Shown here piece after piece: positions 1-64,000 of a stretch of DNA of 64,000 nt; position 1 is the stretch's first letter; every line of letters starts with the position of its first letter. This DNA comes from Antitrichia curtipendula (taxonomy: Eukaryota; Streptophyta; Bryopsida; Hypnales; Leucodontaceae), in assembly GCA_951230915.1 (NCBI GenBank), contig OX579638.1:20664696-20728695 (forward strand), in the 5' to 3' direction. A program made the position numbers and the translations under genes. The notes below the pieces were generated by a model. The model was not told where the DNA came from, made no database searches, and worked only from the letters and a program-made list of their open reading frames with translations.

Positions 1-184
1 TGTAAAGAATATACTACTTCATTTATTTTAGAGTATTATATGCTCAACCCTTTTCCGATGACACATTTTGTAATTGAACTCTCCATAAAATACATAATCA
101 AAACCCCGGGGAGTTCACTTAGTGTATCTATAGTATACTACGTGCGGCTAAATGATCTTTTGACCTCCTATTTACTTTTTAATA

Positions 185-640
185 AACTATAATTTTAGCC
201 TACAATTTTGAGCATTCTTTAATCAAAACTATAAGATTCTATTGCCAAAATCTTCAATCCAAATAATATATGAAATGATTTCTAAAGAAGGTTGAAAAAT
301 GAACTAAAATGACATGTTTTTCAACTCAAGTATTTATAGAGAACACATTTAGACAACCATTGCATCAATATTCAAGAAATATAAATTTTCAATAGACTCA
401 TTTTTAAGAATTTTTTGTGTATTTTTTAAACAGTTTTTTGTTATTTAATATAGAGGTGTGAAAGTTATTTTCAGCTTTACAATGTATCTTTTTACTTCAA
501 AAATTTGTATCTAATTATAATTTACGTATAAAATTATCAATAATTCATAATGTAAACTTTCAAAGTAGGGAAATTTACTCATATTTGTTTTTATTTTATT
601 TATTTAAATTTGAAAAAGTAAATAGAGGGTCCAAAATCCT
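185..640 (+). repeat. dispersed repeat, copy 1
   Basis: This stretch is a diverged direct copy of 55665-56125. Shared landmarks in the same order are an ATGAAATGATTTCTA block, ACATGTTTTTCAA, TAGAGAACACATTTA, and a TGTGAAAGTTATTTT block near the end. No coding potential was seen. It is probably a fragment of an unidentified transposon, since no terminal repeats could be assigned to either copy. Confidence 0.8.
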
Positions 641-2579
641 TGCCGCATATAGGTTGTATAAATGCATAGAGTGACCTCCCCGATATCAAAACCTTTTATA
701 TTGTGTATAATTATATCTTGTTGAAGAACTTACATATGTGAAATTGTGAACACATGTGAGAGTGCATTTAGAAGTTCAATTGCCTCACATTCACATTCCA
801 AATCAAAGGGGGGTCTTTAAAGAGAGTTGAAACTATATTTTTATAAAATAAAAAAGTTACTAATTTGACTTTTTAAGGATATAGGGAGCCCAATATTTAA
901 TGCAATATGGTTTGTTTTGATTTTAAAATTCCATACATTGAAGTATATATTAGTAACAAATGTTTGTTCTCATGTTTAGCAAGATCCACCAGCACATGAT
1001 ATCCTAAATTTGGATCATTTTAGCAACTCTCACTTGTTTAAGAAACTTCAAAATAGTCTTGTATTCTACTTGAAAATGGTTTAGTACTTGAGCATGATAA
1101 AATTTAGATTTGAAATTGACATCCAAATGAAAGTTGCAAATTGTTGAATTATCAATCTAATGGTATATGTCTTACCATATTTAGTATATAAATTGCATTC
1201 TATGATTCAAATATAATAAAAATTATATAGACCATTTAAAGGTTAACATCCATTAATGTTTCAAATTATGATTGACACTTCTTTCTGCTGCAACAACTTA
1301 AGATGTTCAAACACCTAAAGGAAATAAGTAATATTTGCCTTTGAGTATATAAAAAATTATTAAAAAAAATTCTTTTGAAAATTGAGATATTATTTTCTAC
1401 AAATAACTTTGTATTCATTGGCATGGAATTTGAATCTTCCTTAGAGTATTTCCACATAGAGAGAAGGAAATTTTCATTTTTTTGGATCAAAATAGCCAAA
1501 TTCCTATTGTTTTTAAGACCAATAGCCAAATTTTACCTTGGTATCACATGAATATTGAAGAAATAGTTGTCCACTTCTCCAAAATGAAAAGAAAAAATGA
1601 CTAAGCAAGATGGAAGGTGCGGACATCTAAGGGATGCAAGGCCCATCCATCCCATCCATTTTCCACCACACGCCATGTATCACAAGCTTGGAGAAGTCAT
1701 CTCATAATGCAAACAAGTGCTTGAGCCAATAGTAATTGTAAAGCATGCGAAATGAAGGACCAAGAGCCAAAGTTTTACGAAAAACATGATGAATTTCCTT
1801 GAAGCACCAAGAGCCAAAGTTTGAGAAAAACACATGATGAATTTCCTTGAAGCACCAAAATTGGGGTCTAATGGAGTCTGATGTGGTATTTCTTTGTACT
1901 ATTCTTAATTAAACCTTCTTTTGACACCCTTGTTACAAATTGGGGAGACTTCTACGTTTAGTTCTAACATATTGAAGCTTTTTGCCCCTTTGATTTACTA
2001 AGGTGGACAGTGGGCATCCCGAATGCACCACTACCATCATCACTTTGTGTATATCTCCAAAATCAATACATATCCATGTGGAAGAGACGGTTTTAGAACC
2101 TCTACCACAAAAACTTTGACTATTCATAACTTTTGCATACGGGATGCAAATGCCGCATTCTTTGGTGTGTTGAAACTTTTTTCACTTGCCAACAAGAAAG
2201 TATGAACATTTACCCATTCAAAATAAATAGTATCTGGGAACAATAGCAAAAAGTATCCGCTTGGAGGTGCCCACTACCAGCCTTCTATCCCACGGTAGCT
2301 GCCAATTGGGCTTTGTTCCCTATCATGGACACTACAACCTATCAAACTACACTAACATAACATTCAATAGCCTTTAGAGAGTCTGCCTTTTCCTCTCCTA
2401 ATTCCTCATCCACAAAATTCATCTTGACATCATTAATAAGAGCTACAGTGCTAGGATAGTAGCAACACACTTATGGTCTGCTTCATTTTTTGGGCTAATT
2501 CTAGGACCATACTTTCAAATTAATAGATAATTGTGTAGGTGAAAGATAGTTTGCCAAACTCCAAATAATACATTTGAAT
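641..2579. other. AT-rich intergenic DNA, no gene seen
   Basis: Only short open frames without recognisable domains occur here. The one clear structure is a two-copy tandem duplication of about 50 bp at 1759-1857, built around AAGAGCCAAAGTTT and ATGATGAATTTCCTTGAAGC. Confidence 0.6.
1759..1857. repeat. two-copy ~50-bp tandem duplication
   Basis: Two head-to-tail copies each run from CAAGAGCCAAAGTTT to CCTTGAAGCACCA. They differ by a few substitutions and small indels, so the duplication is fairly recent. Confidence 0.85.
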
Positions 2580-3799
2580 TAAGGTAGGAAGCTTAGAAAT
2601 GGCACATCTAAGGTCTGATCCACCTTTTTTGTGTATTTCATTGGACGGGAATAATTTTAGGTCATTTTTCAGACAGAGAAATAGATGAGGAATCTAACCC
2701 AAGTACTTTCATATTTTTTCAAGCATTTTTGAATTACTTATGAATTTTCAGACGAGTTGGGTCATAGGTCCCTATCTATGACCCTAGGTCTTTTATAAAT
2801 GGTTCACTTGCAATTCTAAAGAAAGATGGAAAAAAGCAAAGCGAATGATTGGCTCTTGCAATTGATAATGTTTTTTTCCTTGGTTCATTCAATGACTATA
2901 CATGTCAATTTCAGAACCAACTCATGTCCATTTCAGACATATATAGGGTCCGTTCTTAATGCATGTTCCATTTCAAAGCCTTCTACCTTATATTCCTATG
3001 CAATCTATCCAACTACTGCCAACATCTTCCTTTGAGTTTTCGATGTAGAAGAGAAATTATTTATATACTCATGGGGTGGTAGGAGGTAGAACAACCCATG
3101 TGGGATAAGTAAATTAGAAGTTGTAGTTTCTCAACCACTCATAGTTAAGTCAAAAGTAGGAATTGTGTTTAAAGTAGAAATTGAGACCTCACTTAGGCAT
3201 AGTAAAATAATTTTTTCAAAAACTTTTGAACTAAGAAAAGTTGTTAAATTAAGTTAAGTTTAATCTCCAAAAATACGTTTGATATTTAAAGCTTTCATCA
3301 AAAGATATGGACAAAATGCCTCCACCCATCCACAAAGCTTCCATCCATAGTTAAGGCATTTGTGCTCAAATGTGCGAACCACATTAAGGTAGGAGGCTCT
3401 AAAATTGCTCGGGCATTAAGAACCGCCCCTATAAATGGCTCTTGAATGGAACGAGGTGATCTTTAAATGGAACGAAGTGATCCTTAAATTGCCCGCTATA
3501 GTGCTATGAATGTATTAGAAAAAAAGGGGTCCCAACCAATCATCGGCTTTGCTTTTTTCCATCTTGCAAGTGAGCAGTTTATGGAAGACCTAGGGTCACA
3601 AATAGGGACCTACGATACATCTCCTTTAAAAATTCATAACTAATTCAATATTGCTCAAAAAAATATGAAACCACTTGTGTTAGATTCCTTGTCTATTTTT
3701 CTATCTCTGAAAAATGAATTAAAAATACTACCGACAAAGGAAGCATATGAAAACGGCAGATCAGCCCTTAGATGGGCGATTCAAGAGCCTCCTACCTTA
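2580..3799. mobile_element. long-terminal-inverted-repeat element, non-autonomous
   Basis: The arms 2580-2851 and 3537-3799 are reverse complements of each other over about 265-270 bp. They begin with TAAGGTAGGARGCT and both contain TAGGTCCCTAT, GACCCTAGGTCTT and GGAAAAAAGCAAAGC. A third short piece of the same arm lies near 3390-3430. The interior encodes nothing recognisable. Arms this long suggest a foldback or Mutator-like (MULE) derivative, but no target-site duplication could be assigned, so the class is inferred. Confidence 0.7.
3180..3330 (+). repeat. dispersed repeat shared with 19115-19270
   Basis: Both places share AAGAAAAGTTGT, then AATCTCCAAAAATMCGTTTG, then TATGGACAAAAT in the same order and spacing. 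This copy lies between the arms of the long-inverted-repeat element. Confidence 0.6.
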
Positions 3800-6689
3800 C
3801 ACAATATAACATGATCAACTCTTTCCTCTCACTAGGTGAAACTAATGATATTATTGATCAGTCTGGTGTATACAGCCTCTTCTTGTAATTTTGTTCCGTT
3901 GATCCTCATTTTTTGTGCAAGTGGTTAGTTGCGTTTCTCCACAAAGGAATTGACCATTACAATAGGATTTGACTTTTGGATGACAGAAACTCATACCTTC
4001 GAAACTTACAAGTCTTTGACGAGATTGAGAAGAACCTGAAGGAGGTGAGACCCGTGCAACTCAAGTGCTCTTCAAGTTGGTTCCTGTACTTAAATTGATC
4101 GTTCGCATATTCTGCCGAAGTTGAGTCTGCAGATAATTCACGTCACTCAATAGATGTATCGTGAGTTGTGGAAGAAGGGAGTATTTTGGGAAGTATGGTT
4201 CAACTTCCAATAAAGTATTTGTATCACTGAAAGCATGTTCAAAAGTACTTTGAATAGGTACAACAACACTCAAGTTTAAACATTACCAAAGGAAATGAAC
4301 CACTTCAAAAGATAGCTAAAAGATAGAAATTTAGTGGTCTTGACAAATCATGGTTATCAATGTACATTTCAATTCAAACTAGTGTAGCTCTTTGTTGTTG
4401 CCACATCCAAAAGAAAAAGAGAAAGAAAAAATTAATTTTTTAATTCATAATTTTTTTGAAAATCCATAACCTTTACATTGTATGTCCACACACCACAAAA
4501 CAAAGCCCGTGCACCCATCCATAGAAAGCACTTTTGAATGGTACCAAGAACGTGACTGAAGGTCACATAGTTAAGGAGATCTCGCTGTAACAAATAAAAC
4601 AAAACAAAAAGCCTCAGGTATGGTATAGATTAGAACAAGTTCTTTGATGTTGATGTATAATATAGTTTTGTAGGAGATTCTCTAGGGCCCACACGTCTTG
4701 CTATTTCTTAAAAGCATGATTTTTTTGGAGTTGCCTAAGTTGCTTGCCAAGCATTAAAAATTACATATCGTGCAATAACTTTTTTTTAACCATGTAGTCA
4801 AAGTTATGAAAATTGTTGTGCTTTAAAGCTACTCCTTAGGCACATGTTGTGTGAAAAATTCAAAAAATATAAATTCCGTTTGTAGTGAGCTCCCCAAATT
4901 GCTATGTTGCCAAAAAAAACCGCAGTTTAGTCCTTTAGGGATTAAGGTTTGGATAATTAAATACATCTAAATCAATGGTTCATCTGTAGCATATTCTTTC
5001 TTCTTTCCGTTGATGTATTAAGCTTACATATTGTTTACTTCAAACTTTTTAAAAGGGTATTAATTAGATGACAGGCACATTTTAAAACATATTGGGTGAT
5101 GGATGATTCAGAGTTTAGCGATGGAGGGCCTACAACAATAATAATGTAAAATGTATGTTCCACATGAGTGAGCTTACACTCACTAATACGTTTTTTCTTC
5201 TTTCCAAAATTGGATGCCCATGGCCTTAGAGCTTGGACAAATCATTAGCAATGGGTTATTGTTACATACAATTTTCTTTTTCAACTTTTGTGTCTTATCT
5301 TGGGCAAGACCCTAAATCCTTCCCATAAATCCTTCCCACAAATAGAGACCAATATGGTGAAAATGTAAGTTCTCTTGGGCAAAAGTAAAATCTTGCCCCC
5401 TATTTTGTGCCATGTCTAGGGTATTTCTTGACCTCTCCCATCTAATTTGGGTCCTCTAATTCAAAATATGAATTCAAAATTTGCAAATTTTTCATGTGTG
5501 AAAGAAAAAAAATTCTTGCATTTTCCCTTGAAAGTAAAGTTCCTGGATTTATCATCCAGCCTATCTTAGTACACTGGTCCTCCACCCATCCACAAAGTCT
5601 TCAAATGAAGGAAAAATTGACCCTCGTGAATTAGAAGTTAGTCACGGAAAGAGACAGACTCATATGATGATAATATTTCAAGTACTCTTGGAAACATCTA
5701 CGGAGTAAGCATGATGTATTGGGCAGCTTGAAGGTAGGTAAACACAGGTGATTCCACAAATTCACGTATGAGGCAACATACATTGAATCTCACCGAATGT
5801 TGAACGAGTGGCAAGTATGTCACATTTCCGCTAGTTTAGAACAACTGAACAGAAAAAGATAGCACAACACGCCCTGAAAGATGACAATAAATAATATGAC
5901 AATTTAACAAGACAGCTGATGAATGACTCTCACATTGAGACAATACAATAGGTTAATTAGGTGTTGTGAAGAAACCCTAACCCATTAATCCATTAAGGAT
6001 CGTGGTTGATTTGGGGGGTGGGCAATCCTTTGTATGGCCAATTGGGAGCAATTTTATAACTTTTGAATGCAAGTGCCTATCGGAGATCTAACCGTACGAA
6101 TGGAAGTGTTGTGCATGATATAGGATTTAGCATTGAAATTTTTGGTGAAGGTACGTTGTAAAGCAGGAATTTTTAGCAAATCTTGGTGTAATTTCAGCCC
6201 CTGTTGTCTTGGTTTTTTCAACCCTCTGGTCACATGCCACCTCAGATAGGCCTAGTTATTGTCCTAAACTATTCACTTCCCAATTCCCCGAACCCGTCCT
6301 TTGCCACATCATCAAATTCATTGACATACTCTCTCTATAAACCAAAAAGGATCCAAATCGACCACAGAATGGTCGACCGGTCCTTAATGGGTTAACTTGC
6401 TCCGTTAATGTCAAAGTTGAGTTCACCATTGTTTTAGAACAATCTCTAAAGTCTTGATTGAAACACATGACTTCTTAAAAGTCAAGAACTAAAAAGGGCA
6501 AGGCAAACAAAAATTCCTTGATTCAAGCATGAATTCAATCTAGCAAACTTTCTAGAATTTTCCCATATTCATCATTGAATGTAAAATGATCGGCAAGTAG
6601 TATTGATGGAATGGAAGTCTCTACGCTCGGAGCTCGTTCCCTGGCCTATTCCTCGGCGCCGAAGTTCCCCGTTAGGGAGTCACCTTTCT
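3800..6689. other. AT-rich intergenic DNA with transposon remnants
   Basis: No coding region is supported. Positions 4735-4941 match the right end of the TTAA-flanked element at 58780-59628. They share CAATAACTTTTT, ACCATGTAGT and TTTGTAGTGAGCT, and here end at CCTTTAGGG followed by a degenerate TTAA. Positions 5310-5560 form a dispersed repeat also found at 7780-8030. Confidence 0.55.
5310..5560 (+). repeat. dispersed repeat, copy A
   Basis: It shares AAAATCTTGCCCCCTATTTTG, a TTGACCTCT block and TTTGCAAATTTTTCATGTGT with 7780-8030 in the same orientation. A more diverged inverted copy lies near 17690-17830. Confidence 0.75.
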
Positions 6690-7382
6690 TACATGGGGCC
6701 TTTAAAAAAAATTGAACTTGGTTTCCTAAATTTATATATCCGTGGAAAGCTTTGAATCATTCCATTTTGATTAACAAGATGAAAGTTATGAAGACTTATA
6801 GTTTGTAGGTAGTTATAGAATCTGTACTCTAAAATAAACTTTGAAGTTATTTATTTAACTCAATTTTCAATATTCTTGAAATAAAATAAAATCTTTGGAT
6901 GGATGTGCTGTAGATTTTTTATTATAACATTATAACCATAATATTTTTCAATTCCATAACTATATTTAACAATTTAGTATTTTAAGTCATATTCTATTTC
7001 TTTCTAGTACTCACTATCTTTTTCAATCATGAACATGAATTTTTCTGTTCGAGTTTTTTCTTATATATTTCCAACTCATGTCTTCAACATATTGTGGAGA
7101 ATAACAAGTCTTAAAATCTACAAATTTTTGTGTAAAAAGTTTGAAAGATGAAATCTAACCATTTAGAAAGAGTTGAAAATACTTCTTTTCAAAATTAAAG
7201 TGATTTGATCTTACAATTGATAAGGTTTCTTATTCTGAAATTTTAGGATGGTGTATTCTAACAACTTAACTAAAGGTTCATATGATTGGATTTGTTAATG
7301 AATAAATAAAGATGAAGATTTCAACCTTGCTTTGGATTTGAGTACTTTGAAGTATTTTGGGGCCTAAAAACCTTTTCAGGGG
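6690..7382 (-). mobile_element. TTAA-family element, right end lost
   Basis: Read on the minus strand, this matches the left two thirds of the element at 58780-59628: TTTAGGCCC, then TACTTCAAAGTACT, then AATCCAAAGCAAGG. The plus-strand edge near 7382 ends in TTTTCAGGGGTTAT, a mutated form of the family terminus. The other end has been lost at about 6690. Confidence 0.6.
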
Positions 7383-9669
7383 TTATATTAGGTTGCTTGT
7401 TTTGTTTTGTTTGTTACATTGAGATCTCCGGGACCGTGCATCTCCCAATTGCATTTTTAAAACTGTCAAAAAATCCTCAATGAAGAGGGGTGCACGAGCT
7501 TTGTTTCATGGTTTTTGAATCTACAACAAAAAAGATATTGAATTTCAAACTTTTTATGAGTAAAAAAAATTAGAAAATTACTTCTACTTTTATTTTTAGT
7601 GTGGCTATGACAAAAGGCACACTAATTTGATATGAAATTTCAAAATAAAGCTTTTTATCTTTAGGACAAGCACTTTGGAGTTGAGTGAAGGGCAAGTTTG
7701 ACATTTTCCTACCAAATATTTATTCCCAATCAAACCTATTCTACCACTATGGTAGGGATAAAAGTACAAGTTATTGTAAACCGCAAGACACTAAATCCAT
7801 CCCACGAAGTATGCCTAGCAAGGTTAAAATGCAAGTTCTTTGCGGTAAAGGTAAAATCTTGCCCCCTATTTTGAGCCATATCTAGAATTTGTTATTGACC
7901 TCTACTAGCTAATTTGGAATCTTTGATTGCAAATATTAATTAAAAATTTGCAAATTTTTCATGTGTGAAAAAATATATATATATATTTTTTATCAGGATA
8001 AAATTCCTACGTTTTCACCATGTTGGTCTCAATTATTGGGACGGGTTTATCATCATGCTTATAAATCCTTGAGCACATTGACACTCAAACAAGTAGAGGT
8101 ATCCATTTCCGATCAAGTACCCATGTGCAACCTATAGGATGCCCTATTTCCCACCAAGGCTAGATTCAATTTCCAACCAAGCTTTGGAATACGTTCCAAC
8201 TAATAAGGTCATGAGACATGTCCCAAAGGTCAAAGTGGTGAGCAAGAAAGCAAGAAGTAGTGAGTAGGAAAGAATTTGGCTAAGATCAGAGTTAGAAGCG
8301 TCTAGTGATTATCTACAGGTCCGCAACACTTTTTGCCTCCCAAAATCCGTAGTAATTTCAGTTCAAGTGATAAAACTACCAATTTTTTTGCAATATCACC
8401 ATCATTTCTATCAATGCAGCTCTGAAAATATTTGCTTTGCCTTGCACGACTCCAGACCATGTCCAGAATTGCTTATTTGATCGGTTATTGGTACCTTAGT
8501 TCACCTTAATAAGTGACAAGTACACTTAACTTTTATTTCTTACTCATACACCAGAAGCAGTCCTTGGATGGGGACTTGAAATGGACCTGAATCCACTTGT
8601 CAACTATTCAGCAAGCTTGTCCAAAACTGATCCATCCCAAGATTTTAATGAATTCAAGTCACAACAACACCCTCACGTAAGATATTGTACTAATGATATT
8701 CTGATCAATTTGCAGTGACAAGTGGCAGTGCATTTGGGGAGACATGTGGCAGTCCACATAGTCTGGGAATGTACTTGGGACGGGTTCACACATTGGGTGT
8801 GCTCAAAATTGGCTCAAATAAGTCACTTAACCCTTAACCTTGGAACGACGTGGGGTGACCCTGGAAATCGTGCATTGTGTAACCGTGAGAGTCATTGGAA
8901 TAAAATAAATCCAAAAGTACTCATTGGAAGTCAAGTTATTGTAGATGTTCTCCACTTTCCTCAAAAAATTCCAAGAATGAATAATTGTAGTTCTGTCCTA
9001 CATTAGAGAATTCCTTATCATTCATTGAACACTTATTGTCTACGGCATCCTTCCTCGGTTAAGGTCTGGGAAAGTCAAATTTTGGATGCATCACCGTGAG
9101 CATTTTTGGTCTTTGCCGTGGACAATACATAAATTGGAGTATATAGTATAATTATGTGATAAAGTTTGTACTTCTATTGAGTAGGAGACAATGACATGTG
9201 GCACTCCCAATTTGAATCATTATTGTATTGTCTAAGGTAGAATAATCCAATGCTGTCAATCACCCAATTTAAACAATTATTGAACCCTCAGTCCTAGTTG
9301 TGTTATTCATCCACCCATTACTACTGAGATTACTACAATCTTAGCAACCCTTTAGTTACAATTATGACAATGCATTTGGGGAGGGGATACATCAGCATAG
9401 TTTTTTACATGGGGTCTATCTACACTTTATCAATTTAGATATAACAAACTTTGAAAAATCATAGAGAATTCATTTCTTGTTGGAATGTCTTGATTCTAAG
9501 CTCAAATGGCTTCTCTCAAACTTCTCAATCTATGAGCAATACATGAGTTGACAAGTAGCTATTCTAAGAAATTGAAGTAGTAAATTTGTTTGGTAATGGA
9601 CATGTTTACCTTATATGTCTTGGAAGCTACAAAATATTCTACATGTATGGTTCTGTATTTGAGCATGAT
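7383..9669. other. AT-rich intergenic DNA, no gene seen
   Basis: Apart from dispersed repeat copy B at 7780-8030, nothing recognisable is present. The open frame at 8722-9006 (94 codons) has no known domain, no supporting splice signals and unremarkable composition, so it is not called a gene. Confidence 0.5.
7780..8030 (+). repeat. dispersed repeat, copy B
   Basis: This is a diverged direct copy of 5310-5560. It includes an (AT)n expansion at 7973-7986 that is absent from copy A. Confidence 0.75.
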
Positions 9670-10066
9670 ACGGTTTGACCATCTCAAGGCCATTTTGTTT
9701 TGTCAAAATAAACTCAAAACTACCAGTTTTGATGCGTTTATCCATAAAAACAAAAAATATATATTTTTAAAAATCTAAGAATAGGGTCTTGTACTTCACT
9801 TGTCTCAAATCATGTGGTAAAAAATTCATAAAGTTTGACCATATAGATTGGAAAATATAAACATTCAAAATTGGAATAAAATATTTTTTTGGATACTAGC
9901 CTGCAATTTCAATTGACTTTGATTTCCATTTGTAGAAACTTTTTGCACTCGAGACTTTGAATTACAAAAAAAATTGAGTTGAAAGTCTAGGAAAATAATT
10001 TCCAAAAAAACACAGTTGATTTTCATTCTTTAAAAAATTGTTAAGTAGAAGTAGGTCCAAGATTAA

Positions 10067-12674
10067 CCCCTAAATGCCCAAGGCACCCAAATCTGGTGTT
10101 TGCCAAACTTTGAATTTAAATAAAACCTAACCAGGTTGCTATTTTCAATATTTTGTATTTTTGAAAAGTTCTTCTTGAAGTCTAGTTTTAGCATTGTAGA
10201 TAACCTAATAGGATTTTTACTTTGAATTTTTTTTTGTGTCTATTTGGTACTATTTTGTTATGTTTTCTGATTTGATGTTCCAAATGGGTGATTTTGTTTG
10301 TTAATAAACCAATTTGGGTCGTCATTACTGTGCGTTTATTTCCAATTCGGAGTACTCAGGAGTGAGCTGCGGATTGGCGATGGGAATCAGCCTAGTTGGA
10401 AGTCAAGGGTCCTAGTTGGCTGAACGGGATGGTGGTTCCGATTTGGAATGTCGGGTGTTTGTAGTCGTGGTCAGGACTGTCTTGTGTGGCCAGCTTGGAG
10501 TTGCGGTCATTTTCCAATTAGGTTTATACGAGCAGTTAAGCAGTTAGGGTTTTGATTGCCGAGTTGGAATCTATGTTGCAAGAGTCCAATTTGTGAGTTT
10601 GTGTTTGTATTATAGAACGGTTATGATTGAGGTTCCTAATTGGCGGTTTGTGGAGTTTTGAGGTGATACCAAGTTGGTTAAGGAACCGCCTGGTTTGAGG
10701 ATTTAAGGCAGAGTTCACCGATTTGGAAGGCACCCACTGTTGAGAGAATGCCAGTGCGAGTCCCAGTCTGAGAGGCTGCGTTTTTATGTTTCTATTTGGT
10801 TTTGTGTATGGTTGTTTGTGAATGAGAAAGAAAGTCCTAATTGGTCGTGTGTGTTTTTTTAATTGTCTGTGCTTGTTCCTGTGGAGGACGTGGAAGCCTG
10901 TTTGTCCGATTTGGTGGTGGCAGTGTTGGACGTGGAGTTCAATTCAGTTTTACGTGAGTGGCAGCTGAGGGTTGCTGTGAAGATCCGATTCGGAATTTAT
11001 ATGAGTGTGGAGCAGAAGAGTTTAGTCCAAATCGGTAGTTGAGTGTCAGCATCGGAATGATGGCTGTAGAAGTTGAATGAGTTAGCCCTATTAGGATTTA
11101 TGCATGATGATGCTGGCCTATTAGGATGTTATGATAGAAATCTGATAGAGATGTTTGGAGTATGAGATCAATTTGGTTGAGATTGCTGTTTAGCCAATTT
11201 GGTATTATGTGGTGGTGAAGACAATTGGGTGCAGAAATTGTGTAGTCCAAGTGGGAGTTTTTAAGACAGTGAACTAATTGGAGTGGATCAGTTAGTTAAA
11301 AAAAAATAAAATAAAAAAATATATTTTTGTAATGGTGATATGTCACCTATTCGGCAAAGTAAAGTATGGATTAAGCAAATTGGCGAAGGATGTGTATGGA
11401 GGTGTATGAGTGCAATTTGTGAGTTAAATTATGATGCTGAGTTTGCCAAGTTGGAGTTTAGCAGTTTGTGAGTGATACCGAATTGGAAGTTGACGGTTGC
11501 ATGAATGATTTATTATTTGATCCAATTCGGGAATTTGGAGTTATGTATGAAGGTCTGATTTATTTGTGAGTGATTAAGGATAAAATTAAGTTTGAAGTTT
11601 AAGTCACAGTGTTTGTGTTAATTCCTACTTGGGTGTTTAAGAGAGCCCATCAGTAATCCAATTAGGAGTTGCAAGACAAAATGAGTGATGGAGAAAATTG
11701 AGAGCAAGATTAGCAATCCCAAGTTGGTGAAAGATTTGGTGGTTCCCTGTGTTGGGATAAAGACAAGTTGGAGAAGTGACGTGTCCTATTCGAAGTAAGA
11801 GACTGGGAGCTGCATTTCCGAGTAGGGAGTTCAAGATTGAACCTGTGCGGAAGTATTCCGATTTGAAGAAAGATGAAAGAATCCAAATTAAGAAGTGAAG
11901 ATCAATTCCAAATGGGTGATACTTGAACTTGGTGGTTTTAAGAGTGGAGTGATAATTTAATTATTAATTATTATGGAAATTTGTAAGGAATTAAATTAAT
12001 ATTAGTTGAAAGTATACATTCCTTGTGTGTTTTAGTTCTTATTTAGTTTGTTCTAGTGTCGTTGTAGAAGTAAGCCTATTAGAATTGCCTCCCTAGGAAC
12101 GAATTAAACTATTTGTTTAGATAATCCGATTAGGAACTAAACTCATCTACAAGCATCAAAAATCCAATCTTGAAAATAAATTATAGTGATTTTTCTATTC
12201 AAGATTTTGTGCAAGGGTACCCATTGCAATCTTGACTTCTCGTAGTGTTGAGAGCTCTTGAAAATGAGCCTCAAATACACTCTAATCCATTGAAAAAATC
12301 ACATTCAAAATTCATTCAAAAAATTGTAAAAGAGATCTTAGGAAGCCATAAATTGAATGGGGTTATACATGCTAGGCCCTTTAACCTCATATTTTTTTGG
12401 TCACCAACTTTTTAGATTTGACTTGTGAAAAGAGGATTGAAAGACTTCACATCACTTTTGCAATTTTAACACCCTCATGGTCAAACATTATAATCTTTAT
12501 TCCATATGTGATATTGTTGTATTTTCTTTTCCTAAGAGATCTCTAACATGTCTAGTTTGAATTTGTACGGTCACAGTTGAAAGAAAATAGATACAAATTA
12601 TCAAAAATGTTGGCTTTTTGTTTAATTTAGAGCAAATTTCAAGATGCTCAAAACAAGCCTTGGGCATTTAGGGG
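10067..12674. mobile_element. 2.6-kb TTAA-flanked nested element (piggyBac-like termini)
   Basis: The ends are perfect inverted repeats of at least 18 bp (left CCCCTAAATGCCCAAGGC), flanked by a TTAA duplication. The uninterrupted site is visible by comparison with the sister element at 38597-39514, which supports TTAA as a true target duplication. A TTAA target with CCC-type ends is the signature of piggyBac transposons. No transposase frame is present, so the element is non-autonomous if it belongs there. The middle (about 10310-12130) is G/T-rich on the plus strand and carries the motif array listed separately. The right-end segment 12230-12640 recurs inverted at about 16950-17270. Confidence 0.8.
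10310..12135 (+). repeat. irregular array of about 40 CCNATTNGG-type motifs
   Basis: Nine-base motifs of the form CC-N-ATT-N-GG and close variants recur every 20-60 bases. Examples are CCAATTTGG (10313), CCAATTCGG (10343), CCGATTTGG (near 10439), CCAATTAGG (near 10515), CCTAATTGG (near 10637 and 10835), CCGATTCGG (near 10987), CCTATTAGG (near 11087 and 11117) and CCAATTTGG (near 11193). The sequence between motifs is not conserved and the spacing is uneven, so this is not a simple tandem repeat. Plus-strand G and T greatly exceed C. No long reading frame runs through it. Confidence 0.75.
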
Positions 12675-13177
12675 TTAAAAAACTAAATTGTTAATAACTC
12701 TAAGATGGGATTGAAACAATATAATCCCAATGGTAAGATTGTTTTAACAAGAAAATTTGACCTTGTCAAACAATTTTCTTGAAAAAATGTAAAAATTGCA
12801 TTCAGAAATGAATCCTACAAGTTATTTTCTTAAAAGATGTTCTAATTGCCCCCAAAATAAGATTGTCCATAACTTTCACATAAAAAATTCAAACGGAATT
12901 AATAATGCTTCCTGTATAGATAAAATTATAATTTATGAGGAATTAATTTTTTTGGTGTGTGAGGAGATTTCTGCCCATCACACCCAAAAAAGGATCTTTT
13001 GAGCCATAACTTTTGCTTCCAGGCACCGATTGAAATAAAAATTATATTCCAGAAAAGCTAATGTGTTTTTCTATCTTCATTGAAAGTTTCAAAAAATCGT
13101 AATGAATATTGAGACTATAGGAGCCTACCCAAAATCTGTTTTGTGCCTCGAGGGGAAAATGGGACTTTAGGTGTTAA

Positions 13178-14722
13178 ACATTGGAATGACATCAAGAGAT
13201 GCTAATTGTTGAATTATCAATCCAAATTTATATGTATTTATGTAGAAGTAATAAGTTTAGTCCACAAAGATTCAAATAACCTTATCCCTTTGTTGTATTT
13301 GTGGACACAATTGAATGTAAACACCCTAAGGCACCCATTTGTTTTCCTACAAAAAAATAAAACCAACATAACACCATCCATATGAATGAAGGCCCAACAA
13401 CAAAGAAGTTGTAGGATAGAGGATAGAAGTAGAGAAGAAAGTATATTGGAAAGGGGGAGACTGATGATTAAAAGGGGGAAGAAGGTGGTTATAAACAATG
13501 ACATTCTAATATGTATCTATCAATTAATTTGAAAAATACTAAAATTATCAACAATTAATGATTACAAATGCTAATGCAAATTCATACTATTTTATTACCA
13601 TGATACTTTGATATGTGAAATGAAGTTTCATACAAATATGATGAATGGGTTTCAACAATTGTAGAAATAGTTTATAGGATATATTATTTTATGACTAATG
13701 AGATTTCAATAATAGTTTTAATGTTACTTTTCTATACAATACTATTGATTGTTTCAATGTTATAATGCTTCATATAATCATATATATTTTTGGTACCTAA
13801 ATATATTGCTTTAGTATATTGCATATTCCTCAAAATTCATATATACCTCTAAACAAGAGGTAGAAGAAATATGACCATCAATTTCTCATTGGTGAGAAAT
13901 ATTTTCAAAGTGCTAAAAAAAAAACCCAACTCAACAGACATGTATGATTTTTGTGTTGGTATCTTTGATGCAAGATATATAGAGTAAGTAAAGTTTGGAT
14001 CAAATTATCAATAACTTTTGATGGAATTTTTATAACCTTTACCTAAATAAGGAGTCATTTATTGTAAACATCAAAAGGTTTGTTGTGAATTCCTCAATAT
14101 AATTTAACTTTGGAGATATTTTTTACAAAAATCTATAAGAGAGATATAAAAAAGGTTATTTCACCTATTGACTTGCTTGACATTGAAGAACAAGTGGATT
14201 ATAGAAATAGAAAGAGGATTAGGATAGGAAAATGTTTCAAAAAATAGATTTATATTTTGATGTTTTCTATAAGATTTTTTTGATGATATGGCATTCATTT
14301 GGAGATTTGAAGAGGTATTTTAAGCCTATAATTTAATTCAAAATAATCTAAAGTAAATTCCAAGCCTTTCATAATTCAAGGTTTCAAAGGATTAAACTTT
14401 AAAATATAAGTAGCTTACAGATATGAATAACTTTCCAATCTAGATGATTGCAACTAGGCTCTGAGTAGTCTTTTTATTTATGAAAAACCATATCATCCAA
14501 GAGACTAAGGTTCAAACCTCAAATTGTACTTCAAAAATCCATGACCTATTGCAAGGTGAGTTCAAATTTCCTTGATCAAATTGTGGATTTGTGGATACTA
14601 AATCCACTTCTAAGTAGGTCGGATGATTTTTTAGACAAATTTATTATGAGTTTAATTGTATTCATTGCAAAAAATTTATACTTTTGTTTTGCATCTTATT
14701 AATCTATTTGACACCTATTGTC
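13178..14722. other. AT-rich intergenic DNA, no gene seen
   Basis: No domain, RNA gene or terminal repeat was recognised. The minus-strand frame at 13238-13504 is a low-complexity Leu/Ser/Phe-rich translation with no support. Confidence 0.5.
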
Positions 14723-14726
14723 TTAA

Positions 14727-15641
14727 CCCCTAAAGCCTCGTTTGTCCCCTTGGGAGACAATTTGGGTCCGGGTAGGTTTCTGTGACCTCAATTTGTAGAG
14801 AAATTTTTTGGGATTTTTAGAGGTTGTGCGGTTCAGCGAGAGCTTTGTGGATATATAATTTTTATTTCAATTGGTGCCCGAGAAAAAAAGCTATGCCAGA
14901 AATAGAGTTTGGCGGGCAGCACAAAAAAATCACAGAAAGTCAAAATAAATTACTTAAATATTTTTTTCAAAATCTATGTCTTTTGGTCTACATTTGAAGC
15001 TTTGATTCATTCTATTTGGACTAATAATAAAAAAGTTATGGACAATCTTAGTTTTTTGGGGAATCTAAGCATCTTCTTGAAAAAATAACTTTTAGGATTC
15101 ATTTTTGAATGCAATTTTTACAATTTTCAGAAAAAAATTGTTAGACAAGGTTGAATTTGCTTGCTAGAACAATCTCACCATTGGGATTATGGTATTTCAA
15201 TTTTGTCTTAGAGCTATTAACGATTTAGTTGTTCCTTCAATCTTGAACCTACTTCTATTTAACAATTTTTTAATGAGTAAAAATTTAGTGTTTTTTTCTT
15301 GAATTTTTTTTCCTAGATTCTCAACTGAAGTATTCAACATATAAACTTAGAAAATCAAAATCAACAATACAAAAAATTTAAGTTAAATAGGTTCAAAGCC
15401 CAAAAATCTAGTCAAGCAAGGTGCAAAAAAACTTGTTTTCTTCACTTTGAATGCAAATATCTTGCAATCTATTTGGTCAAAGTTTCTGAAATTTCTTGCA
15501 CACGTTCTCATACTAGTCTAGTATAAGATCCTACGGTTAGATATGCAAAAAAAACAATTTTTTATAGTTTTTTGCTCTTTGCAATAGAAGTGGCAGTTTT
15601 GAGTGTGTTTTGATGGAGAAAAGGCCTCGGGGCTTTAGGGG
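14727..15641 (-). mobile_element. TTAA-family element, intact ends
   Basis: The element is 915 bp. It begins CCCCTAAAGCCTCG, ends CGGGGCTTTAGGGG, and is flanked by TTAA at 14723-14726 and 15642-15645. Internal landmarks match 53638-54441 in the same direction and 38597-39514 in reverse. It has no coding capacity. Confidence 0.85.
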
Positions 15642-15986
15642 TTAAAAAAATTAGGTTTCATTCAAATTTTCAAATGACTCTTCTATATTGGTATTCTAAA
15701 TATAATCACACCCCATATAAAAAGCCATGGTAAATCATCCATTTCAAGCACTATTCTTGTGCCTTTCAAGTTTGCATCTTGAAATAGAAAGGAACTTAGA
15801 ATGTAGTCAATGTAGGCCTCTCATATAATTTACATAATCTTCAAGTACATGTTGTAAATGTTCATTGGTCACTTGCATATCAAAGTGCAAAGAACTTTAG
15901 ATTTTTAAAGTCTTATGTCTTACTTTTATGACTTGACATACATCAAAGATGTTATTTTTTAGAATATGAGTACAAACTTATCTTAA

Positions 15987-16817
15987 CCCTTGAAGGACCA
16001 TTGTCTCTTTGGGAGACAAATTGGATTTTGGGCATGTATCTTGGTTTCAATTTTTGTCATGAATTTTTGAAACTTTTTATCAAGATAGAAAAATTGATTG
16101 TCTTTGTAAGAACGCAATTTTTTTCAATTGATGCACGGGAACAAAAGTTATGCCAAGATAAGCTCAAAACAACGGAGACCGGGCAACAATTTTAAAATTT
16201 AAAATTTAAATTAATTAGTTTTTTTTCCATAGACTATAATTTTGTCTACATGGAAAGCTTTGATTCATTTCATTTGGATAAGTGATGTGAAAGTTATGGA
16301 CAATCTTATTTTTTGGGCAATCTAAGCATCTTCTAGAAAAAATAACTTGTAGAATTCATTTCGGAGTGCAATTTTTACAATTTAAAAATATTAAAATTCC
16401 ACATGGTTTTACTGCAAGAAAAAAGGGTGTTTTAAGTGTGTTTTTAAGTATAGTCCTAGAGATGAGATATTGAGTAATGACCTTTATGGAGATTTCTAGT
16501 AAAAATTTCTAGTATTTCTAGTAAATTTTTACTGAAAATCTCTATAAAGGTCATTACTCAATATCTCATCTCTAGGACTATACTTAAAAACACACTTAAA
16601 ACACTCCTTTCTCTTGTAGTGTTTAGTTTGCTTGCTAGAACAATTTCACTATTGGAATTAGTGTGTTTTAATTCCATCATAGATATATTAATAATTTAGA
16701 TTTTTCTTCTATCTTCTACCTACTTTTACTTAATAATATTTTTGAGAATGTAGATCAAGTTTTTTTGAATTTTTTTTTTCCTAGACTCTCAACTCAATTT
16801 TCCACTGTAAAGATTAC
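15987..16817 (-). mobile_element. TTAA-family element, truncated, carrying a CACTA-type MITE
   Basis: The left end is CCCTTGAAGGACCA next to TTAA (15983-15986). It aligns with 53638-54441 as far as the CCTAGACTCTCAACTC block, then stops at about 16817, where sequence related to the end of the 2.6-kb element begins. A 212-bp hairpin element is inserted at 16410-16621. Confidence 0.75.
16410..16621. mobile_element. CACTA-type foldback MITE
   Basis: The 212-bp element is almost a perfect hairpin. The right end, read inward, is CACTACAAGAGAAAGG; the left end is TACTGCAAGAAAAAAGG. Both match the standard CACTA (En/Spm) terminus CACTACAAGAAAA. It is flanked by the 3-bp duplication TTT (16407-16409 and 16622-16624), as CACTA elements are. 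The related element at 53638-54441 shows the empty site. Confidence 0.85.
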
Positions 16818-17275
16818 ATTACAAGGCTGTAACTTACGAGGTAGTAGCTGTATCATAAAGATGTATGGAATCATCATAAAAAATTTAGAGATCTTTGGTT
16901 TGATGGAAATCAAGTGAATTAATCTTTGCTATCAAAAAATCAGCACAACAAACAACCGAAACAAGACTAGACATATTAGAGATTACATAGGAAAAGAAAA
17001 CACAACAATATCATTTAAGGATTGAAAGATTATAATGTTTGATCATGAAGGAGTTAAAACTATGAGAATCTTTCAGCTCTCTTTTTGTATGTCAAATATA
17101 AAAAATTGGTCACCAAAAAAAATATGAGGTTGAATGGCCTAACATGCATAATCCCAATCAATTTATTTCTTCTCAAAATCTACTCTACAATTTCTTTAAA
17201 TGAATTTATAGTGTGATTTTTTCTCCAAAACTAGTGTATTTGAGGCTCATTTGTAAATCATTAAGATTGTCGTGG
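16818..17275 (-). repeat. inverted copy of the 2.6-kb element's right-hand segment
   Basis: The reverse complement matches 12230-12640. Landmarks are GGTCACC next to an A-run and ATATGAGGTT, a CCTAACATGCATAA block (here reversed) and TTTGAGGCTCAT. The terminal CCCCTAAATG motif is not preserved, so this is a decayed relative. Confidence 0.65.
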
Positions 17276-17877
17276 TGAGCATTACTTTATATTTTGTATC
17301 GTGTTTTTGGCTATTTTTAGAGCAAAACTTGATTCATTTTATTTTCTTTGACATTGGAAATATATTTGATTATTGTAGAGGTTCAATATCTCCCAATTTT
17401 TAAGATTTTTTCGCAATCTCAACTAAGAGTATGCATATGATGTTCCACTCAAAAGCATCACCCACACTTGAAGATTCAAATCAAAATTGCAGTGATTCAC
17501 GGTACTGAGTTAGCAACAAAGCATGTAGTTTGCATGAGTTAGCAATAGGAGCCCTACAAAGTGCTCTTGTAGCATTGGCAAGTGTGGATTGCATATGATA
17601 CATTACACAAATTGCCTTGTAATAAATGCATATCATGGTGCTATAGAGCAACAAGCCATAGTGACTTTAGGATGCTAAACCCATCCCACGAAATGGGCCA
17701 TACATGGTAAATTTATCCCTGGGAAAAAATACAAGAATTTTTTATTTGCCGCTCATGAAAAAAGTTGAAAATTTTGAAATACATATTTGCAATTAGAGGC
17801 CCCAAATTAGCTAAGATAGGTGAAGAACATACATTTCGCAAATCATAGAGTATGAGGCTTTTCTTTTATAATTACTA
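17276..17877. other. AT-rich DNA, no gene seen
   Basis: Only an inverted, diverged copy of the 5310-5560 dispersed repeat (about 17690-17830) was recognised. Confidence 0.5.
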
Positions 17878-18403
17878 CCGTAGTGTGACATGGATTTCGT
17901 TTTTGCAAAAACGAAATAATTATGATTTTTACCTGAAAAGGTTCGTTTTTGCTTAAATGGAATAATGATGATTTTGTTTTTGTAAGTATATAATTATTAG
18001 ACTTTTTGTCATACATTCAATTTGAACGAAATATTGCGTCCTTTCAAATTTAAAGGGAATGAAAGTGGTGTGGGTTTAACGGGTTTTAATTGAATCGATA
18101 ACGGTTGAAGCAGTAGTGGTTCATTTATTTGCTTTTATTGGCCAATCAAACTTATTTGAATATATATAGAATGCCAAGTCAGAACAAACCACAACAATGG
18201 TAATGAATGAATAGTGAATATGCAATGTACTTCAACGGATTTATTAAAAATAATTTGTGTTGCCAAGGGACAATTATTGAACTTTTTGTCATACTCTCTT
18301 CCTCATTTTTTACACATTTTGTTATTTGTTTCCTACCATTTTCTAGAAATTCGTTTTTCATATTTTTGAATTAATAAAAATCGAAACCCATGTCACACTA
18401 CAG
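17878..18403. mobile_element. 526-bp TA-flanked inverted-repeat element
   Basis: The ends are CCGTAGTGTGACATGG on the left and its near-complement CCATGTCACACTACAG on the right. Similarity continues inward through TTTCG. The flanks are TA on both sides (17876-17877 and 18404-18405). A TA target is typical of the Tc1/mariner group, so this is probably a non-autonomous member. It has no coding capacity. Confidence 0.75.
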
Positions 18404-19349
18404 TATGCTGAACACCAAAATCACCTTGCATAGCTCACTTCATCCAACAAGTTTAGCATCCATCACAAACTATAGGATAACCATGTAACTATATAAATGT
18501 ATAACTAGGCAATGGTCTTCCCCGTACTGGGAAGAAATTATCTCTCTAGATGCATGGGAGAGACTTTCAAATAGTTAAAGGATTGGGGTTGGTTGAGGAA
18601 TCATATAAGACAATTTTCAAACTAAAGTATCTCAACTGTTACACTTAATCGCCAGTACAAATGAAAGTGATCCACTAGTAGAAAATTTGTGTCCAAATCA
18701 ACAGAAAATGGACAAAAAACTGTTGATCTTATTTGTGTATTTTATGTTGATTTGGACTTGTTGCCTTAGACATTACAAAACAAAAAAGTGTTAATTTGGT
18801 TGTTAATTTGGACAAGCCTAAAAAAAAATTAATTTTTTTTACAACACTGGCCAATTGGCACCCACCATGTAGCAAGTGCCACATCAAAATTTAGGCTAAA
18901 AAGTGCTACGCTGACAAGCCACCTAGGCAGCTGCCACACGGACAGGCTACCTAGGCCATCACCAAGCCAAGGGGGGCCCAAAGGAATTCAAACCTTGCTT
19001 GGTAGGGGAAGGTTCTTGCCCATTGCACCATGCAATGACTTACATGTACATGTATGATTAAAGTTTTTATTTATTTGATTTTTATTAGTTTTTTCCATTT
19101 GGTTTGTTAAGTCAGCAAACTTCAGAGTCCGTTTTGACATAGTAGAATAACTTTTCTCAAAAAAACATTGATCTAAGAAAAGTTGTCAAATGAAGCTAAC
19201 TTTCATCTCCAAAAATCCGTTTGCAATTTAGAGTCTCAAATCAAAAGTTATGGACAAAATTCAAAGATGATGTTTGAAAATGTCTCACAATGTTCCCTAC
19301 AACGTTCCCAACATTGGGAGCGTCACCTTTCTTAGACGGGGCCCTTAAA
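18404..19349. other. intergenic DNA with small hairpin and dispersed repeat
   Basis: A short inverted repeat (TCCAAATCAACA with TGTTGATTTGGA) lies at about 18692-18760. Positions 18855-19045 are locally G+C-richer but show no gene. 19115-19270 matches the dispersed repeat at 3180-3330. Confidence 0.5.
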
Positions 19350-20010
19350 AATAAATCATAGGATGTAGATTGTTTATTACAACATTTTGACCATTGAGAT
19401 TGGCATTTTCTAATTCCATATTTAAATTCTTAACAATTTTGTATTTTGAATCATTCCTTACTTCTTTCTACTTGCTATTTTTTTCCTATATGTTGTACAA
19501 TTTCAAATGATGTGAAAATTTTAAGCATGTAGCCAACTTGTCTGGGAAAAAAATCCAAAGAAGCACGACCATTTTGGACATTTTTTTCATAGAAAAGTGA
19601 GCTTCTAAAGTGCAGCTGCCCAGTTTTACGTAGGGTCAAAAAAACGATTTCAATGATTTTGAATGCTTATATCTTGCAATCCACAAGGTGGAAATTTCTG
19701 AAATTTTTACCACATATTCTCAAGTCAGCATACTAAGGTAACTCCGCCTATGACAGACAGAGTTCTGGACCAGCCTAATTCAGGCCAAAAATTTCTTGTG
19801 AAGTTCAGTTCACAAGACACATGTACTGTTCATGAAATTTTGGGCCTACATTGGGATGGTCCAAAGTTGGCCTATCATAGGCAAAATTACCTTGTGTCAA
19901 AAAAAAGTTATATTTTTCAAAAAAGTTTTTTTCAAAAAATTTGGTACTTGTATTTAAAATAGCAATTCTTAAGCGTTTTTGGTAAAAATATAGTCATGGA
20001 ACTTCAGGGG
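19350..20010 (-). mobile_element. probable TTAA-family element, left end unclear
   Basis: The right edge reads CTTCAGGGG followed by TTAA at 20011-20014. Internal sequence (ATATCTTGCAATCCAC, then ACCACATATTCTCA) resembles the matching part of 14727-15641. The left boundary could not be fixed. Confidence 0.5.
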
Positions 20011-20867
20011 TTAAGGTGGCCCATTTGGGAGTAACATACCCATTTCCAACCCTATTTTTTGACTTTGAATCAACTTGTTTATAATTCAATTTTAAGAAGT
20101 CTACTCACCTTTTGAGATATTGATGGATTCTCATCCTTGAATTCCTACTTTTTGAAGAACAATTTTAATACATTTCTAAAGATGCTAATAAGACTATAAT
20201 ACCTTTTATTTCAAATATTCATATAAAATTCATAAAAAAATAAATTTAAGATAATTTTTTTTTTGCTAAGATTTTCTCCAATAGGTTAATCAACACAAAC
20301 AAATTTATGATGACTCTTATAGTCCATTCTCACCTGGCTTTACGGAGCTTCGGTGGTAAGGACTAAGAATCCTGCGTTCTTTCCGGGAAAAGTGGATTTT
20401 TAGGGTTTTTTATTTTCTGTGAAAAAGCAATTTGGACGGATGTACGTAGGACTGGGCCGTTCACATCAGCGCACTACGTGATTGGTGGGATTCGCATAAT
20501 CTGCCAGGTCGGCCTATAAGACAACCATGTCTTTGTGGTTGGTCACACCGAAAAAGCTTTTACGAGAACTTCTCTTTCACTGCTCTCCGTCACATCCTTC
20601 GAATCACCTCCTGCTTTCTGAAGACAAACATCGAAGTTCCTCAATGTAGTTTCCATTCCACCTGCATTTTGTTATTAGCCAGTTTGAATCTGTGGAGCTT
20701 TGTATTTCTGTTCCTGGTTTCACATTCTATAGAAGCGTTGCTTTCGGGGTTTCGAGCACGTTTCGACTACTGTTGTAGCAATTGCTGCTTTCGAATTTTG
20801 GGTTCCACGCGACATAGTTCCGTTCTTCCTTTACATCGGCGGCCTCTGCTTTGATAATTGTGATCGC

Positions 20868-20985
20868 TGTTTTTTTTCTCTATGTTGAGAAATTGTGCAA
20901 TTTTTTTTCTCTATGTTGAGAAATTTTTCTCTATGTTGAGAAATTTTTTTCTCTATGTTTTTTTTCTCTATGTTGAGAAATTATT
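20868..20985 (+). repeat. ~20-bp tandem repeat upstream of the transposase
   Basis: Five or so imperfect copies of TTTTCTCTATGTTGAGAAAT, separated by variable T-runs, lie in the leader region of the Harbinger transposase gene. Each unit can form a tiny hairpin (TTTCTC with GAGAAA). Confidence 0.85.
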
Positions 20986-21511
20986 TCTTAGAGATACATA
21001 GACTACTTGCCGATACAGTTGACACGACAGAGTTTTCGGTGCAAAAAATTGTTTTGCCGTTCTTTCCCGTTGCCTTTGGAATTTGCCATTTCCATTTCGA
21101 ATTCTTCTTCGAAATCACAGGTGCGTCTTCGCTGCGCTTCCTGATTTTGTGTTTATTAGTCATGTTTGCTTCAATTTTTTTTCTTTCTAGCCATTCCATC
21201 GTCTAGATCATCCAATGCTGTGTAAATGATGAATCCCCAATTCGGAAGCTCCGTCTCTTGCACAATCAATTCTCTTTTAGACATACGGCTTCTTCTCATT
21301 GCTTGTGCCTGTGTCACCCTCAAATTCTACCCACCAGCCTCTGTCAAAATTTGTTGTGGTCTATAGTACAGTTGATGTTCTTCTAGGGTTTCAGCACTTG
21401 CCCCAACTCTATTGCTGCTTCAATCTCATGCTTCAATAGATGCAATGCCATCAATTTTCTGAAAGCCTCTTCTTCTATGTTTTTGTAGGGATCAGAAACA
21501 ACTTCGGTACC

Positions 21512-22852
21512 ATGCCCGGGGACATGAACGCAGAATTGGCCGTTGCTTACATGGCCTGGATGCTTCTGCAGTTTCTCTGTACTCCACAACTTCTACAGTT
21601 ACCTTTGTTGGAGGAGGATGATGACACCGACGCTCTTCTAGCCATTGTGCAGTGTCTTGGGCAACCTAGTCATGATCCGCTACAAGAAATGCAAGCTGCC
21701 TTGCATAATTTTCACTTGTGCACTTCCTTCACTCTTTCTGATGATGACTTGGGGTATTGGATTAAGCCTCGATCTACGACGTGGTTCTCCAGGTTCTTGC
21801 TCACAGAGTACGATGACACCAGGTGGATTCAAATGTTCAGAATGACCAAAAAGGCTGTCTTTGCATTGGCAGATCTCCTTCGGCCACATGTGATGAAGAA
21901 AAACACAAACTATCGACTGGCGATTCCTGTACTCATCCGTGTTGCTTGTTGCCTTTTCAAATTGACTCACGGTGCTTCTCTGTTTATTTGCAGCAAAATG
22001 TTCGCTGTTGGAAAGAGTATTGTATCGTCCATACTTAGGAATGTGGTCCACGCAATCAATGACACCTTGCGGCACAAACTTATATGGCCAATGGGTGAGC
22101 GCATGCGACATACTCAACAAGAGTTCTATGAGCTTTGTGGTTTACCAGACATAGTAGGAGCAATTGACGGTACACATATCTCTATTTCAAAGCCGCAACA
22201 TGTACCTGTCGACTACTTTTACTTCAAGTCCGGTGGTTATACCCTAAACTGCCAAGCAGTTGTAGACAGTCAGAAATGTTTCTTGGACCTTTACCTAGGA
22301 ATGCCTGGTTTGACAAATGATTCTCGCATGCTCCGACGATCTTCCTTGTATGATCTATGTATGCATAACAACTTGCTGCAAAGTGACCATATTGTTGAAG
22401 GTTTCTCTCCGTACTTGATCGGGAATTTGGGGTACCCACTACTGCCTTGGTTAATGGTTCCACACCGATCTGGGGTACATTTGTCTTTGGCTGAGACTCT
22501 TTTCAACAAGAAACTCCGAAAAGGTCGATGTGTGTTGGAAAATGCCTTTGGGATTCTGAAACAAACCTTTCGTGAATTATTGACGAAGTCAGATTTACAT
22601 GTTGCATTTTTACCTGACGTGATTCTCACATGTGCCATTCTGCACAATGTCCTACTCGATCAATCACATGAGGATGTCCAGAATTTGTTACAAGTTCTAC
22701 GCACAGAGGGACTATATGGAGATGTTGATGACAACAATGGGCACGAAGAAGGTGCCAATGAAATGGCAGAGCCTGTAGAAGCTGTTGTTGCCACCGAAAA
22801 ACGTAACAACTTGGGCGTTTTCTTGAGTATGCAACGCGTGCATCCACAGTAG
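21512..22852 (+). CDS. PIF/Harbinger transposase (DDE nuclease)
   Basis: The protein would cut and rejoin the element's ends with its Myb-like partner. The frame is open for 446 codons from ATG 21512. An upstream in-frame ATG exists at 21440, but TTTTTGTAG just before GGATCAG looks like a splice acceptor, so I prefer the later start. Family motifs appear in order: GAIDGTH with the first catalytic Asp (codon 22166), NDSRMLRRS, the LGYPLLPW block, then VLENAFGILK with the catalytic Glu (codon 22538), and an ILHN block. At the second catalytic position the family has G-D-x-G-Y-P; this copy reads G-N-L-G-Y-P (AAT, 22424-22426), one base from Asp. The frame is otherwise undamaged. The conserved D-D-E assignment follows published PIF alignments as I recall them. 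Confidence 0.92.
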   Translation: MPGDMNAELAVAYMAWMLLQFLCTPQLLQLPLLEEDDDTDALLAIVQCLGQPSHDPLQEMQAALHNFHLCTSFTLSDDDLGYWIKPRSTTWFSRFLLTEYDDTRWIQMFRMTKKAVFALADLLRPHVMKKNTNYRLAIPVLIRVACCLFKLTHGASLFICSKMFAVGKSIVSSILRNVVHAINDTLRHKLIWPMGERMRHTQQEFYELCGLPDIVGAIDGTHISISKPQHVPVDYFYFKSGGYTLNCQAVVDSQKCFLDLYLGMPGLTNDSRMLRRSSLYDLCMHNNLLQSDHIVEGFSPYLIGNLGYPLLPWLMVPHRSGVHLSLAETLFNKKLRKGRCVLENAFGILKQTFRELLTKSDLHVAFLPDVILTCAILHNVLLDQSHEDVQNLLQVLRTEGLYGDVDDNNGHEEGANEMAEPVEAVVATEKRNNLGVFLSMQRVHPQ

Positions 22853-23309
22853 GGGAATTGGTAAGTTTCTTTCTTTGCTTCCGTGTTTCTGTGATGGAAT
22901 TGGTGCAATGTGTATAGCAAACCATAGTAGATGCTTGCATTCAATCATTGACGTCAAACTCCCAGGGACTTTTTTGCATCCATAGGTTTCCTAAACTATT
23001 TTTTTTTTATTTCCAATTTTTTTCCAATTTTTTTTTTCTTTTACATATGAATGATATTGACAAACTGCGGTAGTGAAAGTCTATGCTGATTGCTAGTGAT
23101 TGCCTAAACTACCATACTAACACGTATTGTTGCATGACATGTAGGAAAGAAAAGGAGCTGTGACTACACTAGAGACTGAGGTCTGAAGAAGAATGTCTGG
23201 TGCACTTACTTTGAGCTTGATGCCTTCTAGTACATGCATGCAGGTCCGTCCAAGGGTGGGGCTCGAAGCATCGCCGTTGTAGGGTGGTGCTGCCTATAGT
23301 CATTGTAGT
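22853..23309. other. spacer between the two convergent Harbinger genes
   Basis: About 450 bp separate the two stop codons. It contains T-rich stretches at 23000-23040 that could serve 3' processing. No gene is seen. Confidence 0.5.
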
Positions 23310-24749
23310 TCAGTCTTCATTGCAAGTTTCTTCATGCTGCTTGTCACCTGCAGGCACGGCGCTCTGGCTTCTGTGGTCACGAGTGTCACTGTTGGGGATG
23401 ACTTTGTCAGCTGAAGTGTGCATAGGGGCAGCAGAGTAGAAGGGGTTGGGATTGGTGTCGTTGAAGGTCACCTTGCTCTGGTTTACATGATCATGAGGAT
23501 CATTGCCGGGGTTCAATGTGTCCGCTGAAGTTTGCATAAAGGCAAGGGAGTAAAAGGGGATACTACTGGTTTCATTCCTCGTTGCCGTATGTGGCACAAT
23601 GGGAACTGCTTGACTGTTGTTCACAATTAGGCTCCTACTTAACACGTTTGACAAGTTTGCCAAGCATGATACCATCTCTCCTTGCTTCACAATTGAAAGT
23701 CTGGCATTCTCATTGGCCGCGAATGCATTCTCATAAAGCCTGAGGTCTTTCTCTCTCTGATAAGACATTTGCTCACTAAAGAGCTTGAGTTGGACTTCAA
23801 TATTGGAGCGCTCCAAATCTCTGCTTGATTCAGCAATGTCCTGCATGTGCTGCGCCATGACAATACATGTGGCCTTCGTGGCCTCAGCCATGACATTATG
23901 TCCCGATATGTTCTTCCGTCGCACAACAATGTTCCCTATACGTAGTCTCCCTGCACTCTATAATGTCTCCGAAGAGCTAATGAGCTGGGAAGTCACACCA
24001 AGGGGCAGACCGCGTAATGGTCGAGAAATGGGCGTGCCGGTGGATGCTGACGGTAGTGTAAGGCGTGATCGTGTAGACACCATGTGCGGTGAAGATGGTG
24101 GAGTGCTGTCGTTGGTAGCATCTGGTGCATCTTGAGGGCGCATATCCATTGGATCGTCCGTTTCAGCTTCGCTGTGATCTTCATGAACGTCCTGTTGCCC
24201 ATTGTCATGCAGCTGGTAGTTCCGATAGTTGGCAGCGATGAGGTCACGCACATGTGGAGGTTGGATTTGTGGACGAGAACCGTACCATTCATGAATCACA
24301 TGAAAAATTTCTTCAGCAAAAAATTTAGGCAGCTTCTCTGTCTTCCGCTCTTTAGCAGACAATTCCCAATAGTCAGGTACATTCCTTCCTGTTCGACTGA
24401 AGTACTCTGCAATGCGTTTGTAATCAGGTATTAGCTGATTCCACTTCGTCTTGCATGCAGGTCCATCACGTAGACAAGGAGAGAAATTGGATTGCATGAC
24501 CTCTTGAGAAATTTTGGTCCACTTCGTGTTCTCGGGCGTCATCAAATCTCTCCCGTCGATGGTGTTGAGATCTTGCAGAAACATATTCCGCTTTGCAGAT
24601 ATGAGAGCAAGACTTTCTTGCGTCATCCAATTTGGCCCTCTGTCTTTTCTCTGGCGCTTGGATTGGCTGCTGTTGGTCGGAGGTGCGGCGGTGGACGTTG
24701 GTCTCGCTGTTGCAGTACTGGGCCGTGAGGTTGGCCCGCTTCGATGCAT
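23310..24749 (-). pseudogene. Harbinger Myb/SANT-like DNA-binding protein, with in-frame stop
   Basis: This is the usual second protein of Harbinger elements. It binds the termini and helps bring the transposase to the nucleus. From ATG 24749 the frame runs 263 codons to a TAG at 23958-23960, then stays open in the same frame for another 215 codons to 23310. The N-terminus is Ser/Thr/Pro-rich with a basic KRQRKDR patch. Next comes a trihelix/Myb-like domain (GPNWMTQES ... CKTKWNQL ... DYWEL), then an acidic linker. The downstream part has a predicted helical segment (VRRKN ... EQMSYQREKDLRLYENAF) typical of the C-terminus. No intron with sensible borders removes the TAG, so the simplest reading is a nonsense mutation. 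Open sequence continues upstream of 24749 after a possible acceptor at about 24780, so the true start could differ. Confidence 0.82.
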
Positions 24750-26167
24750 CGGAAGCCTTGGAAGTGCAATGCCCCCTGTGCATGAACCAAAGTGTGAGAT
24801 CCAGAAGAGTAAAAGAACATTAAAACAGAGTTTCAGTTGTGCAGATGGAGCCCTATGGACGAGAAACAACACGGGCGTAGTAGAATTGTCTAGCACGATG
24901 AAGGTAAGTAGCACATCCAAAACTTTGATGTCAACTTCTATGTGGACATTGACTTACTTTGGCATCGGAGTGTGTTTGTTTGTTTTGCAGGTCTAGTTCA
25001 CTACATTGTCATGGACATCAAGGGAAAGAGTGACGTGGGATTGGAAACGTATGAAAATGTAATTGTGAAGCAGACGGTCGAATTGGGTGAGCACCTTTTC
25101 TAGCTAGTGCGTTACATATGCAAGTATTGGATTTTGAAGTTAGAAGGTACTAACCGTTGACAGGCATAGTTGTAGGACGGAGCGGGGTGTTGTAGTTTTG
25201 GGCGTCCAATCGATTCTCCATGAGAAAATTTGCTTGCGGTCCTGCACACAAAGAAGTTTGAAATGAAAAACAAGGCGGCAGGTTGGTGCTTTGCAGAAAA
25301 TGAACGTCAAAATTCTGTTACAATGAACCCGTATAGGCGTAGACTACCATGCACTTAAAGCTTCATTACAAATTCTTTGAATGAAATTGACGGTGTTGTT
25401 CCCTGTCGTTGGCTTGCAAAATGACGGAGAAGGAGTGCTGGAACGGAGCACCCGATGGTGTGGAAACAGTGTCAATGCGGTCATTGCGGTGAAGTGAGAG
25501 GACAAGAACGTCTTTAGAACAACGAACTCCATAAAGGTACAACATTTCGAAAGATTTCAAGTATACATTGCAGATGCTGTCAATGCCGCATGAGAATATC
25601 CACAACTATAACTTTTAGAGACTTGCTGTGAAGTGAACAAACGTTTGTCATGAATTTCTAAAGACAGAAGTTGAACTTGTGCATGCAGGTCTAGAAGTTT
25701 GCCTTGATAGTGTGAAAGAATTGCAGAGAGCGAAATCAGAACATACCTTTGGATCTTCAGAAGTTGTCAATGACGGCGCAGATAGGGTACGTGAACTCAC
25801 TTCCATGATTTTATACACTCTCCTCCCGCACATTCCTTCGGAGTTCATGTCTATGTTTGGCGAAATGAAGTCGCCGAAGTGAAACTTCAGCCAAAATTTG
25901 CGACACCGCTCTTTTGTAGTGGACAGTAATTGCATGGACTACGAAACAGCGTCAGTATCTCTCCGAAATCTTCATTTTCTTTAGATTGTGAATTTAAGTA
26001 AAACTGCCTCATTAAACCGAAATTAACGGAAGTCATGACAATGCTTTTCAGCTAACATCGTGTTTATGGATGTGCCACCGAGGCATCCACGTAGGTTCGG
26101 GTGTAACACCAACACCTGTTCTGAACTGGCATGCTCGAGCTGCCACCTACCACCGGTGTTCCACCCC
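24750..26167 (-). other. 5' region of the Harbinger Myb-like gene
   Basis: The sequence between the Myb-like ATG and the right terminus is G+C-richer than intergenic DNA but holds no convincing frame. On the minus strand a TATAAAAT lies near 25810-25820, a possible core promoter for the Myb-like gene. This is inference from one motif. Confidence 0.4.
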
Positions 26168-26196
26168 CCGTAAGGCCAGGTGAGAATGGACCTTTA

Positions 26197-26704
26197 ATAA
26201 GAAAAAAAGACAAAACTTTTAAAGGGACGGAAATGGGTATGTCTACCTTGGGGTCCTATATAGGGCGTGATTTAAGGCACTGCACGACTTTGGGTGCCCC
26301 ACCTTAAATAGCGTGAGCCAGTTAATTATTCATCCGATCAGAACCATGTAGCAAATTCTCGTTGACGGATGAATAAGCGCCAACAGATAAGGCAGACCTG
26401 ACTCAGTGCCACGTCATGGATGATAAATTCTGGAACGTATTAAATTCATGGGAAGGATTCCCGCCGTCCGTCAAGTGAAATTTTGCAAACAGAAGTGCGT
26501 CGGGCTCCCGGAGAGCTCTACTAGGGTTTGTCGGGGTGGGTGATTCTCCCGAGCCTGCATTACACGGTGCTGCGATTCTTTGGTGAATTTTGCGCTCCTG
26601 CGAATCCCCGCATCGCAGGGAACAATTTGAGCTATTTTTTTGACATTTTTCGTGAATTATTCCACGAGTTTTTGCAGGCCTTGTGAGTGGAAGAGTTTAG
26701 CATA
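26197..26704 (+). promoter_or_regulatory. probable BCAT promoter and leader
   Basis: About 510 bp lie between the Harbinger edge and the BCAT ATG. Visible are CTATATAG at 26256-26263 (a possible TATA element), GATAAG at 26386-26391 (I-box-like) and an ACGT-core site CCACGTCA at 26409-26416. The motifs are short and their function is inferred. The distal promoter must lie beyond the transposon or be displaced by it. Confidence 0.5.
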
Positions 26705-29700
26705 ATGGCGATGGCGTGCGGGAGCCGGTTGGCGACGACTTTGGTGTACGACAACCCCTCGAGCTTGGCATCTTCGGTGGCTAGTAGAACCGACGTTAGG
26801 CGCGCGTCGTCGTCTCAGTTTTGTCAGGGTGCTGGTGGTTTGAGGACTTGTCGCGTCTCTGCACTTTCTGCGGTGCGTCTTCTGAAGATTATTGTGCTTT
26901 TTTATGCTATTTTGTTCTGATATATGCTGTGCTCCAGATTCAGTCGAATTCTGGAATTGATGTGGTGCTAGGGTTTAAGAGGATTTCGCTCAATACGTGG
27001 AAATGTAGAGTCTGTGAGGAACTTCATTGAGCTTTCGTGTCAATCGCCTGCGTTAATGAATGTCATACTATGAACAATGAACATTGAATTCTCAAGTGAA
27101 ATTTTGGAGCTTGTTGACTGTTTTTTCACAGAATGATTTTTACTCCAACGCGTGAAGGAGGATTTTGAAGTGTTTTAGCGAAATTTGCAAGAGTACTGAG
27201 GTGGTAGTGTTTGAGATTGTTTAGATTGTGGATAGTAAATGGCTGGTATTACGCATTGATTTTCTGTCTATGCTAGTGTTCATAGCGCGCTATGCATCTT
27301 TAGAGAAAATCTACAATTGTTCAGTGTTTTAAGTTCCTTCTGGGTCTAGCTGTCTACTTTGATCTTTCTACTGAAGATGACATTTTTACAGCTGATTAGG
27401 AATCGGTGAGCAGTTGGAGATTATTTAGGTCATACACCTTCGGTATACTGTTGTCTGTTACATACCAGGACTGAGTGTTTTTTTGCGTGATTTTTTAATT
27501 TTCTGTCTGTCTGTTTGTGATCGTTCCACATGGAATCGCAAGGTGCCTTTTGAGGTCGTTTTAAAAACCTTTTGAGGTCGTCCTTCTGAGGTCGTTTTAA
27601 ATTTTGGACAAGAGTCTTCCTACATTTGTTTTTCCATGTAAGTTCTTTTTTTTGAAATTTAGGTTTATTTTGAGAATTTTTTATTGTTTCATTCCATTTG
27701 TATGTATGCGCACGGGACACACTTCGGGGCCGGTGTCCTGCATGGGTCAAGCTAGGGCCTGGACATGAATTTTGTTTACGAAATGTATGTCTTGTTTCAA
27801 GTCCTTTCATGGTATTTTGGACAAGCTTGGCAGTAGTTGATAATAATTCTGGATTGTTATTTGCAGGCAGAAGAGAATAGATCGTCATTTACGCTAAACT
27901 TAACCTGCCATGCACGAGGGTTCAAAGTGCAGCATGTGAATGCAGTAGTCGATGCCCTCAACCAAACCAGGTATGGGTTCTCAACTCAATCCGTTTGCTG
28001 TTCATTGTCGGTTATTTTCGTTCTTTTTTCTATTTACTTGCGCCATTTCTCCTGAGAAATTGCGCATGATGTTGGGAATGGTAGGAATGATAGTGTAAGA
28101 TTCACTTCTGTTACAGGCTCTAATGACGACTAGCAGTGTCAAATTAATAATTGGAGTCTAAGGGTATATAAGAATTCAATGTCGCATAGGCAGGCCTTTC
28201 TGTGCCTTTACATTCCCCTTTTTTTCCCTGAGTGAATATTGACGTCATGCCTTCCCTGTATAGTTTAATTTCTGATATGCAGTATAATTTATTACTAGCC
28301 TGGACCTGCCAAAGTTTATTTAGTAAGACTTTTCGCAAGCACAAGTTTTGTAGTGTTCTTGCAAGATCTGGAAATTGTTCATTAACTGCCAAAGCATGAA
28401 GGAATACTCAAATTCGAACTGCAACTCGCTATTGTTATTAATCTACGTTCTATCATCAGTACATCGTATCATTGGCGGATAAAGATATGTAGTATTTATG
28501 AAATTCTCTTGGTTGGAAAACTCTTTTTTATTTTAACAGAAACCAGTTAGTGCGGATGAAGGTGAATGACGAATGTCTTCATAGGAAATGCAGAGCGGCA
28601 AAGCGGTAGGAACCAATATTTACTGTAAAGAACAATGAAGTTGAAAAGATAAAGTTTGGTACAAGAAAATCTGCACGCCTTGCCTTCTGTTTATGAAATT
28701 GGGACAAATCATTCTCTATGTGTGCAGTATCATGTTCTTATTCTCTTCTCGTCCATAAGACATTTCTAGTTCAAGATGGGTATGAAGTTTTAGTTTGTTG
28801 ATTCAAAACGATAGCAACGTCGACCAGGAGTTACCGTTTGAAGGAAAGCTTTTCTGTGAACATCCTGTGACATCGCCTATATTGGTACCTATGGATAGTC
28901 CTAGAAACGTTTATAGGAAAGCTTTTAAACAGTTAGTAAGCCACACTACAGTGGGCCGTACTACTTCTGGCATGAGTACTCCTTTTATCAGCAACTTCTG
29001 GATGTAAATACTAACGTATTTTTGTGTTGTTGGATTGCACGGCAGTGATTTGGACGCATTGGAAGGGATTGATTGGGACGACTTTGGATTTGGTCTGCGT
29101 CACACTGATTTCATGTATGTTATGAAGGGCGACCTTGAGGGCAATTGGCAAAAGGGGGAGTTACAACCATATGGAAATTTGGAAGTCAGCCCTGCTGCTG
29201 GAGTCCTAAATTATGGACAGGTTGGCTGGATATTGAGGGCTCTGTTCGTGTTTGTAAGAAGTTTGAACAGCTAGTTCTTGATATATGGAAATAGAAACTC
29301 TTCCTGCGAAACTGAGAGTAGTGTGTTTTAAGACACCATGCTGTATATTTGCACAGGGCATTCTTTGTGTGTATGCTTGAAGCTTTAGTGTATGATATTC
29401 TAGTGCTCGTCCTCAAGACAACCTATGATTAGTTTCAACATGGTGAATGAGAACAGGGTGTATTTGAAGGCTTGAAGGCATACAGGACAGCTGATGATCG
29501 CATACTAATGTTCCGTCCAGAGGAGAATGCTTTGCGAATGACTCAGGGTGCCGAGCGGATGAGCATGCCTACTCCAGACGTTGACATCTTTGTCAATGCT
29601 GTGAAGCAAACTGTGATAGCCAACAAACGTTGGGTAAATTTCTGACCAGTTTGATCTCACTAGATTTTATACACTTAATTTCAGCTTCTAGAATGTGGTT

Positions 29701-31781
29701 CGTTTAGTTCGCTTAGGATGGTTGTTTATATCCTTAAAATTAACGTCTAGATTTCAACACATCAATGAATTCAGTGTGATTTTGTTCGTGTTTCAGGATA
29801 TAACATTCAACTTATTGCACTTTGGCTAGTTTCTTGGTGTAGATATTAATGCAAACAATTTTCATTTCTCTTTTTGAGGGGTGAGAGCGCAAGAAGAGTG
29901 GTATCTTCCCAGTTCGATTTTCATGACATGTTTTCAAATCTTCAATGCGGATGCAATTATCTTCGAATGTCGACATTAATGTGCTAAGTTTAAGTTATTT
30001 TTGACAGGTTCCCCCGGCTGGCAAGGGGTCACTTTACATCCGTCCGTTGCTCATTGGCACCGGCCCTATTTTGGGCTTAGCACCCTCTCCTGAGTATACC
30101 TTCATAATCTATGTCTCTCCTGTGGGAGCCTACTTCAAGGTTAGTAATCTGAAGCTAGTTACTTCTGTGTTTGGTTACTTCTTGAATAGTTCAAAAGACC
30201 ATGTAAAATTGTCAGAAGCTAATATTCTATTTATGATTATTTCGAATGTTCCGATTGTTCATGTTGGCATTCCGTTCTTACTTAGTAATCCTGCTTCAAT
30301 TGCTCTTCCTGTGTTTTGCTATGCAATTCTTGCAACTCGTATCATCTTCTAGCTTTTGTTTCTCACACAAGCTGTTTTTCCCTGACCTGGATGTGTTTCG
30401 TACCCTTTGTGACAGGGTGGATTATCTCCAATCGATCTGAAAGTGGAAACTTATTTTCATCGCGCTGCTCCTGGTGGGACTGGAGGAGTAAAGACAATCT
30501 CCAACTACGCTCCTGTATGTTATCTCATAACTGAACCTCGTGACTTTCACAGCGTTATGTGGCATTGTCTTACAGGTTTATATTTTTATATCTCTAGATG
30601 CTGGTTGATCCGTGTTTCCTTGATGTACAAATGATGCTTGCTTTCTATGTTTAGTCGAAAATCACTCGTTGTGTGAAAAATGCAGGTACTGAAAACTCAG
30701 TTGACAGCTAAAGGCAAAGGCTACTCGGATGTTTTATATCTAGACGCAGTAGAGAACAAGTATGTGGAGGAGGTATCATCGTGCAACATATTCATGGTCA
30801 AGGTTCGTGAATTCATTAAGTTGTCCTTTTGGGGTCTTGCGTTACGTTGTTCAGAGGCTACTTTGCAGTAGAGTCTTGTGAATCCTGACCAGCTCAGGTG
30901 GTTGATCTGACCAGCTCAGGTGATGTGTTAATTATGCAAATCTGCCGCATGTTGCTATTTATGGCTTTTTTCATGATCTGAAGGCTGGAGAGGGTTACTG
31001 GCTTAGCAAATGGTAAATGTCTGCAGGATAAAGTTATCTCAACCCCAGAATTGACTGGAACAATCCTACCTGGAATCACTAGAAAGAGCATTATCCAATT
31101 AGCACGTAGCCGTGGTTATGAGGTATTTGCTTTCCCACTTTTATAGGCAAATTATTATGTTCACTTTCTCACTAAGTAATGTAGCATGTGTGCATGGATA
31201 TTTAAACTTCATCAAGCTAACGATAACTGGATTGCTTCTCATATTTAATGTAGAACGTCCAGCAATAAGGCTGCCCCGAGATGGAAGGCTCAACAGAGCT
31301 TCTGTTTTTTTGTTTCAAGACACCTATTTGATTTGATTTGATTTCAGGTGAATGAACGGCCAGTGGCTGTTGATGAGCTGCTAGACGCTGATGAGGTGTT
31401 TTGCACTGGAACGGCTGTGGTTTTAAATCCCGTGGGAAGTATTACACATGGCACAAGCAGGTATCATCAATAGTGTTGACTCCTTTCACCTCCTAAATGC
31501 CTTTTTAATGTAGTCTTGTTTCTCATGATTTACACATGATGCATGTACGTTCTTGCACGTTGGGAGACGTGATATTTCTGGTTGAGGTTGCTGCCATCGT
31601 TTCTGGTTTTGTTTTCATTTTACGATGGTACAAATGTATTTATTCTTTCCTCCTTTTCTTCAGGGTGCAATATAATGACGGATCTGTGGGGGGAGTGTCT
31701 CAGGAGCTTTATGAAGCTCTGACAAGCTTGCAAATGGGTAAATCTAAAGATATATTTGATTGGGTAGTAGAATTAGCGTAA
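26705..31781 (+). CDS. BCAT: branched-chain amino acid aminotransferase, plastid type
   Basis: This fold-type IV PLP enzyme interconverts Leu, Ile and Val with their 2-oxo acids using glutamate/2-oxoglutarate. Ten exons join in phase to 432 codons plus stop: 26705-26872, 27867-27970, 29046-29220, 29457-29633, 30008-30139, 30416-30514, 30686-30802, 31027-31122, 31348-31460 and 31664-31781. All introns are GT-AG. Residues 1 to about 90 are Ser/Ala/Arg-rich and resemble a plastid transit peptide. The catalytic domain starts at IDWDDFGFG. Landmarks are [23 protein letters not shown], the PLP lysine K278 in TGGVKT, the class-IV block EEVSSCNIF and CTGTAVV near the C-terminus. Length and order match plant plastid BCATs of the Arabidopsis BCAT2/3/5 kind. 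The first ATG lies in a GCATAATGG context; a second in-frame Met follows two codons later. A Tc1-like element begins 133 bp after the stop. Confidence 0.97.
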
Positions 31782-31977
31782 GTTCCTTACCTGCATACTC
31801 ATTTGCACTGAATGCCTGCATAACGTTTGCTGGTTACAGTGTGAGGGCGTTATTAATGCCGGTGGTCATTTTATTTTGATACACTAGAGGGTCTCTTGCC
31901 CATCTGTACTGTACAGTACCTGGAAGCAATGTTACGTAACTTTCAGTTGACTGCTTTTTCTAGTCTCACCGCAGTCA

Positions 31978-32177
31978 NNNNNNNNNNNNNNNNNNNNNNN
32001 NNNNNNNNNNNNNNNNNNNNNNNNNNNNNNNNNNNNNNNNNNNNNNNNNNNNNNNNNNNNNNNNNNNNNNNNNNNNNNNNNNNNNNNNNNNNNNNNNNNN
32101 NNNNNNNNNNNNNNNNNNNNNNNNNNNNNNNNNNNNNNNNNNNNNNNNNNNNNNNNNNNNNNNNNNNNNNNNNNNNN
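31978..32177. other. assembly gap, 200 N
   Basis: Exactly 200 undetermined bases. The round number suggests a placeholder rather than a measured distance. The rest of the Tc1-like transposase (second Asp and final acidic residue) should lie here, which needs more than 200 bp. Confidence 0.95.
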
Positions 32178-32693
32178 AAAGATAGAGTACCCCAAACCAT
32201 CTATATTTTGAAAACACTATCTTGTTTCTTCCAACTTCAAAAGATGATTCATCGGTCCAAATAACTTTCTTCCAATCCTCCTTAGTCCAATTTTTGTACA
32301 CGCTAGCCTATCTGCTTGGTATTGTGGACTCAAAAAAGTTTTTTTTGCTGCAACACAATTTCTATAACCAAGGGTTTTCAAAGCGTTCCTTACAATACAA
32401 CAACTAACATGTGCAACATTTGCCATCTGATTTATAATCTTTGTGAGTGATAAATGACAATCATCATGAAGTAGGCAATGTAGATGTCTCATTCTACGCT
32501 TTGTAAGCTTTCGAGGCCTATCCAGTGACTTTGGTGACACTACAATTCCTTGTTTCTTAAAACTTTGTAGAACACCGTAAACAGTTGAAGACAACATCTC
32601 TAATTCTCTTGCTATTTGCGCACCTCTCATTCCACCTCTATGCATTTTAACCACTACTCCTTTCTTAGCATTTGTCAACGCTCTAGTCTTCAT
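32178..32693 (-). pseudogene. Tc1-like transposase, N-terminal part, frameshifted
   Basis: From ATG 32693 the frame encodes a paired helix-turn-helix DNA-binding region: AQIARELEMLSSTVYGVL, then a GRPR-like hinge SLDRPRKLTKR, then a second helix set. Near 32296-32308 the match jumps to another frame, where YKNWTKEDWKKVIWTDESSF gives the first catalytic Asp (WTDES). The jump implies a one-base frameshift. The remainder of the DDE/D domain falls in the 200-N gap. The protein would act on the element's own termini. The frameshift makes this copy inactive unless it is a sequencing error at the contig edge. Confidence 0.85.
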
Positions 32694-33168
32694 CTTTCTC
32701 AACAAATAATGCCACTAAACCTATCCACAACAACAAACAAACTTGAATCAACAAAAAAAATACACCTCACACTAAACCAAGTCACAAATTCACCTACAAC
32801 CATGTCAGAAGTTATCCCAACAACTTACAATGCAATCCCAACACAAAAGCACATACATATCTTCTAAAAAAACAATGATCCAAATCACAATTGTGTCGCA
32901 ACAAGGACCAATAGACGCCGGTGTATAAAAACCATGTGGACACACTTTGGATAAAGCAATGGAAAACTATGATTTTACATGGATTTTTGGGATAATTATC
33001 CACATACAATTTATTTTTCACAAGATTACTCATAGTCCAACAACATAGTGAAAACCCCATGCCAATTGCTCAAAAATCGAATTCACGGTGGCCACTTGAA
33101 GTTGACTGCTTTTTCTAGTCTCACCGCAGTCAACTGAAAGTTACGTAATATTGCTTCTGGGTACTGTA

Positions 33169-34002
33169 CATTGTAACATTTTTTGGTTATAACAGTCTAC
33201 GCTCATTAGTTCCGCACTTTTCCTTAGGTAAACTCTTTTGACAGATCGGGGACTCGGGATTTATGACTAGATGTTTTGTGGTTCTCTGGTTCTGGCTACT
33301 CTAATAATGTTATTTGGTATTGTAACTCTACATATGAACCACATAAGGTGGGTACACCCAAAACCGCCACTTTTTGCTACTAAGCCTAGTTACTACTATT
33401 AGACTGGTCAAATTTTCATATATTCTTGTTGGCAAGTGAAAGGAGGTTCCAACACACCAGAGAACGTGGCATTTAAACACCATATGCAAAAATTATTAAG
33501 GGTCAAAATTTGTTTCTGAAAGCGCTCCATCCAAATAGGTACATAACTGATTTTGGAAATGTACACAACCTGTAGATGGCTCTTTAAGGTCAGGTGCCAT
33601 TTTGGGGGTGCATACCTTACATCAAATTAATCTTTAGAAAGATCTGACTGCAACTTGATGAAATTTCCAAATCACTGATCAAACAAAGTTCTATGTTAAA
33701 AAATACAAACCTTTTCAATAAGTTCATTAACCAGAGGTACACCATGCTCTAATTCAAAACCGTAATATATGAAGTCAAATCAACAAGAAGATTTAACCCT
33801 TGAAGGAAGAAAAGATTGGTGACCATGGAAATCATCCATATGAATGATTGGCTTAAAAAAAACCAAAAGCATTAATTGGAAGTCAAACTATTATAGAAGA
33901 CTTCACCTTTTAGCATAAAATTTTAAGGATGAATAGATGCACTTTTGTCTTGTATGGAGAGACTCTTTGTCATTCATTGGCCAAAAAATGACTGAAGTGT
34001 TG
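33169..34002. other. AT-rich intergenic DNA, no gene seen
   Basis: No domains, RNA genes or paired repeats were recognised between the Tc1-like element and the next TTAA element. Confidence 0.5.
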
Positions 34003-34006
34003 TTAA

Positions 34007-34589
34007 CCCCTAAATGTACAATGTTGTCTAGAATTGATGATTTGAGAAAAATCTTCATAAAGTATTATTTGGAAGAATATTTTGGAATTACTATATGAAT
34101 AAAAGTTGTAGATTTTGATTTTTAGATTCCATCAATGCAATTAGATTCACCAATGCTATGACTAATAGATAAATTAATAATTTGAAAGAAAATTTTCAAA
34201 ATTCCTTTAAAATTTGATTACAAGCTTGCAAAATATATTAGCATATTTTTAGTAAAATTAGTTGGAATGGATTTGAAATGAGGTTCTCGTGACATGGAGA
34301 TTTTTTGAAATTTTTGTGTTCTTTAATTCTATGACATTTGTTGCCAATGCAATTTTGAACTAGATTCAATGCAATTTTGGCTTGGACAATCACTTGACAT
34401 ACTTCCATATTTGTAACTTTAGAAAAATATATGTACTCAAGTAACACCAAATCCAACCATTAGATAGGACAACAATTTAATATAGTATCTCCACAAATTG
34501 AAATGACTATTATGCAAGCATGAATGAGAAAGAAACACAAGTTTAAATTTGTTTGCCATCCCAAAATTAAGCATTAGAGCGTTAGAGGG
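34007..34589. mobile_element. TTAA-family short element
   Basis: The 583-bp element begins CCCCTAAATG, ends CGTTAGAGGG, and is flanked by TTAA at 34003-34006 and 34590-34593. Its interior differs from the 0.9-kb subfamily. The left terminus matches the 2.6-kb element over its first ten bases. No coding capacity. Confidence 0.65.
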
Positions 34590-34593
34590 TTAA

Positions 34594-36316
34594 ATGTAAT
34601 CTTTGATTACAAACTTTGTTTGATTTGGATAAGAGTGCATTCTATCTTCATGACATGTTGATTTAAATCATATTATATGACATGCAACAAGCAAATGAAG
34701 TGAAGATGTAAGTACAAACATTCAAGTTCATTTTCCTATAGATTGTTACTAATTTCATCCTTATCTATGGATCATTTTGCATGGGGGATTCTTCAAAAAT
34801 GTCAAAGGCCTCTAATCATCTTTATAGACTAATCAATTGATGAATAGAATGATTAGTAGACGCTATGGCCAGTATACAAAGGAAGATAGATAACAACTTC
34901 AAATGAATTATATGGGTATTGGAGTATTCCAAGGTAATGATTAGCAAACACCATATTCATTAAAATGAGAGTTTTCCATTGAAATGAGAGGTAAATTAAA
35001 AAAATTGAGGAAAAGTTTTATGTCAATTTAGCTCGACTCGACCTAAATTGCAATAAAACCTTTGAGATTTGACCTAATTTTGAAAGGTTTTATTGCAATT
35101 TAGGTCGAGTCGAGCTAAATTAACATAAAACCTTTCAAAATTAGATCAAATCTGAAAGGTTTTACGTCAAGTTAGCTCGACTTGACCTCAATTTTGAGTA
35201 GATGGTTTTTCAAATGGAGTTAGAGAACTTTGAGTATATGTTCTTGAAATAGAATTAGATAGCTCAAAGTGTATGATTTTTCATAGGCAAATGATTCTAG
35301 ATAGGATAAAATGTTGAACACAAAATGAAAAAAGGTTTGTGGGAATGGCCTATCTTTCTTTTAGGAATGATAAACATTTACACCTCTTTAAGTTTAGGTT
35401 ATTGAGTTTCTCAAGATTATTCTATATATAAATGCGGATCATTGCTTTTTAAGGTAATTGATTTTAGTTGAAAGTTTTGGAATATTTATAATTAAAAAAA
35501 TAAAGATCTTTGAAAACACTTGATAGTTCAAACAACCAATAGTTCAACTTTTGATTCAAACTAATTAATACAATTGAGAATTGTGATGGCAATTGTCAAA
35601 TTAGAATAGTGATGAAATAACATTTTTCAAAGTTACAAGGTTTTTTATTTTGAGTGACCCAATAGTAGAGACCACTAGTATTCTTTAATTTGGGAGGGAA
35701 TGACTCTCTTTTCGAAATACAAAAACTTGAGTGGTCTTTCTTCCAAGGGTATCATTGAAAATAATAATCCTAGCCTAGACTTCAAAACAGACATTCAATT
35801 ACCTCCAAAATAATGAAGATAAGCTATGAAAATTGCAAAAAATGATACAAAAATGATATAAGGTAAAACACCATATTTGAATTTTTTAAATGTAAATTGC
35901 TCGTACATAGTGCTTACAAAGTGACACAAAAAGTCTCATAGCACAAATATGATGGCTTACTTTAAATTAGGAAATGATTTTATTATAAAAAATAATTCTC
36001 TAAACCTATAAGTTGATCATCATTACATAGCCATTTTTCAAATGGAACCTCCTCTATTACATGCATAGCTTGTAAATATATTAATCCATCATAAGCACAC
36101 TAAATACAACTCTAATTCTATGTATTAGTTACTAGATTAGTTATATACATTTGCATTATATAATATAAACCACGGTACATTAAATAATCAAGATCAATTG
36201 ACTTATGCAGCGGATTGGCTAGAATGCAATGATGCTAGTGTGTAAGGATACAGACTTAAATCTATCAGCCTTGAATCTAGTTGTAGGTATGTATGTACCT
36301 ACAACCATTTGAAGGT
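34594..36316. other. AT-rich intergenic DNA with a large palindrome
   Basis: No gene is supported. The inverted repeat at 35011-35187 is the only ordered structure and is described separately. Confidence 0.5.
35011..35187. repeat. palindrome with 53-bp arms plus a third partial arm
   Basis: Arms 35011-35063 and 35083-35134 are near-perfect reverse complements built around TTAGCTCGACTCGACCTAAA, with a spacer of about 20 bases. A third, diverged arm in the first orientation follows at 35154-35187 (TTAGCTCGACTTGACCTCAA). The G+C-rich GCTCGACTCGACC core stands out in very AT-rich DNA. A transcript would fold into a long hairpin. It could be a decayed foldback element or a small-RNA precursor; nothing here decides. 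Confidence 0.85.
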
Positions 36317-37135
36317 GTTTATAACATAGGTACACTATAACATGAAAAGAGTTTATAATATAGGTGCACTATAACATAAAAAGAATTTATAATATAGGTA
36401 CACTATAACATGAAAAGAGTTTATAATATAGGTATATTATAACATAAAAAGAGTTTATAATATAGGGAGAAAGCATACTACGGACTACCTGCTTTGGCAC
36501 ATTCAATAAAAAAATGTAAATAAAGTTTTTAACACTTTAGATTTTTGGTGAAGAAAGCTAACAAGATTCTACAGGTGGGACAAATTTTTATATTGTTTAA
36601 TTTGTCTTAAAGTTAATTTTTTAAGAATTTTGTTTGTTTTTATTTATTATATTGTTTAACTCATTTTATTGTTTAATTCCATAATATATCTTATAGAAGG
36701 AATTAAATAATTAAAAAATTAGGCCCACTTGTAAAATCTTGCTAGTTTCTTCCTCCAACCAATTCAAAATTTCAAATATTAAAATTTATATTTAAACTAA
36801 AAAAAACTAAAAAACTAAAACATGTATATTAGTGAATAAAACTAGATATTGAGTACAAATTGAAAAATGCGCTTGGACCCCAGAATACATTCGTAATATC
36901 AATCATCACACTAAATTTATGCATTTAATTTTCTTCATTTATGTACACTTAAAATAAATTAGTTCTTCAAATGTGACACCGTGACATCAAAAGTGGTAGA
37001 TCATAGCATGCTTTCACCCTATAGGTACACTATAACATCAAAAGAGTTTATAGTATAGGTACACTATAACATAAAAAGATTTTATAACATAAATACCTAT
37101 AATATAAACACCTATAATTATAAAAAGTATTTAAA
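36317..37135 (+). repeat. 34-bp minisatellite, split by an insertion
   Basis: Consecutive 34-bp units (GTTTATAATATAGGTACACT then ATAACATAAAAAGA) start at 36317, 36351, 36385, 36419 and 36453. The fifth is cut after 12 bases by a 555-bp insertion and resumes at 37020. A further unit lies at 37046-37079, then decayed remains to about 37135. Confidence 0.92.
36465..37019. mobile_element. 555-bp inverted-repeat element inside the minisatellite
   Basis: The ends are GGGAGAAAGCATACTACG and the complement of GGGTGAAAGCATGCTATG. TATA flanks both sides (36461-36464 and 37020-37023). Removing the element plus one TATA restores an exact 34-bp unit, so the boundaries are well supported. TATA could be a 4-bp target, or a TA target with TA-extended termini. 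No coding capacity. Confidence 0.85.
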
Positions 37136-38592
37136 ATATAGACTCTTAGGCTCATGAGCTCATAGGATTCTATGCTCACATGCTAGCACTCCCTGACTAA
37201 ATGGACAAAAGAATTGTTGCTCGTAATCTTTTTTTAAACAACTAGACGTTTATTCCAATACAGAGGTAAACATCACATTGTGCCCAATGGAGTTTAGTCC
37301 TTGTAAATCATTTTATTTCAAGATCACCATAACTATACTTTTAACAATACACTATAGAATTCTATTTCCAATCCTTGTTGACATTTTGTAATGTCCATGT
37401 TATTATCAATTACTAGACCAATCCGAGTCATAACATTGTGATTGATTTTTTATGCTTTGAAGCAATTTTTCACGAGCCCTTGTGACGATACCCATGCTCT
37501 TTATCGGTGAAGATGTATTGGTCCTCGGAGGAGTGAATTTAAATGATGTACTTGGTCTTCTTCTTTCTTGCGCACTTTCATTTTTCTCTAGTTTTTTTCA
37601 AGGAACATGCACGTTAGTTTCTTCATTTAATTTTTCAAATCTTTTAGAAATCTCCAAAATTAATAATGAATTTAACCACTTTGTTGAATTTCATACAACA
37701 AACTGGTTGAATTGAAAAATATTTTGCTTAAGATGAATGGTCAACAAATTTGTTGAATTATATTCAAAAATATGGTTTGATATGGTCTAAAATTCACTAT
37801 TAGTACTACATTGCTAAATCAATTGAATACAATCAATTTTCATAAATGTATATACTATACCTAGCGGTACTAGTGGTCAAGGTCAACAACAAAAAATTAT
37901 AAAATAGATGGTGTATTTTGTATGTAAATACAACTCTATGCATTCTAAAAGGGATATACACATGCCAAAAAACAAACGGTAGTAGTTCAAGGGTTTAGGG
38001 TTGCAATAAATTAACAGATTGTCACTGTATCTACATCAAAATGATAAGAAATATTAATTTTCTGTCCTCGTTTAATAATTAAGGAAAAAAAACTTTATAT
38101 ATGGCCTTGCACATAGCTTTATTATTCTTTTAATTATTGAAAAGATTAATTACTCTAAAGACATTTTTTTATGGTTCAATATATATTAACACTCTTTGTA
38201 TTAAAAAACTAGTGAGACAGTATTCACCACTTTTCAATTGAAGTATGGTATATTATCCCTTAAGCACCTGAATATTTTCTTAATTTCTTGCTTATTTTTG
38301 CTTATACATTTATAAACATACATTATTTACCTCAATTTCATCTAATTCATTACATAAAAAGTATTTTTTTTAAAAGCTAAGCATTGGTTTGGATGAATAA
38401 GAAGTCTTATAGTTAAAAAAGCCCCTTGAACATTTCTATTCATCGTGCAAATTTTGGACGTCAACGTGCTAAGGGTTTGACTACATGAAATCATTTAGAA
38501 TTACTATTCATATAGGCTTCTAAAATCCAATAATCAGTTTTAAATTAACTTTAGATTTATGCCATTTTAATTTTTGGAATTCTAAATGTAAT
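37136..38592. other. AT-rich intergenic DNA, no gene seen
   Basis: No feature recognised. The frame at 37482-37715 (77 codons) is a Leu/Ser/Phe-rich translation without known motifs. Confidence 0.5.
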
Positions 38593-38596
38593 TTAA

Positions 38597-39514
38597 CCCC
38601 TAAAGTCCCAAGGCCTTTTTTCCATCAAAACCACTCAAACCTGCCATTTCTATGGCAAAGAGCAGAAAATATAAAAACAAAAATAATATTTTTTTTTCAC
38701 ATATCTAACTGTCAGATCTTATACTAGACTAGTATAAGAATGTGTGGGAGAAATTTCACAAACTTTGACCTTGTAGATTGCAAAATATTTGCATTTAAAG
38801 TGAAGGAAACAAGTTTCTTTGTACCTTGCTCAACTACATTTTTTGGCTTTGAACTTTCATAACTTATAATTTTTGCTCTATTGATTTTGAATTTTAAATT
38901 TTATATGATAAAAAATTGAGTTGAGAGTCTAGGAAAAAAATTAAAAAAACCACACTTAATTTTCATTCATGAAAAATTGTTAAGTAGAAGTAGGTTCAAG
39001 ATTGAAGAAAATCTAAATTGTTAATAGCTATGAGATGGAATTGAAATACACTAATCTCAATGGTGAAATTGTTCTAGCAAGAGATCTTAACCTTGTGAAT
39101 TTTTTTTGAAAATTACAAAAGTGAGGTCAAAAATGAATTCTACGAGTTATTTATTCAAGAAGATGCTTTGATTGCCCCCAAAATAAGATTGTCTATAACT
39201 TTCACATAACAAATCCAAATGGAATGAATCAAAGCTTTCCATGTGCATAAAAATATAATTTATATTAAAATAATATTTTTTTTTACTTTAAGGTTTTTTT
39301 TAAGGTTTTTTTTTGCCTACTAAACTATAAAAGGGCTTTTTGTGCCATAACTTTTGCTCCCGGGCTCCAATTGAAATAAATATTATATTTTTGGAAAGCT
39401 AATGTATTTTTCTATCTTCACATACAAAATTCAAAAAATCACAAAAAATATTGAGACAATAGGGGCCTGCCCAAAATCCATTTTGTCCCTGAAAGGACAA
39501 TGGGACTTTAGAGG
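38597..39514 (+). mobile_element. TTAA-family element, intact reference copy
   Basis: The 918-bp element begins CCCCTAAAGTCCCA, ends TGGGACTTTAGAGG, and is flanked by TTAA at 38593-38596 and 39515-39518. Sub-terminal regions are A/T-rich with recurring AAAATTGTTAAGTAGAAGTA and CAATGGTGAAATTGTTCTAG blocks seen in the other copies. No coding capacity. This copy gives the uninterrupted version of the site used by the 2.6-kb nested element. Confidence 0.88.
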
Positions 39515-39518
39515 TTAA

Positions 39519-40164
39519 TATATAAAAAATAAAGACAAAATTTGATATCAAATCTTTATTTCTTATATTTAAAATTTTTTATTATTGTTACATCAATTTA
39601 TTAAATGAATAATAAATGAATAAAAAAAATCCATTCAATTTGTTAAATGTGATTTGGAGGTATTTATTGAAAAAAATTGCGTTTTAATGGAATGCATTTG
39701 TTGTAATAGTTTACTTAGATATTGAAAAAATAAATTTTCATTTTTTTTTGTTTGAGACTTTAGTAGCTTACTTGTTTCTTCACAATAAGAAGTTGAAACT
39801 TGTGGAGATTTATTACTTGAAGATATAGAGCTTTTTGACCTTTTGCAAGCATGAGCATAAAAATGTTTAAATTAAAGTATATGTATCTAATATACAAATT
39901 TTATTGTTAATACTTTTGTGTTATCATAAATTTTAATTTTAAAATATATTATTTCATAAAAATAAGTTGATGTTGGTACTTTCAATCAAGTTTATATTCA
40001 TTCCACACAATGAATAATTTCAAAAAGTTGATAATGGTAATGACAATAAACTTCTATTTTGTAGAAAATCATTTGGAAATAGAAATAACAATGGATGAAA
40101 TTCGGAAGGCAAAAAATTTATGGCATTGATCACTCTAGAATATTAAATTAAGTGATGTATGCCT
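39519..40164. other. AT-rich 3' flank of the formin gene
   Basis: No gene is seen. Any 3' untranslated region of the minus-strand formin would lie here, but no polyadenylation signal could be singled out in such AT-rich DNA. Confidence 0.45.
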
Positions 40165-43100
40165 TCATCTAAATAACACAAGTTGAAGCACAAACCTTTG
40201 TTCTACATGAATCTTTGAAGTCACATCATCTTTATATTTTTTTGGTTTCTTTATTTCGTTGCAAACACAGTCAAACATAAATAAAAATTCACGCATGGTC
40301 TTAAATAGGTCAGATTGACGATCTTCCTTAATGGGCTCACCAAAATACATTGCTACATCTTTCAACTTTTCCAATGATGTGGTTGCTAATACTTGTATAT
40401 TATCAAATTCAAATTTTGATGCTTTTGCAAAAGGTGTTATTGTTTCAAGGAAACTTATTTCATTAGTAGAGTGCATTTCTAGAATTTCTTTACTGACCAG
40501 TTCTACTCCCCTTTCAAGCTCTTTTAAATTTAAATGTATCCTCTCCAAATTCAAATTAGCTACTAATTTAACTTCTTTCATTTCTTCTGACAATTTTCCA
40601 ACCTGAAACAATGGAACATAAATGCTCTCAATGCTTTGAAAGAGTTAATTACCTATGTTTGTATTCAACACATAATTTTCTTTTAAATAAAATAATTACA
40701 TAAAAATTATAATAATTTTATTTTAAATTTTATTTTAATATTATATAGAGAGTTTATTTTTTTAATCTAATGTTTTATTACCTCTTCATCAGTCTTCAGG
40801 AGCTCAGCTACAACAAAATGTAACAAAGTGGTATTCTTTTGCCGCCCTTTAACATCCATTAGCTTCAATAATGCATTCAATTTAAAACCCCTTGCTGCTC
40901 CACGAAATGATCCTCCATTTAAATGATTGCCCACAACTAGAACCATTTCTAAGATTTTAACAAGACTTTGGCTTGACTTTAATTGATCACATGCTTTGTT
41001 TAATAATTTCAAGTCTTTTTGAGTCTGCAATGTACCGGTATGCATCTCATTTTCAAGACCATATGATACTTACATATGATATATCTTAGTTGAAAGTGGA
41101 ACATAATTTTATATTTAGCCAAAATTTACGTATCAATTCTTTAAAATGATTAAATTTTAATAAAACAACTATTTAATTGAAATTTTATTTATAAATTTTA
41201 TTTATTACTAATAGTAAAAACAAAAATCAAACTATAAAATCAAACTTTTATATTTAAATAATTATCTTATAGAATCTATTTGATTTCATCTTATGATTAT
41301 CATTATATAAAACTAACTTGTTCAAAAGTTATTTTATATTGTTGTTTGAATATCAAAGATTTGATTCTATTTTTGTAGTTTGAAATTTTTAAGAGCTCCA
41401 AATAATACCTATCACAATTAAACAACTTCCCTAATGTTAAATAATAGTTATAGTTCTTTAATGAGTAGAATTATTTCTACTTATTTTATTTAAATGAATG
41501 AAATTTGCTAAATATTATGTATACATGATATTATATATCATGTATTTATCAACATTTTGATATTGTAGAATTAAATATATAATTTTTGTCTTTGCTCAAA
41601 TATATGTTAAGGATTTAAACAAATTTATCATAGTAAACTAAAAAACGTTCTTACTTCTCTATTTCAGCAAGTGGAATTGAATTGTCATTATAGTTTTGTA
41701 ATAATTTTGTATCTTCTTCATTAGGTAAAGTATTAAACATTACCATAAGAACCTCTGCAGTTAATATCTCATAATCAATAACTTGAAGAGCTTCTGTAAG
41801 CTTTGGCAATGGTATGCGTAAACTTCGCAATTGAATGCTAACATTGTGAGCACGTTTAAGATCCAATATATTGACTACTTGTATTTTTTGACTTTTGAGG
41901 GATTTTTCCTAATTACAATCAATTTTTTAAATTTATATTCCATGTATCAGTGTTTATTTATTTTGCAAAAAAAAATTGTTTTCAAAATCATGTATGTAGA
42001 TGTATATTGAATTATATAAAGTAGGTTGTTATGATGGTTACTTGCATGCCAATTTCAAAGATAATGGACGTGTCTTACATACCCAAAAACATTTTGCCCA
42101 GGGAAAATGTTCTCTCTAAAAGAAACTACATGGGCAAGTTTTCAATTATTTTTGGAGAGCTCATTTTTGGAAAGAATAAAATTCCAATAGTAAACACAAA
42201 TCTTTCTTGCTTTTGATCAAATACAAAAAATAATAAACAAATAATCTTATGAATTTACACTAGAATTTGTGCTAATGGTTCTAAAACTGTTTTAAAATGA
42301 CCTCTTTTAGTACATTGAGTGAGAATTGGAAAAAAAACCATTTTCAACCACATATATATTCTATACTACCATGAAAATGTGTGGAAAAAATTTATGCCCA
42401 TTTCATAGATTTTGAAATGTAAGTTCTTAAAATTAATGAAAATAACTTCACACCTTGCTTGATTGCTTGTTCTCTCTATTAGAATGCTTTTTAAGTTGCC
42501 CTTAAACTTTCAAACCCTATATTTTTTATTCTGGCACCCTCTTGAAAAAAAATTATAGTTTTAGGAAGCATATAGAAATGTGCATCTTAGAGAAGGACTT
42601 CACTTTCATTCACTCAAATCTAATTTTTTAGCAACCTATCCAAGTTTTCAATTGTTCATTTGGTCAACAATTGTACTTTAGGGATTAAAAAATAAAGAAA
42701 GAAACCATAGCTTATGACTATAGGCTTACATATCAAAAAAATAATATAACAATAGGATAAATTTATTTTGTTTGATTTACAAAAGAAAATTTTTATTTTG
42801 AAATTTTTGGATTTTTGGATAAAAGAATTATAAATTAAATACACATTTTAATTAGACTTCAAAATCAAACATAAGTGAATCAATCGAAGAATCAAAAGCT
42901 AAAAAATGATTTGTCATTATTTATTTTCTAAATTATATTTTTTACATATTGTTCACAAATTAAAAATTAAAAGTGTGATAATTTTGAGACATGTTATGAT
43001 ATAATAGTACCTAATTATATAATAATACATCAAATTTAATAATTAAAGGTCATATTCGTTATATTGAGGCTTTTTGCAGTCTCATTTTTATCCTTGACTC

Positions 43101-46100
43101 AGGGATAAAGCGCTTTATCTCTTTACTAGTATTTTTTTATAAATAGGTAACTATACCAAATTTTAGAATTTCATTATAGGATCACTATTTTAGCATTATT
43201 TATTTTTGGTTTCAATTGCTATTTTTTTAAATGAATTTTCCAATAACTAGCATTCTATCTCAAAGTTTGCAAAAAGTCTCAATATAACAAATATGGCCTT
43301 AATTTTAAAATCTTGAAGTATTGTAATTTTTACTAAAACAAATAGTTTTATTTATTGTTTATTCTATAATTAATGTTGAAGTTTAACTATTATACCTTTT
43401 TTGTAAAATTCCTTGGGCTTGCTTCATTGAGTGCAAAAAGAGATTCAAGTTCTTTGAGGTCCATCTTCACATTTTCTAATGTTGCATTTGACCAAACTGT
43501 TTTGTGTGTTGGAGTTGTTGTAATTTTATCCCATACAAGTTGTTTTAATTTTGGTTTTACAATAGTGTCTGGAATTGCATGTTCGTCAAACTTTAATAGA
43601 GGTGGTGGAAGAAGGGTAGATTTGGCATCTTTTAATTCAATTTGTGAATTTGGTTTAATGATTTGTTTGGGAGGTGGAGGTGGAGGTGGGGGTGGAGGTG
43701 GAGGAGAGGGTGACTGTAATTTTGAACCATTAAACAACTGAGTTTGCGGTATAAAAGATGATGGAGGTTTCCAACATGAACCCACTAGTTTACAAGTAGA
43801 TGGTAATGGTGGTGGTAGAGGAGGTGGAGGTGGCAATGAACAACGTGAATATGAAGGTGAAACCATTGGAGATAAATTAGGTGATAACAAAAAACTTGAA
43901 TATAAAGGTGCGAGTGTAAGTGAACGTGGTGGAAGTAAAGTAGGTGGTAGTGAGAAATTTGAATGTGGAGGTGGAGGTGGAGGTGGTGGTGGTGGTGGTG
44001 GTGGTGGTGGTGGTGGAGGTGGTGGAGGAGGAGGAATACACATTGATAGTGCTAGTGATTCTTGGCTTATATGTTTGGGCAATATTGTTGTTGATTCTTG
44101 AGTAATTGGATGTAGTTCTGATTTGTTAAGTTTCATGTAGTTTAAAGCTTTTTCATTTATTGATATTGTTTTATATCCTAAAGATAGATTATGATCTTTT
44201 TCATCATGATCTGCTTCTTGTAAATCAACATTGTTAATATGATTTATATCAATATTAATACCATTCAAATCATTTTCTATAAAGTGTGTATGATTTTTTT
44301 GGTTACTAATAATGCTCGATACATTGTACTTATCTATAATGAAAAATGATGTTCTATCCTCCATACTTTTTGTAAGATTGATTTCTTTTTGACACAATGA
44401 TAATGAGCTTGAAGACATTGGTGATTCTTTATTGTTCTTTTGAAGAATTGAGTCCTTTATCCTTGAATCTCTCATATTAACTTCAAAACATGAATCAAAA
44501 TCATTTTTAAATTCTTTGGCATTTTCTTGAGCATTGAAATTATTAGTATTCATTAAAGCTAATGATTTTTCATTTATTTCATTTTCATTTGTATTTAAAG
44601 ACATCAATATGTTGTCTTCCATCCTAGAACAATTGCTTCCATCATTTGGTGTTTTTTTATTTGGTTCATCAAGTTGAATTGATGATTTTGCCATTACCAT
44701 AGTTTCTTTTTTTCCACAAGAAGATGGTAGTTTTGAAGAGATGTTTTGAGAAACAATTATATCATTTACTTCCAAACCATGTTTTGGTAACAAATTGAAT
44801 TCATTTATATTAGTAAATGCAACTCTCTCTAATAAATTTTGTTTATCAGCAATACATTTGAATGATGATAAATGTTGACATGCTTTTTTACATTTATTTT
44901 TGTTAATTGTAAATTTTATAGGCATTGTGGTTAAAGTACTAATAACCTCAAATTTCTTTTTTGATTTGCCTAAATTGTTTCCATGCAAATTTTGAGCATA
45001 ACTTGTCTTGTCTTGTTTTTTCAAAAATCCAATGAGAGAATATATAAAAGTTGCAATTATAGCTAATTGAGAGTTGTGTTTGAGGTATAACTTTTTGAAA
45101 TTGATAAATCCTTTTAGAATAGTAGACATTGCAATTTTTTCTTCACACGATTTTTTGTTTGATATACTCGATTCAATTATTTTATCTCCATCTTCTTCAA
45201 GCGTTCTCAAAATGTAGTGATAATGATTATCAACTAGATTACTTGATTTATATTTTAATTTTCTACAAAGTCTATTTGCAAACATTTTGGATTTGCATTT
45301 AGTTGATACTTTTACTTTCAAATGTCCTTGCAAAAACCTTTGTCGTTGTTTCCAATTTTTTATGAATTGCCTTGAATATTTTTCAAATGAAAGCTTGTAT
45401 GTATCATGTACATGTTTATTGTAGAAAGACAACTTGTGTGATTGAGATGTTGAGTTTTGAGGGGTTTTAGATTTTTTGTTGATACAAGATGTTGATGCAT
45501 TACTTTTAGTTTCTAAAAGCAATGTATTGTTTAAATTTGATTGATTTAAATAATTTGTTTTTGCTATATTGCACTCTGCAATGTTAATTTCATCATTAAC
45601 ATCAAATTGATGTTTCCAATAATCAGGTATAAAACAATTGATTTTAGTGTCATATCCATTTTCATCTAATCCACAAGTATTAAAGAAATTTTTATTTGTA
45701 TCATTTGATTCTTGATTCATTGAAGTAAAATTGTTATGAATATGAAATGCATGCATAAGCTTATTTGGCATATTATCACTCTGAATTATACATTCTTCTT
45801 TATTGTCATCATAACCATCTATGTGATATTGTTTATTAGTATAGCGCAAGTACTCAGCTTTTTGGTTATTTTTCATACATTGTAAAACATTTTGAAAACA
45901 TTGGAAGGTATTTTGATTTTCTTTAAATTTTTGTTTAAGATCTATATATGAACTGCAATACAAATATTTATTTGCATTATTCTACAATGTTGTGTTGTGA
46001 TTTGTATTTTGGTTATTTATAAGTATTTTTTTATTGTAAAATTAATATAAAATATATTTATTTGATAAACATTTTTTATTGTTAGTAACATTTTATATTA

Positions 46101-49100
46101 TTAAAGTGTTTAATTGTAATTGGTTTGAATAAAACATCACGTAATTTATATATGATATTTTGTAGCAATCATGGAATTAATCTACAAAGATGTTCACCTT
46201 CATTTATATTATTTTTGCGATCTTGAAATATGAAAAAGTGGGGGTGACACCTTTGATCATAATTGCCTTTGCATATATTTTTGTGAAAAAACTCAGATCT
46301 TCTTGTATTGTTGAAAATTAAAGATGTTTCACTTTGATGTCTTGTCACATTAATCGACCTTACATCGTTGTCAGTGAGATGATTTTCTGTGATATAATTT
46401 TTCCAATTTTGAAATGGTTTTACTTGATACAAAAAGTGGAAAATGAAAAAATACATATTTAAAATACAAAATGAAATCAATTCTCTATAGTCAATAAGTA
46501 CATCCAATGAATTGTAGGAATGTAAAATAAATTATTAAAATTTATTAAAACTTTAGTTTTAATTTCATAAATCTTTGTTTTGAAATTAAAATTATAATAT
46601 TCAATTATTCATTATATAAATGAAAATATAGATAATGTATTGCATGTACTATACCACAAATAAAGCTTGATGGAAACTTTAACAATTTCAGTTTTGATAC
46701 TTCATTTTGTAAAAGATGATCACAGTCAAATAAAAAATTCCACTCATTTATAAGTGTAGATGCTATTATCCTTGAAACTTCAATGAAAGACAAATCCCTA
46801 TCAATGAATAATTAGTAGAATAGAAAAATATTTTTATTAAATTAAAATATTTATTACTAAAATATCATAAATTTGAAATTAAAAAATTAAAAAAATCTCA
46901 AAATATTTGAAATAAACGTATATTTTATTTTTTATTTATATATATTGTATATTGTATAAAATATTTTGATTAAACACTCATCTAAAATGTATTAAAATAA
47001 TAATTAATACCTATAATATAAAATTTTGTCATTTGATCTTTTCAATAAGAGAGGACCTAAAATATTAATAATTTGAGATGAGTTTGACTTTGTATTATTT
47101 TCTATTGAGATAACACAAGAAAATAAATACATTAGATTCTTCAATAATGCATAATTTGATGGTGGAAGACGATGTAATAATAAACGAAATACGTAGGCTC
47201 GTGCTTGTTGTTTTGAGATTGCTGCAAAGTAGTAGTCATTATAATAAAATTAGTTTACAAGTAATTATTACTAGCATTGGTAAAACCTATATTTTTATTT
47301 TAATATAAGATTATTAAAACTAAACAATCTAAATTTTTATTAAAATGCAAAAAAATCATATGATATAAAAAAAGTTATCTGTAAAATATTTTTTAGATTT
47401 ATCTAGAATTAAGCAAAGAAGTTGTATATGTATGTAAGTCTTTATGCCTTAGAATATTTATTATCTTAGAATACTTGTCATAATAGAATTCATGAAAAAA
47501 TCATGAATATAATAATCAATTTCACATCATAAAAATGATTAAATCTACTATAAATTATAAAATAAAAATGATTAAAAAATATTAAATAAAATAATAGACA
47601 ATCATTGATCATTAATAAGAATATTTAACACAATAAAAATCGTAATTGAAGTAATTAAAAGAATTCTTTTCAAAAAATGACAGATAATAAAATCAGTTGT
47701 AAATCATAAACGCAATAAAATAAAATATTAATTATAAAATGGTAATGAATATAAAATATTTATTAAAATATTAAAATCAAATCAAAAGTTCTATATGAAT
47801 TATGATTTTTTTATAAATAAATTAAAAAGTTCAACTATGAAAAAGTTTAGAAACAATAAAATATAAAAAACAATAAATAAAATAGAATGTTTAGAAAAAT
47901 ACAAACTTATCAAAGATCTATAATTAAGATGTTAGTAGGTGGATAAAGAGGAAAAGAAATTATCAAAATTTTATATAAAATAAAACAAAATTTAGTAATG
48001 AAATTTTAATTGAATAAAATAGAAATAAAATAGAAACAATTTTTCTTTAAAGAATCTAGAGTATTTTTTCCGACCATGGGGTTCTAATCTTTAACAATTA
48101 ATTTTTAAATTATAAAATATGGACAACAATATTTTTAATTCCAGTGAAATAGTAATACTTAACTTGCACTTGATACAAATGCACTATGTAGGAAATTCGT
48201 TAAAAGGTAACCATTGAGCTCTTCAAGATATAATAGTATCGTTGCTGCAACTATGTGAGAATCAAAATGCTTCATCATTGTATTTTGGGTATCTAAATTA
48301 ATTTCATATTATTTAAATAAGAATTCAACCATGAATATATTGTAATATAATTGAAAAATTAGCTTATTAAAATTTAATATGTAATACATAGAAATATGAC
48401 TTCATTACACATACTATTTCAAATGATAAGATATAGAAGAATTATTGTTTTTATTTTTATAAATGAATTTAAAATGCATAAGTAAAAATTAATAACATTT
48501 ATAGTTAATTATTCATACCATTTAAATATACAAAAAGGAATATAATTGAAAATTATAGTATAATTTATATTAAACTTACCATCAACATTAAAATGCATAA
48601 ACCATTTTTTTATATCAAGTACATCTTGCCAGCATCTTGGAATTAAGAACAAATCCTTTACATTAGTAGCTGTATATACAAGACAGATGAGTTTTTAATT
48701 ATTTCAGATTTGTTATTATCATTGTTTGCAATACATTGTCTATAAATATAATATTTATAAAATTTGATAATTTGATGAAAAATATTGGCTATCAATATCA
48801 CAAAAATGATTAATACATTTATGAATATATAACTTTTCATATTTTTAAAGATATGTTCAATGCATATAATAATATTGTATTATTTATTTATTCAAATATT
48901 TTAACCTATATATAATTTTTAGTTGTAAATTTTTAATTTTTATTATAATTACTAGGATTGAAGACTTACAAGTTGCAATCAAATAGCTTGTAGCTCGTTG
49001 TAAGCCAATAAAACTCATCATTGTACTAGAAGCATCAATTATTAATGTATTTTGAAGAAATTCGATCATTTTCTGTTTTAATATGTATTGTTTAATTTTA

Positions 49101-49647
49101 GACAAACTATATTCCTTAATTGCAATTTTGTAGGCAAGAAATGAAAATATACTTGAATTACATACAATTGATCTACTTTTTGGTGGTCTCTTAAAAAGTT
49201 AAATGAATTAATAATTATCTCAACAAATCATGCAATATTCAATATTAATTTTAATTTCTTAATGTACCAATAATTTTCTATAGCTAAAAAGTAAATAAAA
49301 TATGTTCTATTTTATAATAAATTATTCATAATTTGAATTAAATATCGTCAAATATCTCATTTAAAATATTAATATAATTTATTCAATAGATATGATACCA
49401 TTAAGTAGTTTTGTATTGAAACCAAATATGTGTCAAAAATTTCTTAACTTTCATGTATCATAATAATTTATTGAGATTCATTGTGAAACCTAGGTTTAGG
49501 ATTTATATATATCTACATATAGAATTTGAATTTATATACAATATATGCATGTACATTGTATTAAAAAAATTAAATAGACACAAAATTTTAGTTGGGAGGT
49601 ACTTGAGGCTTCTTTGGAGGCACATCAAGTATCTTGGGTAGATACAT
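40165..49647 (-). CDS. RhoGAP-FH1-FH2 formin (class III-like)
   Basis: Formins nucleate and elongate actin filaments; a RhoGAP part suggests a link to Rho/ROP GTPases. Twelve exons fit in phase: 49647-49603 (first, start uncertain), 49189-48970, 48669-48580, 48292-48164, 47221-47011, 46797-46655, 46422-46251, 45952-43396, 41908-41655, 41408-41318, 41024-40782 and 40602-40165, giving about 1530 codons. Exons 2-6 form a diverged RhoGAP domain (FDSHIVAATILLYLEELNGY; LLHRLPPSNYALLKNLMYLF; IINILGPLLL). Exon 8 is a long Asn/Ser/Lys-rich linker, then FH1 proline runs, then the FH2 start (KQLVWDKI). FH2 continues with DLKRAHNVSIQLRSLRIPLP, the 91-bp exon 10 (YYLELLKI), GNHLNGGSFRGAARGFKL and a YFGEP block. 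The exon 7/8 junction has an alternative (a GTAAGG donor in exon 7 with acceptor at 45981). An ATG at 49719 in the same frame is followed by TAA, so I start at 49647. Confidence 0.88.
43047..43299. mobile_element. Tourist-like MITE in a formin intron
   Basis: The 253-bp element has about 32-bp inverted ends with few mismatches (AGGTCATATTCGTTATATTG on the left). It is flanked by TAA at 43044-43046 and 43300-43302. A three-base TAA/TTA target and GGNC-type ends indicate a Harbinger-type MITE. Its ends differ from those of the Harbinger element at 20.3 kb, so that copy is unlikely to be its direct parent. It lies in the 1.5-kb intron between exons 8 and 9. Confidence 0.82.
43968..44036 (-). repeat. 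coding trinucleotide repeat (polyproline of FH1)
   Basis: On the plus strand this is GGT/GGA/GGN repeated, encoding an uninterrupted run of more than 20 prolines in the formin FH1 region on the minus strand. A second, shorter run is at 43675-43706. Profilin-binding length here probably varies between individuals through slippage; that is inference. Confidence 0.9.
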
Positions 49648-49740
49648 TTTAAAATAAAAGAATAAATCTTTATTCTTTGGAGACTTCCATTTCCTAAATT
49701 TTTAACTAGATGGTGCCATCTACAAACAAATATAGAGGAA
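49648..49740 (-). promoter_or_regulatory. formin leader with splice acceptor abutting an ATG
   Basis: On the minus strand TTTGTTTGTAG (acceptor-like) directly precedes ATGGCACCATCTAGTTAA. The ATG at 49719 opens a five-codon frame closed by TAA, in the same frame as the formin start at 49647. Either it is a very short upstream ORF in a leader exon, or a nonsense mutation has removed the original N-terminus. Confidence 0.5.
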
Positions 49741-51039
49741 AATTAAAGGTGAATATGAAGATAAAGATTAAAAAAATAATTGTAATTAAACTTAGAAGGT
49801 AGACATATCCAAAATGAACCCATTCAAATGCAACTTCTGTTGTATGCTCAATTTGTATTCAATTTCATTTTGTTGTAACTTAATGTATTGAAAATTAGAT
49901 TTAGGGGTATATTATGAAAACATTGTGTCAAATTGAAGTTGAAAGGTTTGGAATTGGGTTTAAAAGTGACAATTTAAGAATTCAATGAACACATCAATGA
50001 GATTTGTACATGTGGCAAAGGTTAATTTGTTCATTATTTGTCAATCTAAAAGAATAATTTTGATTATCACTCCAACCATGTAGAGAATTAACGACACTAC
50101 ATTAGCGTCCATATGGATGAAAATTAGGACTAAATCACTACCATGCATGGTAATAAATATCATTAGATACAATAATGAAATGTTATATTATATTTTTGCT
50201 TAGACCACATGTAATGTTTGTGTATATACCCAAAACTTACCAAAATGTGATTTCGATGCCTCTTAATTATATTTTCCTACTGCATTTGCAACTTTCTACA
50301 TAATTCCATCTTTTCTAAGTAATAATAACAAGAAAAAACTCGTACAAAAGGCAGAAAACTTCACAAAATACATAGAAATCAAGTCTACACCATTCTTAAA
50401 GAGACGACTACATATTGAGATGAAGCCACAAGGCAAACGCCTCTCACTCCATCACGTGAGAGATTCAACTTAGAAAATATGAGTCTTAAAAAAAACATGA
50501 AAGATATGGGCTTTGAGGGCTCAAACGAGGTGTCAAAAAACACCGTCGAGGCTTAAACCAAGGTCCAAATCTTCAAAGGCTCCCACAAGGGCTCTTTTGC
50601 ACTCCACGCCTCCTCTCACAACCTCAATCCCTCTAGATAATTTGCACTTGACATGAATCGTGTATTTCACGTGTCAGACATGACAATTTTTCTTGAGAAT
50701 TTATTATTTTTGATAGATTGTAGAAGTATTATATATCAATTTTTTTCAATAAGTGAATGATATTTTTCATTAGCTTTTTGAAATATAAAATTCTTCAAAT
50801 TTTGATTATGCATGTAAAAGTTATGAAATTTTTCGTATAATGAGCTAAAAACTTGATTTTTAGTTTTTTCTTGGGGAATTATTAAGTGCAGCTTTGCAAT
50901 TTGATGTTTGCATTAAGTTTGAATTTGTAGTTGTTAAATTTGATCTTTCTTTGTATTGCAATGTCCTAAGTTGCATAGAATTGGCTTTTGGTAAGGATGA
51001 GATTTTGATTGCTATAAGTAACAAGCTACAACAACAACC
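49741..51039. other. AT-rich upstream flank of the formin gene
   Basis: Promoter elements should lie here for the minus-strand gene, but none could be singled out. A locally G+C-richer stretch at 50440-50640 (GGCTCAAACGAGG, CTCCACGCCTCC) shows no gene. Confidence 0.4.
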
Positions 51040-52330
51040 AACAATCTCCAACCATTGTTCAAGAGTCCAACACCCCCATCTTCAGCAAATCAAACCTTTG
51101 AGTATCCAACCATGTATCCTATGCAACCCATGCCTCACACAAAAAATGAATTCTTTTATTTGGGAGGCATACAATTCATTGGCAAATTTGATCATGACTT
51201 AATCTTTGGCCAAGAACAACATAATGACGGGAGATTCCAGTTGCAAAGAGTTTGAGGAAGATGACTTTGATAACAATGTTTACACTTTTGAAGGTGTCAA
51301 AACATTGGAGGAATTATGGTGGCTGCCACAAATGCTTTATGCTCTACTTCAAATTTGAAGTCTTGGCAAAGCAAAGGAGACAATGTCAAGAGCAATCTGG
51401 TGCACAATTTTGCCTATAAGACCATATACATGTTTTTATGAATTTGGAGGGGTGAAATGTGATGGTGGGGGAGGTGATCAATAGATATGAGTGATTGGAT
51501 TTGGAAAGGGGAGTTAGAAACATACCTTGAGAGTAATTCAATAGATTGTGACGGATGTTAGGGCATGGGGTTTGGAAATGGAAATGTTTTTGAAGTTCTA
51601 AATTTCTATGGTGAGGGGTCTAGTACGACAGCACAATGGCATAAATGTGGAGATGAAGAGTACTTCAACCTCACACCATACATTATGATATTAGCAATGA
51701 GATGAAATTAGAATATGCAACACTCAAATATCATTAAGAAGAGGAAGAGGACAATGGTGGTGATATTGGAGATACAAATAGCATCAAATATGTGTATTGT
51801 GATTCTATGGGGAATCAAATTTTTATTACATATGACCCCAAATTCATGAAAGTTACTAGGATTTTGAGGCCTAATATTTGTTGGTGCTATTTTTCAAATT
51901 TCTAAATTTTAATTAATATTTTTTGTCCATCTTGGGTTTTATGGAAAATTGTTGTAGAGATAAACCGGTATGCCATGGCAATCGATGTGGATGGAAGGAG
52001 TGAAGGAGGGGCATTGGAAGAATTTTATTGCGTTGGAGTTGAAAGTCTTCATTGCCATTATTTTATACATGGACATGAAGTGACAACCCAATGCAAGAAC
52101 ATATTGGTACAAAGGAGGTTCAATTTTTCATTGGCCAACTATCTCCAAATTCATGTTCAGGAATTGTTTTGAAATTTTGATAAAAGACTTGCATCCAAAT
52201 GATCCAATCAAAAAATAGATGAGAAAGAGAAGTCAAAGGCGCGTTGTCATAAAGTTTGTGAGTGGGTTTGAAATGACACAAAGCCCTATGTTGTTGTAGG
52301 GAATTTATTTGAGGTGTCTTGAAGTACTTT
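51040..52330 (+). pseudogene. unrecognised coding-like remnant
   Basis: This block has more codon-like composition than its surroundings and several partial frames that could be joined. One around 51740-51880 reads KYVYCDSMGNQIFITYDPKF; another at 51975-52172 includes HYFIHGHEVTTQCKNILVQR. Stops and frame changes separate them. I do not recognise the family. It could be a decayed gene or an internal piece of a retrotransposon. Confidence 0.3.
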
Positions 52331-52648
52331 TTTTTTCTTTACATGCAATTAATTATTTTTAAATATATCCCAAATCTTCTTTTCCTAAATATATTTTCTT
52401 TCTGTTGCTTACAAGTTAACAATGTCTACTTTTAGCTTTTATAACTTCAAAACCCTATTTCCAAACAATGTGAATTTTAGGCACCACTTTATGTATCTTG
52501 TGAAAAAACTAGATAAAATTTTTTTGTATCATTATAAGTTACTATCCATGTGTAGTAACAAGGTTACCACAATTGATTTATAAATTATTATTCCTACTTT
52601 ACAACTTCTTTCCTTGTTGCTATTCTATCCATAACTAATTGAGATTAA

Positions 52649-53389
52649 TCCCTAAAGTCTCCAAACCATTTTTCTATCAAAAAACATTCAAAACTGCCAT
52701 TTCTATTATAAAGAGAAAAAAACTTTTAAAATTGTTTTTTTGCATATGTATTTGTAGGATCTTTTAACAGACTAGTGTAAAAATGTGAGGAAGAAATTTT
52801 AGAAACGTTAACCACATATATTGTAAGATACTTGCAGTTAAAGTGAAGAAAGAAAGTTTTTCTGTACCTTGCTCAACTAGATTTTTTGGCTTTAAATCTC
52901 CTTAGCTTAAATTTTTGCAATTATCATTTTGGATTTCTAAATTTTGATGTTTAGCAATTGACTTGAGAATCCACAATTTAAAAAATAGCACTTCATTCTT
53001 GCTCTTAAAAAAATTATTAAGTAGAAATAGGTTAAAATTTAAAAAACAAACTAAACCATTAATAGCTCTAAGATGGAATTAAAACACTCTAATTTCAATG
53101 GTGAGATTATTTTAGCAAAAATCTTAACCTTGTGAATCTATTTTTATTGAAAAATTATGAAATTGGATTTACAAATGACTCCTACAAGTTATTTTTCACT
53201 AGAATTGGGGCTTATTAGGCCATAATTTTTGCTCTCAATAATCAATTGAAATAAAATTTATATTTCTAGAAAGCTAATATATTTTTCTATCTTCAAAATT
53301 TAAAAAAAAAAATCACAACAAATATTGAGACCATGCAAGCCTATCCAAAATCCATTTTGTCACATGAGAGAACAATAGTCCTTTAGGGG
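52649..53389 (+). mobile_element. TTAA-family element, older copy
   Basis: The 741-bp element begins TCCCTAAAGTC beside TTAA (52645-52648) and ends GTCCTTTAGGGG beside TCAA (53390-53393), a mutated target copy. Its interior parallels 38597-39514 with more substitutions and deletions. No coding capacity. Confidence 0.8.
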
Positions 53390-53637
53390 TCAAGTCCAAA
53401 GCTCATGAAATTTTTATAGGATACTAATGAAGAGGTAAGTTATATGCTCATCAAATTTCATAACCATTTAATGAAATAGCTTTGAGATATGCTCCTTCAA
53501 ATGCCATTGCCTTAGATTCAATAGATACTACCCATAGACATCTTTCACTTTAATGTTTTGTAACCAATGATTTATAAATTATAATACGTCCAAATTTTTT
53601 TTGCCAGTAATATATCTTGGTTAAAACAAAACTTTAA

Positions 53638-54441
53638 CCCCTAAAGGACCATTTGTCCCTTCGGAGGATAAATGGGATTTCGGGCACGTACCTACAATCT
53701 CATTTTTTTTCCTAATTTTTTGAAACTTTTTTTGAAGATAGAAAAATTGATTAGTAGCAAAAAAAAAATTTAATTAAATTTTTTTTTCATATGTTAATTT
53801 TTGTCTACATGGAAAGCTTTGATTCATTCTATTTGGATTTGTTATGAGAAAATTATGGACAATCTTGTTTTTAGAGCATCTTTTTGAAAAAATGAATTGT
53901 AGGATTCATTTTTGAATGCAATTTTTACAATTTTTAAGAAAATAAAATTTCACATGGTTTAGTTTTCTTGCTAGAACAATCTCACCATTGGAATTAGTGC
54001 ATTTTTATTCCATTTTAGAGATATTGATAATTTAGATTTTTCTTCTATCTTGTACCTACTTCTACTTAACAATCTTTTTAAGTATGAAAATAAATTTTTT
54101 TGAATTTTTTTTTCCTAGACTCTCAACTCCATTCTCCACCTTAAAGATTTAAAGCTCAAAACTCTATAGTGCAAAAAATTAAAGTTAAGAAGGTTCACAG
54201 TCAAATAATCTAGTCTTACAATGTGCTAAAAAAACTTGTTTTTTTCACTTTAAATCCATGTATCTTGCAATCTGTGCAGTCAAAAATTTTGAAACTTTTT
54301 CCACACGTTTTTATACTAGTTAGGTGTAAGATCCTACGATTACTTGTGCAAAAAAGACATTTTTCAAATGTTTTTCCTCTTTGTGGTAGAAATGGCAATT
54401 TTGAGTGTTCTTTGGCAGAAACGGTCTTGGTCCTTTAAGGG
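53638..54441 (-). mobile_element. TTAA-family element, intact ends
   Basis: The 804-bp element begins CCCCTAAAGGACCA, ends TGGTCCTTTAAGGG, and is flanked by TTAA at 53634-53637 and 54442-54445. It has opposite orientation to its neighbour at 52649-53389, from which it is separated by only about 245 bp. It shows the empty site for the CACTA MITE found in 15987-16817. Confidence 0.86.
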
Positions 54442-54445
54442 TTAA

Positions 54446-55664
54446 AATCTCAATTGAAATGGAAACACCAATAGTGCACAATAACTGGAATATCCATTGT
54501 CAAAACTATTTCTTTTATAAATAACAGAACTCACACACACTAGTTTGCACAAAATGCAATCCTCACCCTCACTACCCACCAAAATTCACCCACATCCTGC
54601 AAAAGTCTCAAAGATCTCAATGAGCAACAAGCTCACCTTTAAATACTTTCAAAAATATTCCCAACCCTCTTTGACTAACCACCACCTAACCCTAATTTAT
54701 GACTAATCCTATCGACCAACTCATTCATCCAACTAACTACACCTTCACATGCAATTAACCAACTAGAGCATGAATAACACTAATACCATCTAATGCAACA
54801 CCTACTACTACTCTTAAGCTCAAACAAAGATAAATATCAATTAAGTGGTATCAATTTTGAGGCAAAGTGGCTTATGTAGGGAGAGTATTTAGATATCACC
54901 ATCTCATTTGGAGTAAATAACATGCATGCGGCATGTGGATGATATCAAGTAGTCATGGGCATCTTGCACTTGTTTGATACGTTCAAACAAATGCTGGTGG
55001 CATTGAGTTTCCTCTTCCCTCATTTATGCAAGCATTGTTTATACCTCAAAGATGCAATCACACTCTAGGTGAAAATTAAACATAAATAATTGAGGAGGGT
55101 ACATGTGTCATTTTTCCATTAGTTAAGAGAATGAGACAAGTGCTTGTAAAATATCCAACCCCACCCCATAATTATATTTTCTAAAAGTTATTTGGACTGC
55201 AAATGATTTGGGTCATTAAATGTAAGTATTTCATATATATTTGTATAATGTGTATTCATATTTTATATAGATATGTATGTATTTTATATGTTTCCTTACG
55301 TATTCTATACATATTTAGTTTTATATATCCATATTCCGTATTCCATAACCCTAAACCTAATCTTCTCAATAACCAAGATCGTCTCTCATGATCAATGGCG
55401 ATTGTCCACAATTGTTTACTTTTTTAATTGGAGATCAACGACATTGGAGAGGGGGGAATTTTTTTGAATTGAGATCAACAGCTCTAGATTTTCTAACTAG
55501 AAGAGGAGAAGGGGGAGAATTGCACAAACACAAATTGTTTGCATCTTTGAGTGCATAGTCAATATGTATGCAAATATGTATGTCATTTATTTGGACAAGT
55601 GTAAGACTCAGGGGGTATACTTAGTTCTATTATAACAATCCACATGCGAACAAGTGGTTTCTAA
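54446..55664. other. intergenic DNA, no gene seen
   Basis: The plus strand of 54520-54850 is markedly C-rich and G-poor (many ACC, CTAACC and CACTA words). This is unusual here but has no recognisable motif array. 55200-55330 is rich in TATATGTAT words. Confidence 0.45.
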
Positions 55665-56125
55665 TAACTATAATTTCAACTTAAAATTTTGAGCATTGTT
55701 TAATAATGACTAGGTTCTATTGCCAAAATTTACAACTCAAATAAAATATGAAATGATTTCTAGAGGAGGTTGAAAATGAACTAAAATGGCATGTTTTTCA
55801 ATTCAAACAATTATAGAGAACACATTTACATGACCATTGAATCAATATTCAACTCAAAATGAGCTTTCAATAGAGAGTTATTTTTAGGAATTTTTTATTC
55901 ATTTTTTAGACAATTTTTTCTTATATAATATAGGGGTGTGAAAGTTATTTTTCAGTTCTACAGTGTATATTTTTACTTCAAATATTTGTAACTAATTATT
56001 ATTAACAAACAAAAATATCAATAATTCAAAACATAAACTTTCAAAGTAGGAAAATCTATTCATATTTATTTTATATTGTTTTATTTAAAATTCAAAAAGT
56101 ATATAGGGGGGCCAAAGTTTTGTTC
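55665..56125 (+). repeat. dispersed repeat, copy 2
   Basis: Diverged direct copy of 185-640; see that entry for shared landmarks. The two copies lie 55 kb apart in the same orientation. Confidence 0.8.
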
Positions 56126-56214
56126 GCACGTGGTTTCTAATGGATACTCTAGGCAAACTCCCCAAGGTGTAAGATGAACAATCCTCCTCGTCATTTAATG
56201 ATACATTTACAATT

Positions 56215-56544
56215 TTGAACTCAATTGTGCTAAGTATACATAAAAAACAAATGTGCCAAGAGAATGTGTCAACACCTTACTATACGTTTATATGTTATCC
56301 CACAATTAGGACATTGCAAAAGGCTTGTGTAGTATGCAACAACACGTTGACTCCAATGACAAGGCCTAAGACATATTGTCCAGCACATGGCAACAAATTT
56401 ATTGATTGGCTGAAAGAATGCTTTCAAATTTATTATGAAAAACTCCGTTCAGTAGCCATATATGAAATGAGTTTATTTCGTACACTCCATTCTGCAAATA
56501 ATGTGTGTCTTGTATTTTTGAAGATTTCAAAATACTTTAGCTAA
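56215..56544 (+). other. open frame of 109 codons with Cys/His cluster, unrecognised
   Basis: The frame includes CVVCNNTLTPMTRPKTYCPAHG, where two Cys pairs or Cys/His could bind zinc. No family was recognised, no splice partners are evident and the rest is low in information. It may be a fragment of a transposon protein or chance. Confidence 0.25.
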
Positions 56545-56959
56545 TTTGGGTGAAGGGATTCTATTTTGGAAGTGTTTTTTTCCTAGCTTCAACTAAGGAG
56601 TAAGGACCCATAATCACCACTTATTATTATTGAGAATAATTGCTACTATTAAATATAATAAACTTATATTGAATCTTATTATTAACTGAAAGGAAATTCT
56701 AACACACTTTAACATTCATTATTTGATCATCATATAAATAAATCATGAATTTTTGAAGTAGTGTGTCTACCTTCTACAACATGTGAATTTTCCTCTAAAA
56801 TATTGTGTTTTGGATGTACAAAGAAGGGCCATGGATGCCATGGAGTGAACATGGAGAACCCAATTGAGGGAGTAATGTAGAATCAAAGTTCCTAATGATG
56901 GAGAAGTGAGGGAGCACAACATGAAATATTGGGAGAGAAAAAGGAAACATAATGGGACT

Positions 56960-57538
56960 TAATTTTGGAAGGGTATCCAATGTCCTCGGCACCAGGATGA
57001 TGACATTGGGTTTCAAATTTCTATAGAATTTAAAGCTTTTTGTGAAGAATATAATTTTTTTTGTATCTAAGACTGAGATTCTTGAATTTGAAAATATGTA
57101 AAAAATGAATTTGCAAAAATGATTAGTGTATTGTTGTTTCTTTTCACATCCTTGCATAGTAATTTTTTTTTAAATATCCTCTACTTCTTTGTTACTTTCA
57201 AGTTTGGTGGAGATATGCATAGCATGTTCTTCAATATGGTAGATTTTTTAATTCAAAGTCCATAGTAGAAAAAATTCTACAAATGGCAGTCAACTCCATC
57301 TAAAATTCTCGGATAGGGTCCAAAAAATGAATTTTTTTTTTCTCACTTCATTTGCTAATATCTTGAAATCCATGAGATCAAACTTCAAGAATTTTGTCCA
57401 CATGTTTATATACAAGTGTAGGGCAAGATTCTACAATTCAATACTCAAAAATTCAATTTCCATCTTTTTGGACCAATATAGTAGAAATGACAATTTTTTG
57501 TGGATTTTGATGGAAAAAAGTTCTTGGACATTCAAAGG
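56960..57538 (-). mobile_element. TTAA-family element, left end unclear
   Basis: The right edge reads TTCAAAGG followed by TTAA (57539-57542). 57260-57538 aligns with the right part of 53638-54441 (ATATCTTG followed by AATC; then AGATTCTACAATT; then GTAGAAATGACAATTTT). The left boundary is approximate. Confidence 0.55.
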
Positions 57539-57542
57539 TTAA

Positions 57543-58775
57543 AAAAATCATACAATTGTGGCATCTTGTAATTTCAAAGAAATCAAAACAAGTCATGGCA
57601 TCTTCAACGGAATAGGAGTGTAGTTCCTTCAAAGTCGACAATGCCCCCATGGGTGTTGGAAATTTGACAAATGGACCAAAAATGACATATTAAACCAAAA
57701 AAAACGATTTTTAATCACAGACCAAGTCAATAGAACTATTTTTTTTTTTATTGCACACTCACCATTATATTTGTAAATATAGTGACAATCTTTTGATTAA
57801 TATGATCATAGAAAAGACTCAATGTATGGTCTTTAACGTAAATCTTTAAAACCTCAAAAGGTCCTTGCATCCTCAAACTAGATACTCTTTAGTCAACTCA
57901 ATTCTAGCTCTCAGGGGGGCAGTGGGCGGTAGTAGTAGAAAACTATGTGCAAACAAATGATAGAGTGCCTAAAAATTATTTGAGATAAAAATTATAATTT
58001 GTTTTTATATACTATAGGGTACAAAAATGCCATGCCATATTTTCAAACTACTATAGGGTATAGAAAAATAGGTTCAATTAGAAAAAAAATAAGACCTAGG
58101 ATACCCCCCTTTTTATTCTTTTTTTTGACCAAAAGTATTAAATGTTGTTGCCTTGTGAGTGGCATATGCAAAGTGTTCAATAATTTTATATACTTCACTA
58201 ATTTCTATAATAGACATTGGTTGGCTTTTGATGTCATTTAATTTTGGAAATTGGCGGTTCCTATTCCGGGCCCTTTGTTCGTTGTTCCGGCTGTTCAGGG
58301 TTCAGGATCCGCTCTGGAGTTTGGGGATTGCTTAGTCTGTCTTTTCTACTATCTTTGGTTTAGGGTTGCTGTTCTATATTTGCAAATTGAAGGTGCAAGG
58401 GTTGTGAGGAAGATACAATAGTAGTATTGACTACACTTTTATGTTAAGATATAATTGTAAGTAGTCATTAGTAGGGGAAAGAAAAGAAAGTTTGAAAGAA
58501 ATTTATTATAGGACAAAAATGGTAGTAGAATTTTTTTTTAATCTATATTATTATATCATTTATTCATATCAATTTAGAATTATAAGTAATGCAAGCCCTT
58601 TCTCTAATAATCCAAAGTAGAAAATTATATAATGATAGCATGTTTAAAATTTTAAAAATAATATAATACCTTCCTAAAAAATACTTGATGTTTGCACCTA
58701 TCTCCTTAGTTTTTTTACACATTGTTCCCCTTCCTCAAGTTCTAGCTTTCAAAAATTTTGTTTTTTGTTTATGAT
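57543..58775. other. intergenic DNA, no gene seen
   Basis: No domains or paired repeats were recognised. A short G+C-richer patch lies at 58250-58340 (CCGGGCCCTTTGTTCG) without coding support. Confidence 0.45.
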
Positions 58776-58779
58776 TTAA

Positions 58780-59628
58780 TCCTAAAGGTATTCAATATTT
58801 TTAGGCCCAAAACTACTTCAAAGTACTTAAATCCAAAGCAAGGCAAAAGTCTTCATCTATGTTTATTCATTAAAAAATCTACCCATAGGATCCTTTAGTT
58901 AACTTGTTAGAATACACCTTTCTAAGATTTCAAAATAAGAATCCTTACTAAATGCATGAGCAAGTTGCTTGAATTTCAAAAAGAAGTATTTTCAACTCTT
59001 CCCAAATGGTTAGATTTCATCTTTCAAATTTTTTACACAAAATGTATAGATCCTACAACTTGTTACTCTCTATAATATATTCAAGAAGTAAGTTGGGAAT
59101 ACATATGCAAAATTTTAAACAAAAATATTTCATATTCATGCTTGAAAAAAATAGTAAGTAGAAAGAAGTAGAGTATGATTTGAAATACTAAATTGTTAAG
59201 AATTTAGTAATGGAATTGAAAAATGCCAATCCCACTAGTTGTAACATTGTAATAAACAATCTATATTCTATAATTTTTTTTTTTTCAAAAGTCTCTTTAA
59301 TTTTCACTAACTACACGCAAACTAAAACTCCTCATAACTATCATCTCATTAATCAAAATGAAATGATTCAAAGCTTTCCATTTATGTATAAATCTTGAAA
59401 ACTGATTTCAAATTTTCTTTTTTTTAATTCTCAAGCAATGAAATTTACATGTAATGCAATAACTTTTTAACCATGTAGTTAAAAGTTATGAAAATTGTTG
59501 CACTTTAAAGCTACTCTTTGGGTATATTTTGTTTGAAAATTTCAAAGGAAAAACAAAACAAATTCCATTTGTAGTGAGCTGCCCCTAATCATTACATTTC
59601 CAAAATATGGTGTTTGGACCTTTAAGGC
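58780..59628 (+). mobile_element. TTAA-family element, third subfamily
   Basis: The 849-bp element begins TCCTAAAGGTATT, ends GGACCTTTAAGGC, and is flanked by TTAA at 58776-58779 and 59629-59632. Pieces of the same subfamily occur at 4735-4941 and, inverted, at 6690-7382. No coding capacity. Confidence 0.75.
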
Positions 59629-59632
59629 TTAA

Positions 59633-60779
59633 ATTAAGGAGATAAAGTCTAAGAAGTTTAGTTTCTACACCATTTTAAACATTTAAAATTCCAAAAATTT
59701 AATGAATCCTTGCAATTACAGATTTAAGGTTACCATGAACTAAAGTCCAAATTATACAATATTGGGTGTTTTTCATTTTTTTTAATATTTCAAATACTTT
59801 ATCAATTTAAATTAAAAAATTACAGATTCATCTTCCAACCATTGTTTTGAAAAAAAGTATTTTGGATTATTATAATATTGTTATAATATTGAATATAATA
59901 GAATTGATATACTTTACTTTACACATTGCACAGTAATAAACTATAATAATTTGAATTTTCCACTGATTTGTTGAAAAAATAAAAATCTACAGAAAAAGAA
60001 GATTCTCATGTAAAATATATCATAATTTTATCTATAAATCATATTTACAAATGCTAAATTTAGATTGATAGTGGTAAATTGACTTGTAAGTCATAGCTAA
60101 AGATGTTTTGAGTGTAAAAACTAAAATAATTACTTAGAAAACTATTCACATTCTTCTTCCTTGTTGCTTGTTGTATCTTAAGAAAAAGTTTCAAATTAGT
60201 TGGATGTCTTTTATTACATTTATCAAATTTCTTTCACTTTTAATTGTAAAATTATATAACAACAAATTTTGTGCAAGACTAGTAGACATTTTGATGAGCA
60301 TCATATAGTTTTATTATTAAAATATTTGAGAACAAAGCTTGAATATATTCTAAAAGGCTAAATTGAATATAGAAATGATGTTTGAGCACATGACATTGAA
60401 ACTAGTTTTGAAGGGGACAATATACATTCACTTTAATTACTATTGCTACATTTAATTTTATTATATACACTATTTGTCTAATTGAAGCATGATTAAAATC
60501 AAAATCTCTTAAAATTTGTTGTCTTGCTAGGGTAGCTTTTTGATACTACAAATATCTTTTCTCACATGCTTCACATGGATTTTGGATTCAAAAATTTTAC
60601 AACCACTAACATTTTACTTCATAAGCATTTGTCAATGTGAGAAAGTTTCTTGTGTGTTGATAGCAAGTTTTTATAGAGCTCTCCCAACAAACTTTTTGGA
60701 GATAAATGTGAAAATTTGTCCTCTATTTTATAATGATTAATAATAGTGTGTTTCTTATCTATTACAGGTTTGGGGCTTT
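59633..60779. other. AT-rich intergenic DNA, no gene seen
   Basis: Nothing recognisable before composition shifts to higher G+C at about 60830, upstream of STN7. Confidence 0.5.
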
Positions 60780-60829
60780 GGTTCCAAATATGAATTTGAC
60801 CATAGTTAGTTTATTATAAACTTGGTCTT

Positions 60830-61301
60830 TTTTCCCCGGGGAGAAATTATTTTTTCTACAAAAGTCTTGCCACCCACATTTACCTGCACCTCCCTTGGGG
60901 GTCGGTTTTGGGTGCAGTTACCCTGCTGGTTGCAGATGACATTTCACAACCAACCAATGAAATGCAGGAAAAGGATTACGAACCTCCCCACAGGCCACAA
61001 CCCGAACCTTACCCGAACCTCACCAATCCAGGCCACAATGGGGTTTCCATCGGGTTAAATTTTTTTCCAGTTAACTGATGTCCACGTTTACACTATCTGG
61101 AACTTACTAGTAAGCCACCCTTGTATCTCCCAGCCCCGTTCACACTGCACCAGTGGAGGCGGTTGGAGTGTGTGGACGTCAAAGCTTGCCAGCCTTGTAT
61201 AGCCTGTGCAAGGATGCTGCTGGCCCGAGCCTCCAACAAGAGCTTGAAGCAGGAGCGATGGTGGTGGAGACAGAATAAGTTAAGGGACAACGGACACGGC
61301 C
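60830..61301 (+). promoter_or_regulatory. probable STN7 promoter and leader
   Basis: G+C content rises sharply here. CCAAT boxes are at 60954-60958 and 61023-61027, and a CCCGAACCT direct repeat is at 61001 and 61012. No convincing TATA box was seen close to the start codon. The role is inferred from position and composition. Confidence 0.45.
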
Positions 61302-64000
61302 ATGGCGTGCACGAGCGGAGGATTGTTAGCGTTTACCGATGTGCGAGCGTCGTCGCAGCTCACGAGTAGTAGTCGCGAAAGGTTTGTTACTGGGAGGAAA
61401 TTGGTGGTGAAATGGCCCGGGACGAGCTTGTTACGAGTGAGGAAGGAAGAAAAGGGCCAGAGAGTGGGATGTCGGGCGAGCTTCGACCTTGTGGAGCATT
61501 TGCACGGGCTTGTATTGGGAGTGGGAGTGGGATTGCCGTGCACGGTGATGGAATGCGGAGATGTGGTGTACCGGAGTACTCTGCCGCGGCAGGGATTTCA
61601 GGTTACCGTGCCTGGAGTGGCGCTGACGGTGATCATTGTGGCGTACCTCTGGTCTACGCCAGGTTAGTAGTGGCTGAAGTGAATGTTGATTGATTAATAG
61701 TAATGTTCTTGATTGGAGGCTTCTCCTGTTTCTTGCGTGTGTTTGTATAGGCAATTGCGGTGTCCTGTACATTGAGGGAGGCGAGAGGAGGTGTGGTAAG
61801 AGTATCTCGTGAATGAGGTTTGACTCTAGAGTTAGCGGAATTTGGAACGCTATTTTAGATAGTTTTTATTCATTCACTAAAATGTACTTTTCCTTACGCT
61901 CATTCTGGAGCTGTATTGTGAATGAATTCAAAATTTCAAAACTGAAACAGCGAGCTGGTCATCCGAAACAATGATGAATTCATTTAGTTTGTATCACAGA
62001 AGATTTAGTTAAAGGAAATGTTCTTGTGGAGTATCACAAAAATGTGAGTAGAGGTAATGCTTTTGACGGTGGAGCTCATCATTCTGATTTCACAAGGTCA
62101 TGAGTAATGGGCTTGGTTTTGTCTCCCTGGGAGGTCTCCCTGATTATTGCGTAGAAAAGAATCACAAGCTGAAATTATGTAATCTGCTTCGGCAATTGTA
62201 ATGAGACGAGTTTAACGAGTATCTGAAGCTTTTCCACTGAATTACACACTGCAATGGTGTTAACAAAGTTGACCATTTTTTTGCTATGTAGACGTCTTCA
62301 AGCAGAGAACTCTATGTCTGTTTTAGGTTGGACAGTATTTGAAAAATGAAGTACCGCTGATTTTCCTTCAGCTACGGTTCCATTCTGCATTTAGTGTGCA
62401 TATGGAAATTAGAGTAGATTATTGTTCAGCTGGAGGATGAGTAGGTTTGGGGTGCATGAAGTGAGTGCGTGTCAAGGTTTTATGCAATTCAGCTTGATGG
62501 ATCTTTGCAAATGTGGTCCAGATTAGGGATGTTATAATTTTCTTCTGCCCTATGTCGGCGGACAGCGACAGAGCTTGTGTTGTACGCACGTTGAAAAATG
62601 CCGTTGCTCACTATTTTCATGTGAATGAGCAGGGGTTGCACCGGGCTTTTGGGACATGTTTGTGCTTGCGCCCTTAGAGAACATCTTTCGCCCTAAGTTC
62701 CGGAAGGAAGATCTAAGTCTTGGAAAGAAGCTAGGTGAAGGTGCTTTCGGCACTGTGTACAAGGCATCCCTCAGTAACAAGCAACTGCTGAGGAATGACG
62801 GCCCTTTGGTGGTGAAGAAAGCGAATGAGTATGGAGCTGTGGAAGCTTGGATGAACGAGCGTGTCAGACGCGCTTGTCGCAGGAGTTGTGCAGATTTCGT
62901 CCATGGTTTTCTTGGAAATACCTCATCTAAGGGGAAAGAGGAGTTTTGGTTATTATGGAGGTTTGAAGGGAACTCAACTTTAGCTGACCTGATGGCTAAC
63001 AGGGATTTTCCTTATAATGTTGAAGAGTTGATTCTCGGACCAGGCAAAGGAGACGATTTGCCCCGGGGGCCTGAACGTCAAAACAGAATATTGCGGACGA
63101 TCATGCGACAGATCTTGGGCGCACTTGCCCAGCTGCATTCGACAGGGATTGTGCATCGTGATATCAAACCTCAAAACATCATATTCTCAGATGGTATTCC
63201 AATATTGCCGATCATCTCCCCTTGCCACTGGCATCACTTTATCGCCTCTTCCAAGTTGTGTGTTTCTTTCAAGCTGGCTGCTGGGTATAGATTGTACTCA
63301 GAATCTAGATTTCCAGTGAAGCACGTCTGACATCTTACGTTGGAATCTCATAATCATTTTGAATCAATTTGGTGAACCATATCTTCGTGTGGTACTTTTG
63401 CGAGTATGTAGCAGTGTTTGTCATAATTTGTGCTTAAACAGTTGTGTATAGATTTCTGTTCGTCATGGTTCTGAATTTTTGCTACCAAGAATCCTCTTAC
63501 TAGGATCTGTCTTTACAGATACAAAGACTTTCAAAATTATCGATCTGGGAGCTGCAGCGGACTTGAGGGTGGGAATTAATTATATTCCCAAAGAGTTTTT
63601 ATTGGATCCCAGGTATGCAGCTCCAGAGCAGTACATCATGAGCACCCAGACACCCTCTGCCCCTCCACCCATAATAGCAGCTGCTCTTTCTCCTGTGCTT
63701 TGGCAGATGAATCTCCCAGACAGGTTTGATATCTACAGCTCAGGTCTGATCCTCTTACAAATGGCATTTCCGAATCTTCGCAGCGATAGTGGGCTCATTT
63801 CCTTCAATCGACAGCTCAAACGTAGAGAGTATGACATGGTGCAATGGCGGAACTTAGTAGAGGGCAAGGAGAACAAGGATATTAAGCAGGGGTTTGAGAT
63901 CCTGGATATGGATGGCGGTGTTGGATGGGAACTCGTGAAAGATATGGTGCGGTTCAAAGGCCGCAAGCGTATTAGCGCAAATGCTGCACTTACGCACCCG
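61302..64000 (+). CDS. STN7: thylakoid state-transition kinase STN7 (partial, 3' end off window)
   Basis: STN7 (Stt7 in Chlamydomonas) phosphorylates light-harvesting complex II when plastoquinone is reduced, moving antenna towards photosystem I. Exons are 61302-61662, 62633-63193 and 63519 onward, all GT-AG and in phase; 468 codons are visible of about 560 expected. Residues 1 to about 60 are rich in Ser, Arg and Lys and fit a plastid transit peptide. The lumenal redox pair C80/C85 in LPCTVMECG identifies STN7 rather than STN8. A membrane segment follows (about 100-117), then WSTPG and the stromal kinase domain. Visible are the glycine loop GEGAFG (155-160), VKK with the ATP lysine (182-183), HRD (295-297), DLG in place of DFG (316-318), and AAPEQYI. 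The ATG has a GCCATGGC context. The window ends in the conserved C-lobe block after RISANAALTHP. Confidence 0.97.

Follow-up and report, generated by a model that had tools for sequence, protein, structure and literature searches.

The short TTAA-flanked repeats of the window, the 64-kb stretch of moss DNA analysed here, are almost certainly non-autonomous miniatures (MITEs) of the piggyBac superfamily, a group known chiefly from animals. We posit that a piggyBac DDD transposase, encoded by elements of ~5 kb at other genomic sites, would bind the CCC...GGG ends of a miniature, excise it and insert it at a TTAA, duplicating the TTAA; the chemistry of the reaction is presumably that of animal piggyBac. 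A piggyBac-like identity had been proposed in a first-pass annotation of the window, and DDE_Tnp_1_7 elements, TTAA flanks and empty sites in the same genome support it.

Miniatures and their TTAA flanks

Eight copies with short inverted ends of the CCCYTAAA type had been annotated; all eight coordinates proved exact, and such ends are present in 8/8. These copies, their partial relatives and the elements nested in them are as follows.

4748..4941, plus strand: family-B miniature, right end; TTAA present
6704..7382, minus strand: family-B miniature, truncated; flank ATAA
9703..13173, minus strand: family-A miniature split by N; CACCTAAAG end at 13173, TTAA at 13174-13177
10067..10194, plus strand: N, left part, a piggyBac-type miniature (~0.65 kb); TIR CCCCTAAATGCCCAAGGC, left TTAA at 10063-10066; an uninterrupted relative lies in locus L246
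10195..12151, plus strand: solo LTR of Ty3/Gypsy type, nested in N; TG...CA, 1957 bp, 5-bp duplication AGCAT, 30 CCNANTNGG palindromes
12152..12674, plus strand: N, right part; right TTAA at 12675-12678
14727..15641, plus strand: A1, family-A miniature, young; TTAA on both sides
15987..16817, plus strand: A2, family-A miniature; left TTAA only, right end lost
16411..16620, no strand assigned: hairpin MITE with CACTACAAGARAAAGG-type ends, nested in A2 and outside the TTAA family
19347..20010, no strand assigned: truncated miniature, B-like at 19347-19485 and A-like at 19637-19722; right end CCCCTGAAG at 20010, then TTAA
34007..34589, plus strand: miniature M; TTAA on both sides
38597..39514, minus strand: A3, family-A miniature; TTAA on both sides
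52649..53389, minus strand: A4, family-A miniature; flanks TTAA and TCAA
53638..54441, plus strand: A5, family-A miniature; TTAA on both sides
58780..59628, plus strand: B1, family-B miniature; TTAA on both sides

Together with four partial-copy ends (13173, 4941, 7382 and 20010), the eight copies provide 19 ends, which are flanked by TTAA in 17 cases and by the one-base variants TTGA and ATAA in one case each, as had been claimed for the preserved ends; from base frequencies, a TTAA flank would be expected by chance at ~1.25% of ends. The further claim that 15987-16817 keeps only its left TTAA also held. C occupies positions 1, 2 and 3 at 15/19, 18/19 and 18/19 ends, so that elements read 5'-CCC...GGG-3', and where copies are homologous up to an end, the similarity breaks off no more than a few bases from the TTAA. 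With up to two mismatches allowed, the bare pattern TTAACCCCTAAA has 24 matches in the 64 kb against 11.3 expected, a count reached in 1/100 shuffles and only modestly above chance, so the case leans on the pairing of ends, on homology and on genome-wide evidence. Searches of the window itself for a piggyBac coding remnant found none, either with a profile of 114 proteins (those below 700 aa among 120 listed; best E 2.1) or with single sequences (best 0.028, taken as chance), and Rfam and tRNA scans of it returned no matches.

Genome-wide, exact CCCCTAAAGGACC end words are preceded by TTAA in 6,648 of 7,585 cases (87.6%), against counts of 0 and 4 for reversed-word controls. The miniatures are abundant, with first-look candidates numbering ~4,000-9,000 for a family in this one moss genome: 5,357 for family B (queried with B1; 40 scored) and 4,021 for family N, of which the 39 others scored are 92-93% identical. 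Family-A miniatures have spread recently: the 39 other A1 matches scored are 96-97% identical over their full length. The flanks of young copies had been named as a check, and the 12 copies fetched for flank reading from the 40 scored A1 matches carry TTAA on both sides in 12/12 cases, with unrelated sequence beyond. At A-type ends within the 20 transposase loci considered below, TTAA is exact at 11/19 by script and at 14/19 when read by model position, which indicates that old copies often have decayed flanks. In collections of viral contigs and genome contigs, a DNA scan with a family-A core found no matches.

Among other superfamilies that could account for these elements, Kolobok, which likewise duplicates TTAA and whose target therefore fits, fares best, yet it is very improbable. 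The part of PMC9587614 that describes Kolobok ends gives them as 5'-RR...YY-3', whereas those found here are 5'-CCC...GGG-3'. The genome holds many piggyBac transposases.

piggyBac transposases and the duplicated TTAA

A search of the window's own genome for PF13843, the piggyBac domain, gave 907 first-look candidates; all 116 loci scored lay above the cut-off, and 72 of these, counted by hand, lack an internal stop. We fetched 20 of the 116. The catalytic DDD triad is kept in 20/20, aligned to D268, D346 and D447 of P0122 (which shares 99% identity with the T. ni query), and PF13843 was found in 10/10 frames scanned. Compared with PDB entries, the one protein examined, that of locus L254, matches piggyBat at 5e-37 and T. 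ni piggyBac at 3.8e-25. Pairwise identity among the 20 transposases ranges from 32 to 99%, with near-identical pairs, and six of the 20 frames are long (982-1,261 aa), with 502-762 residues ahead of the domain that have no Pfam match.

Long elements of the kind that the annotation had sought exist: in 13/20 fetched loci, the transposase lies between paired TTAA-CCC...GGG-TTAA ends ~5 kb apart, delimiting elements of 5.0-5.8 kb, a count that is not independent support for TTAA because the pairing search demanded it; in the other 7/20 loci, the search found no such paired ends. A further feature marks some of the transposase-side ends. A GGAC-N7-GTCC palindrome begins at bp 18 in 7/13 of them (L248 and L256, both counted, are near-identical copies) and in 0/13 of the other ends, whereas the whole 198 kb that these loci span contains the word 10 times. 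When the 13 transposase-side ends were folded as hairpins, only those of L245, L254 and L263 stood out (z -3.0, -2.4 and -5.0).

Among the 20 fetched of the 116 scored loci, none holds a source element whose ends are identical to those of family A, B, N or M. The nearest is the 3' end of L258, which was the best match for four A ends out of six compared (13-15 of 20 bases), as well as for both N ends (15-16 of 20 bases, with 16 at the left end of N). We infer that these four families were moved in trans by one of the transposases read here or by a relative of theirs. Sola3-type elements, which are TTAA-specific, would provide another source with a fitting target. Sola elements do occur in moss, as the passage on Sola1 in Physcomitrella in PMC9033089 attests. 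Nonetheless, piggyBac transposases between CCC ends make Sola3 unnecessary, and we consider its involvement highly unlikely.

Two related empty sites show that TTAA is duplicated at insertion. In L260, a transposase-bearing element has inserted into a hairpin MITE whose other arm carries a single TTAA. In L272, the flanks of an A copy, when joined with one TTAA, align without gaps over 154 bp to window positions 19390-19543, which lie inside the truncated miniature at 19347..20010 and represent the related empty site; the alignment scores 154 with one TTAA versus 145 with two. The same joined flanks score 147 versus 138 against B1, and a third relative of the site does not separate the two states (84 versus 83).

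These sites bear on the proposal that the repeats are PIF/Harbinger (Tourist; 3-bp TTA/TAA) or Tc1/mariner (TA) MITEs that happen to prefer TTAA. Both groups are represented here, with a PIF transposase at 21440-22852, 744 first-look PF13359 candidates, and a Tc1-like element near 31.9-33.2 kb. However, a 2- or 3-bp duplication would free the outer flank bases, which are nearly fixed at the 19 window ends (T 18/19, A 19/19), and the bases duplicated in L260 and L272 are four rather than TA, TTA or TAA. In addition, the Tc1-like element ends in TA followed by CAGT and the PIF-like element has different inverted repeats, leaving this explanation with a negligible chance.

The last alternative holds that TTAA belongs to the element itself, as part of a TIR TTAACCCC..., and is not duplicated at all. 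It draws on the nested copy at 10067-12674 inside 9703-13173, which the annotation had offered as evidence of duplication; scored against a profile of five relatives, its pre-insertion site yields 262.3 bits with two TTAA, 260.1 with one and 254.7 with none. The two-TTAA site, which means no net duplication, scores slightly above the one-TTAA site, so the nested case is ambiguous and leans a little against duplication. The two clearer empty sites contradict the proposal, which is accordingly given almost no weight. The ends, the nearly fixed outer bases and the four-base duplication led us to reject Kolobok, Tc1/mariner, PIF/Harbinger and the TIR alternative in favor of piggyBac miniatures.

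A palindrome-rich solo LTR nested in N

Copy 10067-12674 was annotated correctly in its ends and TTAA flanks, but its 2.6 kb length misleads: it is a 0.65 kb miniature enlarged by an unrelated 1,957-bp solo LTR. We had considered a long element with coding remnants, and rejected it because a six-frame search against Pfam gave nothing at E <= 1 and three-base periodicity was absent (1.1 versus 2.4 and 6.9 for two coding controls); captured host DNA, suggested by CpG and CHG content unlike that of the element's ends, was dropped once the boundaries of the LTR and its 5-bp duplication had been recognized. A relative of the LTR, in L277/L278, is 68% identical over 1008 aligned bases; its own LTRs are 100% identical and enclose gag, RT, RNase H and integrase, and searches of Pfam and the PDB found no match for a 734-aa frame downstream of pol.

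The 9-bp palindrome CCNANTNGG occurs 120 times in one 14.2 kb element of this LTR family against ~2 expected, and its core is conserved better than its surroundings. The window array comprises 19 distinct 9-mers with 30 distinct flanks. Among at least 235 loci listed from the viral and genome contig collections, none has this mix; the richest looked tandem, and the best has, within 2 kb, eight distinct sites whose flanks also differ. We tentatively raise the possibility, doubtful as it is, that the palindrome (~30 per LTR, 120 per element, coding parts included) serves as a self-recognition code: a putative dimeric protein, derived from the element or the host, might bind these sites and either shield the element from silencing or mark it. 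If so, the array would parallel, within a retrotransposon, the anti-silencing VANC targets of Arabidopsis transposons, albeit palindromic rather than spread in tandem. As the relevant passages of PMC5735166 describe them, VANDAL/VANC targets are, like the LTR array, many short motifs in one transposon family and sparse outside it; the array differs in being palindromic, not tandem, and in residing in a Ty3/Gypsy retrotransposon.

Relation to known piggyBac systems

The literature searched says little about piggyBac native to plants. The annotation's remark that there is little evidence in land plants nonetheless overlooks published mentions: in the portions concerned, PMC10004981 lists PiggyBac among angiosperm MITE superfamilies, a fern repeat table in PMC6890710 has a PiggyBac entry, and PMC4438587 places it among the superfamilies present in all surveyed taxonomic groups. 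Animal piggyBac already serves in rice to excise markers cleanly, and as of 2017 its test in the moss Physcomitrella was still to come, according to a passage of PMC5505980. With diverse transposases, many open frames and young miniatures, the moss genome allows a direct test of whether piggyBac is active in a plant to which it is native, and it offers plant-adapted transposases; any plant miniature that has TTAA flanks and CCC ends is worth checking for a piggyBac source.

The moss elements resemble T. ni piggyBac and piggyBat (Myotis) in their TTAA target and its duplication, in DDE_Tnp_1_7 and in the three catalytic Asp residues. T. ni piggyBac, too, has CCC-type ends. Such ends are reported in most animal piggyBac in the section of PMC10813416 that treats them. 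The subterminal palindrome of the moss elements is one-ended, as are the imperfect palindromes of piggyBat in the passage of PMC11707139 that compares them, and unlike T. ni piggyBac, for which the same passage places a palindrome on both ends. The moss elements differ from both animal transposons in their host, in their length of 5.0-5.8 kb and in the 502-762 pre-domain residues of 6/20 frames. Animal piggyBac MITEs (Daphnia mPok and coral MITEs) are also short, non-coding and piggyBac-related, but they inhabit animals, whereas the moss families number ~4,000-9,000 first-look candidates each. The class of the angiosperm PiggyBac MITEs was likewise assigned from duplication and ends; the passage in PMC10004981 names only the class, whereas in moss the same genome holds a transposase source and the duplication is directly visible at empty sites.

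The miniature elements and their TTAA target

Direct inspection of the window bears out, in positions and ends, the eight copies with short inverted ends proposed in the first-pass annotation, and within-window BLAST assigns the miniatures to two families, A and B, and two single types, N and M.

Miniature elements of the window by type
14727, 15987, 38597, 52649 and 53638 (starts), and interrupted copy 9703-13173: family A
58780 (start), and fragments at 4748, 6704 and 19347: family B
10067-12674: single type N
34007-34589: single type M

The consensus of the 19 ends read is CCCCTAAAG, and the flank is TTAA at 17 of them (TTGA and ATAA once each). This set excludes 15987-16817 on its right side, where the end is lost, and less convincing candidates, among them 8831, 33797 and 42684. 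The bare 12-base end motif is only modestly above chance (24 found versus 11.3 expected in 64 kb), so the case rests on paired ends and homology. A hairpin lies just inside the TIR in three of six family-A left ends (3, 3 and 11 of 300 shuffles were as stable) and is absent from the other three and from all four A right ends tested. Two related stretches, 8827-9027 and 33793-33979 (72.6% over 135 bp), may start with TTAACCCTT ends and are possibly a further TTAA family; M lies directly past the matched portion of the second.

Genome-wide, the end word CCCCTAAAGGACC occurs 7,585 times and its TTAA-preceded form TTAACCCCTAAAGGACC 6,648 times (reversed controls, 4 and 0), so TTAA precedes 87.6% of end words versus about 1.25% expected. 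A search with family-A copy A1 (14727-15641) returned 8,894 first-look candidates, and those for the right part of N and for B returned 4,021 and 5,357; these numbers, like the first-look numbers below, are candidates and not confirmed copies. Scoring covered 40 A1 matches: the copy in the window itself plus 39 that are 96-97% identical. Each of them extends across both TTAA positions, and the proposed check of flanks of young copies found TTAA on both sides of 12/12 fetched matches. Older A copies within the 20 transposase loci described below have exact TTAA at 11 of 19 ends by script and at 14 of 19 by model position.

A nested insertion in the window had been taken as proof that TTAA is duplicated, yet this case is ambiguous because relatives lack TTAA at that place and the profile's preference for two TTAA (262.3 bits) over one (260.1) is too small to use. 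The duplication is decided by two related empty sites. The 4,960-bp element of locus L260 interrupts a hairpin MITE in one of its arms; the unoccupied arm is CTTTTAAGTAAGG, with a single TTAA, and the occupied arm reads CTTTTAA, element, TTAAGTAAGG. At locus L272, an A copy is inserted in a B-like miniature. Joining the sequences on either side of it through a single TTAA gives a gap-free 154-bp alignment to window 19390-19543 (87%) that scores 154, whereas two TTAA score 145. The corresponding scores for B1 (58780-59628) are 147 and 138, and those for a third relative, more distant, are 84 and 83, too close to tell the two states apart.

piggyBac transposases in the host genome

Long elements encoding a DDE_Tnp_1_7 transposase (PF13843) between ends of this kind, for which the annotation had proposed a search, are present. 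The 400-Mb assembly yields 907 first-look candidates for this domain (744 for PIF/Harbinger PF13359, for comparison), and none of 14 control genomes yields a match; 116 were scored and every one passes the curated threshold (E 5e-80 to 1e-69), 72 of them free of internal stops by hand count. Among 20 of these loci, fetched as 9.9-kb stretches, the DDD triad is kept in every one, PF13843 was found in 10/10 frames scanned, and TTAA/CCC...GGG/TTAA pairs 4,960-5,759 bp apart surround the gene in 13. No such pair was found around the gene in the other seven, of which two (L251 and L257) sit within long perfect inverted repeats, with 14/14 matches at several pairs of TTAA spaced by about 6 kb. The frames span 458-1,261 aa, stop to stop, and seven carry 280-762 residues ahead of the domain when the first Met is taken as the start. 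Those of L245, L250, L252, L254, L258 and L260 reach 982-1,261 aa, and their 502-762 residues ahead of the DDE domain have no Pfam match; portions of these extensions are shared across lineages.

The palindrome GGAC-N7-GTCC, from bp 18, is present in 7/13 transposase-side ends and 0/13 opposite ends, and is found just 10 times over the full 198 kb of fetched loci; since L248 and L256 are near-identical, the seven ends represent six lineages. When the 13 transposase-side ends are folded, just three give hairpins that stand out, L245, L254 and L263. One study (PMC11707139) describes imperfect palindromes on the left end only of piggyBat, the first bound by the two C-terminal domains of the transposase dimer, and a palindrome on both ends of T. 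ni piggyBac. None of the fetched autonomous elements has ends identical to those of A, B, N or M; the autonomous end closest to the left end of N, among the 20 loci, is the 3' end of L258 (16/20 bases).

Animal piggyBac ends start mostly with CCC (PMC10813416), and Kolobok shares TTAA with piggyBac but has RR...YY ends (PMC9587614). The annotation's view that evidence for the superfamily in land plants is scant holds only in part: presence in plants is not new, as a survey places PiggyBac among superfamilies present in all its taxonomic groups (PMC4438587), a fern repeat table gives 1,230 copies (PMC6890710), and an angiosperm study names it as a MITE superfamily (PMC10004981). Among the matches listed from the open-licence literature, no paper concerned native moss piggyBac by its title or abstract start, and we found no description of a diverse, apparently recent moss population with thousands of miniatures.

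Neighboring features of the window

Other features of the window
about 20018-26266: PIF/Harbinger element with inverted repeats (extents by eye)
21440-22852: its 470-aa transposase
23958-24953: its Myb/SANT frame
about 31908-33180: Tc1-like element, TA/CAGT ends
32217-32714: Tc1-like transposase fragment
16411-16620: hairpin MITE with CACTACAAGARAAAGG-type ends, nested in a family-A copy
36302-37108: 34-bp tandem repeats, two clusters

The Tc1-like element is broken by a 200-N gap (31978-32177), and a second hairpin MITE with CACTACAAGARAAAGG-type ends hosts the L260 element. The gene at 61.2-64 kb, spliced by hand, encodes an STN7-like kinase. Among the matches listed, mosses are its best named relatives, with Physcomitrium patens at 80% across the full query and Ceratodon purpureus at 90% across 75% of it; another entry has 91% across 82%, and named liverworts have 69-72%. 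CpG and CHG are depleted in six window MITE copies (o/e 0.07-0.44 and 0-0.59), in contrast to the LTR nested in N (0.67, 1.25) and to the exon region of STN7 (0.71, 0.99); a formin-like frame at 43390-45981 (0.20, 0.27) and 47000-52000 (0.37, 0.33) are also depleted. Our guess from this depletion is that the MITE copies were once methylated.

A palindrome array in the nested LTR

Inside N, positions 10195-12151 are taken up by an insert that begins with TG, closes with CA and is flanked by a 5-bp duplication (AGCAT), a solo LTR of a Ty3/Gypsy family. Locus L246 holds an N-type miniature without it. This LTR contains 30 exact CCNANTNGG sites versus 0.3 expected, with six in the remaining 61.4 kb of the window, and CCNANTNGG ranks first by frequency among the gapped six-base words that were examined in it (spans 6-13). 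Tandem repeats and codon phase were both rejected as sources in this LTR, as neither accounts for the sites. The two related LTR copies of locus L264 have 30 and 25 sites, and the 2.3 kb that separates them has none; one copy shows an exact duplication (TATGT) and the other an imperfect one (CTTCA/CTTCC). In pairwise comparison of the three LTR copies, core bases are 83-89% identical, background 64-74% and free positions 56-68%; of the 22-29 sites aligned, however, no more than 13-17 have the full motif in the partner too, which shows that sites turn over as well.

A Ty3/Gypsy relative spanning two fetched stretches (L277:1177 to L278:5479, 14.2 kb), whose two LTRs show 100% identity across 1,922 bp, encodes gag, reverse transcriptase, RNase H and integrase. 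It carries 29 + 62 + 29 = 120 CCNANTNGG sites versus about 2 expected; the 2.3 kb outside has none, and six control words of matching composition occur 0-4 times in any part. One codon phase is common to 6/7 sites in the gag frame, where the sites may have a coding cause; the other three frames show mixed phases. After pol lie two open frames of 158 and 734 aa, neither with a Pfam match, the longer with none in the PDB. By analogy, and as a guess, the CCNANTNGG array might act in the way that VANC target motifs do (PMC5735166, PMC10398659).
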